This document shows, piece by piece, positions 1 through 64,000 of a stretch of 64,000 nt of DNA. How positions within the stretch are numbered: the stretch's first letter is position 1; the number at the start of each line of letters is the position of its first letter. Source of the DNA: Arbacia lixula (Eukaryota > Echinodermata > Echinoidea > Arbacioida > Arbaciidae); the NCBI GenBank assembly GCA_963669155.1, contig CAVLGW020000025.1, positions 61,001 through 125,000 of the forward strand, given 5' to 3'. Made by a program: the position numbers and the translations under genes. The notes below the pieces were generated by a model. The model made no database searches and was not told the origin of the DNA. It saw only the letters and a program-made list of their open reading frames with translations.

Positions 1-420
1 CATTAGAATGACAGAATAAACCTTAAGAAATGTAGTGTCCCATTTCAGTGCTTGTTTTCTTCATGGTTTATTTTCATCTTCGAAAGGAAAATCCTGCAGT
101 TGAATAACAACGGAAGAAGAGAAACAGGTTTTGCTTTTCACAATAAAATGACAAAAGTAACGTAAAGGTATGTAGTTTCACATTTCAGTGCCTGTTTTCT
201 ACATGGTGTAATTTCTTCTGTGAAGTGAAAGGCGGGAGTGCAGGGTGAATGACGAGGGAAGAAGTGAAACGGGGTTTGTTTTTCAAAGTACAATGACAAA
301 ATTAACATGCAGAATGTTGTTTCACATTTCAGTGTTTGTTGTCTTTTTAGCTTTACACCTTTTTTGAAGTGAAAGGCGGGAGTGAAGGTTGGTTGACGAG
401 AGGAGAAGAGAAATGGCGCA
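1..420. repeat. Three imperfect tandem copies of about 142 bp
   Basis: The string CATTTCAGTG recurs at 41, 181 and 325, followed each time by a TGTTTTCT-like run and, 50-90 bp on, by GAAGTGAAAGGCGGGAGTG-like or GAAGAAG..GAAAC text. The first copy is the most divergent. Confidence 0.7.
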
Positions 421-1683
421 CCTGTGCGATTAACGTCGATCCCGTGTCGCGCTGGTCTGTCACATGGGACCCTGAAGTGATGTTGGTCCCAGAGAGATCG
501 GAGAAGCCGTCACCAGACACAGACAGGACCAGACCCTGCTCTAGCTCTTGAGTAGGTATGCTCTGAACCTATGGCAATATATATGTTTTAATTCAACGGT
601 TTAACCCTTTGTGTATCAGACAGTGTGCTACTCTTTGGAAGTAGTGTATTAATGGAGAGATAATCCACCAGTGGCACGTTTAGAGTTCATAACATGGCTT
701 GTTGAAGCCAGAGTTGATTTGCACAGCCATTAACAAGTTAAAAATCGTAGTTATATACATAAAGGAGTTCATAGTATAAATTTAACATATAATATGTGCA
801 AATATAAATTCTTCAATCTTTGTAAATTGAAGAAACAGGGGTAAAGGTTTATTAAAATTAGTTGTTGGCAACTGTAGCCGAATTGCAAAATCATGAATAT
901 TCATATACATGAATGAGTTAGAAGTATAAATTCAACATATAAGATATACAAGAATTACAAGATCATCATTATTTTCAAAAGTTTTTTGAAAAGACCTGAT
1001 GGCAACTGTAGCCGAATCGCATTGCCATTTACAATTTGATTGATCTCGTTGTAATGTAAATAAATAAGATACCAGTATAAATAAAACATAAAACATTTCA
1101 TAACATAAATCATGAAAAGCTTGTTATCATTGTAGGAAATTTACTTATTTCAAACACACTTATATGCGAGGAGGATTTTCACTTGAGGACTGTACTCAGT
1201 CACAGTGTGTGTAGTGCGAGTACAGGTGCATAGAGGCATACAGGCATATGTTGCTTTCCTCCTCAATATTGTTAACATGCATACTGTTACGACAGGTTAG
1301 GAAGAGAATGTTACGTATCATGACATAGTATAAAAAAGGAAACTTTCAGTGCCAGTATTTGTGCTGATATACTCCGATGTTAATGAGGATTATTGTCATC
1401 CTGTTTTGTTGTTTCTCTGTATAACTAACGCGTTACTTGTTTTTCGCCAGGTTAATGTATTGTGACCTAAATCTAAATATTAACTCGCCAAAAATAAAAC
1501 TAAGCTTCCATGCCAGTCATATAGAGAATGGAAGGGTAACGTCACATTGGCTCTAGATTGTGGACGCATATCCCGACAATAACCTCTTAGACGTCTTAAC
1601 TGGCGTTGTTTATAACCAGAAACCTGCATAGCAATGTTACGTGACGACACCACTTCGGTACTCTATAGCCGTTGGAACGCTAC
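421..1683. other. Intron or flank, no exon seen
   Basis: Positions 421-560 are more GC-rich and hold a short open frame without recognisable homology. Positions 690-1110 hold about three degenerate copies of a unit of about 135-150 bp, marked by GGCAACTGTAGCCGAAT at 866 and 1001. No exon of the gene could be found here. Confidence 0.5.
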
Positions 1684-1869
1684 CTGAACGGCAATGTTCT
1701 CCTCCGCAATGTTGAAGGGTTCGCCTTCCTCAACGTCCACGTTGTTGAGCTGATCCTCAAAAACCTGAACGATCTTTGAGATAGAGTTATCCTCTTCCTC
1801 CGCGGCTTGCAGCTCATTCATATCGACTTGGGCGATATTACTTATAATGCTCGTCACAGAGGCTGTAAC
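1684..1869 (-). CDS. GAIN subdomain A, exon 2 (last exon in window)
   Basis: A 186-bp phase 0-0 exon: [20 protein letters not shown], then [20 protein letters not shown], ending ENIAVQ. The pattern of I/V-x-x-F/L-E-x-Q-L followed a little later by N-I-A-V-Q is typical of the end of GAIN subdomain A. Acceptor TGTATGTAG, donor GTAGCG. The next exon, with GAIN subdomain B and the GPS, is not found in 1-1683 and must be further left. Confidence 0.78.
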
Positions 1870-4800
1870 CTACATACACAACCAAAAGTCAAATAAATCA
1901 TGAGCATCTGGGCATTGTCTTTAAACAAGAAACATGTTAATATGGTTTCACGAACTAGATGTACGCTCCTTACAATAATCATGACTAAATAGCCAAATCC
2001 AATTGTCACCGTTTATGTTCATAGATGTATTAAAGAGAGGAAAAATGTTTCGTTCCGGTAGGCCTCATTGGTCACCTGAATTCCATCTGATTTTATTTTG
2101 TTACACCAGACTATGCACTGTTTATGTCATACCACACGCTGAAAGGGCGTGTATTACGCTTGTGTAACCTTTCTGATGTTGTACGTTGTAATTTGTCCAC
2201 ATTTCCACTTTGTTCACTCAGATATTATCACCAATGCTCGTACCTGGGTGCCAGTTAATCCTTGCGTGGCGATGTTTGAGGCGATATTGGAGACGACGGT
2301 GATGGCACTGGAGGTGATTTGGTCTGTGTTCTCTGTGATGATTTCCACCTGCTCCGTTACCAATGATATGGTCTCGTTGGTAATGGGCACCTGGGATTGG
2401 CCACAAGAGTGAAATATGAAATAGAAATGCACATGGCTAACACCACCATGCTTGTAGATTTACATTTGAGAAAACTATGAACATATATTATAGCAGCTGT
2501 CCTATCTTCCATTTGTGAGCGTCTATCTCGAAACCCACAAAAAGTTGTCCAAAATGCATTTTTACTTTTTGACATAGTTTTAAGGAGTAAGTTCTAAGCT
2601 TTAAAATGATATATAACTTGTCCAAATTGGACCATCCTAACCGAATCAAAAAGTGATTAGAATGAAAGAGATTTTGGATGTGCAGTTTCACGGAAAAGGG
2701 AGGAAAGAGGATTTAAAGGGTTACGAAATTAGAAAAATAAGTTCCCACTATTCTATGTAAAATTATCCACTGAAAACGAATTTCACATTTGTTTGCCGCA
2801 ATAAAGTCTCATTTTGACGAAATTTTGAAGAAAAAAAAAACCGCACGCCTCCAGTGACGTATGAGAGGTCAAAATGCCATAAATGCCAACTGCGTAAATA
2901 AAATATGTTATTCACACCATTCAAAAAATAAGTTGCCAATGGGAACCTTAAAGCTTGTCCGAGGTTTGTCTGAGTAGCAACAACTAATAGATTCAAAGCG
3001 CATTCCATCCATTGAATCTGAATGACAAGATACAGGTGAATGCAATAACGCGTTACTACGCAGTCAGGGGGGAAGTTGTGAATACATTTAATGGTCTATT
3101 GTTGACTTCCGTACAATCTATGGAATTTTGACTTCTTATACGTCACTGGAGGCGTGCGTTTTTTCAAATTTTCGTCAAAATGAGACTTCATTGCGGCAAA
3201 CGAATTTGTAATTCGTTTTTAGTGGATAATTTTACATAGATTAGTGGAAACTTATTTTTATGATTTAGAGACCCTTTAAAGATTGGGTTCATTCATTCGC
3301 GCGAAGCAGAAGTTTCAATGAAAATGTGAATCAAAACCTCATAGGAACCGGTATGATGGAATTATCAGACTGAATTAAAATGTTTATCAGATATTGTTTA
3401 TACTTTAATCTATTAGCTTGTGACTTTTTATTTCCTCTTCTTGCTCCATAAAAAAGTTATTACAGTGAGTATTCGCACATGTGAACTCCTCAAAAAAAAA
3501 GTTCCGCAACTCAAATTTGAACATCGATATCTCTCTAGTTATCTTGTTATCATACTTAATATTGGTATCGTTAAATAGTATGTTTATTCTTCTTTATAAT
3601 GATCCCTATCTGTAACATTTTAAAAATCATGGAATATGTACAAGACCCGAGTACGGAGCTGAGTCAAATGTGGCAAGTTGCAAAATCATCCATTATTGCC
3701 AATGTCAAATACATGTACATTATTTCGTATACATGATGCGTGAATTGAATTGAGCTTAAGATGGCCATGCATGAGCATCAAGGTGCATTCTGGTATTTTC
3801 AGGAGAATTTAACTTGTTTTGAATGGTAGTTTTCAGCAAAGAGAGTAATGAAGAATACTTTCAGTCTTGCTTGCTTTTATGATTGCTTTGGAAAGAAATA
3901 ATTCAAACTGTGATCGAGAGAAGTGTTTCCGTTTTACTTATGAAAGGATTTTTGTAGCATGAATCTTCATGAAACTCAAACAATAATTTTATAATGATTA
4001 TCCACTTAAGTCACATCTAATATCCAACATATAGCGGCCATCAATTCTGAAATCACCCGTCCCTCCCGGCGTGGAAAATTGGCTTTTTGCGATGCGACGG
4101 AACTTAAACATGTTAAAAGGGCGTGAAATGCCCGTTTCTAGCTGCATAAAATATGTTAAGATAGTAAATATATTTTAATGTGCATTTGTCGTGGTGTCAT
4201 TTTTTTCTTCTATTATCAATCGAAATGAATATCTACCATACATAACTAACCGTACATAACGAAGTACTGTAAGTGAATTAATTACAGTCTGCACTACGCA
4301 ATGCACTTGCACTAACGCTTAGCTGTAGACCTAGGAGTGAAGATGAGGATATTCTTACTAACAACAAACAAAGAGAACATTTGATTATTATCAACGTGGG
4401 TATTTTAATTCAAGATTCTGTTAATTCGGCAAGTTAGCAATTCTGCTCAAAGTCTTTAACAATTACGATTTGCTTAATGCACGCATGCATGTAGCCCTAC
4501 AAGTACCAGCCCGCCCAATTGATAAAGAGCTATTAAGGAACCCGGAAGCAGTTTACCGCGCTATCATTCAATCACAACACGCGTTTGCTGACCGTGAGAA
4601 AACGGGGTCACATCTTGATCCCTAGCAATGATCGGCTCGATCGAGAGCAGTGCCTGTCCGAAAAAATATGGTCCAGAATAACTGCTAATATCTCCGTCTC
4701 GGCTTCGTTTTATGCCACCAAATTTCGACAGCAGGTAGAGGAATTTTCACTCTTTCAGATAAGACAAACTTAAAAAAATTTGATGTGGTGAAATGACATA

Positions 4801-7800
4801 TTTTTGGTCTACATGTATTACAGAAAATCGTACCCCGCGACTTTTTGTGGGTTTCGAGCTGGGCGGTAACATTTTAGTATCAATCGAAAAACGCGATATG
4901 AAATTCATACCAGTTTGATGTCTAATATAACAAAAAGGTTTATATTACATGGAGTACCATCAGGCTTAATTAATGCAGACTCATAGTACTCTTCTTATAG
5001 TTATACAAGTACAAGAATGGCACACATATATGCTTTCTTTGATCCCTTGTTCAAGGCCGCTGATTCTCGGGAAAATTTTTGCTTGGCATTGACGCATTAA
5101 AAAGAAAGGTTGCGTAAGATCATTTGTGAAAACATACTCACTCCCGATGCTTGTGCACTTGTAAAAAATAGTACTTACAATGCCCCTTTTAAGATGTAAT
5201 CGAACAAAATTCATTCAATTGCTATTATAAAGTAACAAGGCCTTAAATTTAATATCAAGTTGCAGTACAAAAGTCTTGATTCCACACTGTTATGATATTC
5301 AATTGTTGGAAAAGTTACTTTATCATATTTTCCTTTCAGAAAAGCAGCATAAAAATGTGCCCAGCCTCGCTGAAAGTCGTATTGTCATCTTGAAAAGTAT
5401 GAAGTTTAGTGTTCGCTTGTCCTCATTCAGCAAAAACTGGAATGTTTGCAGGTTCAGGAATAAGCATGACCTATTGTAAAATCCAGGTTGACATGACGCA
5501 ATCGCGTATGCTTCATATTGTTCAAAGCAGCTACCAGTCATAAATATTGAGTGGCGGTACCAAACCTCGATCAAAAGGATGGATATCCATTTCTTTAAAC
5601 ATTATTGGATAAACGGCCCAACAGATACGAGACTAAATGACATCTAGGTATACTGTGTTTTAAATAGGTTTGTTTTGCTTGGTGTTAATATACGTCAACT
5701 TCAAGCATAACGTATATGTCTTGGCAAATCATGCTAATTTAATTGTCAATCATACGTCAACGGAACGGGCAATGCATTTAACACCTCTTCGATTTCTGTC
5801 AGCAGTTCTGTGACGTCACGGAATGGTCCGCAGTTGTCTTCGGGCTGCCATTGGGGGAAGCTGATTCTGTCTCCCACACACTGCGCCCTGCCAGCGGGTT
5901 GGTAAGCTTTGGGGAGATTTAACGACAGCAACAAAACACAACATGTTTGATGAATGTTAGTCTCCATTATATCCTTACTAGTCCACGCCAGGTTTGTGAT
6001 GTTAATTCTGAGATCTTTTACATAATATATATACAGACTGAACATTGGGACTACTACACAAAACATGGTATTAAGCACTTTCAGGATAGACATTATGAAC
6101 ACGTCCCGTCGAAAATAAAATTATATATTGATGCCTGTGGAGGGAATTTAACAAATGATCAGGGCTTGCAAAATAATGGGCTTTAAAGTAATAAATAAAA
6201 AGTAACATTTGTTTATGAAACCATTGATATATATGATTTATTGTACAATTATAAAACAAGGAATGGACGAGGAAGTATACGAAGGGAAAGGGTAAATAAA
6301 AAGGGACGATAACGAAGAAGAAACACTGTCTCTACTAAATTCCTTAATCAGGATTTTGCGTTTTCTTTGTCTTTTAAATATATGATTTATTTACGGAGAT
6401 ATACGTTTGTAGTATCATTTGCATTTTGTCAGAGAGAATAGACAGAGAAGTGGAAAATATATGTGATAGAAAAAAGGGTCGAAAGTCATAAGAAGTCTAA
6501 CCATTTGTCGTGTTGAAAGGACATGTAATTCCGGTAGAATTGGCCCAGGATCCAATAGCTCCCTCGCCAAATGACACACGCCCAAATGGAGATGTCCACT
6601 CCGTGGGCTGACAGATTGCTAAACGAAAATTCCCAAATATAATAGAGAGAACATCAATAATGGATGTCACTGACACCTAGTTAAACGCCAGCTATGGTAG
6701 TACTACCGCTATACCCCATTCCAACGAGCATACACAGTTCATCAGGTGATTTCTTCTAGGTCTACTACGAGACAGGAGTTGAATCTCTATAAAATGCGCA
6801 CCTTTCACTGCTCTGCAATATAGCACAATATACATACCTGACAGGGAGACCACCTGTCCGAAAGACCACAGCTCTGGTCAATACATACGTACCCACGTAA
6901 CAAACACAACACAAAACTAAGATTTACATAAAAAACAACAGGACAAAATAATGACACTTCTTGGCTTACACGCCATATTGGGTGACTTCACATTATAATT
7001 GTTTTAATGCGTTTAAATAAATATAACTCACATGTGCTGGTGATTGTGATTTGAGTCGTATCAAGTAGTCCCGTTTGGCTCCCGAGCTGCTGCATGGAGG
7101 AGGTGACGAGGTATTGGAGGACAAACGGAGACGTCTCTGTGTCTTCCACGAAGACGTTGAAGTCCGCAATGACACTCCCCGGCCGCAAGTCCGTAACGAC
7201 CACAGACAACGGTGTATTACCAATACCGTCCGTGTTTGGTAAGCCGGTTTGCAACTAGATTACAACCAAATTATGTAAGATCTTCTCGATGACTGTATCA
7301 GAGAATCTTTTCAAAAGTGTATGCATTCTTAAAAGAAAAATGAGTAAACCTATGTTTTATACATGTATGGAACATCATATTCAATTTTAAGCTCGTAATC
7401 CATCAAAGTTGTTAAGTGATTGGAACATTATTTCCATGAACCCATTTCTCATCTATTTTGACGACATATCAAGAGCATAATTACGGATTGATATTCGCAC
7501 TGTTATTAGGACAATAAACATAATCGTGGCAGCAGCTGTAAAACAGCTATAAACTGCACACACCTTGATCAGATTGAAATAATTTGAAATCATCTTTATG
7601 TGAAATTATAATTTATCACAAGCAATAAACTGAATAGAATTGTGGTTTTCATGGAGCTATATTCATGAATGAAGACTATGAAGTATCCATTTGTTAAACT
7701 AAAGTGTAATTGCATCTAACGTTCTTTGACATTAAAAACTTAGAGCAACGTTTCTGTGAAGGTGTTATTTAAGTAGGCAAATCTATGCAATATGACATTT

Positions 7801-10800
7801 AAGGTTAGGGGCTTTTCATAGTTGTATTACATATAGCTATATAAACAAGTAAAGGGCATTTCACCCAACTCGTGGCAAGAAATATTCCAGATGGCCATGA
7901 AATCAGTACTTACAAAAACAGTGACCTGGTTCTCAGTTTCCTGATACGTAGCTGTGGATGAATCCAACAAATCTTGGGGTGCGCCCACGCTGTAGTTGAA
8001 TCTGGCGCCAGCTATCACTATATTGGACAGGTCTGGGCAAGGAGAAATCCAATGATGAAAGGCATACTAAAAAGATCCTTTTCCATTTTTTCTATTTTTT
8101 ACTTCTAGGTTACAATTAAAAAAATCACTCCAATTATGAAAAAGGTTCATTCATATATGACAGTTCGGAGCCGTGGCTGAATAACAGTAATTTACATTGT
8201 ATACATGTACAGTTTAAAGTAATCAATTCAAGAGTACAAGTAAATAGATAAAATAAAGCAAAAAGATGTGAAATTACAAATTTCATTTACGGATGGTATT
8301 AATTTCATTTAAAACGCGTACTAAAGAGGGAGAAAACTTTTTAGGAATCTGGACATTTAAAAATTTGGGGTATTTCTTGACATTTCTTAAGTTAACATTG
8401 ACGGTTCTATGATGTGGAAAAAGTTTCTGGCAAAATCAAAGCAAAGTCTTTCTTTACGTTCTTTTAAAATGAATATAAAAAATGTCAGTAAAGCGTCACT
8501 GTACGATATAGAATTCCAATCGAAAATTATATTGCGTGCTCGTTTTTAAATACCTTCGATATTGTTAGATTGCTTGAAAGTGAGATTAGAATACTAATAA
8601 CAATAATACATAGAATTTATATAGCGCACTTTCCATCTCAATTAAATGCTCAAGGCGTTTCAGAGCAAAGTAAAGCAAAGTATAAAAAAATATAATACAG
8701 GTATGAACTTTACAAGTTAAAACATATATGGCTGTATGTCAAAAAGCACCATCAAGCAGGAATGTCCTTAGGTTGCCCTTGAAGGTGGTCATTGACGTTA
8801 GGGTTTTCAAACTCTGTGGAAGACAATTCCACAGGGTTCGCCCTGCGTGAGCAAAGGCCCGTTATCCCCACGATCTCTTTGAAACGAGAACTTGCAAAAG
8901 ACCAGATGTGGAGGATGTTAAGGTTCGTGAGGGTTGGGAGTTGTGATTCAAAGATTTATTGTAACTGGGGGGGGGGGGGGGGTGTTCCATTGACAATATG
9001 AAAGACTGAAAGAAGTATTTTAAAGACAAGGCGTTCCCCCAGGGGAAACCAATGAAGACTTTTCAAGATAGGGGTGTGGCTGCGCTTGCCGGTGAAAGTT
9101 ACAACGCGTGCAGCTGCATTTTGTAACTTCTGCAGTTTCCCAATTTCAGAGTCTGGTAAGTTGTATAGGAGGCCATTACCAAAATCGAGCCGCGACGAAA
9201 TGAGTGAATATACTAGTTTCTCTGTTGCAGAGCGAGTGAGATATTTTCTTATAAATCCAATGTTGCGCAATTGATAGCGAACTGATCTGCAAATGCTTGT
9301 AATCTGATTGGACATAGACATATGGGAGTCTAAAACAACACCAAGGTTGCGACATGATTTGGACAAGAAAATGTTGCCTGAAATGGAAATGGAATGAATG
9401 TCTAATTTGTTGAGTTGAGATTTTGAGCCGAAAAGTAAAAACTCACATTTACTTTGGTTCAAAAGTAATGAGTGTGATTTTAACCAAGTGTCAATGTCCA
9501 TTATACACCTTTCCAGATTACAGATAGTTTGTGTGGTACTAGTTTGATTGGGTGAAAAAGAAACGAAAATCTAAATATCATCCGCATATAAATGATAATG
9601 AATGGAGTGACGTTGGAAAAATACAATATATATATAATTCGTTCAACTTATATATTAATGCTGAATTGCTGGTTGTCTCATATAGAAACTGTCATTACAA
9701 TACCTTTTGTGGGTTTAAGTTCTATATTATTTAACAAAAACATGTTACCAATTAATCAAGCTCGGATTGCAAATGTGAATTTGTGAACAGTGCCGGCTCT
9801 GTACCAAACTCAAATCTATGTATTCATAAAAGAAGAGAAAATCATTACATGTATCGTTAATCATGATTACAAAGTTATTAGGTTTCGTAACAAAATGTAA
9901 CAAAATTGAAATCTACCTTTGATGTAAAGCGAAGCTGCTTTAGTCGTGGCCGTGCCTCCTCCGTTTGGATTGCCTTCCCCGTAGCAGCGATAGTACCCGA
10001 TGTCCAGGGGTCTGGCCGACAGGATGACGTAAGTATTCTGGTTGTCGGTTCCTTGGATTTTAGTTTCATCTTTCTCCCACCAGAACTGGACGACATTTTC
10101 AAATCCACACTTCAGTTCCACTCGCTGGGCGGTTACGACTGTCTGATTTTCGGGCGAAGTTGTGACACTGACTTGCACTAGTGTGGAAACGTTTATCAAT
10201 TAGGTATACATCATAACATATTTCGTGTAGAATATTTCATCAGGTGATATGCAGTATAGAAAAATCGACGCGTAATATATTTGCATGCCTTCGACATTTA
10301 AAGGTCCCCTGTCATCAAAATGTATGTCAATAGAAGTCAACATACATTTTGATGACAGAGGCCCTTTAAGCCTACCTGTGCCACATAAATGCAGTTCAAT
10401 ATGAATCGTGCGCATTATTGATGAAAAAATCCACACCTAACTCATGAAGAGTTAATGCATCTTGGTAGATGGGTGCTAAAAAAGCTTCTTCCAAATGTAG
10501 CTGGATACCAATTTAATACTTTCAACTTAAAAGTTTAGTGTTCGTTATACTAGCATGTTACATCAAGAGATCCAACTTGATCATACATCATGTACGTATT
10601 ATGTTGGTCTGATTTCTATCCCCTCATTAAACTTAAACTACGGCAAAACGCAACTGTATCCCCGGAGACAACGTGATTTATCATACGCAGAACATTTCAT
10701 TAGAGAACTTGAACATCTGGGGTTGTTTGTGAAAACTTTAACAAATAAATCACATTTTTTTCCTCCGAGAAATTTAAACACAAATATTATCATCATGCTG

Positions 10801-13800
10801 ATGGAGAGAGCCTCCTCCGATATTGTTATACAAAAGGATTATATTTGATTTGGGTATGTATAATATCCAAACAAACGTCACTAACAATAAATGGCACATA
10901 GTTACACTACTTAGAGTGTATACCACTCTTAAATGTATGCGGTATCGTACGGTATTACAGAATCTCCCAATATCTATCCGGAGAATGAGAGTTTATTACA
11001 CCCAGAGAGAGGTGAACCTATAAAACAAGAGAATGTATCGCAAGTAGAAAAAATGAGGAGTCTGTAATATATTTAATTAAAATATATATGAATAGTTGTA
11101 TAAAGAAATAATAAAACATTGTATTGCGGGAAAAGTGGAAATTAAATATAATATTAAAGGCATTGTACATGTCTCTATTTGTTTAACAAGGTGGTTCGCG
11201 AACCACGAGTCTAGACTAATTTCGCAATCGATAAACACTGCTAAGTTTTTTTTTCAAATATTTTTGTCAAACCTTTCGACCCCTAGATGACCTTTGACCC
11301 CATCAGCCTCATGAAGAGACACATTTTAACATTTTTGTAACAGACCAACAGACTAACAGACTAACAGACCAACAGACCAACAGATTAACTGGAAAAGTGA
11401 TCACTAGGTCTCTACCGAACTGCGTTCAGGCCAGACAAAAAGATAGAAGGAGCTTTATCAAGTTTGGAAGAAAGTATTTTTCTTATTTCATAATGATATT
11501 TCAATTCTTTCTTGCAATTATGCTAATGATAGTCGATCTTGTTTATATTTAAAAATGAATATAAAATATTCGCATATAGATTTACGAAATTACAACTTCA
11601 CAGGTTTTCAGATGGAATACCCTAATTATTGAACGGAACTTACGAATAGGATCTTTCTTGACGTTGCACAATTCCCCTTCGTATTGTTCGTCACACGTGC
11701 AGTCAAAGCTGCCATCTAATCCGTTCGAACATGCGCCGTGAAGACAGGGACTGGCGTCGCACGGCTGTTGGTCCACTGCATTTGATGTAGAAGTACAAAC
11801 AACTTACCCTTTGTGTGACCAATTAAATGCTGCTCTATAGGATTTGTGTGCATTACTCGTAGATGTATACAATTATAGCACGTACAAAAAATAATACCCC
11901 ATCAACATAATGTTGGACGCAGTTGGACAAGGTGTTATTTTAAAAATATTTCCCTCTTTTGTTTAATTATTTGTTTATTCACATCTCCATTTGTATTTAT
12001 TTTCTTGTGGAACGGGGGGTGGAGTAATGAAATGTGTATATAATTTGTCATTACGACAATAATCAAACATATCTATATGCTATCAAGGTTTCGCTATAAG
12101 AAGACACAACTATGATAACATTCTTTCAATCTTTAGTATATTTACGTTCAGTTAGAAGAAGTAGATTGAGGAAGTCGATGCTTGTCGTAAAGTGTATATC
12201 ATCATACACAATTCAATGGCAATGACGGCACAGTACCATACGATAAACGAGAATCAAGATTCAAGATGAATACTTACCTTCACATGAGGTCCCATCCCCA
12301 GTGAACCCGGAAGCACAAACGCAGGTGTAGGAGGTGCCACTCTGGTAGCAGAGTGCATTTTCATCACAGTCATTGAGTGTCGGCTCCGCGCATTTGTCAA
12401 TCTCCACACAGAAGCCTGTCGATTGGTCCATGGTGTACTCATCAGGGCAAATACAGGTGTATGTTAATGTCGTCAGGTTGCTGACACAGATACGTATACC
12501 ACTACAGTCGTTGAAGTAGTTGCACGGATCATATACTAAAATAAAGAATATATACGAATATACCCTCGGTTTTATTTTCCCCCGTATTGAGAGACTGCAT
12601 GGAAATACAAGAAGAGGTTTTGACTACGTCGAGCATATCATTTTGTGTGTACTTCAAAACACTCTTACATCCAAAAAAAAAAAAGGGAGGGGTACTGTAC
12701 AATGATTATCACTTTACATTGAACATGCTGAAGATTGATCAATTACCGCAGATAGAGTTTCATCTTGAGACAATGTCATAATATTTTATTTTTTCTACCT
12801 TTCTTTTGGTGTAATCCAAAGAATCGTTCGGATACCTTTCATTAATTCATATTAAGCTTGTTATCACATTTGTGGCTCAGGTAGCTTCATTCATAAGGAA
12901 AGTGCCTGAGAATTGCCACTTTTTGTTTTTTGCTGCAGCAAACACACGACAATGAGCAAGGCTTCGTTTACAAATGGAACATACAAGTTCAACGATCTGA
13001 TAGAATTGCGACCATGAAACGTGGAAGTGCAAACTACCCATCGTCAACAGCCATGTACCCGCTCACGTTCAAAACACACCCCTGTGTAAAGTAAAGTAAT
13101 GTAGTGTGATAGAGAATGCGGCACATATTGTCAATCATAAAGGCTGCTTGCAATATCCACCATTTGTACTTGATATTACCTTCCTCACACTGGCTCCCTG
13201 TATACTCTGGAGGGCATGCACATCTTGCATCACCCACTAGAATGATGCACGTTCCCCCATGTTGGCACCTGTCTGTGCATAGATCTGTGATAGACACGAA
13301 GGAAATATATAGATGTGAGGATAGATTGCACGATCAAATGATGGAAGACGAAGATTCTCGTTTGGCTTACATTATCTGTAGTATACACTTTCTCCCGTCA
13401 TGTTCAAGTATTAAAAACTTGTCATTTCCTAATTTGTCTTATGGAGCATACTGTCACACATAAGGGCCTATCTCACTGCCCTGGAGATTAGTTGGCGAGT
13501 TGTTGGCGACTTAGCTTCTACTTAATCGCGACGTCTCCTGGAGACTAGCTGGGTCTACGGGGAGTAGCGGGAACTTTAAAAGCATGTTCTTTTTTACCAG
13601 CAGGACACGGCGACGTCTCTAAGACTAACATTGCCCGTAACTGATGAGACGTTTCTGAAACCTGCTTGGAACAAACTAGACTGAGGTAAAAAGGAATTGA
13701 TATGTGGAATTGCACACGAATCTCGGTAAATGAAACAGGAAAAAGTCGCCGCGATTGAGTCTCCGGCAGTCAGAAATGCCCTTTCATGGGACCTTGCTTT

Positions 13801-14511
13801 CAAAGTGATTATATGGACGTTTAATCTTTTGTTGGTTTAGGGGGACCATGAGGAAATGATTTCAATCATTCGATCTGTATACATCTCAGTTCCTTAATAT
13901 CATTTTTTCCCTAGATTGATTAAATGTTCATCTTTGAAAGTATTAGACGGCATAAACTTAAACGGGATTATTAAACTGAAACTAAAAAAGTGAAAATAGC
14001 TAAAAACCTTATTTTTTTATTTCTACAGCGTATATGCATTATCAGTAAGCATTAATGACTTTCCTTGAAAGTTGTATAAACCGAACCGGAAGTTACTGAT
14101 ACATTACACATTGAAGACATACGGAACATACCTACGCTACAATCAACCCCAATGTAGCCAGGTGCACACGTGCACGTATATCCATTTACTGTATCGTTAC
14201 AGGTGGCGCCATTTAGACACGGGTTGGACGTGCACTCGTCAATATCTATGGAAACAATAGATGTAAACCAACATGACGCCGATCATTAACTGATAATTCT
14301 GACACTAATTATGATGCTAATTCTGATAGTGCATACTCTCTGACAAAAATATCATTTCTACGATCCATATTATATGAATGTAAATAATGGTGATTTTAAA
14401 ATTAGATTTAAAATTGTTATGTATTTTTTTGCTTTTCGTACTTTTCCCTATTCGCATTTGTAACGTTTACCTATTAAAGTATTATCGGCGAAGACTCGAA
14501 GAGTGGTATTA

Positions 14512-14555
<44 letters not shown>

Positions 14556-17500
14556 TGCGTGTGCGTGTGTTTGAGTGTGTGTGTAATAATATAGGGGAAC
14601 ATACCCATGTGACAATACGTGTCTGTGAAGCCAGGTACACACGTGCACGTAAATCCGTTTACTCCATCGGTGCAGGTGGCGCCATTTTGACATGGGTAGG
14701 ACGCGCACTCGTCAATATCTAGTGGCAAGAAACAACATATTTCCACACTAACAGCTATTGCTCGGTTGCAATAATATACATTGAAAACAAAACAAAAAAA
14801 TAAGCAAATTCTTTGTCTCCATGTATCCTTTTTGCAGTAAGAATGATATTAATGTTAACGTGCTTTGAGGCATAACAATCTCCTCCCAAACCACAATCAT
14901 CGTTAGTTTCACATCATTGGTATTTTCAAATATTTCATCAAAATAAATTGAAAAGTAACATGCCTGTTTCACAATTAGTCCCATTGTAGCCGGGTGCACA
15001 CGCGCACGAATATCCGTTCACATCGTCGTTGCAAGTGGCACCATTTTGACATGGGGACGACACACATTCTCCAATATCTAGGGTGGAAAAAAAGTCACAT
15101 GAATTTCATTAATTTGCTCATCTGCTGATAAAGCAACTTCAGTTACTAATGCTGTACCACTGTTGTACTTACTGCACATACATCAAGCACAATCAGCAAA
15201 ATATTGACAAATGCCATATTTGCATTTTACAACTAGTAATTTGTGTTTTATTATACAAAGCATGGATACGGGAACATACCTATGTCGCAATCAATCCCAG
15301 TGTAGCCCGGTACACATTTGCACGTATATCCATTTACTTCATCGGTGCAGGTGGCGTCATTGTAACACGGAAATGGCTCGCAGTCGTCAATATCTTGAGG
15401 TGAGAAAAACCGTAACCTCATTTGATTTTCTAATTATCTGGATTCTCTAACAAAGGGCAACCTTTTGTCTAATGAAAGCTTCAACATTCAATTGAAATGT
15501 TGTAATGTCTCGCTTTGCTTACTATGGCTTAACTAATACACATTCGTAACGCTAATTTGCCAAACCATAAATCATGCTTTGCCAGATAGTTAATGAATTT
15601 ACTTGTTTCATTGCCAATAGTCAGTAATACATTATGTAGACAAGGGAGCATATCAATGTCACTATTGGTCCCAGTGTAGTATTCTTCACACATGCACGTA
15701 CTGCATTGATGCAAATGGTATCATTTTGACATGTGTTGAACGCGCACTCATTTTAGGATCTATGCCATATTAATGTACATTTTTGTCTTACTTGTTTTTA
15801 TTTTACAAGTGATAATAAATATATAGTTGTGCTCTTTGTACTTTTCCTTATTCGTATTGTTAACGCTTAAGCTTTTCCGAGATTATTCCCAGTAACAATA
15901 ACTTATAGATTCAGAGTGCATTATACCCATTGAAACAGAAATACGACACCACTTGTAGGTAAATATAATAAGGTGTTACTACGTAGTTAGGGGGAAAGAT
16001 GTGAATACATGTGAAACGGGCTTATCAAAAGAGTCGTGGTCATTAAGCCACGTTTCTGTTAATCCTTCTACGGATATATCTTAATTTACATTTTCCATCG
16101 TTATTCGAAGGGCTTCAACTGTTTTGTTGAGACTTCTGGTATCAAAATGCATTCGAGGGAAGTTGGAAGGGTGGGTATTCAATACACCTGCAACTTGTGT
16201 TGTGTTGATTCGTGTATATTTGTATCCGGAGTGTCACTATTTTCGTCAAATTTATAAATAGATTGAGATTGATGGAGGGTAAAATATTGCGTTACACAAT
16301 GACTGCCACGCGGTCAATAAATATGCCTCCGCCTCTTTGCTAGCTCTATTTAGATTTAATATCAGAAACTTGTTTGTTTGGTGGCCAATGTACCATTAAA
16401 TTCCTATGTAAAATGAAAACGGATCCTCAGAGCAGTGATCTTCGTCATCCATTAGAGCTGTTGACGCAGAGCCGTCGATATTGGTCGTACGGAAAGGTAA
16501 ATCTGGTTTACCATGGCTATTCGTAAGATTCAAATTAAGTGTTCAAACAGAAAAAAAAAGAAAGAGAAGAGTTGAAAATGTTTGATACGACATTTGCGCT
16601 AAGGCCGGATGAGTATTTTTGTTTTCATAGGGTGTTCTAAAGATAATCTGATCAAGTAGTAATTATTGGGTATAAAAGATAAAAAGTAGTGAGAATTGTC
16701 TGCCAGGTACAATGGTATTCACGTAAACGTACAATAAACATTCAAATAATAATCATATTTAGACGTGTTTCATTGGGGAACAGAGCATAATTCAAAACAA
16801 TTTAAAAAACATCATCATATGACATTTTTCACAGAATAAAAAAGATTTGACAATATCTTATGAAAACGACTATTTACATCAAAATGCGAGGTAAATTTTC
16901 AATGAAGCATAAACAAATGTAGATTCATTTGAGGTAAAACAAAAAAAAAAGAAACCAAGCAACAGTATCATTATTATATATTTCGCAACATTTCGCATTG
17001 ATATGTTGGATGAGTATTGTTGAGGGTAAGTAAAGCTGATTTGGTAAAAGAGCGTTTTGAAAAACAAACAATCGACATCTAGGGGGCTGAGTTAGTTCCA
17101 TTTGTGTCAATTATGCGATGTTTGGTGTTGGATAGCGACCAAAATGTGATACGTCATCTACGAACACATATATGTGTTAAGAAAAGTGCTCCATGGATCG
17201 ACCTCATAAATATTACATAATAAATAATGTAAAAAAAAAATAGTGCATTAACCTACGCGCCGTATACGGTGATACAGGCGATAATAAAATGATACAACTG
17301 TTTGTCAAGAACTCTATGTATCAGTTCCACCTCATGATAATTGATATGAATAAATCTAACTAATCAACATACCTGTCTCACAGTTGGTCCCACTATAACC
17401 AGGCACACATGTGCATGTATAACCATTCACTTCATCGGTGCACGTAGCTCCATTCTCACAAGGGTCAGGATGGCAATAGTAAATACCTGGGGGAAATAAA

Positions 17501-20500
17501 AAAAAACTCAAATGAACCAAATTTAATTATTACTACCAAATTTTGATAGCTAAGGAAAGGATTCTGAAAGCAAATACCCTCAGATCTTCTATGGTAAAGG
17601 TGATATTAAATCTCTCATATTACAGAACTGTATGTAAAGGTCCATTACGTGCTGTATGTCCATATTGTATCAGAAAATAATACAGAACACATCATCTTGC
17701 ACAAGGCAGACAGCAGGGATTGATATTAATCAATGTCAACATGCCTGTTTCACAGATAGTGTCAGCATAATTTTGTACACATAAGTGCATATGTCTCCAA
17801 AAAGAGTTACATCTGTTTTTAAAAGACGGCAAGTTTATGGTTAAGGATGGCTGCTCTTGGAAATATCGAATCGATTGGAAATTTTGATGCCCAGGCTGAA
17901 GAATGACCATCATATAATGAGAGCGAAGACCAGTTCAACATTTTTCAATAATTGGACCATTTTAACCATGTTAACAATCAACAAACTAACACGCCCACCC
18001 TTTCTGAATCGGAAACACCAACAAATAAATTCCGAATGTTGTCAGGTAATAAGCCAGTTCGGGGTTCAAGTTTGAGAATGTGCGGTGACCTTGAAAGCCA
18101 CATCGGCGCTGATTCAAAAATACAAACATTCTGAAAGCTCAGTGAGCTTCCCCTTGTTTACCTACGCTTTGGCATTCTGAGTATTATTAGACCTAGATAT
18201 TTTGCGAACGTAAATTTGATATGTTTCGAAAAACAGATTTTTAGTCAATAGGTGTTTGTTTTATCCCAGTAAATACGGCTGCAGAGGTAATCAAAGTCTG
18301 TTGACAGCCGGCTCTCAGCTACAGTCGTATCATGTTCGTCTTTCCCAGATGTGTAAAAAAATGTTTGTTATGATTTTGGAGAAGAAACTAAATCGTTGCC
18401 TTGTCCACTAGACTATTTTTCAAGTAAGATTATGAGCAATTCTTTTCTTTACTTGCATTGAATATCAAAATGTATTTATTTTTGTCAGCTGCATTATCAA
18501 ATTGCTGAATAATAATAGATTAAGTCTTAGTCTAATGATATTGAAAGATCTGACATTGTCATTGAATGATTATCAATATTTGTTTTTAATGACGGAAAAA
18601 CAGCTACATGTACAGTTACAAGAAGATCGACGGATGACTATAGTGTAAATAGTCCATTTAGTCATGTTAGTAGTGTAATTGAAATTGACAATGTGGGACA
18701 AGGTGAGGCCTCGTTTTGGCTGCATACACCAATGTAACAAGCTTATCCTTCGGGAAACTTTCAGATTTCTCTCCGTCAGAAATTCCCTCAACCAACCAAC
18801 CATCCACAGTCTAATATCATTAATCGAAACGTCATCATCCATCCTCATCTTAATTTAGGAAAGCTAGGACGCTGACATTGGCATTTTTATCCAGGAGAAC
18901 GTTAATGTTCGTGAGATAATAAAAAGCAGTATTCTGTGTGCAGGCTAATGTGGACGGCAATATAGCTATGATGAATAAAAACACCTTTTTTCCTAATGAC
19001 CAGGGGTGGTATGAAAGAAATTTATGTCAACAACTGTCTCAGCAATTAAGGCACTTGGTCTTCTAATTGGAATGATGGGCCAATTAGAGTTATAGATCGT
19101 ACGAGACGCAATTCGAAAACCGAAATCTTTAATATCGGTAATCTGAATATGCCACACACGATATGCCTTATACATTGACGTCATCATTGACTGCCTATTC
19201 AATAGTATGAGAGTCTTTTATGTTGGGTTTGCGCCTCACGTTCTCAAGGGCCCTTTGTAAATATTACACGTTTTTGAACAAAATAAAAAGATTGAAGGGG
19301 AATGGACACAACAAAAATGAAAGGGAATTACCTTCCTTGCGGCAGCTCACGCCCACATCGTTGTAGTGCCCGCAAAAGTTGACTCCGAACCCACCATTAT
19401 AACAATATAGAATGCTCATCTCGTCACCGGTACAGACCACGTGACTCATTTGAATCGAACCGGTCCCCTGGCCAAAGTACGCGTTGTAATACGATTGTAT
19501 GGCGTCACTAAAGCCCAGGCTGCGACACACTACCCGAGCCTCGTTGAAACCCCAGCCGTTATCACACACAGTCCCCCATACGCCATCTTGGTACACCTCC
19601 ACGCGGCCTTCGCTAGAGGTGCTGCCGTTAACAAGACGAACTATGGATTACATGAGGAGAGAGTAATAAAACCAACTCGTATCAACTAGATAATTCGTGA
19701 TAATTTCTAGATGTTAGCACTTCTACTGATACTACTACTATGACTAATACTACTGCTACTACTACTATTACAACAACTGCTACCATTGCTACTACCACTA
19801 CTACCATTACTACCATTACTAACTGTACATGTACTACTAGCATTATCAATATTACTACTATTATTTGTACATGTATAGCCTACTGCTGATTATGATGCTA
19901 CTACTACTTTTACTACTACTATGACTACTACTACTACTACTACCACTCTTTATGTATACTTAGTGTAACTAGGCCCTCTTACGTTTACTACTTCTATGAT
20001 ATTTGTATACTATTTATATAAGGTGTCTATTAGAAGCTGTATGATTTCGCTCTTCTCTTGCCGAATAAACTTCCTTGTTGCACGTATTTTATTAAGTGCC
20101 CTCTTACCTATCACTCCCTGCAACCCTACTCCCAACACCCTGGTCTCTAAGAACTACGATTCCCTATCCCCTACACTGCAATGTTTACCGTTAAGCAAGC
20201 AGCCTACACCGACATCGTAGGAGTGGGGGCAGTAGTTATTGCGAATGTCCTGGTGGTAACAATCAAATATGCTGCTCTCAGACCCGTTGCAGTTAGGCAG
20301 GTCGAGCCATACTGAAGGCCCGCTGCCCTTCCCAAAGTACGCATAGTAGTAGGTCTGAGGGGTGCCGTCGGGGTACCCCAAGCTTCGACACACAACGCTG
20401 GATTCTGTGTTGGACCAACGCGGAGTGTAGCCGCACACTGTCCCCCACACACCGTCGAAGTAGACCTCGACTCTACCCTCGTTCGACTTGCTACCATCGA

Positions 20501-23500
20501 CTAGACGAACTGAAATGCAACATAATATTTGGATGATGAGGGAAGAGAGGATGAAAAGAAAATGAAGAGGGTCAACAACAAAGAAGAAGAGAAAAATCAA
20601 GAAGTGTTGTTACAAAAGGTTAATCCATGCAAATTAGTAGAATGGTTATCAAAAATAAAACATTATCATAATCATTAGCACCTAACTACCCTAACTTTAA
20701 CAGCCGTGCTTCCATACATTATACCGGATTGAGAGGGGCAAACATAAAGTATTACTGTTAAACACTCAGTAGCTGGTTATTTTTGTACATTGACTATGAA
20801 AGCGAATATAAACTGAAGCTTCATTGAATAAAACACCATACTGAGGGGAAAAAAACATAAACAGACCCCCTTTCCCCAAGGGTGTACAAACTGGACTCGA
20901 AGCCAACACCACGGAGACCACTGCTATTAGTCCATGGGCCACAAACCGAAAAGTTCCCCCCCCCCCCTTAACCATAATTTCTAACCATGTTTTTATGTTG
21001 GGCAGGACCCTCAGCTGTCAAAATCAGCCTGTTTGCCATTGCACTGGTGGCGGGTGTGGCCACCAGGGCCGTTACCATGGTAACATGTCAATGAAATTTG
21101 GGAATTTGAGGAAGTTACGATATTGCCATATATTTCTTAAATGGTAACATGAGAAGACAAAAATTTGTGTCTAAGTATACATTTCACAAGTTGTCTAGTT
21201 GATTCTGATAGGAATCTAAGGCTCCGATCCTGCACAAAAAATGGATAACATTTCAAAACATGGTTTTGTTTTTGTTTGTATGGGGGAACTACGTACCACT
21301 AAACTCACCCATGTAGATAGTAATTTATTAATGTTTGTTGTCTGGTTGATTGCAATCTATATTTTGGTCATATTGTTAGGTGATTATTGTGGGCATTTTG
21401 AAAGTTGTTATGGTAACATACTAATTAGATAAAAGAAGTTCAGAAAAAGTCATGCCATGAAAACACAATATAATTGTGTAGAGATACATACCTGAAGCTC
21501 CCAAATTAAATGCAATAAACTGTTCAAGTTATCCTAGTCAATTAAAGCCATTGTCAAGTCAAAGAAGGATTGTTGCTACAGCAACTCGTGATTAATGGAA
21601 GTTTTGTTTGAAAACTAATTTACTGAAACCAAAATATTGTTTCTCAAGTAACTAGGTAGTGGACTATTATAGCTATCTTGTGGATTGCAATCAAGATGTG
21701 GATATCTTAGGTCAAGCTCTATGTGGAAGGGGGAGCACAAATGACAAGTGTCAGGCGACCATAGATGCTTAATTGTTGTCACTGTCCATCAATCCCAATC
21801 CATTAGATATAAGGTCAGCATAACTATCCATTACACCATGTAGTTACCAAAAATGGACACAAACGGAAATACAGTCAGAGGGTCCAGTAGATACATGTAT
21901 GTTGTATGATCAGGATGAGGATGTCCAGCATACTGAGATATCTACCCGATATATGTTTTACAATGTGCAGGAAGAGTCTTTGTATGATGAAAGTGTGAAG
22001 GTGACAATTAGAATTTACTTGTAAGGTATAATGTTTTTACTTTACTATTGAGTTTATAAACCTATTTTATGCGTGAGTGTTATCATTTAAAAATGACTCA
22101 ATCTTGATTATTACTATTCTGGCATCTATATATTTATTAAACTATAAAGTAGTATTATTTTTTTGCTGTGTATTTTCATATATTTGAATGTTTTTTTTTT
22201 TAAATATGCCCATTTTATATATTGTTTCCATGAAAACTATTTTCGGTATGATCATGACCTTAAATGACTTATATTCCGATCAGAATCAACTGGGCACCCT
22301 CGAAAATGTATAGTTAGACACTAATTGTGTGTTTTTATGTTACCATATGAGAAATATATGGCACTTTCTCATATTTCTGTTTGTTCAGTATTTTTTGCAC
22401 CATGGTGTTGTCATAGCAACATTGATTTTATGCGTGAGAGTTATCACGTAGAAATGATTGCTACTATTCTGACATCGAAATATTCATAAAACTATAAACT
22501 AGGATTAGGTGTTTTGCTGTGTATTTACAAATATTTGAATGCAGTTCTAACAACAATGATGTTTTGGTTCAGATCGTTTTCATGGCAACTGCCATTTTTA
22601 GGCATGATCGTGATCTCTAACGACTTAAATTGCAATCAGAATCAACTAGGCACCTTGACAAACGTATACCTACCATGCCCACCGACATTTTTTGTGTTTC
22701 CATGTCACCATACGAGAAATATATGGCAATTTCAATATTTTGTGCACCTAAGTGTTGTCATAGCAACGGTGCTTTTTTGCATGACTGTTAACATTCAAAA
22801 CACCTCAATCTTCAATGCTATGAGTCTGACGTCTTACAATTCATAATTCTAGACTTTGGGATTAGGTTTTCTGCCTCCTAAATACATATGTTTTAATTGT
22901 TTACTAAAAAATTGTCCTTTTTTCAGTATAGTTTCCATGGCAATGACCGATTGTTTGGTATGATCGTGAATTAAATGTCTTAGATTCTGATCACAATCAA
23001 CTGGGTAACATGTAAACTGTTTAGTTAGACACTAATTGTATGTTAATATTTGAGAGGAGGATGGCAATCTCTGAAATTCCAATATTTCACTGATGGGTTC
23101 CCATGGCAACGGCTCTGTAGGCCACACCCACCACCAGTGCAATAGCAAACAGGCAGATTCTGATAGCTGAAGGTCCTGGCTAAGGGTGGGGGTCCATGTA
23201 GCCCACCGTCTATATCCTGTTTAGAATTAACTATGCAGAGTTAGCAATGGCCAATGATACTGATGATAAGATGTGGGGATCTTTTAGAAGGTACTACAGT
23301 CGATGGGTCCGCGTTAGACCTTATAGTTCATGTTAAAAACTGCTGATGCGGCCTTACGCCCTCCTTTTACAACGGATATTGAACTAGCCAGATCAAGTTT
23401 AATGTTTCTTAGGTACATATTTTTTTTAAAACCCATTTGACTTTTTTATTTAAATGTTTAAAACAGGGAAGGTGGGGAATCTCGAACCAAGCTGAAATAT

Positions 23501-26500
23501 AACATTCATCAAGTTACAGGATGTAATTTGGAGGAGGAGGGGGGGGGGGGCAGGTTTTGTGATATTTCATGAATCGGTATTTGCATAATGTTTATATATT
23601 ATTAATATAAATTTAATCATGTTTTCTTAATGCTTGCTTGATTTAAGTTGTAATTCAGTCCTAGACGAAGAAGAAATGGAGATGTAGAGAGGCAAGACAA
23701 ACATAGCAATACAGGAGGGGTAAAGACACTATAGCGTTACCATTGTTAACCTGATAATACCTCTATGGATAGAGCAAACGGCACTTGCGTCGTTCCCATG
23801 GGAACAATGGTGAACGCCCACTCCGCTGTGGTAGCACTCAAACAGACTCGCCTCGTTGCCTGTGCAGTCGAGATTTTGGAGCACGATATCCCCGGTACCC
23901 TGGCCGAACAGGGCCCCCGGGAAGGCTCCGACCGCATCGGGGAACCCGGCACTCTGGCAGGCTACACGGGCATCTGGGAGGTCCCAATCGTGGTCACAGA
24001 CTGTACCCCATGTACCGTTGTAGAAGACTTCCACTCGGCCCTCCCAGGCCTCGCTCCCATTCACCAACCGAGCTAGAGTGTGTGGGTGAGGTATCACCAT
24101 GATTTGCAAAAAAATGTCCATAAGTTTCATCATTATTATAGCAAAATATTGTTATGGTAATGCATGGTAATGGGGATGGTGGTGATGGTGGTGGTGGCAG
24201 TTGTGAAGTGGTGATGAAGATAGAGGTAAGGAAAATGATGTCCGTTGATGGTGCAGGTGTTGATGGTAGTGAACGTGGTGGTAGTTTTGGTGGTGGTGGT
24301 GGTGGTGGTGGTAATGTTCGTAGATGGTGGAGGTGTTGATGGTAGTGAACGTGGTGGTAGTGGTGGTAGTGGTGGTGGTAGTGATGTTCGTGAATGGTGG
24401 AGGTGTTGATGGTAGTGAAGGTAGTCAACGTGGTGGTAGTTGTGGTGGTGGTGGTGGTGGTGGTGGTGATGTTCGTGAATGGTGGAGGTGTTGATGGTAG
24501 TGAAGGTAGTGGTAAGTGTGGTGACGGTGATGTTCATGGATGGTGGAGGTGTTGATGGTAGTAAACGTGGGTGTTATTGTGGTGGTGGTTATGATCGTGG
24601 AAGGTGGAGGTGTTGATGGTAGTGCACGTGGTAGACGTTGTGGTCTTGGTGGTGATAATGATAGAGGCGATGACACTCAAAAAATGTCTCAACAATTCCG
24701 GCATTTGGTCTTCTGAAAAATTTCTTCAGTCAAAAAATGTGCTAATAGGCCAATCAAAGTTATAGATCGTAGGGGGACGCAATTCGAAAACCGAAGTTAT
24801 CTTTAATATCGGTAATCTCGTTATACCACACACGATATGCCTTATACTTTGACGTTATCATTGACTGCCCATCTAATAGTATGAGAGTCTTTTATGTTAG
24901 GTTTGCGCCTCACGTTCTCAAGGGCCCTTTGTAAATATTAAACGTTTTTAAAAAGAAGAACAAAATAAAATGATTGAAGGGGAATAGACACATAGAAAAT
25001 AATCGGGAATTACCGTCGTTGCGGCAGCTCACCCCCACATCGTTGTAGTGCCCGCAATAGTTGACTCCAACCCCACCATTATAACAATACAGAACGCTCG
25101 TCTCATCACCGGTACAGATCACGCGACTCTTTTGAATCGGACCGGTCCCCTGGCCAAAGTACGCGTTGTAATACGATTGTATGGCGTCACTAAAGCCCAG
25201 GCTACGACACACTACCCGAGCCTCGTTGAAACCCCAACCGACATCACACACAGTCCCCCATACGCCATCTTGGTACACCTCCACGCGGCCCTCGCTGGAG
25301 GTGCTACCGTTAACAAGACGAACTATGGATAACATGACGAAAGAGTAATAAAACCAACTCATATTAACTAGATAATTCGTAATAATTTCCAGATGTAAGC
25401 ACTCATACTATAAATAATATTATATATATCCCTCATTGATATATTCCAGTGCGTTGATTGGTTGAAAGGATGTCACATGACCACAAATAGATGAACTATT
25501 TGAAGGAAGAGAGCTCAGAGGGAAGAAAAGTACTATTTCGTGACTTTAGAGGGGAAATTTTCGTGACGTCATGTTTTTCGCCTCTGGACTATCGATATCA
25601 GGGCTATCGTTGATCGATACAATTTTCTTCGATTCATCCCAGGTAAATGCGCGACACGCAAAATCTATGCGATACTTTTCTTTCCAGCTGCTTTTTGGCA
25701 ATTTAGCGGAAAATCTTTTGGCGCGCTGCCGGACCTCCCGCGGTGTTGCGGCCGAGGTGCAACTTGAATTTCCGTTGGTTTGCTCAACCCGCAGGAAATA
25801 ACAAAACATCTGAATCGGGCTCATGCGTTCGGAGCTTAGATTATTAAATTGTTGAACAAAGAATATATTAATGAAGGATATAAAACAAATATTTTATGAT
25901 CTTTATTCGGGAACTTTGTGGAATCTATTGGTCCCCTCGGTGAAGTGGATGCGGTCTCGGGAAAAAAATACCGCACGCCCTCCACTTAACCTCGGTGCAA
26001 ATAGATTCCACAAGATCCCTCATGGTCATGAAATATGTGTATACTATTACTACTACTGCTACTACTACTACTTCTCCTACTACTACTACTACTACTAATG
26101 CAACTACTACTACTACTACTACCACTACTACTATTACTTCTACTACTACTACTACTTCTTCTTCTTCTTCTTCTTCTTCTTGTCCTTCTACTACTACGAC
26201 TATTACAACTACAATTAACACAACTGTTACTACCATTGTAACCACCACTACTACTATTACTACCATTGCTAATTTTACATGTATTACTAGTATTATCCAT
26301 AGTATTACGAATAAGAAAACAATTTAAATAAATGTAAATATGTTAATGGGTAATGAACAATGCTATAGAGGGCTTGATACGAGAAAGAACAGGTGTTCTA
26401 GGTGTTAAAACAATTTTTTACAATGATTAAAAATCAGTTTCAACTCACATTAAGCTGGAATTGACACATCATAAGGTCAAGTGATGTCAATTTCGTTAGA

Positions 26501-27029
26501 AACAGGTTTCATTCATTTCTTTTCTTGTATTATACCTTTGAATTATTAATGGGATTTTCACTTTTGGACAAATTTGGAACTGAAAATGTGTGTGTATGAG
26601 ATTATTAATTTAGAACACATCAATCCCAATGGTCATGCCAGCCCGCAACTTCTTTTCACCATGCATTATTAATGACACTGTGATAGCTGCTAGTGGATTC
26701 ACAGGTGCGATACACAGTGGCCATTGGTGTGTTCTGAATTAATTATCTCACACACACAAATGTTGAGATCCAAATTTGTCCCAAACAGAAAGTCTTATTA
26801 TATATTCCAGGAATTATTACAAGAAAAGTAATCGATGAAATGTCACAAAATCTGTCTTCAAAAAATTGACATCCCTTGACTTTATGATGTATCAAATTCA
26901 GCTTGATTTGAGTTGAAAGTGATTATTAATCATTTTTCATAAGTGCCAACACATTGTACTATTACTAGTATATGTATACATGATCTGCTGATTATGCTGC
27001 TGCTACTACTACTACTACTACTACTACTC

Positions 27030-27065
<36 letters not shown>

Positions 27066-30000
27066 TTAGTAGTAGTACTTCTACTACTACTTACTCTCTT
27101 CTTTATTTTGATATAACTACCATTACTAATTCTACATGTATTACTTGTATTACTACTTTTACTACTTCTATGATATCTCTATACTACGAGCAGTAGTGAT
27201 GGTGATAGTATTCTGAAGGTGTCCATTGGAGAAGCTTCGCTGTTCTCATGCCGAATAAACTCCCTTGTTATACGTATTTTATTAACTGCCCTCTAACTTA
27301 TCGCTCCCTCCAATCCTGTTCTCACCACCCTGGTCTCTATGAACTATTATATCCCTAATTAATACATTCCAGTTCGTTGATTGGTTGAAAGGGTGTCACA
27401 TGACCACAAATAGATAAACTATTTGGAGGAAGAGAGCTCAGAGGGAAGAAAAGTGCCCTTTCGTGACGTCATGTGAAAAATAGTCGCCCTGTTCCCTCTG
27501 TCTCGATATCTATTCATCTATTCATACGCGAAACATTTCTTTCCAGTTGCTTTTTGGCGTTTTAGCGGAATATCATTGGGCGCGTTGGGGGAACTCCCGC
27601 CATCTTGCGGCAGAGGCGTAACTTGAATTTCCGTTGGTTTGCTCAAGCCGCAGGAAATAACAAAACATCTGAATCGGGCTCCTGCGTTTGGAGTTTAGAG
27701 CATGGACACTATACAAGGTCCATGGTAAGGATAAAAATTAATGAACAAAGAATATATTAATGAAGGACATAAAACAAATATTTCATAATCTTTATTCGGG
27801 ATCTTTGTGGAATCTATTGGTCCCCTCGGTGAAGTGGAAGGCGTGCGGTACCATTTTCCCTCGACCTGCGGTCTCCAGAAAAAAGTACCGCACGACCTTC
27901 ACTTAACCTCGGTGCAAAAAGATTCCTCAAGATCCCTCATGTTCTTGAAATATTTGTATACTATTCCCGAGCTCCTACGCTGCAATGTTTACCGTTACGC
28001 AAGCAGCCTACACCGACATCTGTGTTGTAGGAGCAGTGGTTATTGCGGGTGGCCTGGTAGTAACAGTCAAATATGCTGCTCTCAGACCCGTCGCAGTTGA
28101 GCTGGTCGAGCCATACTGCAGGCCCGCTACCCTGCCCAAAGTACGCATAGTAGTAGTAGGTCTGAGGGGTGCCGTCGGGGTACCCCAAGCTTCGACACAC
28201 GACGCTGGATGCTGTGTTGGACCAAAAATAACCGCACACTGTCCCCCACACACCGTCGAAGTAGACCTCAACTCGACCCTCAGTCGACTTGCTACCATCG
28301 ACTAGACGAACTGAAATGTTACATAATATTTGAATGATGAGGGAAGAGAGGATGAAAAGAAGTGTTGTTACAAAAGGTTAATCCATGCAAATTAGTAGAA
28401 TGGTGATCAAAAATAAAACATCATCGTAATCATTTGCACCTAAATACCCTAACTTTAACAGCCGTGCTTCCATACATTATACCGGGATTGAGAGAGGCAA
28501 ACATAAAGTATAACTGTTAAACACTCATTAGCTGATCATTTTTGTACATTGACCAAGAAAGCAAATGTAAACTGAAGCTTTATTGAATAAAACACCCTAC
28601 TGAGGGGGGGGGGGGGCATAAACAGACCCTCTTTGTGGCCACCAGAGCCGTTACCATGGTAACATGTCAATGAAATTTGGGAATATGAGGAAGTTACGAT
28701 ATTGCCATATATTTCTTAAATGGTACCATAAGAAGACAAAATTTGTGTCTAAGTATACATTTCACAAGTTGCCTAGTTGATTCTGATAGGAATCTAAGAC
28801 ATCTAAGGCCCCGGTCAAACGCAAAAAAATGGTTTCCATGGAAACAATACAGAAAAAGGCTTTTTGTAAACAATTAAATATGTGTTTATAGGCAACTCAA
28901 AGCCAAAACCACGTTTCTAAAAGTGTGAATATTAAGATAACAGACTTACATCAATCAAGACTGGGGTATATTTAAGTGTTAACAGTCATGCATAAGAGCA
29001 CCGTTGCTATGACAACACCAGGGTGCCCAAAATACTGGAATTACAAAAATATTAGAAATTACCATATATTTCCCATATGGCGACATAAAAACATAAAATT
29101 AGTGTCTAGGTATACACTTATCAAGATATCCAGTTTATTGTGATTGTAATTCAAGTCATAAGATATCACGAACATGCCTAAAAATGGAAGTTGCCATGGA
29201 AACGATATGAACCAAAAAGGCAATTTGGTAAGAACACCATTCAAATATATGTAAATACACAGCCAAAAAACTAATCCTAGTTTATAGTTTCATGAATATT
29301 GATATGAAAGAATAGTAGCAATCTAGAATGAATCATTGCTAAGTGATAACTGTCACGCATAAAATGACTGTTGCTTTGACAACACCATGGTGCCCAAAAT
29401 ATTGAACTTACGGAAATATAAGAAGGTGCCATATATTTCTCACATGGTAACATAAAAACACAAAATTAGTGTGTAAATGTACATTCATCAAGGTGCCCAG
29501 TTGATTCTGATCGGAATCTAAGTCATGCAAGGTCATGATCATACCTAAAATAGTTGTTGCTATAGAAACGATGTACAAACATTTTTGTTCGAAAAGTATT
29601 CAAATATATGTAAATACACAGCAAAAAACCTATCCCTTCTATATAGTGTGATGAATATTTACATGCCAGAATAGTAATAATACAGATTGAATCATTTCTA
29701 TGTGATAACTGTCATGCATAAAATGACAATTGCTATGACAACACCAAGATGCAAAAAGTATCGAAATTACAGAATTATAAGAAAGTGTCATATATTTCTC
29801 ATATGGTAACTGAAAACAGTCTAGGTATACATCTATCAAGGTGGCCAGTTGATTCTGGTTGTAATCTAATTCATTAGGATTCACGATTATGCCTAAAAAT
29901 GGATGTTACCATGGAAACGATGTGAACAAAAAAGGCAATTTTGTAAGAAAACCATTCAAATACATGTAAATACGTTGCACGAAACCTAATCCTGGTTTAT

Positions 30001-33000
30001 AGTATTATGAATATTTAGATACCAGAATGGTAGTAATCATGATTAAAGTATTTCTAAGTGATAGCTGTCGTACCTCGAATGACTGTTGCTATGACAACAC
30101 AATGGCGGCAAAATTACAACTGGTATGCTAAGCACATACAAAGCAATACCAAGGTGATGTGAGGCACTCTCATCTCTTGTGCTTTTTAATCGTTTTGGCC
30201 AATGTAGCCCGTAATCTGGTTGTGGATGTTGGTGTTAGGCCACTATCATGGTACCTCACCAATCAAGAGGAAACATTTCAAAACATGGTTTTGTTTTTGT
30301 TTGGATGGGGGAACTAAGTACCACTAAACACACCCATGTAGATTTATGTATTTTTGTTGTCTGGTTGATTGCAATCAATATTTTGGTCATATTGTTAGGT
30401 GATTATTGTGGGCATTTTGAAAGTTGTTATGCTAACATACTAATTAGATAAGAGAAGTTCAGAAAATGTCATACCATGAAAACAATATATAATTGTGTAG
30501 AGATACATACCTGAAACTCCCAAATTAAATGCAATAAAATGTTCAAGTTATCCTAGTCAATTAAAGCCATTGTCAAGTCAAATAAGGATTGTTGCTACAG
30601 CAACTCGTGATTAATGGAAGTTTTATTTGAAAACTAATTTACTGAAACCAAAGTAACTAGGTAGTTGATTATTATAGCTATTTTGTTGATTGCAATCAAG
30701 ATGTGGATATATTAGGTCAAGCTCTATGGGGCAGGGGGAGCACAAATGACAAGTGTCAGGCTGCCACAGATGCCTCATTGCTGTCACTGTTGTCCATCAA
30801 TTCCAATCCATTAGATAGAAGGTCAGCATAACTATCCATTACACCACATAATTACCTAAAATGGACACAAACGGAAATACAGTCAGAGGGTCCAGTAGAT
30901 ACATGTATGTTGTATGATCAGGATGAGGATGTCCAGCATACTGAGATATCTACCCGATACATGTTTTACAATGTGCAGGAAGTGTCTTTGTATGACAGTG
31001 TGGAGGTGAAAATTAGAATTTACTTGTAAGGTACAATGTTTCTACTTTACTATTGAGTTTATAAACCTATTTTATGTGTGACAGTTATCACTTAGAAATG
31101 GCTCAATCTTGATTAGTACTATTATGGCATCTAAATATTTATATAAACTAGGATTATTTTTTGTTGTGTATTTACATATATTTGAATGGTTTTCATTAAA
31201 AAAAAACCTTTTTATATATTGTTTCCATGACAAAAACTATTTTAGGTATGATCATGACCTTAAATGACTTATATTCCGATCAGAATCAACTGGGCACCTT
31301 CAAAAATGTATAGTTAGACACTAATTGTGTGATTTTCATGTTACCATATCATAAATGTATGGCACTTTCTTATATTTCTGTAAGTTCAGTATTTTTTGCA
31401 CCATGGTGTTGTCATAGCAATATTGATTTTATGCGTGACAGTTATCACGTAGAAATGACTCTGGCATCTAAATATTTATAAAACTATAAACTAGGTTTAA
31501 GTGTTTCGCTGTGTATTTACAAATATTTAAATGGTGTTCTAACATTGATGATGTTTTGGTTCACATCGTTTTCATGGCAACTACCATTTTTAGGCATGAT
31601 CGTAATCTCTAACGACTTAAATTGCCATCAGAATCAACTGGGCACCTTAATAAACGTATGCCTAGGGTTTTTTTATGTCACCATACGATGAATATATGGC
31701 AATTTCAATATTTTGGGCGCCATGGTGTTGTCATAGAAACTGGGCTTTTTTGCATGACTGTTAACATTCAAAACACCTCAATCTTCAATGCTATGAGTCT
31801 GACGTCTTACAATTCATAATTCTAGACCTTAGGATATGGTTTTCTGCCTCCTAAATACAAATATTTTAATTGTTTACTAATAAAAGCGCCCTTTTTTCTG
31901 CATTGTTTCCATGACAATAACCGATTGTTTGGTATGATCGTGAATTAAATGTCTTAGATTCTGATCACAATCAACTGGGTAACATGTAAACTGTTTAGTT
32001 AGACACTAATTTTATGTTAATATTTGAGAGGAGGATGGCAATCTCTGAAATTCCAATATTTCACTGATGCGTTCCCATGGCAACGGCTCTGTAGGCCACA
32101 CCCACCACCAGTGCAATAGCAAACAAGCAGATTCTGGTAGCTGAATGTCCTGGCTAAGATGAAAACAAAAATAAATTGTGTCTAAGGAAGGGGGGATGGA
32201 GGTCCAGGTAGCCCACCTCTATATCCTGTTTAGATTAGACTATGCAGAGTGAGCAATGGCTAATGATACTGATATTTACATGTGTGGATCTTTTAGAAGG
32301 TACTACAGTCGATGGGTCCGCGTTAGACCTTATAGTTCATGTTAAAAACTGCTGATGCGGCCTTACGCCCTCCTTTACACAACGGATATTGAACTAGCCA
32401 GACCAAGTTTAATGTCTTTAAGCTAAAGGATGTATTATGGAGGAGGGGGGGTGGGGGGGGGGCAGGTTTTGTGATATTTCATGAATCGGTATTTATATAA
32501 TATTTATATGTTTCTATTAATTCATTTTATCATGTTGTCTTAATGTCTGCTTGATTCGAGTTGTAATTCAGTCCTAGACGAAGAAGAAATGGAGATGTAG
32601 AGAGGCAAGACAAACGTAGCAATACAGGAGGGGTAAAGACACTACAACGTTACCATTGTTAACCGAATAATACCTGTATGGGTAGAGCAAACGGCACTTG
32701 CGTCGTTCCCATGGGAACAATGGTGAACGCCCACTCCGCTGTGGTAGCAGTCAAACAGACTCTCCTCGTGGCCTGTGCAGTCGAGATTTTGGAGCACGAT
32801 ATCACCGGTACCCTGGCCGAACAGGGCCCCCGGGAAGGCTCCGACCGCATCGGGGAACCCGGCACTCCGGCAGGCTACGCGGGCATCTGGGAGGTCCCAA
32901 TCGTGGTCACAGACTGTACCCCACGTGCCGTTGTAGAAGACCTCCACTCGGCCCTCCCGGGTCTCGCTCCCATTCAGCAAGCGAGCTGGAGTGTGAGGGT

Positions 33001-35518
33001 GAGGTATCACGATGATTTGCAAATAACTTTCCATTGGTATCATCATTATCACAGTAAAATATTGTTATGGTAATGCATGGTAATGGGGATGGTGGTGATG
33101 GTGGTGGTGGCAGTTTGGTAGTGGTGATAAGATAGAAATGATGGCAGTGATGTTCGTGGATGGTGAGAGTGTAAATGGTACTGAACGTGGTGGTAGTTGT
33201 GGTGGTGGTGGTGGTGGTGATGTTCGTTGATAGTGGAGGTGTTGAAGGTAGCGACAATGGCACAAGATACTGGAAATTTGTGGAAGCTAACCTGCAGGCA
33301 ATGGAAAAGTGTGTACTCCTGAGACCTAAGAGGAAGTCAGTGCGTACCACTACCGTGAGTGGTAGCTGCAAGGGAGGAGGTAGATGAAGCACACAACGAG
33401 TGGGACAAGAACAGTACAGAGGAGAGGAGAGAAGCCTGGAAACTTGCTCTGGGTGAGATGTATGACACCTACAACCAGGTCAAGGAGCAGGAGCTTGAGG
33501 AGCATATACGTTCAATTGAGTCAGCACATGATGCTGCACAGTACGGTGAAGCCTGGAGAGTGGTGAATGAAGTAACAGGTCGTAAGCGGGCAAAGGAAGG
33601 CTAAGTTTCAGTAAGCAGTCCCGAGGAGCGTGTCACTCTTGGGAGGACCCCCCCCCCCCCCCCAAGGTTGACGATCCTTATGACAATATCCTAAGCATAT
33701 TCACAGACCTCGACATCAACCCTTCACCCTTGATTAGCTAAGGAAAGTCAAGGCATCCCTAAAACCCGGAAAGGCCGCTGGTCCTAATAACATCCCACCA
33801 GTAGTGTTCAGGTCATGTGACTTCGACGAGATCTGCCTTGACTTCTGCAACAAAGCGCTCATGAAGAACGACAAGCCTGATCTCTGGTCCTACATGAACA
33901 TTGTGCCAGTGCCCAAGTCTGGAGACCTCGGTAACACCAACAACTACCGAGGATTCAGCCTCACATGCATCATAGCCAAGATGTACAATAAGCTAATCCT
34001 CAATCGTATACTTAGTGTCATCGATCTCTAACTCCGCATCAATCAGAATGGCTTCCGCCCCAAGTGCTCCACAGTTGCTCAGATCCTCACTCTGAGAAGA
34101 ATCATTGAAGGTGTGAAGGCTAATCACCTCCTATCCATCATTGCTTTCATCGACTTCAGGAAAGCCTTTGATTCCATACACAGAGAGAGGATGATGAGGA
34201 TCCTCAAGGCGTATGGTATCCAACCCAACGTCCTAAAAAACAATCATAAGGCCATTGTAGGCCATTCAAAGTTATAGATCGTATGGTGACGCAATTCTCA
34301 TTATACCACACATGATATGCCTTATACATTGAAGTTATCATTGACTGCCCATCTAATAGTATGAGAGTCTTTTATGTTGGGTTTGCGCCTCATGTTTTCA
34401 AGGGCCCTTTGTAAACATGACACGTTTTTAAAAAGGAGAACAAAATAAAATGATTGGAGTGGAATAGACATATAGAAAATAGTCGGGAATTACCGTCGTT
34501 GCGGCAGCTCACGCCCACATTGTTGTAGTGCCCGCAACAGTTGATTCCAATCCCACCATTATAACAATATAGAATGCTCGTCTCGTCACCTGTACATACA
34601 GCGTGACTCATTTGAATCGGACCGGTCCCCTGGCCAAAGTACGCGTTGTAATACGACTGGATGGCGTCACTAAAGCCCAGGCTGCGACACACTACCCGAG
34701 CCTCGTTGAAACCCCAGCCGTCATCACACACAGTCCCCCATACACCATCTTGGTACACCTCCACGCGGCCTTCGCTGGAGGTGCTGCCATTAACAAGACG
34801 AACTATGGATACCGTGAAGAGAGAAAAAGTTAAACCAACACATATTAACTAGATAATTCGTGATAATTTCCAGATGTAGGCACTTCTACTAACAATAATA
34901 CTATTATTACTACTGCTGCTACTACTTTTACTACTTCTACTACTATTATTACAACTATCATTACTACAACTGCTACTATTGCAACCACCACTACTACCAT
35001 TACTACAATTACTAATTCTTCATGTATCACCAGTATTATCCATAGCACTACCCCTACTCGGTGTTGAAACATTTTTGACCTGTTTAAAAAATGATTGAAA
35101 ATCATTTTCAACTCACATCAAGCTGGAATTGACACATCAAGTGATGTTAATTGTGTTAGAAACAGGTTTTGCGACATTTCATTATTTTTTTCTTGTAATA
35201 TTCCTTCAAATAATAAATGGGATTTTCAAATTTTCAAATTTGAATCTGAAAATGTGTGTGTATGACATTCAAAATTCAAAACACATCAATCTTTTCACCA
35301 TGCATTATTAATGACACAGTGAGAGCTGCTACTGGATTCACTGGTGCGATACACAGTGGCCATTGGTGTGTTCTGAATTAATTATCTCACACACACAAAT
35401 TTTTAGATCCTAATTTGTCCAAAAATGAAAGTCGAAACTGATTATGTATCATTTTTCAAAAGTGCCAACACATCGTACTATTACTAGTACATGTATATAT
35501 GATGTGCTGATTATGATG

Positions 35519-35561
<43 letters not shown>

Positions 35562-36140
35562 GTACTCTCTCTGTATACGTATACTTAATGTAACTAGGCC
35601 CTACTACTTTGACTACTTCTATGATATTTTTATACTACGAGCAGTAGTGTTGGTGATAGTGTTCTGAAGGTGTCTATTCGAAAATTTGTATGATTTTGCT
35701 ATTCTACTCCCTTGTTATACGTGTTTTATTAACTGCATTCTGAACTATCACTCCCTCCAACCCTACTCTCACCACCCCAGTGTCTAAAAATTACGATTCC
35801 CTATCTCCTACACTGCAATGTTTACCGTTAAGCAAGCAGCCTACACCGACATCGTAGGAGTGGGGGCAGTAGTTATTGCGGATGTCCTGGTGGTAACAGT
35901 CAAATATGCTGCTCTCAGACCCGTTGCAGTTGAGCTGGTCGAGCCATACTGAAGGCCCACTGCCCTGCCCAAAGTACGCACTGCGGTAGGTCTGTGGGGT
36001 GCCGTCGGGGTACCCTAAGTTTCGACACACGACGCTGGATTCTGTGTTGGACCAATAGTAGCCGCACACTGTCCCCCACACACCGTCGTAGTAGACCTCG
36101 ACTCGACCCTCATTCGACTTGCTTCCATCAACTAGACGAA
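1684..36140 (-). CDS. Adhesion-GPCR-like receptor gene, partial (23 exons seen)
   Basis: This entry spans the whole gene; the exons follow as separate entries. Every exon is bounded by AG/GT-type sites on the minus strand and the reading phases fit together. The domain order is SRCR x8, EGF x9, Ig, SEA-like, HormR-like, GAIN start. HormR followed by GAIN is the hallmark of adhesion GPCRs. SEA plus Ig before GAIN recalls the ADGRF (GPR116) group, but SRCR and EGF repeats are not part of vertebrate ADGRF proteins. By inference it is a cell-surface receptor with a long adhesive ectodomain. Neither the start codon and signal peptide (to the right) nor the GPS and 7TM exons (to the left) are in the window, so the 7TM part is predicted, not seen. 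It could instead be two neighbouring genes: an SRCR/EGF protein and an Ig/SEA/GAIN receptor. Confidence 0.75.
2244..2390 (-). CDS. GAIN subdomain A, exon 1
   Basis: A 147-bp phase 0-0 exon for 49 residues: [20 protein letters not shown], then [20 protein letters not shown]. This is an amphipathic helical stretch of the kind that forms the all-helical half of the GAIN domain. Acceptor CAATCCCAG, donor GTACGA. It reads without a break into the next exon. GAIN domains fold around the GPS cleavage site and hold the tethered agonist of adhesion GPCRs. Confidence 0.72.
2711..3281. mobile_element. Foldback (hairpin) element
   Basis: Two arms of about 150 bp are inverted copies of each other. The left arm (2711-2866) has GTAAAATTATCCACTG and CGCACGCCTCCAGTGACGTA. 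The right arm (3132-3281) has the reverse complements in reverse order. The arm ends carry TTTAAAGGG / CCCTTTAAA. About 265 bp lie between the arms. The structure fits a non-autonomous DNA transposon of the foldback or MITE kind. Part of the centre (2950-3095) also occurs at 15870-16020. Confidence 0.75.
3282..5755. other. Intron, no recognised gene
   Basis: AT-rich intron between the GAIN exon and the HormR exon. A 19-bp stretch at about 4838-4856 is the reverse complement of one at 2528-2546 (CGAAACCCACAAAAAG core), so both sites probably belong to dispersed repeats. Positions 4500-4860 look like a more GC-rich repeat. A small unseen exon here cannot be excluded. Confidence 0.4.
5785..5906 (-). 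CDS. HormR-like module, second exon, into GAIN
   Basis: The exon enters in phase 1. It gives [20 protein letters not shown], then [20 protein letters not shown]. The R-x-C...W...C pattern completes a HormR-like module and the ELLTEIEE stretch looks like the first GAIN helix. Acceptor CCCCAAAG. The donor is uncertain. GTGTTA at 5781-5784 leaves phase 0 and fits the next exon. A better looking GTATGA further on (exon end 5756) leaves phase 2 and would not fit unless a small exon is missing. I chose the first because the phases agree. Confidence 0.68.
6502..6618 (-). CDS. HormR-like cysteine module, first exon
   Basis: A 117-bp phase 1-1 exon: [20 protein letters not shown], then [11 protein letters not shown]. 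The spacing of C, EW-T-P-G and CP matches the front of the hormone-receptor (HormR) motif that precedes GAIN in many adhesion GPCRs. Acceptor CGTTTAG, donor GTTAGA. Several N-x-S/T sequons (NST, NTT) suggest N-glycosylation. Confidence 0.72.
7032..7254 (-). CDS. SEA-like domain, second exon
   Basis: A 223-bp exon, phase 0 in, phase 1 out. The core [20 protein letters not shown] matches the SEA signature (R-P-G-S-V-x-x-D-F followed by a hydrophobic strand), then [12 protein letters not shown] forms the helix region. SEA domains sit near the membrane in mucins and ADGRF receptors and often self-cleave at G-S-V/I-V-V. The sequence here has GSVIAD, in a different place, so autoproteolysis is not shown. 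Acceptor AATCTAG, donor GTGAGT. Confidence 0.78.
7914..8032 (-). CDS. SEA-like domain, first exon
   Basis: A 119-bp exon, phase 1 in and phase 0 out. It encodes [20 protein letters not shown], then a linker and ENQVTVF. Acceptor TTGCCCAG, donor GTAAGT. By itself it is not diagnostic. With the following exon it supplies the front part of a SEA-like fold, and its phases join the Ig exon to the next exon in frame. Confidence 0.7.
8592..9607 (-). mobile_element. LINE fragment (L2/CR1-like), RT C-terminal part and 3' end
   Basis: A 5'-truncated non-LTR retrotransposon. Reading on the minus strand, the catalytic YADD of reverse transcriptase is at 9577-9588, followed by an in-frame stop two codons later. 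A long frame then runs from 9501 to 8956 with [47 protein letters not shown] and [20 protein letters not shown], all typical of the L2/CR1 group. A G/C homopolymer near 8967 shifts the frame; the C-terminal tail ([18 protein letters not shown]) is readable at about 8770-8850. The 3' end has the usual GCGCTATATAAATTCTATG-type tail at about 8600-8640. Dead copy inside an intron. Confidence 0.88.
9917..10177 (-). CDS. Immunoglobulin-like domain exon
   Basis: A 261-bp phase 1-1 exon for about 87 residues. It starts [20 protein letters not shown]. The first Ig cysteine is in VELKCGF, the core tryptophans in QFWWEKDE, and the second cysteine in [13 protein letters not shown], the usual D-x-G-x-Y-x-C motif of Ig domains. 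Acceptor CACACTAG, donor GTAGAT. Ig next to SEA recalls ADGRF-type receptors. The domain lies outside the cell and probably mediates binding. Confidence 0.87.
10298..10368. repeat. Short hairpin (inverted repeat)
   Basis: The two arms (about 28 bp each, containing TGTCATCAAAATGTATGT and ACATACATTTTGATGACA) are near-perfect reverse complements with a loop of about 12 bp. The flanks read TTTAAAGG / CCCTTTAA, like the ends of the foldback element at 2711-3281. It could be a much reduced relative. Confidence 0.7.
10440..11340. other. Intron, nothing recognised
   Basis: AT-rich sequence between the Ig exon and EGF 9. Short open frames on the plus strand show no known motif or codon bias. Confidence 0.4.
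11343..11390. repeat. 8-bp tandem repeat, six copies
   Basis: Six copies of AGACYAAC-type octamers in a row. They sit next to GACCTTTGACCCC text (11288-11302), a combination often seen at the tail of a dispersed repeat. Confidence 0.75.
11644..11775 (-). CDS. EGF-like exon (EGF 9)
   Basis: A 132-bp phase 1-1 exon. It reads [38 protein letters not shown], then a short charged linker KKDPIR before the Ig exon. Six cysteines. Acceptor AAATGCAG, donor GTAAGT. It ends the EGF stalk. Confidence 0.88.
11780..13179. other. Introns around EGF 7/8, nothing else recognised
   Basis: Outside the exon at 12278-12535 this is AT-rich intron. A run of A with GGGAGG at 12673-12690 is the only low-complexity tract. 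Confidence 0.4.
12278..12535 (-). CDS. Two EGF-like modules in one exon (EGF 7 and 8)
   Basis: A 258-bp phase 1-1 exon for 86 residues. The first half ([20 protein letters not shown], then [16 protein letters not shown]) is a loose EGF-like module. The second half ([20 protein letters not shown], then [14 protein letters not shown]) is a clear EGF domain with a calcium-binding-like EIDKC start. The acceptor is TTTAG before TATATGATCC; the donor is the canonical GTAAGT. It is the only exon in the stalk holding more than one EGF module. Confidence 0.85.
13180..13284 (-). CDS. EGF-like exon (EGF 6)
   Basis: A 105-bp phase 1-1 exon: [36 protein letters not shown]. Six cysteines. No calcium-binding start. 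Acceptor TATCACAG, donor GTAATA. Shorter than the 114-bp group and different in sequence, so it is an older module. Confidence 0.88.
13460..13810. repeat. Possible dispersed repeat in intron
   Basis: A GC-richer segment begins GGGCCTATCTCACTGCCCTG and carries internal near-repeats (TGGCGAGTTGTTGGCGACTT, CGACGTCTCCTGGAGACTAG). It looks unlike the surrounding intron. There is no second copy in the window, so repeat status is an inference. Confidence 0.35.
14132..14245 (-). CDS. Calcium-binding EGF-like exon (EGF 5)
   Basis: A 114-bp phase 1-1 exon: [38 protein letters not shown]. Six cysteines, calcium-binding start, C-x-D-x4-Y-x-C pattern. Acceptor TAG before ATATTGACG, donor GTATGT. It belongs to the same recent family of 114-bp exons as EGF 2-4. 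Confidence 0.9.
14513..14585. repeat. (GT)n microsatellite
   Basis: Almost pure GT dinucleotide, with a few GC/TT interruptions in the second half, in the intron beside EGF 4. Confidence 0.95.
14605..14718 (-). CDS. Calcium-binding EGF-like exon (EGF 4)
   Basis: A 114-bp phase 1-1 exon: [38 protein letters not shown]. Six cysteines and a calcium-binding start. Acceptor ATCTAG-type (AG before ATATTGACG), donor GTATGT. A GT/AC microsatellite lies about 20 bp past the donor in the intron. Confidence 0.9.
14964..15077 (-). CDS. EGF-like exon (EGF 3), GC donor
   Basis: A 114-bp phase 1-1 exon reading [20 protein letters not shown], then [18 protein letters not shown]. Six cysteines. The acceptor is ACCCTAG. 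The donor is GCATGT in place of the GTATGT found at EGF 1, 2, 4 and 5, so this intron would be of the rare GC-AG class. The exon length and phase are exactly those of its sisters, which argues that the exon is intact and the GC site real. Confidence 0.85.
15280..15393 (-). CDS. Calcium-binding EGF-like exon (EGF 2)
   Basis: A 114-bp phase 1-1 exon. It begins [16 protein letters not shown] and continues [20 protein letters not shown]. Six cysteines, with the DIDDC start and the C-x-D-x4-Y-x-C pattern of calcium-binding EGF domains. Acceptor CACCTCAAG, donor GTATGT. Such modules stiffen tandem EGF stalks. Confidence 0.9.
15653..15757 (-). pseudogene. Degenerate EGF exon
   Basis: This stretch lines up with the 114-bp EGF exons on both sides (shared pieces include the GAACGCGCACTC-like and CCAGTGTAG-like parts). 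It is shorter, its cysteine spacing is broken and the AG acceptor context ATATCTAG has decayed. It is a dead copy from the tandem EGF duplication and would not add a domain. Confidence 0.65.
15870..16025. repeat. Second copy of the central part of the 2.7-kb foldback element
   Basis: The segment matches 2950-3095 with many substitutions (CTTAAGCTTTTCCGAG, AACTTATAGATTCA, GTGTTACTACGTAGT, GTGAATACAT). No inverted arms are seen next to it. Confidence 0.6.
16015..16245 (-). mobile_element. LINE endonuclease remnant
   Basis: Minus-strand translation gives [17 protein letters not shown] and [17 protein letters not shown]. The first matches the N-x-R-S-L start and the second the T-E-T-W-L catalytic motif of the APE-type endonuclease of CR1/Jockey-like LINEs. 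One in-frame stop lies between them. Only the N-terminal part is present. Confidence 0.7.
17373..17486 (-). CDS. EGF-like domain exon (EGF 1)
   Basis: A 114-bp phase 1-1 exon encoding one EGF domain with six cysteines: [20 protein letters not shown], then [14 protein letters not shown]. Acceptor TTTCCCCCAG, donor GTATGT. It starts IYYC rather than the DIDEC of its neighbours, so the usual N-terminal calcium ligands are missing, although the hydroxylation-type C-x-D-x4-Y-x-C pattern is kept. Confidence 0.88.
17744..17800 (-). pseudogene. EGF exon fragment
   Basis: The last third of an EGF exon. It resembles the end of EGF 3, including the GC-type donor (GCATGT after GAAACAG). The rest of the exon is missing or unrecognisable. 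The shared GC donor suggests it and EGF 3 come from the same parent. Confidence 0.5.
17801..19331. other. Intron between SRCR alpha 1 and EGF 1
   Basis: No exon recognised. The right-hand 300 bp (19020-19331) are duplicated near the other alpha exons (24700-25013 and 34250-34493). The rest is AT-rich, without clear repeats. Confidence 0.5.
19332..19640 (-). CDS. SRCR domain exon, alpha type, copy 1
   Basis: A 309-bp phase 1-1 exon, the last SRCR domain before the EGF region. It contains [54 protein letters not shown] and VGVSCRKE. Six cysteines. Acceptor ATCCATAG, donor GTAATT. The next exon on the coding strand is an EGF exon of the same phase, so exon skipping or shuffling here would keep the frame. 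Confidence 0.9.
19720..19965. repeat. (ACT)n-type degenerate microsatellite
   Basis: Many ACT, ATT and ACC triplets in a row, most regular at 19735-19830 and 19900-19945. The same kind of block follows alpha copies 2 and 3. Confidence 0.85.
20189..20509 (-). CDS. SRCR domain exon, beta type, copy 1
   Basis: A 321-bp phase 1-1 exon, the longest of the beta set. It reads [57 protein letters not shown] and VGVGCLLNG. The GYTPRW stretch is two residues longer than in beta copies 2 and 3. Six cysteines. Acceptor TTTCAG, donor GTAAAC. Confidence 0.9.
21004..23182. mobile_element. Large foldback element, copy 1
   Basis: The ends are inverted copies (left AGGACCCTCAGCTGTCA, then CCTGTTTGCCATTGCACTGG; right the reverse complements at 23122-23182). 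The right arm (22080-23182) holds several degenerate subrepeats marked by CATGGTGTTGTCATAGCAAC-like and TCAACTGGGCACC-like text. The left arm is cut down to about 230 bp. A unique-looking centre (21240-22080) recurs in copies 2 and 3. No transposase frame is seen. By structure it is a foldback-type DNA element, as known from sea urchins (TU elements) and flies (FB). Confidence 0.8.
23761..24072 (-). CDS. SRCR domain exon, gamma type, copy 1
   Basis: A 312-bp phase 1-1 exon encoding one SRCR domain: [62 protein letters not shown]. Six cysteines. Acceptor CACTCTAG, donor GTATTA. Just upstream on the coding strand the intron begins with an ACC-rich minisatellite, as it does for gamma copy 2. Confidence 0.9.
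24150..24660. repeat. GGT-rich minisatellite
   Basis: Degenerate GGT triplets, with a higher-order unit of about 60-100 bp marked by GGTGGAGGTGTTGATGGTAG, which occurs five times (about 24326, 24398, 24481, 24541, 24604). It lies in the intron just upstream of gamma copy 1. Confidence 0.88.
25014..25322 (-). CDS. SRCR domain exon, alpha type, copy 2
   Basis: A 309-bp phase 1-1 exon for one SRCR domain: [60 protein letters not shown]. Six cysteines. Acceptor ATCCATAG, donor GTAATT. The intron on both sides is duplicated from the alpha copy 1 and copy 3 regions, showing that whole genomic blocks were copied rather than the exon alone. Confidence 0.9.
25428..26041 (+). mobile_element. 0.6-kb dispersed element, copy 1
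   Basis: It starts ATCCCTCATTGATATATTCC and ends CATGAAATATGTGTA. Inside are GCAACTTGAATTTCCGTTGG and, near the right end, a hairpin around CCTCGGTGAAGTGGA / TCCACTTAACCTCGG. The element has no long open frame and its class is unknown. Two more copies (27351-27958, 38591-39264) define the ends. Confidence 0.75.
26042..26275. repeat. (ACT)n microsatellite with CTT block
   Basis: Runs of ACT triplets with a CTT run at 26154-26190. They give long but meaningless single-residue open frames on both strands. Confidence 0.95.
26402..26952. mobile_element. Palindromic hairpin element (MITE-like), copy 1
   Basis: Almost the whole 550 bp fold on themselves. The left arm (GTGTTAAAAC, CAACTCACATTAAGCTGGAA, ACACATCATAAGGTCAAG) is mirrored by the right arm (CTTGACTTTATGATGTATCA, TTCAGCTTGATTTGAGTTG, GCCAACAC). 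An inner pair around CCATTGGTGTGTTCTGAATT / AATTTAGAACACATCAATCC continues the palindrome. Typical of a non-autonomous DNA element. Transcribed as intron, it would form a long double-stranded RNA. Confidence 0.8.
26998..27090. repeat. (ACT)n microsatellite
   Basis: Nearly pure ACT triplets for about 65 bp, then a short AGT stretch. Confidence 0.95.
27351..27958 (+). mobile_element. 0.6-kb dispersed element, copy 2
   Basis: Same start (ATCCCTAATTAATACATTCC) and end (TTGAAATATTTGTA) as copy 1. The flanks are TATTAT on the left (27345-27350) and TACTAT on the right (27959-27964), a possible 6-bp target-site duplication with one change. Its internal hairpin is fuller than that of copy 1. Confidence 0.75.
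27993..28310 (-). CDS. SRCR domain exon, beta type, copy 2
   Basis: A 318-bp phase 1-1 exon encoding one SRCR domain with the beta signature [20 protein letters not shown], one tyrosine longer than beta copy 1 (an ACT/AGT triplet length change). It carries [19 protein letters not shown] and ends VGVGCLRNG. Six cysteines. Acceptor TTTCAG, donor GTAAAC. The downstream intron holds a 0.6-kb dispersed element directly next to the exon. Confidence 0.9.
28633..32155. mobile_element. Large foldback element, copy 2 (most complete arms)
   Basis: The left arm (28633-30230) has four direct subrepeats of about 360 bp, marked by CCATATATTTCTCATATGG-like text at 28711, 29063, 29430 and 29790. The right arm (31080-32155) carries the same subrepeats in reverse complement. 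The centre (30260-31075) matches the centre of copy 1 at about 95 percent by eye. The left terminus is missing: compared with copy 1, about 240 bp between the CATAAACAGACC and GCCACCAG sequences are absent. Confidence 0.8.
32674..32985 (-). CDS. SRCR domain exon, gamma type, copy 2
   Basis: A 312-bp phase 1-1 exon encoding one SRCR domain. It begins [20 protein letters not shown], followed by [34 protein letters not shown] and SAVCSTHT. Six cysteines. Acceptor ACTCCAG, donor GTATTA. This type differs from alpha and beta in its [10 protein letters not shown] and [10 protein letters not shown] stretches and lies on the far side of the foldback element from its beta partner. It is nearly identical to gamma copy 1. 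Confidence 0.9.
33070..33260. repeat. GGT-rich microsatellite
   Basis: The counterpart of the 24150-24660 minisatellite beside gamma copy 2, but shorter; interrupted on the right by LINE sequence. Confidence 0.85.
33265..34246 (+). mobile_element. LINE reverse-transcriptase fragment
   Basis: Plus-strand frames give the linker before RT ([18 protein letters not shown] at about 33550-33600), then [60 protein letters not shown] and [20 protein letters not shown]. The last holds the first catalytic aspartate (about 34147-34179). The YADD block is missing because the copy stops at about 34246. A C homopolymer at 33650-33663 and at least two stops break the frame. It differs from the L2/CR1-like fragment at 8.6-9.6 kb and sits between gamma 2 and alpha 3. 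Confidence 0.85.
34494..34802 (-). CDS. SRCR domain exon, alpha type, copy 3
   Basis: A 309-bp phase 1-1 exon for one SRCR domain. It carries [20 protein letters not shown], then [24 protein letters not shown], and a C-terminal VGVSCRND. Six cysteines are present. The acceptor is CCATAG and the donor GTAATT. It is close to identical to alpha copies 1 and 2. One difference is NCCGHY where the others have NYCGHY or NFCGHY, so this copy has one extra, adjacent cysteine that could disturb disulphide pairing. Confidence 0.9.
34880..35035. repeat. (ACT)n-type degenerate microsatellite
   Basis: Irregular ACT, ATT and ACC triplets next to alpha copy 3, in the same position as at alpha copy 1. Confidence 0.85.
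35061..35471. mobile_element. Palindromic hairpin element, copy 2 (shortened)
   Basis: It begins GTGTTGAAAC and ends AAGTGCCAACAC like copy 1, and shares GCGATACACAGTGGCCATTG. About 140 bp are missing, mostly from the right arm. It sits between alpha 3 and beta 3 as copy 1 sits between alpha 2 and beta 2, so it was there before the cassette duplicated. Confidence 0.75.
35515..35562. repeat. (ACT)n microsatellite
   Basis: Pure ACT triplets for 45 bp or so. Confidence 0.95.
35826..36140 (-). CDS. SRCR domain exon, beta type, copy 3
   Basis: A 315-bp exon, phase 1 at both ends, encoding one complete SRCR domain. It starts [20 protein letters not shown], continues with VWGTVC, and ends near DVGVGC. 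Six cysteines are visible, the group A pattern. The acceptor reads TTTCAG and the donor GTAAAC. SRCR domains bind proteins or microbial ligands outside the cell. It is the most upstream exon recognised. It shares the motif [19 protein letters not shown] with the other beta exons and lacks the extra loop residues of beta copy 1. Confidence 0.9.
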
Positions 36141-36663
36141 CTGAAATGTTACATAATATTTCAATGGCGAGGAAGGGGGGGGTAGGAGGAATAGAAAGTC
36201 AAAGGAGTTAACAACAACGAAGAAGAGAAAAATGAAAAAGTGTTGTTACAACAGGTTAATCCATGCAAATTAGCAGAATAGTTATCAAAAATAAAGAATA
36301 AAAAATAAAGATCATCATAATCATTAGCACCTAACTACCCTAGTTTTAACAGCCGGGCTTCCATACCGGGATTGAGAGGGGCAAACATAAAGTATTACTG
36401 TTAAACACTCAGTAGCTGAATATTTTTGTACATTGACTATGAAAGCTAATGTAAACTGAAGCTTTATTGAATAAAACACCCTACTGTGGGGGAGAAAGAA
36501 ATTAATAAAAAAAATATGAACAGACCCCCTTTTCTAAGGGTGTACACGTCAGAGTGGACTCGAAACCAACACCACAGAGACCTCTGCTATTAGTCCATCG
36601 GCTAGAAGCCGAAAAGGCCCCCCCCCCCCCTTTAGCCACAATTTCAAACCATATTTTTTATGG

Positions 36664-39600
36664 TATGCAGGACCCTCAGCTGTCAGAATCTGCTTGTTTG
36701 CTATTGCACTGATGGTTGGGTGTGGCCACGAGGGCCGTACATGTCGATGAAATTTTGGAATTTGAGGAAGTTACGATATTGCCATATATTTCTTAAATGT
36801 TAACATAAGAAGACAAAATTTGTGTTTAAGTGTACATTTCACAAATTGCCTAGTTGATTCTGATAGGAATCGAAGCCATTTAAGGCCCCGATCATGCGCA
36901 AAAAAATGTTTTTTGCCATGGAAACGATACAGAAAAAAGGCATTCTTTTGTAAACAATTCAAATATGTGTTTATATGCAACTCAAAGCCAAACCCCTTTT
37001 TTTAAAGTGTGAATATTAACATAAAAGACTCATATCAATGAAGACTGAGGTAATTTTAAGTGTTAACAGTCATGCATAAGGGCACCGTTGCCATGAGAAC
37101 ACCATTGTGCCGGAAATACTGGAATTACAGAAATAATAGAAATTGCCAAATATTTCTTATATGATGACCTAAAAATACACAATTAGTATACACTTATTAA
37201 GATGCCCAGTTCATTCTGATTGCAATTTAAGTCATAAGAAATCACGATCATGCCTAAGAATGGTACTTTGCATTGAAACGATATGAACTCAAAATAAAAT
37301 TTTGTTAGAAAACCATTCTAATATATGTATAAATACACAGCAAAAAAAATAAAAAAAACCCTAACTTTATAGTTTTATGAATATTTAGATGCCAGAATAG
37401 TAAAAATCAAGAATGATTTATTTCTAAGTGATAACTGTAACACCATGGTGCCCAAAATATTGAACTTACAGAAATATAAGAAGGAACCATATATTTCTCA
37501 CATGGTAACATAAAAACACAAAATTAGTGTCTAATATACATTTATCAAGGTGCCCAGTTGATTCTGATCGAAATCTAAGTCATGTTAGGTCATGATCATA
37601 CCTAAAATAATTGATGCCATAGAAACGATTTATGAAAAAAGCATTTTTGTTAGGAAAGTATTCAAGTATATGTGAATACACAGCATAAAATCTAATCCTT
37701 CTTTATAGTTTAATGAATATTCACATGCCAGAATAGTAGCAATACAGATTGAGTCATTATGTGATAACTGTCATGCATAAAATGAACATTGCTATGACAA
37801 CACCATGATGCCAAGAATATCGAAATTACAGAATTATAAGAAAGTGTCATATATTTCTCATATGGTAACTTAAAACACAAAATATGTGTCTAGGAATACA
37901 TCTATCAAGGTGTCCAGTTGATTTTGGTTGTAATCGAATTCATTAGAAATCACGATGATGCCTAAAATGGATGTTGCCATGGAAAAGATAAGAACAAAAA
38001 AAAAGGCAATTTTACAAGAAAACCATTCAAACATATGTAAATACGTCGCACAAAACCTAATCCTAGTTTATAGTATTATGAATATTTAGATGTCAGAATA
38101 GTAGTAATCAGATTGAGGTGTTTCTAAGTGATAGCTGTCATACTTCAAATGCCTGTTGCTATGACAACACCATGGCGACAAAAAAATAAAATTTATATGC
38201 TAAGCACACACAAAGCAATACCAAGGTGATGTGAGACACTCTCATCTCTTGTGCATTCTAATCGTTTTGGACAATGTATCTCGTAATCTGGTTGTGGATG
38301 TTGGCGTTAGGTCATTGTCATGGTACCTCACCAATCAAGAAGTGAAATGTCAGAATATGGTAAACATCATTTCAATATATATAAACACTGTAAATGTCTA
38401 GAATCAAGATCTGAGACATTTTAAATCGTGGTGATGCCAAATACAAGTTGTTATTAGGGCAAAGGCATGATAGAATATAAAATGATTTACCATTATTATT
38501 ATTTTGTTTTTCATTTTCGTTTTCTTTTTTTTTTCTTTTTTTTTTTGGTGGGGGAACTGCGTACCACTAAACACACCCATGTAGATAGTATACAAATATT
38601 TCATGACCATGAGGGATCTTGTGGAATCTATTTGCACCGAGGTTAAGTGGAGGGCGTGCGGTACTATTTTCCCGAGACCGCAGGTCGAGGGAAAATGGTA
38701 CTGCACGCCCTCCACTTCACCGAGGGGACCAATAGATTCCACAGAGTTCACGAATAAAGATCGTGAAATATTTGTTTTATATCCTTCATTAATATATTCT
38801 TTGTCCATTAATCTAATCCTTACGATGAACCTTGTAATACAGTGCCCATGCTCTAAGCTCCGAACGCAGGAGCCCGATTCAGATGTTTTGTTATTTCCTG
38901 CGGCTTGAGCAAACCAACGGAAATTCAAGTTGCACTTCGGCCGCAACACCGCGGGAGTTCCGGCAGCGCACCTAATAATTTTCCGCTAAAACGCCAAAAA
39001 TCAGCTGGAAAGAATTGTATCGCGTAGATTTTGCGTGTCGCGCATTTACCTGGGATGAATGATGAAAATTGTATCGATCACCGATAACCCGATATCGATA
39101 GCCCAGAGGGAAAAAAAAGACGAAATAGTACTTTTTTTCCCTCTGACGTCATGAAATAGTACTTTTCTTCCCTCTGAGCTCTCTTCCTTCAAATAGTTCA
39201 TCTATTTGTGGTCATGTGACACCCTTTCAACCAATCAACGAACTGGAATATATTAATGAGGGATATAGTAATTTATATGTACTGTTGTTGTCTGGTTGAT
39301 TGCAATCAATATTTTGGTCATATTGTTAGGTGATTATTGTGGGCATTTTGAAAGTTGTTATGCTAACATACTAATTAGATGAGGGAAGTTCAGAAAATTT
39401 CATACCATGAAAACACAATATAAGTGCGTAGAGATACATACCTGAAACTCCCAAAGTAAATGCAATAAAATGTTCAAATTATCCTAGTTAATTAAAGTCA
39501 TGATCAAGTCAAATAAGGATTGTTGCTACAGCATCTCGTGATTAATGGTAGTTTTATTTGAAAACTAATTTACTGAAACCAAAGTAACTAGGTAGTTGAC

Positions 39601-39810
39601 TATTATAGCTATTTTGTTGATTGCAATCAAGATGTGGATATATTAGGTCAAGCTCTATGGGGCAGGGGGAGCACAAATGACAAGTGTCAGGCTGCCACAG
39701 ATGCCTCATTGCTGTCACTGTTGTCCATCAATTCCAATCCATTAGATAGAAGGTCAGCATAACTATCCATTACACCACATAATTACCTAAAATGGACACA
39801 AACGGAAATA
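36664..39810. mobile_element. Large foldback element, copy 3, right arm lost
   Basis: The left terminus (AGGACCCTCAGCTGTCAG) and a full left arm with about four 360-bp subrepeats (36664-38340) are present. The centre starts at about 38540, is split by a 0.6-kb element (38591-39264), and resumes at 39271. It ends abruptly at 39810, where the tandem array begins. The right arm and the gamma exon expected behind it are not in the window. Confidence 0.8.
38591..39264 (-). mobile_element. 0.6-kb dispersed element, copy 3, inserted in foldback centre
   Basis: Inverted relative to copies 1 and 2. Both flanks read ATAGTA (38585-38590 and 39265-39270). The uninterrupted site survives in foldback copy 1 (GTAGATAGTAATTTATTAATG region near 21313), which shows a clean insertion with a 6-bp duplication. 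The inner hairpin arms (about 38655-38685 and 38700-38730) contain GTGGAGGGCGTGCGGTAC and its complement. Confidence 0.85.
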
Positions 39811-40180
39811 CTAATTTACTGAAACCAAAAAAAACGAGACATACTTGTGGACAAGTATCAGGTGGTCTGCATTGGCAAATTCATGCAGAGACATGGGCTG
39901 GAAAATGCACGGTGAACTATAGACCTTCATTCGTGACACCAACTATCCATAAGCAATGTGAGACAGCGCTCAAGAAAGCTCATAGGGCACCTATTATACT
40001 AAAATTTCAGAGAATTTCCTAAATGGTAACATGTTAATGCTAACGTGATTAATAGTCATGTAAGAGAATGGGGCGAGAGAAAAAAGAATTGGAAAGAAAA
40101 TCTCAAAGAGAATGACAAAGTGAGGCATAGAACAGAAGAAGATGGCAAAATAAACATTGCAAAAGGAATGCAGAAGTTGA

Positions 40181-40259
40181 CCCTACCCACGCCAGGAATC
40201 GAACCGGGGGCCTCGAGATCTTAAAACGGCGCCTTACCTATTGAGCCACAAATCTTCCC
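40181..40259 (-). promoter_or_regulatory. tRNA-like segment with Pol III A and B boxes (unit 1)
   Basis: On the minus strand the segment reads TGGCTCAATAGG (A box, 40237-40248), TTTTAAG where an anticodon loop would be, then GGTTCGATTCC (perfect B box, 40195-40205). The spacing from A box to B box is that of a class I tRNA. The acceptor and anticodon stems do not pair well, so it is not a working tRNA gene. It is a tRNA-derived internal promoter of the kind that drives SINEs. Whether it is transcribed is unknown. Confidence 0.75.
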
Positions 40260-41049
40260 ATTCACTTAACACGTAATGCCCAGCAGGGGCTAGAATGATT
40301 AAGAAATCGATATTCAAGCTGAAATTTCACCATGATCCCCCCGACATCTGATTAAAAAATGGAGATGACGTTCCGGAAAGCTCGTAGACTCAGCTACAAC
40401 ATACTGAAATTTCAGAGTGAAAGCTTGACATATTAGTGAGATACATCTCCTAGAAGCTCGTCATGTCATTTCATAAATACCACTTCCATTGACATAACAC
40501 GGAAGTGCGATTTTGACATTCATGCGTATAATGAAATTTACACCGTGAAGACGTCATCAAAATGAAAAATGAAGGCAACTACTACTATGGAGCGAGGTCT
40601 CAGCTACAACATACTGAAATTTGGGAGAAAATTGACCATGAATTACTGAGATACACAAAAGCGGGTAAAAAAGTTCATGACGTCATACATGAAAAATCAT
40701 TTTTTCGATTCATATGGCAATATGATGACATCAACATAAATTTAAAAGGTAAATCGAACATTAAATCACATCTACATTTCCCACTCTTTTAGAATATTGA
40801 AAAAAAATTGGGAGTCACCGGCCATTCTGAAGAGCTATGGCCGATTGAAGGTAGTCATGTTTTTTGCAATATTTGCACACAAAAACGTATTGACGCACGC
40901 GCAGACTTTGAACTTTGACGCACCCGCACGACCTTGTTATTGCATGGAAATGGCTCAAAATGACAGGATGTGTTGTATGTAGTGTCAGTAACATGAATCC
41001 AGTAAAAAAACAGAATTTTGACGTTTTGTTCGCGTTACGCACGAAAAAA

Positions 41050-41192
41050 CGCGCGAACGCGCGCGCACGCGCGGAAATTTTTGAAATGCTAGAAATGGCC
41101 TGAAACATATGCAAAACAATTTTGAGTTGATTTGGAGCATTTCAAAATTTTGCGCGCGCGTTTTTGCACTAACGTACGCGTACGCGCGCGTT
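41050..41192. other. Alternating CG/CA tracts with Z-DNA potential (example from unit 1)
   Basis: Two blocks of alternating purine-pyrimidine (41050-41075 and 41150-41192) are rich in CGCGCG and CGTACG, against an AT-rich background. The second contains the palindrome CGTACGCGTACG. Both recur in every complete unit. B units have an even longer pure CG run of 7 to 8 dinucleotides. Confidence 0.7.
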
Positions 41193-41311
41193 TTTTTTCA
41201 ATGAAATTAATTAGCTACTCATTAATAATATGCATGTCAAATTTCATTACACAGAGATGACCAGTTCTAGAGCTACATGAGGTAATAGTTTTTCATTAAA
41301 CTGCTCGTAGA

Positions 41312-41330
41312 TGACGTCACGATGACGTCA
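41312..41330. promoter_or_regulatory. Paired CRE palindromes (example from unit 1)
   Basis: Two full TGACGTCA sites 11 bp apart. They recur in A and C units. In B units the second is replaced by TTACGTAA. A third TGACGTCA lies about 630 bp upstream in nearly all units. These are consensus sites for bZIP proteins (CREB/ATF; TTACGTAA for PAR/E4BP4). Function in the array is not shown. Confidence 0.55.
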
Positions 41331-41457
41331 TGACCTTGAAAATGTTGCTGTAACATGTTCACATATATGTTCATACATGATGAACATTTCATGAAATATG
41401 GCCCATGCATTGTTGAGATATCCATGTCACAAAAATTTGGAATAAAAATAAATAAAT

Positions 41458-43021
41458 AACGAGACATACTTGTGGACAAGTATCAGGTGGTCTGCATTGG
41501 CAAATTCATGCACAGACATGGGCTGGAAAATGCACGGTGAACTATAGACCTTCATTCGTGACACCAACTATCCATAAGCAATGTGAGACAGCGCTCAAGA
41601 AAGCTCATAGGGCACCTATTATACTAAAATTTCAGAGAATTTCCTAAATGGTAACATGTTTATGCTAACGTGATTAATAGTCATGTAAGAGAATGGGGTG
41701 AGAGAAAAAAGAATTGCAAAGAAAATCTCAAAGAGAATGACAAAGTGAGGCATAGAACAGAAGAAGATGGCAAAATAAACATTGCAAAAGGAATGCAAAA
41801 GTTCACCCTACCCACGCCAGGAATCGAACCGGGGGCCTCGAGATCTTAAAACGGCGCCTTACCTATTGAGCCACAAATCTTCCCATTCACTTAACACGTA
41901 ATGCCCAGCAGGGGCTAGAATGATTAAGAAATCGATATTCAAGCTGAAATTTCACCATGATCCCGACATCTGATTAAAAAATGGAGACAACGTCCCGGAA
42001 AGCTCGTAGACTCAGCTACAACATACTGAAATTTCAGAGTGAAAGCTTGACATATTAGTGAGATACATCTCCTAGAAGCTCGTCATGTCATTTCATAAAT
42101 ACCACTTCCATTGACATAACACGGAAGTGCGATTTTGACATTCATGCGTATAATGAAATTTACACCGTGAAGACGTCATCAAAATGAAAAATGAAGGCAA
42201 CTCCTACTATAGAGCGAGGTCTCAGCTACAACATACTGAAATTTGGGAGAAAATTGACCATGAATTACTGAGATACACAAAAGCGGGTAAAAAAGTTCAT
42301 GACGTCATACATGAAAAATCATTTTTTCGATTCATATGGCAATATGCAGCATCTACAGTTCCCACTCTTTCAAAATATGAAAAAAAAATTGGGGGTCACC
42401 AGCCATTCTAAGGAGCTATGGCCGATTGAATGTGGTCATGTTTTTGCACACAAAAACGTATTGACGCACGCGCGGACTTTGAACTTTGACGCACCCGCAC
42501 GACCTTATTATTGCATAGAAATGGCTCAAAATTTCAGGATGTGTTGTTTGCAGTGTCAGAAACATGAATCCAGTGAAAAAACGGTTTTCTGACGTTGCGT
42601 TTGCTAAACGCACGGAAAAACGCGCGCGCGCGCGCGTACGCGCGGAAATTTGAAAAATGCTAGAAATGGCCTCAAACATATGCAAAACAATTTCTAGTTG
42701 ATTTGGAGCATTTTTTTATTTTACGCGCGCGTTAATGCACTAACGTACGCGTACGCGCGCGTTTTTTTTCATTGAAATTAATTGTCTTGTCATTAATAAT
42801 ATACATGCCAAATTTCATTACACAGAAATGAACGGTTTTAGAGCTACATGAAATAATAGATTTTCATTAAATTGCTCGTGCATGACGTCACGATTACGTA
42901 ATGACCTTGAAAATGTTCCTGTGACATGTTCACATATATACCTATACATGATGAACATTTGATGAAACATGGTCCATGCATTGTTGAGATATCCATGTCA
43001 CAAAAAATAGGAATAAAAATA
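41458..43021 (+). repeat. Array unit 2 (A/B chimera)
   Basis: A-type up to about 42345, B-type afterwards. At the switch about 55 bp present in both parents are missing (GCAATATG runs directly into CAGCATCTACAG). Length 1564 bp. Confidence 0.88.
41806..41884 (-). promoter_or_regulatory. tRNA-like segment, unit 2
   Basis: A-type, both boxes intact. Confidence 0.72.
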
Positions 43022-44694
43022 AACGAGACATACTTGTGGACAAGTATAAGGTGGTCTGCATTGACAAATTCATGCACTGACATGGGCTAGAAAATGCACG
43101 GACCTTCAATCGTGACACCATCTATTCATAAGCAATCAGAGACTCCGCTCAAGAAAGCTCAGAGCGCACCTACAATGTCTACTAACGTACATTTCAGAGA
43201 CATGCCTAAATGGTTACATGTATATTGTGCTAACATGTAATTAATAGCCACGTAAGATAAAGGGGCGAGAGAAAACGAATGGGAAAGAAAATCTCAAAGA
43301 GAATGACAAAGTGAGGGATAGAACAGAAGAAGATGGCAAAAAAACATTGTAAAAGGAATGCAAAAATATACCCTACCCACTCCAGGAGGCCTCGAGATCT
43401 TATAACGCGGCGCCTTACCAATTGAGCCACACATCTTCCCATTCACTTAACACGTAATGCCCAGCAGATTAAGAAATTGATATTCAAGATGAAATTTCGC
43501 CATGATCGCGACATCTGATTAAAAAATAAAGATCACGTCCCCGAAAGCTAATAGACTCAGCTACAACATACCAAAATTTCAGAGTAACAGAATTGAACAT
43601 AAGCGAGATACAGTTCCTAGAAGATCGTCATGTCATTTAATAAATACCCCTTCCATTGACATAACACGTACATACGATCGATTTTGACATTAATGTCTAT
43701 AATCAAATTTATACCATGAAGATGGAATCCTATTGAAATACTAGGGCTTATTTCTCATAGAGCAATGTCTCAGCTATCACATACTGAAATTTGGAACAAA
43801 ATTGACCAAAGATTACTGAGATACGCAAGAACGGGTAAAAAAGTTTATGACGTCATACATGAAAATTTATTTTTTCGATTCATATGGCAATATGATGACG
43901 TTACGATGTATTTAACGACCAAATGATACATGAAATAGCATTTACAGTTCCCACTCTTTCAAAATATGAAAAAAAAATTGGGGGTCACCAGCCATTCTGA
44001 GGAGCTATGGCCGATTGAAGGTGGTCATGTTTTTTGCAATATTTGCACACAAAAACGTATTGACGCACGCGCGGACTTTGAACTTTGACGCACCAGCACG
44101 ACCTTATTATTGCATGGAAATGGCTCAAAATTTCAGGATGTGTTGTTTGCAGTGTCAGAAACATGAATCCAGTGAAAAAACGGTTTTCCGACGTTGCGTT
44201 TGCTAAACGCACGGAAAAACGCGCGCGCGCGCGCGTACGCGCGGAAATTTGAAAAATGCTAGAAATGGCATCAAACATATGCAAAACCATTTCTAGTTGA
44301 TTTGGAGCATTTTTTTATTTTACGCGCGCGTTAATGCACTAACGTACGCGTACGCGCGCGTTTTTTTTCATTGAAATTAATTGTCTTGTCATTAATTATA
44401 TACATGCCAAATTTCATTACACAGAGATGAACGGTTTTAGAGCTACATGAAATAATAGATTTTCATTAAATTGCCCGTGCATGACGTCACGATTACGTAA
44501 TGACCTTGAAAATGTTCCTGTGACATGTTCACATATATACCTATACATGATGAACATTTAATGAAACATGGTCCATGCATTGTTGACATATCCATGTCAC
44601 AAAAAATAGGAATAAAAATAAATAATAATAATAATAAAGAAAGAAAATTCGGACAAAAACAAGAGGTGATCTGCCATGGCATGGCAGACCACCT
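43022..44694 (+). repeat. Array unit 3 (B)
   Basis: 1673 bp, ends with a B hairpin module (44664-44694) joined directly to the next unit. The tRNA-like B box is deleted here. The most divergent of the ordinary B units. Confidence 0.9.
43371..43440 (-). promoter_or_regulatory. tRNA-like segment, unit 3, B box deleted
   Basis: The A box is kept, but about 12 bp including the core of the B box are missing (TCCAGGAGGCCTCGAG). Not expected to bind TFIIIC. Confidence 0.7.
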
Positions 44695-46321
44695 AACGAG
44701 ACATACTTGTGGACAAGTATAAGGTGGTCTGCATTGGCAAATTCATGCACTGACATGGGCTAGAAAATGCACGGTGATATGGACCTTCAATCGTGACACC
44801 ATCTATTCATAAGCAATCAGAGACTCCGCTCAAGAAAGCTCAGAGCGCACCTACAATGTCTACTAACGTACATTTCAGAGACATGCCTAAATGGTTACAT
44901 GTACATTGTGCTAACATGTAATTAATAGCCACGTAAGATAAAGGGGCGAGAGAAAACGAATGGGAAAGAAAATCTCAAAGAGAAAGACAAAGTGAGGGAT
45001 AGAACAGAAGAAGATGGCAAAAGAAACTTTGTAAAAGGAATGCGAAAATTTACCCTACCCACTCCAGGAATCGAACCGGGGGCCTCGAGATCTTAAAACG
45101 CGGCGCCTTACCAATTGAGCCACACATCTTCCCATTCACTTAACACGTAATGCCCAGCAGGGGCTAGAATGATTAAGAAATTGATATTCAAGATGAAATT
45201 TCGCCATGATCGCGACATCTGATTGAAAAATAAAGATGACGTCCCCGAAAGCTAGTAGACTCAGCTACAACATACTAAAATTTCAGAGTAACAGAATTGA
45301 ACATAAGCGAGATACAGCTCCTAGAAGATCGTCATGTCATTTAATAAATACCCCTTCCATTGACATAACACGTACTTACGATCGATTTTGACATTAATGT
45401 CTATAATCAAATTCATACCATGAAGATAGAATCCTATTAAAATATTAGGGCTACTTTCTCATAGAGCAATGTCTCAGCTATCACATACTGAAATTTGGAA
45501 CAAAATTGACCAAAGATTACTGAGATACGCAAGAACGGGTAAAAAAGTTTATGACGTCATACATGAAAATTGATTTTTTTCGATTCATATGGCAATATGA
45601 TGACGTTACGATGTATTTAACGACCAAATGATACATGAAATAGCATCTACATTTCCCACTCTTTCAAAATATGAAAAAAAAATTGGGGGTCACCAGCCAT
45701 TCTGAGGAGCTATGGCCGATTGAAGGTGGTCATGTTTTTGCACACAAAAACGTATTGACGCACGCGCGGACTTTGAACTTTGACGCACCAGCACGACCTT
45801 ATTATTGCATAGAAATGGCTCAAAATTTCAGGATGTGTTGTTTGCAGTGTCAGAAACATGAATCCAGTGAAAAAACGGTTTTCCGACGTTGCGTTTGCTT
45901 AACGCACGGAAAAACGCGCGCGCGCGCGCGTACGCGCGGAAATTTGAAAAATGCTAGAAATGGCCTCAAACATATGCAAAACAATTTCTAGTTGATTTGG
46001 AGCATTTTTTTATTTTACGCGCGCGTTAATGCACTAACGTACGCGTACGCGCGCGTTGTTTTTCATTGAAATTAATTGTCTTGTCATTAATTATATACAT
46101 GCCAAATTTCATTACACAGAGATGAACGGTTTTAGAGCTACATGAAATAATAGATTTTCATTAAATTGCTCGTGCATGACGTCACGATTACGTAATGACC
46201 TTGAAAATCTTCCTGTAACATGTTCACATATATACCTATACATGATGAACATTTGATGAAGCATGGTCCATGCATTGTTGAGATATCCATGTCACAAAAA
46301 ATAGGAATAAAAATAAATAAT
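44695..46321 (+). repeat. Array unit 4 (B)
   Basis: 1627 bp, no hairpin module, ends in AAATAATAA. Confidence 0.9.
45053..45133 (-). promoter_or_regulatory. tRNA-like segment, unit 4
   Basis: B-type, A box TGGCTCAATTGG, two bases longer between the boxes than the A-type. Confidence 0.72.
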
Positions 46322-47953
46322 AACGAGACATACTTGTGGACAAGTATAAGGTGGTCTGCATTGGCAAATTCATGCACTGACATGGGCTAGAAAATGCACG
46401 GTGATATGGACCTTCAATCGTGACACCATCTATTCATAAGCAATCAGAGACTCCGCTCAAGAAAGCTCATAGCGCACCTACAATGTCTGCTAACGTACAT
46501 TTCAGAGACATGCCTAAATGGTTACATGTATATTGTGCTAACATGTAATTAATAGCCACGTGAGATAAAGGGGCGAGAGAAAAGGAATGGGAAAGAAAAT
46601 CTCAAAGAGAAAGACAAAGTGAGGGATAGAACAGAAGAAGATGGCAAAAGAAACATTGTAAAAGGAATGCGAAAATTTACCCTACCCACTCCAGGGATCG
46701 AACCGGGGGCCTCGAGATCTTAAAACGCGGCGCCTTACCAATTGAGCCACACATCTTCCCATTCACTTAACACGTAATGCCCAGCAGGGGCTAGAATGAT
46801 TAAGAAATTGATATTCAAGATGAAATTTCGCCATGATCGCGACATCTGATTAAAAAATAAAGATGACGTCCCCGAAAGCTAGTAGACTCAGCTACAACAT
46901 ACTAAAATTTCAGAGTAACAGAATTGAACATAAGCGAGATACAGCTCCTAGAAGATCGTCATGTCATTTAATAAATACCCCTTCCATTGACATAACACGT
47001 ACTTATGATCGATTTTGACATTAATATCTATAATCAAATTCATACCATGAAGATAGAATCCTATTGAAATATTAGGGCTACTTTCTCATAGAGCAATGTC
47101 TCAGCAATCACATACTGAAATTTGGAACAAAATTGACCAAAGATTACTGAGATACGCAAGAACGGGTAAAAAAGTTTATGACGTCATACATGAAAATTGA
47201 TTTTTTCGATTCATATGGCAATATGATCACGTTACGATGTATTTAACGACCAAATGATACATGAAATAGCATCTACAGATCCCACTCTTTCAAAATATGA
47301 AAAAAAAATTGGGGGTCACCAGCCATTCTGAGGAGCTATGGCAGATTGAAGGTGGTCATGTTTTTGCACACAAAAACGTATTGACGCACGCGCGGACTTT
47401 GAACTTTGACGCACCAGCACGACCTTATTATTGCATGGAAATGGCTCAAAATTTCAGGATGTGTTGTTTGCAGTGTCAGAAACATGAATCCAGTGAAAAA
47501 ACGGTTTTCCGACGTTGCGTTTGCTAAACGCACGGAAAAACGCGCGCGCGCGCGCGTACGCGCGGAAATTTGAAAAATGCTAGAAATGGCCTCAAACATA
47601 TGCAAAACAATTTCTAGTTGATTTGGAGCATTTTTTTATTTTACGCGCGCGTTAATGCACTAACGTACGCGTACGCGCGCGTTTTTTTTCATTGAAATTA
47701 ATTGTCTTGTCATTAATTATATACATGCCAAATTTCATTACACAGAGATGAACGGTTTTAGAGCTACATGAAATAATAGATTTTCATTAAATTGCTCGTG
47801 CATGACGTCACGATTACGTAATGACCTTGAAAATGTTCCTGTGACATGTTCACATACATACCTATACATGATGAACATTTGATGAAACATGGTCAATGCA
47901 TTGTTGAGATATCCATGTCACAAAAAATAGGAATAAAAATAAATAATAATAAT
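46322..47953 (+). repeat. Array unit 5 (B)
   Basis: 1632 bp, no hairpin module, ends in five AAT repeats. Confidence 0.9.
46680..46760 (-). promoter_or_regulatory. tRNA-like segment, unit 5
   Basis: B-type; the last base of the B box is changed (GGTTCGATCCC). Confidence 0.7.
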
Positions 47954-48301
47954 AACGAGACATACTTGTGGACAAGTATCAGGTGGTCTGCATTGGCAAA
48001 TTCATGCACAGACATGGGCTGGAAAATGCACGGTGAACTATAGACCTTCATTCGTGACACCATCTATCCATAAGCAATGTGAGACAGCGCTCAAGAAAGC
48101 TCATAGGGCACCTATTATACTAAAATTTCAGAGAATTTCCTAAATGGTAACATGTTTATGCTAACGTGATTAATAGTCATGTAAGAGAATGGGGTGAGAG
48201 AAAAAAGAATTGGAAAGAAAATCTCAAAGAGAATGACAAAGTGAGGCATAGAACAGAAGAAGATGGCAAAATAAACATTGCAAAAGGAATGCAAAAGTTG
48301 A

Positions 48302-48380
48302 CCCTACCCACGCCAGGAATCGAACCGGGGGCCTCGAGATCTTAAAACGGCGCCTTACCTATTGAGCCACAAATCTTCCC
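48302..48380 (-). promoter_or_regulatory. tRNA-like segment, unit 6
   Basis: A-type, both boxes intact. Confidence 0.72.
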
Positions 48381-49610
48381 ATTCACTTAACACGTAATGC
48401 CCAGCAGGGGCTAGAATGATTAAGAAATCGATATTCAAGCTGAAATTTCACCATGATCCCGACATCTGATTAAAAAATGGAGACAACGTTCCGGAAAGCT
48501 CGTAGACTCAGCTACAACATACTGAAATTTCAGAGTGAAAGCTTGACATATTAGTGAGATACATCTCCTAGAAGCTCGTCATGTCATTTCATAAATACCA
48601 CTTCCATTGACATAACACGGAAGTGCGATTTTGACATTCATGCGTATAATGAAATTTACACCGTGAAGACGTCATCAAAATGAAAAATGAAGGCAACTCC
48701 TACTATGGAGCGAGGTCTCAGCTACAACATACTGAAATTTGGGAGAAAATTGACCATGAATTACTGAGATACACAAAAGCGGGTAAAAAAGTTCATGACG
48801 TCATACATGAAAAATCATTTTTTCGATTCATATGGCAATATGATGACATCAACATAAATTTAAAAGGTAAATCGAACATTAAATCACATCTACATTTCCC
48901 ACTCTTTCAGAATATTGAAAAAAAATTTGGGGTCACCGGCCATTCTGAAGAGCTATGGCCGATTGAAGGTAGTCATGTTTTTTGCAATATTTGCACACAA
49001 AAACGTATTGACGCACGCGCAGACTTTGAACTTTGACGCACCCGCACGACCTTGTTATTGCATGGAAATGGCTCAAAATGACAGGATGTGTTGTATGTAG
49101 TGTCAGTAACATGAATCCAGTAAAAAAACAGAATTTTGACGTTTTGTTCGCGTTACGCACGAAAAAACGCGCGAACGCGCGCGCACGCGCGGAAATTTTT
49201 GAAATGCTAGAAATGGCCTGAAACATATGCAAAACAATTTTGAGTTGATTTGGAGCATTTTAAAATTTTGCGCGCGCGTTTTTGCACTAACGTACGCGTA
49301 CGCGCGCGTTTTTTTTCAATAAAATTACTTAGCTACTCATTAATTATATGCATGTCAAATTTCATTACACAGAGATGACCAGTTCTATAGCTACATGAGG
49401 TAATAGTTTTTCATTAAACTGCTCGTAGATGACGTCATGATGACGTCATGACCTTGAAAATGTTGCTGTAACATGTTCACATATATGTCCATACATGATG
49501 AACATTTCATGAAATATGGCCCATGCATTGTTGAGATATCCATGTCACAAAAATTTGGAATAAAAATAAATAAATAAATAATAAAGAAAGAAAATTCTAA
49601 CGAAATTAAG

Positions 49611-49723
49611 AGGTGATCTGTCGTTGGCGACAGACCACCTAATAATAATAATAATAATAATAATAAAGAAAGAAAATTCGGACAAAAACAAGAGGTGATC
49701 TGCCATGGCATGGCAGACCACCT
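49611..49723. repeat. Hairpin modules of types A and B side by side (unit 6)
   Basis: Each module begins AATAAAGAAAGAAAATTC and ends in a stem starting AGGTGATCTG and closing CAGACCACCT. The A hairpin has inner stem TCG/CGA and loop TTGG; the B hairpin has inner stem CCATG/CATGG. Both have the same A-to-C mismatch at the sixth pair. Similar modules lie at 44664-44694, 51394-51424, 54718-54748, 59366-59395, 59448-59478, 61149-61179 and 62846-62875. Confidence 0.85.
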
Positions 49724-49726
49724 AAT

Positions 49727-51433
49727 AACGAGACATACTTGTGGACAAGTATAAGGTGGTCTGCATTGGCAAATTCATGCACTGACATGGGCTAGAAAAT
49801 GCACGGTGATATGGACCTTCAATCGTGACACCATCTATTCATAAGCAATCAGAGACTCCGCTCAAGAAAGCTCATAGCGCACCTACAATGTCTACTAACG
49901 TACATTTCAGAGACATGCCTAAATGGTTACATGTATATTGTGCTAACATGTAATTAATAGCCACGTAAGATAAAGGGGCGAGAGAAAACGAATGGGAAAG
50001 AAAATCTCAAAGAGAAAGACAAAGTGAGGAATAGAACAGAAGAAGATGGCAAAAGAAACATTGTAAAAGGAAAGCGAAAATTTACCCTACCCACTCCAGG
50101 AATCGAACCGGGGGCCTCGAGATCTTAAAACGCGGCGCCTTACCAATTGAGCCACACATCTTCCCATTCACTTAACACGTAATGCCCAGCAGGGGCTAGA
50201 ATGATTAAGAAATTGATATTCAAGATGAAATTTCGCCATGATCGCGACATCTGATTAAAAAATAAAGATGACGTCCCCGAAAGCTAGTAGACTCAGCTAC
50301 AACATACTAAAATTTCAGAGTAACAGAATTGAACATAAGCGAGATACAGCTCCTAGAAGATCGTCATGTCATTTAATAAATACCCCTTCCATTGACATAA
50401 CACGTACTTACGATCGATTTTGACATTAATGTCTATAATCAAATTCATACCATGAAGATAGAATCCTATTGAAATATTAGGGCTACTTTCTCATAGAGCA
50501 ATGTCTCAGCTATCACATACTGAAATTTGGAACAAAATTGACCAAAGATTACTGAGATACGCAAGAACGGGTAAAAAAGTTTATGACGTCATACATGAAA
50601 ATTGATTTTTTTCGATTCATATGGCAATATGATGACGTTACGATGTATTTAACGACCAAATGATACATGAAATAGCATCTACAGTTCCCACTCTTTCAAA
50701 ATATGAAAAAAAAATTGGGGGTCACCAGCCATTCTGAGGAGCTATGGCCGATTGAACGTGGTCATGTTTTTGCACACAAAAACGTATTGACGCACACGCG
50801 GACTTTGAACTTTGACGCACCCGCACGACCTTATTATTGCATAGAAATGGCTCAAAATTTCAGGATGTGTTGTTTGCAGTGTCAGAAACATGAATCCAGT
50901 GAAAAAACGGTTTTCCGACGTTGCGTTTGCTAAACGCACGGAAAAACGCGCGCGCGCGCGCGTACGCGCGGAAATTTAAAAAATGCTAGAAATGGCATCA
51001 AACATATGCAAAACAATTTCTAGTTGATTTGGAGCATTTTTTTATTTTACGCGCGCGTTAATGCACTAACGTACGCGTACGCGCGCGTTTTTTTTCATTG
51101 AAATTAATTGTCTTGTCATTAATTATATACATGCCAAATTTCATTACACAGAGATGAACGGTTTTAGAGCTACATGAGATAATCGATTTTCATTAAATTG
51201 CTCGTGCATGACGTCACGATTACGTAATGACCTTGAAAATGTTGCTGGACCATGTTCACATATATACCTATACATGATAAACATTTGATGAAACATGGTC
51301 CATGCATTGTTGAGATATCCATGTCACAAAAAATAGGAATAAAAATAAATAATAATAATAATAATAAAGAAAGAAAATTCGGACAAAAACAAGAGGTGAT
51401 CTGCCATGGCATGGCAGACCACCTAATAATAAT
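49727..51433 (+). repeat. Array unit 7 (B)
   Basis: 1707 bp, B hairpin at 51394-51424. It shares a private set of variants (GAGGAATAG, GGAAAGCG, GATTGAACGTGG, CACACGCGG) with units 8 and 13. Confidence 0.9.
50085..50165 (-). promoter_or_regulatory. tRNA-like segment, unit 7
   Basis: B-type, both boxes intact. Confidence 0.72.
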
Positions 51434-53054
51434 AACGAGACATACTTGTGGACAAGTATAAGGTGGTCTGCATTGGCAAATTCATGCACTGACATGGGCT
51501 AGAAAATGCACGGTGATATGGACCTTCAATCGTGACACCATCTATTCATAAGCAATCAGAGACTCCGCTCAAGAAAGCTCATAGCGCACCTACAATGTCT
51601 ACTAACGTACATTTCAGAGACATGCCTAAATGGTTACATGTATATTGTGCTAACATGTAATTAATAGCCACGTAAGATAAAGGGGCGAGAGAAAACGAAT
51701 GGGAAAGAAAATCTCAAAGAGAAAGACAAAGTGAGGAATAGAACAGAAGAAGATGGCAAAAGAAACATTGTAAAAGGAAAGCGAAAATTTACCCTACCCA
51801 CTCCAGGAATCGAACCGGGGGCCTCGAGATCTTAAAACGCGGCGCCTTACCAATTGAGCCACACATCTTCCCATTCACTTAACACGTAATGCCCAGCAGG
51901 GGCTAGAATGATTAAGAAATTGATATTCAAGATGAAATTTCGCCATGATCGCGACATCTGATTAAAAAATAAAGATGACGTCCCCGAAAGCTAGTAGACT
52001 CAGCTACAACATACTAAAATTTCAGAGTAACAGAATTGAACATAAGCGAGATACAGCTCCTAGAAGATCGTCATGTCATTTAATAAATACCCCTTCCATT
52101 GACATAACACGTACTTACGATCGATTTTGACATTAATGTCTATAATCAAATTCATACCATGAAGATAGAATCCTATTGAAATATTAGGGCTACTTTCTCA
52201 TAGAGCAATGTCTCAGCTATCACATACTGAAATTTGGAACAAAATTGACCAAAGATTACTGAGATACGCAAGAACGGGTAAAAAAGTTTATGACGTCATA
52301 CATGAAAATTGATTTTTTTCGATTCATATGGCAATATGATGACGTTACGATGTATTTAACGACCAAATGATACATGAAATAGCATCTACAGTTCCCACTC
52401 TTTCAAAATATGAAAAAAAAATTGGGGGTCACCAGCCATTCTGAGGAGCTATGGCCGATTGAACGTGGTCATGTTTTTGCACACAAAAACGTATTGACGC
52501 ACACGCGGACTTTGAACTTTGACGCACCCGCACGACCTTATTATTGCATAGAAATGGCTCAAAATTTCAGGATGTGTTGTTTGCAGTGTCAGAAACATGA
52601 ATCCAGTGAAAAAACGGTTTTCCGACGTTGCGTTTGCTAAACGCACGGAAAAACGCGCGCGCGCGCGCGTACGCGCGGAAATTTAAAAAATGCTAGAAAT
52701 GGCATCAAACATATGCAAAACAATTTCTAGTTGATTTGGAGCATTTTTTTATTTTACGCGCGCGTTAATGCACTAACGTACGCGTACGCGCGCGTTTTTT
52801 TTCATTGAAATTAATTGTCTTGTCATTAATTATATACATGCCAAATTTCATTACACAGAGATGAACGGTTTTAGAGCTACATGAGATAATCGATTTTCAT
52901 TAAATTGCTCGTGCATGACGTCACGATTACGTAATGACCTTGAAAATGTTGCTGGACCATGTTCACATATATACCTATACATGATAAACATTTGATGAAA
53001 CATGGTCCATGCATTGTTGAGATATCCATGTCACAAAAAATAGGAATAAAAATA
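51434..53054 (+). repeat. Array unit 8 (B)
   Basis: 1621 bp. A near-copy of unit 7 without the hairpin module. Confidence 0.9.
51792..51872 (-). promoter_or_regulatory. tRNA-like segment, unit 8
   Basis: B-type, both boxes intact. Confidence 0.72.
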
Positions 53055-54754
53055 AACGAGACATACTTGTGGACAAGTATAAGGTGGTCTGCATTGGCAA
53101 ATTCATGCACTGACATGGGCTAGAAAATGCACGGTGATATGGACCTTCAATCGTGACACCATCTATTCATAAGCAATCAGAGACTCCGCTCAAGAAAGCT
53201 CATAGCGCACCTACAATGTCTACTAACGTACATTTCAGAGACATGCCTAAATGGTTACATGTATATTGTGCTAACATGTAATTAATAGCCACGTAAGATA
53301 AAGGGGCGAGAGAAGACGAATGGGAAAGAAAATCTCAAAGAGAAAGACAAAGTGAGGGATAGAACAGAAGAAGATGGCAAAAGAAACATTGTAAAAGGAA
53401 TGCGAAAATTTACCCTACCCACTCCAGGAATCGAACCGGGGGCCTCGAGATCTTAAAACGCGGCGCCTTACCAATTGAGCCACACATCTTCCCATTCACT
53501 TAACACGTAATGCCCAGCAGGGGCTAGAATGATTAAGAAATTGATATTCAAGATGAAATTTCGCCATGATCGCGACATCTGATTAAAAAATAAAGATGAC
53601 GCCCCCGAAAGCTAGTAGACTCAGCTACAACATACTAAAATTTCAGAGTAACAGAATTGAACATAAGCGAGATACAGCTCCTAGAAGATCGTCATGTCAT
53701 TTAATAAATACCCCTTCCATTGACATAACACGTACTTACGATCGATTTTGACATTAATGTCTATAATCAAATTCATACCATGAAGATAGAATCCTATTGA
53801 AATATTAGGGCTACTTTCTCATAGAGCAATGTCTCAGCTATCACATACTGAAATTTGGAACAAAATTGACCAAAGATTACTGAGATACGCAAGAACGGGT
53901 AAAAAAGTTTATGACGTCATACATGAAAATTGATTTTTTCGATTCATATGGCAATATGATGACGTTACGATGTATTTAACGACCAAATGATACATGAAAT
54001 AGCATCTACAGTTCCCACTCTTTCAAAATATGAAAAAAAAATTGGGGGTCACCAGCCATTCTGAGGAGCTATGGCCGATTGAAGGTGGTCATGTCTTTGC
54101 ACACAAAAACGTATTGACGCACGCGCGGACTTTGAAATTTGACGCACCCGCACGACCTTATTATTGCATAGAAATGGCTCAAAATTTCAGGATGTGTTGT
54201 TTGCAGTGTCAGAAACATGAATCCAGTGAAAAAACGGTTTTCCGACGTTGCGTTTGCTAAACGCACGGAAAAACGCGCGCGCGCGCGCGTACGCGCGGAA
54301 ATTTGAAAAATGCTAGAAATGGCATCAAACATATGCAAAACCATTTCTAGTTGATTTGGAGCATTTTTTTATTTTACGCGCGCGTTAATGCACTAACGTA
54401 CGCGTACGCGCGCGTTTTTTTTCATTGAAATTAATTGTCTTGTCATTAATTATATACATGCCAAATTTCATTACACAGAGATGAACGGTTTTAGAGCTAC
54501 ATGAAATAATAGATTTTCATTAAATTGCTCGTGCATGACGTCACCATTACGTAATGACCTTGAAAATGTTCCTGTGACATGTTCACATATATACCTATAC
54601 ATGATGAACATTTGATGAAACATGGTCCATGCATTGTTGAGATATCCATGTCACAAAAAATAGGAATAAAAATAAATAATAATAATAATAAAGAAAGAAA
54701 ATTCGGACAAAAACAAGAGGTGATCTGCCATGGCATGGCAGACCACCTAATAAT
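53055..54754 (+). repeat. Array unit 9 (B)
   Basis: 1700 bp, B hairpin at 54718-54748. Lacks the private variants of units 7 and 8. Confidence 0.9.
53413..53493 (-). promoter_or_regulatory. tRNA-like segment, unit 9
   Basis: B-type, both boxes intact. Confidence 0.72.
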
Positions 54755-56081
54755 AACGAGACATACTTGTGGACAAGTATAAGGTGGTCTGCATTGGCAA
54801 ATTCATGCACTGGCATGGGCTGGTAAATGAACGTTCTTAAAACATCGCCTTACCCAATGAGCCACAAATCTTCGCATTCACTTTTCACGTAATGCCCACT
54901 AGCAGTGGCTAGAATGATTTAGAAATCGATATTCAAGCTGAAATGTTGCCATGATCCCGATATCTAATGAAAAAATGGAGAACACATGGCCGAAAGCTAC
55001 TAGATTCAGCTACAACATATTAAAATTTCAGAGTAAAAGATTGTAACATAGGAAAAGATATAGCTCCTGAAAGAGTGCCATGTCATTTCATGATTTCAAA
55101 TAAATGACCCTCCCATTGACATTACACGTAAAAACGTCTGATTCTGACATTAATGCCTATAATCATATTTTAACCTTGAAGACGTTAACAAATTGAAAAG
55201 TTAAGGCAAGCCTGCCATAGAGCAATGTCTAAGGCACAACATACTGAATTTTGGGAGAAAAATTTTAAAAGGAATACTGAGATATGAAAAAGCGGGTAAA
55301 AAAAATTATGACGTCATAATTGAAAATTCATTTTTTCGATTCATATGGCAATATGATGACGTCACCATGTACTTACCGGTAAAATGACACATGAAATGAC
55401 ATCTACATTTCATACTTTTTCCAAATATTAAAAAAAAAATGGGGGTCACCGGCCATTCTGAAGAGATATGGCCGATTGAGGGTAGTCATGTTTTTTGCAA
55501 TATTTGCACACAAAAACGTATTGACGCACGCGCAGACTTTCAACTTTGACGCACCCGCACGACCTTGTTATTGCATGGAAATTGCTCAAAATGACAGGAT
55601 GTGTTGTATGTAGTGTCAGTAACATGAATGCAGTAAAAAAACGGAATTTTGACGTTTTGTTCGCGTTACGCACGGAAAAACGCGCGAACGCGCGCGCACG
55701 CGCGGAAATTTTTGAAATGCTTGAAATTGCTTGAAACATATGCAAAACAATTTTGAGTTCATTTGGAGCATTTTAAAATTTTGCGCGCGCGTTTTTGCAC
55801 TAACGTACGCGTACGCGCGCGTTTTTATTTATTGAAATTAATTGTATTATTATTAAATTTATGCATGTCAATTTTCATTAGCTATAAATGATTGGTTCTA
55901 GAGCTACATGAGGTAATAGATTTTCATTAAACTGCTCGTAGATGACGTCACGATGACGTCATGACCTTGAAAATGTTGCTGGACCATGTTCCCATATATA
56001 CCTATACATGGTGAACATTTCATGAAACATGGTCCATGCATTGTTGAGATATCGATGCCACAAAAATTTGGAATAAAAATA
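54755..56081 (+). repeat. Array unit 10 (C, divergent)
   Basis: 1327 bp. It begins B-like, then loses about 300 bp including the tRNA-like B box. The rest differs from A and B throughout, but is A-like at the CG tract and the paired CREs. Probably the oldest unit. Confidence 0.88.
54836..54875 (-). promoter_or_regulatory. tRNA-like remnant, unit 10 (A box half only)
   Basis: Only the A-box half survives (TGGCTCATTGGG on the minus strand). The B box lies in the part deleted from this unit. Confidence 0.6.
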
Positions 56082-57708
56082 AACGAGACATACTTGTGGA
56101 CAAGTATAAGGTGGTCTGCATTGGCAAATTCATGCACTGACATGGGCTAGAAAATGCACGGTGATATGGACCTTCAATCGTGACACCATCTATTCATAAG
56201 CAATCAGAGACTCCGCTCAAGAAAGCTCAGAGCACACCTACAATGTCTACTAACGTACATTTCAGAGACATGCCTAAATGGTACATGTATATTGTGCTAA
56301 CATGTAATTAATAGCCACGTAAGATAAAGGGGCGAGAGAAAACGAATGGGAAAGAAAATCTCAAAGAGAAAGACAAAGTGAGGGATAGAACAGAAGAAGA
56401 TGGCAAAAGAAACATTGTAAAAGGAATGCGAAAATTTACCCTACCCACTCCAGGAATCGAACCGGGGGCCTCGAGATCTTAAAACGCGGCGCCTTACCAA
56501 TTGAGCCACACATCTTCCCATTCACTTAACACGTAATGCCCAGCAGGGGCTAGAATGATTAAGAAATTGATATTCAAGATGAAATTTCGCCATGATCGCG
56601 ACATCTGATTGAAAAATAAAGATGACGTCCCCGAAAGCTAGTAGACTCAGCTACAACATACTAAAATTTCAGAGTAACAGAATTGAACATAAGCGAGATA
56701 CAGCTCCTAGAAGATCGTCATGTCATTTAATAAATACCTCTTCCATTGACATAACACGTACTTACGATCGATTTTGACATTAATGTCTATAATCAAATTC
56801 ATACCATGAAGATAGAATCCTATTGAAATATTAGGGCTACTTTCTCATAGAGCAATGTCTCAGCTATCACATACTGAAATTTGGAACAAAATTGACCAAA
56901 GATTAATGAGATACGCAAGAACGGGTAAAAAAGTTTATGACGTAATACATGAAAATTGATTTTTTCGATTCATATGGCAATATGATGACGTTACGATGTA
57001 TTTAACGACCAAATGATACATGAAATAGCATCTACAGTTCCCACTCTTTCAAAATATGAAAAAAAAATTGGGGGTCACCAGCCATTCTGAGGAGCTATGG
57101 CCGATTGAAGGTGGTCATGTTTTTGCACACAAAAACGTATTGACGCACGCGCGGACTTTGAACTTTGACGCACCCGCACGACCTTATTATTGCATAGAAA
57201 TGGCTGAAAATTTCAGGATGTGTTGTTTGCAGTGTCAGAAACATGAATCCAGTGAAAAAACGGTTTTCCGACGTTGCGTTTGCTAAACGCACGGAAAAAC
57301 GCGCGCGCGCGCGCGTACGCGCGGAAATTTGAAAAATGCTAGAAATGGCCTCCAACATATGCAAAACAATTTCTAGTTGATTTGGAGCATTTTTTTATTT
57401 TACGCGCGCGTTAATGCACTAACGTACGCGTACGCGCGCGTTTTTTTCATTGAAATTAATTGTCTTGTCATTAATTATATACATGCCAAATTTCATTACA
57501 CAGAGATGAACGGTTTTAGAGCTACACGAGATAATAGATTTTCATTAAATTGCTCGTGCATGACGTCACGATTACGTAATGACCTTGAAAATGTTGCTGG
57601 ACCATGTTCACATATATACCTATACATGATGAACATTTCATGAAACATGGTCCATGCATTGTTGAGATATCCATGTCACAAAAAATAGGAATAAAAATAA
57701 ATAATAAT
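56082..57708 (+). repeat. Array unit 11 (B)
   Basis: 1627 bp, no hairpin module, ends in AAATAATAATAA. Confidence 0.9.
56439..56519 (-). promoter_or_regulatory. tRNA-like segment, unit 11
   Basis: B-type, both boxes intact. Confidence 0.72.
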
Positions 57709-59481
57709 AACGAGACATACTTGTGGACAAGTATCAGGTGGTCTGCATTGGCAAATTCATGCACAGACATGGGCTGGAAAATGCACGGTGAACTATAGAC
57801 CTTCATTCGTGACACCATCTATCCATAAGCAATGTGAGACAGCGCTCAAGAAAGCTCATAGGGCACCTATTATACTAAAATTTCAGAGAATTTCCTAAAT
57901 GGTAACATGTTTATGCTAACGTGATTAATAGTCATGTAAGAGAATGGGGTGAGAGAAAAAAGAATTGGAAAGAAAATCTCAAAGAGAATGACAAAGTGAG
58001 GCATAGAACAGAAGAAGATGGCAAAATAAACATTGCAAAAGGAATGCAAAAGTTGACCCTACCCACGCCAGGAATCGAACCGGGGGCCTCGAGATCTTAA
58101 AACGGCGCCTTACCTATTGAGCCACAAATCTTCCCATTCACTTAACACGTAATGCCCAGCAGGGGCTAGAATGATTAAGAAATCGATATTCAAGCTGAAA
58201 TTTCACCATGATCCCGACATCTGATTAAAAAATGGAGACAACGTTCCGGAAAGCTCGTAGACTCAGCTACAACATACTGAAATTTCAGAGTGAAAGCTTG
58301 ACATATTAGTGAGATACATCTCCTAGAAGCTCGTCATGTCATTTCATAAATACCACTTCCATTGACATAACACGGAAGTGCGATTTTGACATTCATGCGT
58401 ATAATGAAATTTACACCGTGAAGACGTCATCAAAATGAAAAATGAAGGCAACTCCTACTATGGAGCGAGGTCTCAGCTACAACATACTGAAATTTGGGAG
58501 AAAATTGACCATGAATTACTGAGATACACAAAAGCGGGTAAAAAAGTTCATGACGTCATACATGAAAAATCATTTTTTCGATTCATATGGCAATATGATG
58601 ACATCAACATAAATTTAAAAGGTAAATCGAACATTAAATCACATCTACATTTCCCACTCTTTCAGAATATTGAAAAAAAATTTGGGGTCACCGGCCATTC
58701 TGAAGAGCTATGGCCGATTGAAGGTAGTCATGTTTTTTGCAATATTTGCACACAAAAACGTATTGACGCACGCGCAGACTTTGAACTTTGACGCACCCGC
58801 ACGACCTTGTTATTGCATGGAAATGGCTCAAAATGACAGGATGTGTTGTATGTAGTGTCAGTAACATGAATCCAGTAAAAAAACAGAATTTTGACGTTTT
58901 GTTCGCGTTACGCACGAAAAAACGCGCGAACGCGCGCGCACGCGCGGAAATTTTTGAAATGCTAGAAATGGCCTGAAACATATGCAAAACAATTTTGAGT
59001 TGATTTGGAGCATTTTAAAATTTTGCGCGCGCGTTTTTGCACTAACGTACGCGTACGCGCGCGTTTTTTTTCAATAAAATTACTTAGCTACTCATTAATT
59101 ATATGCATGTCAAATTTCATTACACAGAGATGACCAGTTCTATAGCTACATGAGGTAATAGTTTTTCATTAAACTGCTCGTAGATGACGTCATGATGACG
59201 TCATGACCTTGAAAATGTTGCTGTAACATGTTCACATATATGTCCATACATGATGAACATTTCATGAAATATGGCCCATGCATTGTTGAGATATCCATGT
59301 CACAAAAATTTGGAATAAAAATAAATAAATAAATAATAAAGAAAGAAAATTCTAACGAAATTAAGAGGTGATCTGTCGTTGGCGACAGACCACCTAATAA
59401 TAATAATAATAATAATAATAAAGAAAGAAAATTCGGACAAAAACAAGAGGTGATCTGCCATGGCATGGCAGACCACCTAAT
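57709..59481 (+). repeat. Array unit 12 (A, two hairpin modules)
   Basis: 1773 bp, A hairpin 59366-59395 and B hairpin 59448-59478. Same length and layout as unit 6. Confidence 0.9.
58057..58135 (-). promoter_or_regulatory. tRNA-like segment, unit 12
   Basis: A-type, both boxes intact. Confidence 0.72.
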
Positions 59482-61185
59482 AACGAGACATACTTGTGGA
59501 CAAGTATAAGGTGGTCTGCATTGGCAAATTCATGCACTGACATGGGCTAGAAAATGCACGGTGATATGGACCTTCAATCGTGACACCATCTATTCATAAG
59601 CAATCAGAGACTCCGCTCAAGAAAGCTCATAGCGCACCTACAATGTCTACTAACGTACATTTCAGAGACATGCCTAAATGGTTACATGTATATTGTGCTA
59701 ACATGTAATTAATAGCCACGTAAGATAAAGGGGCGAGAGAAAACGAATGGGAAAGAAAATCTCAAAGAGAAAGACAAAGTGAGGAATAGAACAGAAGAAG
59801 ATGGCAAAAGAAACATTGTAAAAGGAAAGCGAAAATTTACCCTACCCACTCCAGGAATCGAACCGGGGGCCTCGAGATCTTAAAACGCGGCGCCTTACCA
59901 ATTGAGCCACACATCTTCCCATTCACTTAACACGTAATGCCCAGCAGGGGCTAGAATGATTAAGAAATTGATATTCAAGATGAAATTTCGCCATGATCGC
60001 GACATCTGATTAAAAAATAAAGATGACGTCCCCGAAAGCTAGTAGACTCAGCTACAACATACTAAAATTTCAGAGTAACAGAATTGAACATAAGCGAGAT
60101 ACAGCTCCTAGAAGATCGTCATGTCATTTAATAAATACCCCTTCCATTGACATAACACGTACTTACGATCGATTTTGACATTAATGTCTATAATCAAATT
60201 CATACCATGAAGATAGAATCCTATTGAAATATTAGGGCTACTTTCTCATAGAGCAATGTCTCAGCTATCACATACTGAAATTTGGAACAAAATTGACCAA
60301 AGATTACTGAGATACGCAAGAACGGGTAAAAAAGTTTATGACGTCATACATGAAAATTGATTTTTTTCGATTCATATGGCAATATGATGACGTTACGATG
60401 TATTTAACGACCAAATGATACATGAAATAGCATCTACAGTTCCCACTCTTTCAAAATATGAAAAAAAAATTGGGGGTCACCAGCCATTCTGAGGAGCTAT
60501 GGCCGATTGAACGTGGTCATGTTTTTGCACACAAAAACGTATTGACGCACACGCGGACTTTGAACTTTGACGCACCCGCACGACCTTATTATTGCATAGA
60601 AATGGCTCAAAATTTCAGGATGTGTTGTTTGCAGTGTCAGAAACATGAATCCAGTGAAAAAACGGTTTTCCGACGTTGCGTTTGCTAAACGCACGGAAAA
60701 ACGCGCGCGCGCGCGCGTACGCGCGGAAATTTAAAAAATGCTAGAAATGGCATCAAACATATGCAAAACAATTTCTAGTTGATTTGGAGCATTTTTTTAT
60801 TTTACGCGCGCGTTAATGCACTAACGTACGCGTACGCGCGCGTTTTTTTTCATTGAAATTAATTGTCTTGTCATTAATTATATACATGCCAAATTTCATT
60901 ACACAGAGATGAACGGTTTTAGAGCTACATGAGATAATCGATTTTCATTAAATTGCTCGTGCATGACGTCACGATTACGTAATGACCTTGAAAATGTTGC
61001 TGGACCATGTTCACATATATACCTATACATGATAAACATTTGATGAAACATGGTCCATGCATTGTTGAGATATCCATGTCACAAAAAATAGGAATAAAAA
61101 TAAATAATAATAATAATAATAAAGAAAGAAAATTCGGACAAAAACAAGAGGTGATCTGCCATGGCATGGCAGACCACCTAATAAT
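59482..61185 (+). repeat. Array unit 13 (B)
   Basis: 1704 bp, B hairpin 61149-61179. Matches unit 7 except for one AAT triplet at the end and few, if any, other changes. Confidence 0.9.
59840..59920 (-). promoter_or_regulatory. tRNA-like segment, unit 13
   Basis: B-type, both boxes intact. Confidence 0.72.
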
Positions 61186-62875
61186 AACGAGACATACTTG
61201 TGGACAAGTATCAGGTGGTCTGCATTGGCAAATTCATGCACAGACATGGGCTGGAAAATGCACGGTGAACTATAAACCTTCATTCGTGACACCAACTATC
61301 CATAAGCAATGTGAGACAGCGCTCAAGAAAGCTCATAGGGCACCTATTATACTAAAATTTCAGAGAATTTCCTAAATGGTAACATGTTTATGCTAACGTG
61401 ATTAATAGTCATGTAAGAGAATGGGGTGAGAGAAAAAAGAATTGGAAAGAAAATCTCAAAGAGAATGACAAAGTGAGGCATAGAACAGAAGAAGAAGATG
61501 GCAAAATAAACATTGCAAAAGGAATGCAAAAGTTGACCCTACCCACGCCAGGAATCGAACCGGGGGCCTCGAGATCTTAAAACGGCGCCTTACCTATTGA
61601 GCCACAAATCTTCCCATTCACTTAACACGTAATGCCCAGCAGGGGCTAGAATGATTAAGAAATCGATATTCAAGCTGAAATTTCACCATGATCCCGACAT
61701 CTGATTAAAAAATGGAGACAACGTTCCGGAAAGCTCGTAGACTCAGCTACAACATACTGAAATTTCAGAGTGAAAGCTTGACATATTAGTGAGATACATC
61801 TCCTAGAAGCTCGTCATGTCATTTCATAAATACCACTTCCATTGACATAACACGGAAGTGCGATTTTGACATTCATGCGTATAATGAAATTTACACCGTG
61901 AAGACGTCATCAAAATGAAAAATGAAGGCAACTCCTACTATGGAGCGAGGTCTCAGCTACAACATACTGAAATTTGGGAGAAAATTGACCATGAATTACT
62001 GAGATACACAAAAGCGGGTAAAAAAGTTCATGACGTCATACATGAAAAATCATTTTTTCGATTCATATGGCAATATGATGACATCAACATAAATTTAAAA
62101 GGTTAATCGAACATTAAATCACATCTACATTTCCCACTCTTTCAGAATATTGAAAAAAAATTGGGGGTCACCGGCCATTCTGAAGAGCTATGGCCGATTG
62201 AAGGTAGTCATGTTTTTTGCAATATTTGCACACAAAAACGTATTGACGCACGCGCAGACTTTGAACTTTGACGCACCCGCACGACCTTGTTATTGCATGG
62301 AAATGGCTCAAAATGACAGGATGTGTTGTATGTAGTGTCAGTAACATGAATCCAGTAAAAAAACAGAATTTTGACGTTTTGTTCGCGTTACGCACGAAAA
62401 AACGCGCGAACGCGCGCGCACGCCCGGAAATTTTTGAAATGCTAGAAATGGCGTGAAACATATGCAAAACAATTTTGAGTTGATTTGGAGCATTTTAAAA
62501 TTTTGCGCGCGCGTTTTTGCACTAACGTACGCGTACGCGCGCGTTTTTTTTCAATGAAATTAATTAGCTACTCATTAATAATATGCATGTCAAATTTCAT
62601 TACACAGAGATGACCAGTTCTAGAGCTACATGAGGTAATAGTTTTTCATTAAACTGCTCGTAGATGACGTCACGATGACGTCATGACCTTGAAAATGTTG
62701 CTGTAACATGTTCACATATATGTCCATACATGATGAACATTTCATGAAATATGGCCTATGCATTGTTGAGATATCCATGTCACAAAAATTTGGAATAAAA
62801 ATAAATAAATAAATAATAAAGAAAGAAAATTCTAACGAAATTAAGAGGTGATCTGTCGTTGGCGACAGACCACCT
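61186..62875 (+). repeat. Array unit 14 (A)
   Basis: 1690 bp, A hairpin 62846-62875 joined directly to unit 15. Confidence 0.9.
61537..61615 (-). promoter_or_regulatory. tRNA-like segment, unit 14
   Basis: A-type, both boxes intact. Confidence 0.72.
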
Positions 62876-64000
62876 AACGAGACATACTTGTGGACAAGTA
62901 TCAGGTGGTCTGCATTGGCAAATTCATGCACAGACATGGGCTGGAAAATGCACGGTGAACTATAGACCTTCATTCGTGACACCAACTATCCATAAGCAAT
63001 GTGAGACAGCGCTCAAGAAAGCTCATAGGGCACCTATTATACTAAAATTTCAGAGAATTTCCTAAATGGTAACATGTTTATGCTAACGTGATTAATAGTC
63101 ATGTAAGAGAATGGGGTGAGAGAAAAAAGAATTGGAAAGAAAATCTCAAAGAGAATGACAAAGTGAGGCATAGAACAGAAGGAGATGGCAAAATAAACAT
63201 TGCAAAAGGAATGCAAAAGTTGACCCTACCCACGCCAGGAATCGAACCGGGGGCCTCGAGATCTTAAAACGGCGCCTTACCTATTGAGCCACAAATCTTC
63301 CCATTCACTTAACACGTAATGCCCAGCAGGGGCTAGAATGATTAAGAAATCGATATTCAAGCTGAAATTTCACCATGATCCCGACATCTGATTCAAAAAT
63401 GGAGACAACGTTCCGGAAAGCTCGTAGACTCAGCTACAACATACTGAAATTTCAGAGTGAAAGCTTGACATATTAGTGAGATACATCTCCTAGAAGCTCG
63501 TCATGTCATTTCATAAATACCACTTCCATTGACATAACACGGAAGTGCGATTTTGACATTCATGCGTATAATGAAATTTACACCGTGAAGACGTCATCAA
63601 AATGAAAAATGAAGGCAACTCCTACTATGGAGCGAGGTCTCAGCTACAACATACTGAAATTTGGGAGAAAATTGACCATGAATTACTGAGATACACAAAA
63701 GCGGGTAAAAAAGTTCATGACGTCATACATGAAAAATCATTTTTTCGATTCATATGGCAATATGATGACATCAACATAAATTTAAAAGGTAAATCGAACA
63801 TTAAATCACATCTACATTTCCCACTCTTTCAGAATATTGAAAAAAAATTGGGGGTCACCGGCCATTCTGAAGAGCTATGGCCGATTGAAGGTAGTCATGT
63901 TTTTTGCAATATTTGCACACAAAAACGTATTGACGCACGCGCAGACTTTAAACTTTGACGCACCCGCACGACCTTGTTATTGCATGGAAATGGCTCAAAA
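62876..64000 (+). repeat. Array unit 15 (A), cut by window edge
   Basis: 1125 bp visible. The array continues beyond the window. Confidence 0.9.
63223..63302 (-). promoter_or_regulatory. tRNA-like segment, unit 15
   Basis: A-type, both boxes intact. Confidence 0.72.

Follow-up and report, generated by a model that had tools for sequence, protein, structure and literature searches.

Tandem 1.6-kb units in the genome of Arbacia lixula are very probably stacked copies of a non-autonomous Helitron2-type element with inherited tRNA-like boxes

Introduction

The stretch of Arbacia lixula DNA analysed here, a window of 64 kb, closes with a long tandem array in which nearly every unit carries a tRNA-like pair of Pol III promoter boxes, and this raises the question of what the units are and whether the promoter is the reason for their amplification. 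The initial annotation described about 24 kb of units of about 1.6 kb, and we confirm this: 15 unit starts (U01 to U15) lie head to tail between positions 39836 and 64000, beginning 6 bp from the start given there. The array runs up to the window end, where contig C47 also ends. The units measure 1564-1773 bp, except for one unit of 1327 bp and the last, which is cut at 1122 bp. The units are very probably non-autonomous elements of the Helitron2/Helentron group (HLE2) that were moved by a Rep-helicase and stacked by nesting and flush insertion, with the boxes as passengers.

Results

Organization of the array

All 15 copies (39836..64000) lie on the minus strand, which is the 5' to 3' sense of the element. 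Most fall into two subfamilies, A and B, that are 86-87% identical to each other. U01 (39836..41460) belongs to subfamily A, and its 3' end, CTCGTT, meets the non-array flank within a T run at the array edge. U02 (41461..43024) is an A/B chimera that switches within the unit. U03 (43025..44697), of subfamily B, has its B box deleted, and its type-a 5' hairpin module (44664..44694) is fused directly to the 3' end of U04 (44698..46324), a B unit without a 5' hairpin. U05 (46325..47956) is again B, and U06 (47957..49640), a complete A copy running from its 3' end to its own type-b 5' hairpin (49611..49640), stands within the (ATT)n of a B-type copy, between the body of U05 and a type-a 5' hairpin (49693..49723) that lies upstream of U06 in element sense and that we read as belonging to the host copy U05.

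Beyond this nested copy, U07 (49730..51436) and U09 (53058..54757) are B units with a 5' hairpin, U08 (51437..53057) and U11 (56085..57711) are B units without one, and U10 (54758..56084) represents a third, diverged lineage. U12 (A, two 5' hairpins) and U13 (B), together 57712..61188, are an exact duplicate of U06-U07, with 0 mismatches over 3488 bp; U07, U08 and U13 are identical over 1627 bp. U14 (61189..62878) and U15 (62879..64000, cut by the window and contig end) are both A, and the type-b 5' hairpin of U14 (62846-62875) is fused directly to the 3' end of U15. Several adjoining units thus belong to different subfamilies, U02 being chimeric and U10 mosaic; homologous exchange and block duplication, acting later, would homogenise the array.

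Ends of the units

In element sense, a 5' hairpin built on an inverted repeat (11 bp with type-a and 10 bp with type-b 5' ends) is followed by (ATT)n, and the element closes with the 3' copy of the repeat, a 3' hairpin and CTCGTT. The 5' end reads AGGTGGTCTG(C/T)C..., with a stem of 13-14 bp directly after T/ATT; the asymmetric terminal inverted repeat (ATIR) begins 0-2 bp from this end and pairs with downstream bases as a hairpin. At the other end, the 3'-ATIR GCAGACCACCT (in U06 at 47981..47991) stands directly before the hairpin (TACTTGTCCACAAGTA on the minus strand, 47963..47978 in U06). From it to the end of CTCGTT there are 27 nt (2 nt, the 16-nt palindrome, 9 nt), a distance in the range of about 20-30 bp of Helitron2. 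The 3'-terminal 23 nt are invariant in 15/15 units; the 5' hairpin module is missing at 7 of the 14 junctions in the window.

Between the subfamilies, hairpin types a and b differ in two pairs changed on both sides, and pairs 1-13 are intact in both types. When the ends of one type-a copy, tested after having been seen, were compared with 5000 shuffles, the inverted repeat, the 5' hairpin and the 3' hairpin were reached singly in 2, 1 and 51 of them and all three together in 0. DNA folding was strong at the 5' end (z = -8.8 and -6.0) and weak at the 3' end (z = -1.1 and -1.7). Canonical Helitron1 elements have the form 5'-TC...CTRR-3' and insert between A and T; they were rejected as a match, the ends here being AGGTGG...CTCGTT. 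The features described for Helitron2 (PMC3627910) and for HINE (PMC4067079), in the available portions of both papers, include those of these unit ends.

Copies elsewhere in the genome and a probable Rep-helicase partner

The initial annotation had proposed a search for single, non-tandem copies, and such copies were found. Exact 3' ends, solo and tandem, number 1767 in the genome (0 for the reversed control), and the first 100 listed comprise 64 tandem, 30 solo and 6 other ends. The ends of two solo copies (L003 and L005) are those of the units; the flanks of both copies, like that of the array edge, are T-rich, and by eye no flush duplication was seen there. Some unit matches elsewhere start only at unit position 384-519, so not every genomic copy keeps the 3' part beside the body.

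Helitron_like_N gave 43 matches, 29 of which fall in open frames 3190-3346 aa long (exactly 3278 aa in 16 cases), and PIF1 was found beside it in frames of the same lengths. An apurinic-like endonuclease domain in the Rep-helicase protein is a hallmark of Helentrons. In the stretch of frame read, up to the helicase, the domains over the cut-off were Helitron_like_N, DUF6570, OTU and Herpes_teg_N, with PHD below it. A unit-like left flank lies 11,850-11,915 bp from Rep in 14/36 places, and a unit-like right flank 10,121-10,139 bp from it in 15/28; the remaining 22/36 and 13/28 places lie either at a less common distance or more than 40 kb from any Rep. Several frames with such flanks share contigs with arrays. 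On C3, sequence 93% identical to unit 680-1632 adjoins the right flank and leads into the next unit, and the Rep-helicase copy there has no recognisable 3' terminus. The only matching 3' end read is that at C48, on a contig that stops short of any Rep. The likeliest movers of the units are elements in this same genome that encode a Rep-helicase of about 3278 aa and share sequence with the units near both ends; we infer a length of about 25 kb for the autonomous element, its two ends coming from different loci (C48 and C3).

The tRNA-like boxes

The reported presence of A and B boxes at the same place and on the same strand in 13/15 units holds. The pattern TGGCNNARNNGG-N22-50-GGTTCGANNCC, covering both boxes, has 13 matches in the 64 kb, all on the minus strand and inside units, against a mean of 0.00 in 100 shuffles. 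The pair of U06 lies at 48316..48369; the others, also on the minus strand, are at 40195, 41820, 45067, 46694, 50099 and 51806 and at 53427, 56453, 58071, 59854, 61551 and 63238. The two units without a pair are U03, with its deleted B box, and U10, where an internal deletion removed the B box and left a changed A box. All 13 pairs descend from a single ancestral pair; they did not arise independently.

The tRNA origin asserted in the initial annotation is visible in the boxes, in degenerate form: ARAGORN (bacterial mode) found no tRNA, Rfam gave no match at gathering level in the window and no tRNA among the E<=5 matches for 39000-49800, and a 121-bp stretch of one unit alone scored 13.1 bits with the tRNA model, below the 29-bit cut-off. 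A degenerate B-box segment is also present in the diverged end at C48 (L012), so the tRNA-like segment is old. It begins about where degenerate internal repeats of about 210 bp break off and may therefore be an old inserted tRNA-derived piece; by eye, no target duplication was seen around it.

A tRNA-derived SINE as the amplified unit, which would have a tRNA head at its 5' end, a LINE-type tail and target duplications, was rejected, because the tRNA-like part is internal (A box 413-425 nt before the 3' end) and T4 runs lie directly downstream. First-look candidates, which are not confirmed copy counts, were 1170 for the tRNA-like part and 1100 for the 3' end, and these similar numbers give no sign of an abundant free SINE. 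Thus, of the suggestion that a SINE-bearing sequence was amplified, an inserted tRNA-derived head may stand, but the amplified sequence is a Helitron2-type element. The long Pol III transcripts that had also been envisaged are unlikely, since a T4 run starts 18-30 nt past the B box in 13/13 box-bearing units, even if T4 can be leaky.

The initial annotation had named B-box mutation rates equal to those of flanking sequence as a refuting outcome, and on this point the result is mixed. Between the subfamilies, the B box has 0/11 substitutions, as have 483/1661 windows of 11 nt, and the A box 1/12. With 1 substitution, the 57-nt tRNA-like stretch is equalled or outdone by only 50/1615 windows, but it sits within a longer low-divergence stretch of 152 columns; within subfamily B, 1/59 of its sites are polymorphic against 52/1618 overall. 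The stretch is thus well kept, yet the boxes themselves are not singled out. The genome has 1051 exact occurrences of a 34-nt B-box block. On C1 and part of C2, this exact block accompanies 43 of the first 100 exact 3' ends listed and is absent from 24/30 solo ends and from 12/12 short tandem units, so it is not needed for array growth. The boxes appear to be an inherited old passenger inside the element, not the reason for the array. As an internal passenger on the element's sense strand, they would at most give rise to short Pol III transcripts or putative TFIIIC binding.

Junctions between units

Across 65 junctions, which are not independent because of block duplication and come from loci that best match subfamily-A queries, 58 modules were counted, that is 0 to 7 5' hairpins per junction with a mean of 0.89. 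A model of nesting with 0-30% flush insertions fits these counts (p 0.15-0.33); insertion at any gap (p 0.0003) and half flush insertion (p 0.0005) do not. The 5'-hairpin counts therefore fit copies inserting behind another copy's 5' hairpin, as in U06, which is nested in U05 and, like both host halves, matches by subtype.

On this reading, T-rich sites would receive the new copies: for the most part the (ATT)n immediately behind the 5' hairpin of an older copy, more rarely the position flush with that copy's 5' end. Arrays would thereby grow via nesting and stacking. Nesting would leave several 5' hairpins in a row and some bodies without any. Stacked and missing hairpins could also come from tandem duplication of the 5' module of about 62 bp.

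Discussion

Other explanations must be weighed against this reading. An ordinary satellite, in which a SINE-containing sequence turned tandem once and grew only by unequal crossing-over, would account for the head-to-tail order, the chimeric U02, the mosaic U10 and the recent block duplication, and it could draw on the position of the tRNA-like head at the break of the internal repeats and on the 8/51 exact B-box blocks without an exact 3' end beside them (C1 and C2 to the end of the 3'-end list; the block at C2:18770929 lies beyond that list and outside the count). We consider it highly improbable: Helitron2 signals sit at the unit ends, solo ends make up 30 of the first 100 exact 3' ends listed, Rep-helicase frames carry unit-like flanks, candidate numbers betray no abundant free SINE, and the two complete solo copies with the same ends weaken it further. 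That the boxes are functional, as a TFIIIC boundary or in a Pol III transcript, and so explain why the array is retained is a doubtful proposition. Their intactness in 13/15 units within the 152-column stretch, the rarity of windows as conserved as the 57-nt part, the 1051 exact blocks and the age implied by C48 (L012) favour a function, which is opposed by the T4 runs, by the boxes not standing out within the low-divergence stretch and by the exact block missing from all short tandem units and most solo ends of C1 and part of C2.

How the copies came to be joined is a separate matter. Recombination or slippage between (ATT)n tracts, instead of insertion, might have produced the nested look. 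The breakpoints of exact duplications, and likewise those of hairpin-less junctions, map within or at (ATT)n-like tracts; 5' modules of nearly a single type follow one another in runs of as many as 7; and joining the flanks of U06 gives an (ATT)n that exceeds that of four intact copies by 15-18 nt. The junction counts are fitted at p 0.97, at least as well as by nesting, by a geometric law (p 1/2) of the kind that a birth-death process could generate. We nevertheless regard recombination or slippage as the less probable account, as nesting, with no tuning, predicts the observed mean of 0.89 modules per junction, a Poisson model of gain and loss gives a poorer fit (p 0.024), and U06 and both halves of its host agree in subtype. 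Rolling-circle read-through, by which a circular or long single-strand multimer would be inserted as a ready-made array, is the mechanism proposed for plant centromeric Helitrons; it would suit the 148 exact 3'-to-5' fusions found genome-wide, and the available text of PMC4067079 ascribes the tandem Helitrons of bats and silk moth to a bypassed end signal. It is unlikely here: many plant arrays combine several 5' ends with only one 3' end (PMC12628747, in the text available), whereas these units keep the 3' end in 15/15 cases and vary in the 5' hairpin, which is missing or stacked, and several neighbours come from different subfamilies and not from one multimer.

Insertion of Helitron2-type copies into one another remains the preferred reading. 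A bolder and quite tentative version of it is that the (ATT)n is the element's own landing site and that, lying just behind the 5' hairpin, it makes new copies nest in old ones, so that arrays self-assemble, with open Rep-helicase copies lying among them as the source and the Pol III promoter on the sense strand helping. If true, the keeping of 3' ends would be the reverse of the polarity of many plant Helitron arrays, and the tRNA-derived promoter might help by opening the 3' end or recruiting TFIIIC.

The array offers a worked case of a transposon becoming a satellite, with the steps readable from the junctions: solo copy, exact end-to-end fusion, nested copy, stacked 5' modules, exchange and block duplication. 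The 16 open Rep-helicase frames of equal length, several on array contigs, suggest that the process may be recent, which would make the origin of a Helitron array by read-through, nesting or recombination directly testable in this animal. The array also shows that a Pol III box pair may recur in nearly every unit through inheritance alone.

The comparisons that follow hold for the portions of the cited papers that were available. As in Helitron2 (PMC3627910), a 5'-ATIR forms a hairpin at the 5' end, a 3'-ATIR stands 20-30 bp from the 3' end and directly precedes a hairpin, targets appear to be T-rich, hairpins show compensatory changes and, in some members, the Rep-helicase is antisense to the ends; unlike Helitron2, the units carry a tRNA-like promoter segment and form long arrays with stacked 5' modules. 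With the non-autonomous Helentrons HINE and DINE-1 (PMC4067079, PMC7492417) they share an 11-12 bp subTIR with a complementary inverted repeat, a microsatellite in the left module, a 3' subTIR and palindrome, internal repeats (here degenerate, about 210 bp) and a probable Rep-helicase partner, but here the whole element is tandem and not only the central repeats. Whole elements stand head to tail in the Helitrons of plants, bats and fungi as well (PMC12628747, PMC4067079, PMC5148889), and within this literature multiple 5' termini in Fusarium are tentatively ascribed to self-insertion; many plant arrays differ by their single 3' end. Tandem units with a tRNA-like segment are known from the newt PolIII/TAN, Xenopus OAX/satellite I, Rana/polIII and Hydromantes Hy/polIII repeats, the segment being questioned for Hydromantes (PMC10702118), and such amphibian precedents (PMC10702118, PMC9659126) weaken the earlier view that a Pol III promoter is rare in satellite-like units. 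Those amphibian repeats with a stated length have units of 200-360 nt, and none is described as a Helitron in the available text of PMC10702118.

Structure of the repeat units

The tandem array claimed in the initial annotation is real, and it is best explained as a non-autonomous element of the Helitron2/Helentron group that forms arrays in an animal genome. Fifteen unit starts were found in the window, U01 to U15 from left to right, at positions 39836, 41461, 43025, 44698, 46325, 47957, 49730, 51437, 53058, 54758, 56085, 57712, 59485, 61189, and 62879, and the right limit of the array is the end of contig C47. Units U01, U06, U12, U14, and U15 form subfamily A, and U03-U05, U07-U09, U11, and U13 form subfamily B, with 86-87% identity between the two; U02 is a chimera of A and B, and U10 represents a third lineage. 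U06-U07 and U12-U13 are a block duplication of 3488 bp with 0 mismatches. At the left side, a 23-bp direct repeat (95.7%) is located at 39561-39583 and 39807-39829, its right copy stopping 6 nt short of the array edge.

In units that keep it, the 5' end on the minus strand, which is the sense strand of the element, reads T or ATT, then AGGTGGTCTG(C/T)C, and these bases form a 13-14 bp hairpin with the adjoining downstream bases. A pyrimidine-rich stretch, an (ATT)n tract, a body of about 1.5 kb with degenerate internal repeats of about 210 bp, and the 3' end follow. The 3' end consists of GCAGACCACCT, an inverted copy of the 5' bases, then 2 bases, the hairpin TACTTGTCCACAAGTA, and TGTCTCGTT. 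When the ends of one copy with a type-a hairpin were shuffled, using end stretches that had been picked after being seen, an inverted repeat of 11 was attained in 2 of 5000 shuffles, the 14-bp 5' stem in 1, the 9-bp 3' stem in 51, and all three jointly in 0 of 5000.

The two kinds of 5' hairpin module, type a and type b, differ in two pairs altered on both sides (C-G to T-A and A-T to G-C), and pairs 1-13 are still pairable in both. Against its own hairpin partner the 5' arm has one G-T wobble in both types, and against the 3' inverted repeat it pairs wobble-free, for 11 bases in type a and 10 in type b. The 3'-terminal 23 bases are invariant in 15 of 15 units. Variation as low as in the first 36 columns of the 3' end was found in 4 of 1566 comparison windows with U10, a figure that is flattering because of the deletion in U10, and in 55 of 1566 without it, so that conservation of the 3' end is only moderate.

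Copies across the genome

Across the 590 contigs (607 Mb) of the genome to which the window belongs, the exact 3'-end 35-mer was found 1767 times and its reversed control not once. Solo complete copies on contigs C12 (L003) and C5 (L005) run from AGGTGG to CTCGTT directly between T-rich flanks, and at a locus on C8 (L004) the 5' end is T5 followed by AGGTGG, with a second unit behind. The first 100 listed 3' ends, which cover C1 and part of C2, comprise 64 with a neighbour at most 2.5 kb away on the same strand, 30 without any neighbour within 50 kb, and 6 intermediate cases; the median neighbour spacing is 1629 bp, and solo here means without another listed exact 3' end in 50 kb, a definition that diverged neighbours would escape. 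The exact junction of the 3' end of one copy with the 5' end of the next occurs 148 times in the genome, and inside the window such fusions are found at U03/U04 and U14/U15.

Some whole-unit matches in the genome start only at unit position 384-519, and deletions of the 3' part therefore exist elsewhere. On C1 (27928097-27936055), seven consecutive exact 3' ends, with three of six spacings at 1.33-1.40 kb and the exact B-box block in none, perhaps belong to the same deletion lineage as U10.

A likely Rep-helicase partner

Helitron_like_N had 43 matches in the genome, 29 of them in open frames of 3190-3346 aa and 16 of these in frames of exactly 3278 aa, and PIF1 had 44, many adjoining the Helitron_like_N set with equal frame lengths. 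Two pieces of the frame on C3 matched OTU, Herpes_teg_N (a Pfam name only), DUF6570, and Helitron_like_N above the cut-off, and PHD below it. On C3, C15, and C23, exact array junctions or units stand on both sides of a Helitron_like_N (Rep) match, on the same strand and within tens of kb. The C3 locus is unit-like on both sides: its left flank has 73-82% identity over short stretches, and on the right the flank is followed by sequence 93% identical to unit positions 680-1632 and immediately afterwards by the next unit.

Both flanks were used as queries. For the left flank, 36 of 75 match rows were used: the query locus itself and the matches beginning at query position 30. Matches to the second half of the query were dropped, as were four weak ones. 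On the expected side, a same-strand Rep was present no more than 40 kb away at 32 of these 36 places, at a distance of 11,850-11,915 bp at 14 places and scattered from 7,977 to 27,606 bp at the others. For the right flank (28 of 104 match rows, comprising the query locus itself and the matches that span query 2-695), the same was true of 24 of the 28 places, with 10,121-10,139 bp at 15 places and 8,608 to 38,172 bp at the others. From these recurring distances, it follows that in many copies these flanks and the Rep frame move together.

On C48, the left-flank sequence adjoins a diverged end of the form GACAGACCACCT-CA-TACTTGTACACAAGTA-TCTCTCGTT, which is the same plan as in the units; this end contains a degenerate tRNA-like part, and the contig stops before any Rep. 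The full partner element would measure about 25 kb, with distances summed over different loci and from no whole copy. The Rep-helicase elements are likely the motor of the units. Frames of 1308 and 1570 aa at C13:4818393 and C10:13436979 (Helitron_like_N 192 bits, PIF1 225 bits) apparently constitute a second Rep-helicase family.

Growth of the array

U06 is a complete A-type copy within the (ATT)n tract of a B-type copy. In the minus sense, a type-a hairpin with (ATT)n lies upstream of it, and (ATT)n followed by the hairpin-less B body of U05 lies downstream; its joined flanks equal four intact B 5' ends, save for an ATT tract longer by 15-18 nt and a single base difference close to the edge (two in the comparison with U03). 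If each copy inserted behind the 5' hairpin of an older copy, hairpins would stack, bodies would lose theirs, and the mean would stay at one.

Junctions were scanned at 73 distinct 3' ends from the window and 55 loci, these being best hits to A-type queries, with ends closer than 700 bp to a locus edge skipped; 8 of the 73 had no upstream unit (array edge or solo). The remaining 65 junctions carried 58 hairpins, or 0.89 per junction (9 over 14 in the window), with none at 34, one at 16, two at 8, three at 5, four at 1, and seven at 1. At one locus on C3 (L006, 20.396 Mb), a row of seven 5' hairpin modules stands between two units.

The observed shares of junctions with 0, 1, 2, and at least 3 hairpins were 0.52, 0.25, 0.12, and 0.11, and pure nesting simulated with 15 copies gave 0.50, 0.17, 0.21, and 0.13 (p 0.18). 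Simulations in which 10, 20, or 30% of the insertions were flush and the rest nested also fit (p 0.33, 0.30, and 0.15), those with half of the insertions flush or with insertion at any gap do not (p 0.0005 and 0.0003), and an earlier simulation run showed the same trend. The counts are best fitted by a geometric law with p=1/2 (p 0.97) and less well by a Poisson law (p 0.024), the junctions not being independent because block duplications occur, for example U06-U07 and U12-U13. Exchange between (ATT)n tracts could give a similar spread of hairpins. Read-through multimers, as proposed for plants, fit worse as the origin of the array, since all 15 window units retain their 3' end, whereas many of the plant Helitron arrays treated in the cited part of that proposal have many 5' ends and a single 3' end (PMC12628747).

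The tRNA-like part and the Pol III boxes

Both the A and B boxes were said to be present on one strand in 13 of 15 units, and this was confirmed: the window contains 13 instances of the two-box pattern, each of them within a unit and on the minus strand, with a mean of 0.00 in shuffles. The B box is lost in U03 and removed by deletion in U10. Because the units are related copies, 13 of 15 is a single origin counted repeatedly. Of the proposed tRNA origin, a degenerate likeness remains, as one unit stretch alone scored 13.1 bits with the tRNA model against a cut-off of 29, and no tRNA was among the matches at E≤5 for a 10.8-kb part of the window. The A box lies on the sense strand of the element, 413-425 nt ahead of the 3' end. 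The tRNA-like head starts about where the internal repeats break off, which suggests that this part may be an old insertion or capture; no target duplication around it was seen by inspection.

Comparison of B-box and flank mutation, a check proposed in the initial annotation, gave a mixed result. The 57-nt tRNA-like stretch is quiet, with 1 substitution between subfamilies (as few in 50 of 1615 comparison windows), but the low divergence extends over 152 columns around it; within subfamily B, 1 of 59 sites is polymorphic in the tRNA-like stretch versus 52 of 1618 overall. The B box alone, with 0 of 11 substitutions between subfamilies, is matched by 483 of 1661 windows. T4 runs begin 18-30 nt after the B box in 13 of 13 box-bearing units, and the suggested long-range Pol III transcription is not supported.

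The exact 34-nt B-box block occurs 1051 times in the genome. It accompanies 43 of the first 100 listed exact 3' ends (C1 and part of C2): 35 of 64 tandem, 6 of 30 solo, and 2 of 6 other. In the same part of the genome, the block is found in 28 of 37 tandem units of full length and in 0 of 12 that are short, and 8 of 51 judgeable blocks have no exact 3' end alongside; this comparison used 52 of 100 listed blocks, the other 48 lying on C2 past the 3'-end list or on C3. The B box was present in 30 of 30 further loci (L046-L075), a figure that is biased because these are best hits to an A-type query, 43 of 100 being less biased. These counts show that the block is common and inherited and that copies can spread without it. 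Neither the divergence windows nor these counts support any special selection on the boxes.

Array flank and other searches

Pfam identified SRCR, EGF, and Ig exons in the flank of the array, naming SRCR for 19264-19647. SRCR exons are repeated at 88-93% identity on the minus strand between 19236 and 36198 (35791-36198 with 20155-20541 and 27959-28342; 34390-34848 with 24910-25367 and 19236-19685; 32642-33064 with 23729-24151) and probably represent a recently expanded multi-SRCR gene. The window also contains an element of about 0.7 kb with foldback arms of about 200 bp (38540-39250; inverted relatives at 25442-26047 and 27366-27964, 84% and 81%), further tandem repeats at 28973-30105 (359 bp x 3.1) and 7-413 (144 bp x 2.8), and a weak reverse-transcriptase fragment on the minus strand at 8956-9567 (RVT_1, E 0.0079, below cut-off).

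Rfam at the gathering cut-off gave nothing in the window, and the reading as a hammerhead retrozyme or Penelope element was dropped because no ribozyme family was among the ten Rfam matches at E≤5 in the 10.8 kb searched. No match was obtained with Pfam for two open frames of the array, in exact-motif scans of viral contigs and prokaryote genome contigs, or by blastn against phage records.

Comparison with known elements

Amphibian tandem repeats with a tRNA-like part, as in our unit, are described in portions of two reports (PMC10702118, PMC9659126), and a limited survey of the literature brought up no Helitron or Helentron recognised as having a Pol III promoter. The row of seven modules at L006 resembles the multiple 5' termini reported, in the part cited, for Fusarium Helitrons (PMC5148889). 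What is unusual here is the polarity, with 3' ends kept and 5' hairpins stacked or lost, together with a proposed landing tract within the element, open Rep-helicase frames amid arrays, and a tRNA-like passenger.

The unit is like HINEs in its end plan and its internal repeats; the cited sections describe HINEs as built to a similar plan, with internal repeats and, in the left part, a microsatellite (PMC4067079, PMC7492417). In Helitron2, according to the portion cited (PMC3627910), the 5' asymmetric terminal inverted repeat (ATIR) forms part of a hairpin at the 5' end, the 3'-ATIR immediately precedes another hairpin and lies 20-30 bp from the 3' end, and compensatory changes occur; the end plan of our unit and its two-sided hairpin changes are alike. 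The Rep frame is antisense to the ends, an orientation that the same source notes for some Helitron2 elements.
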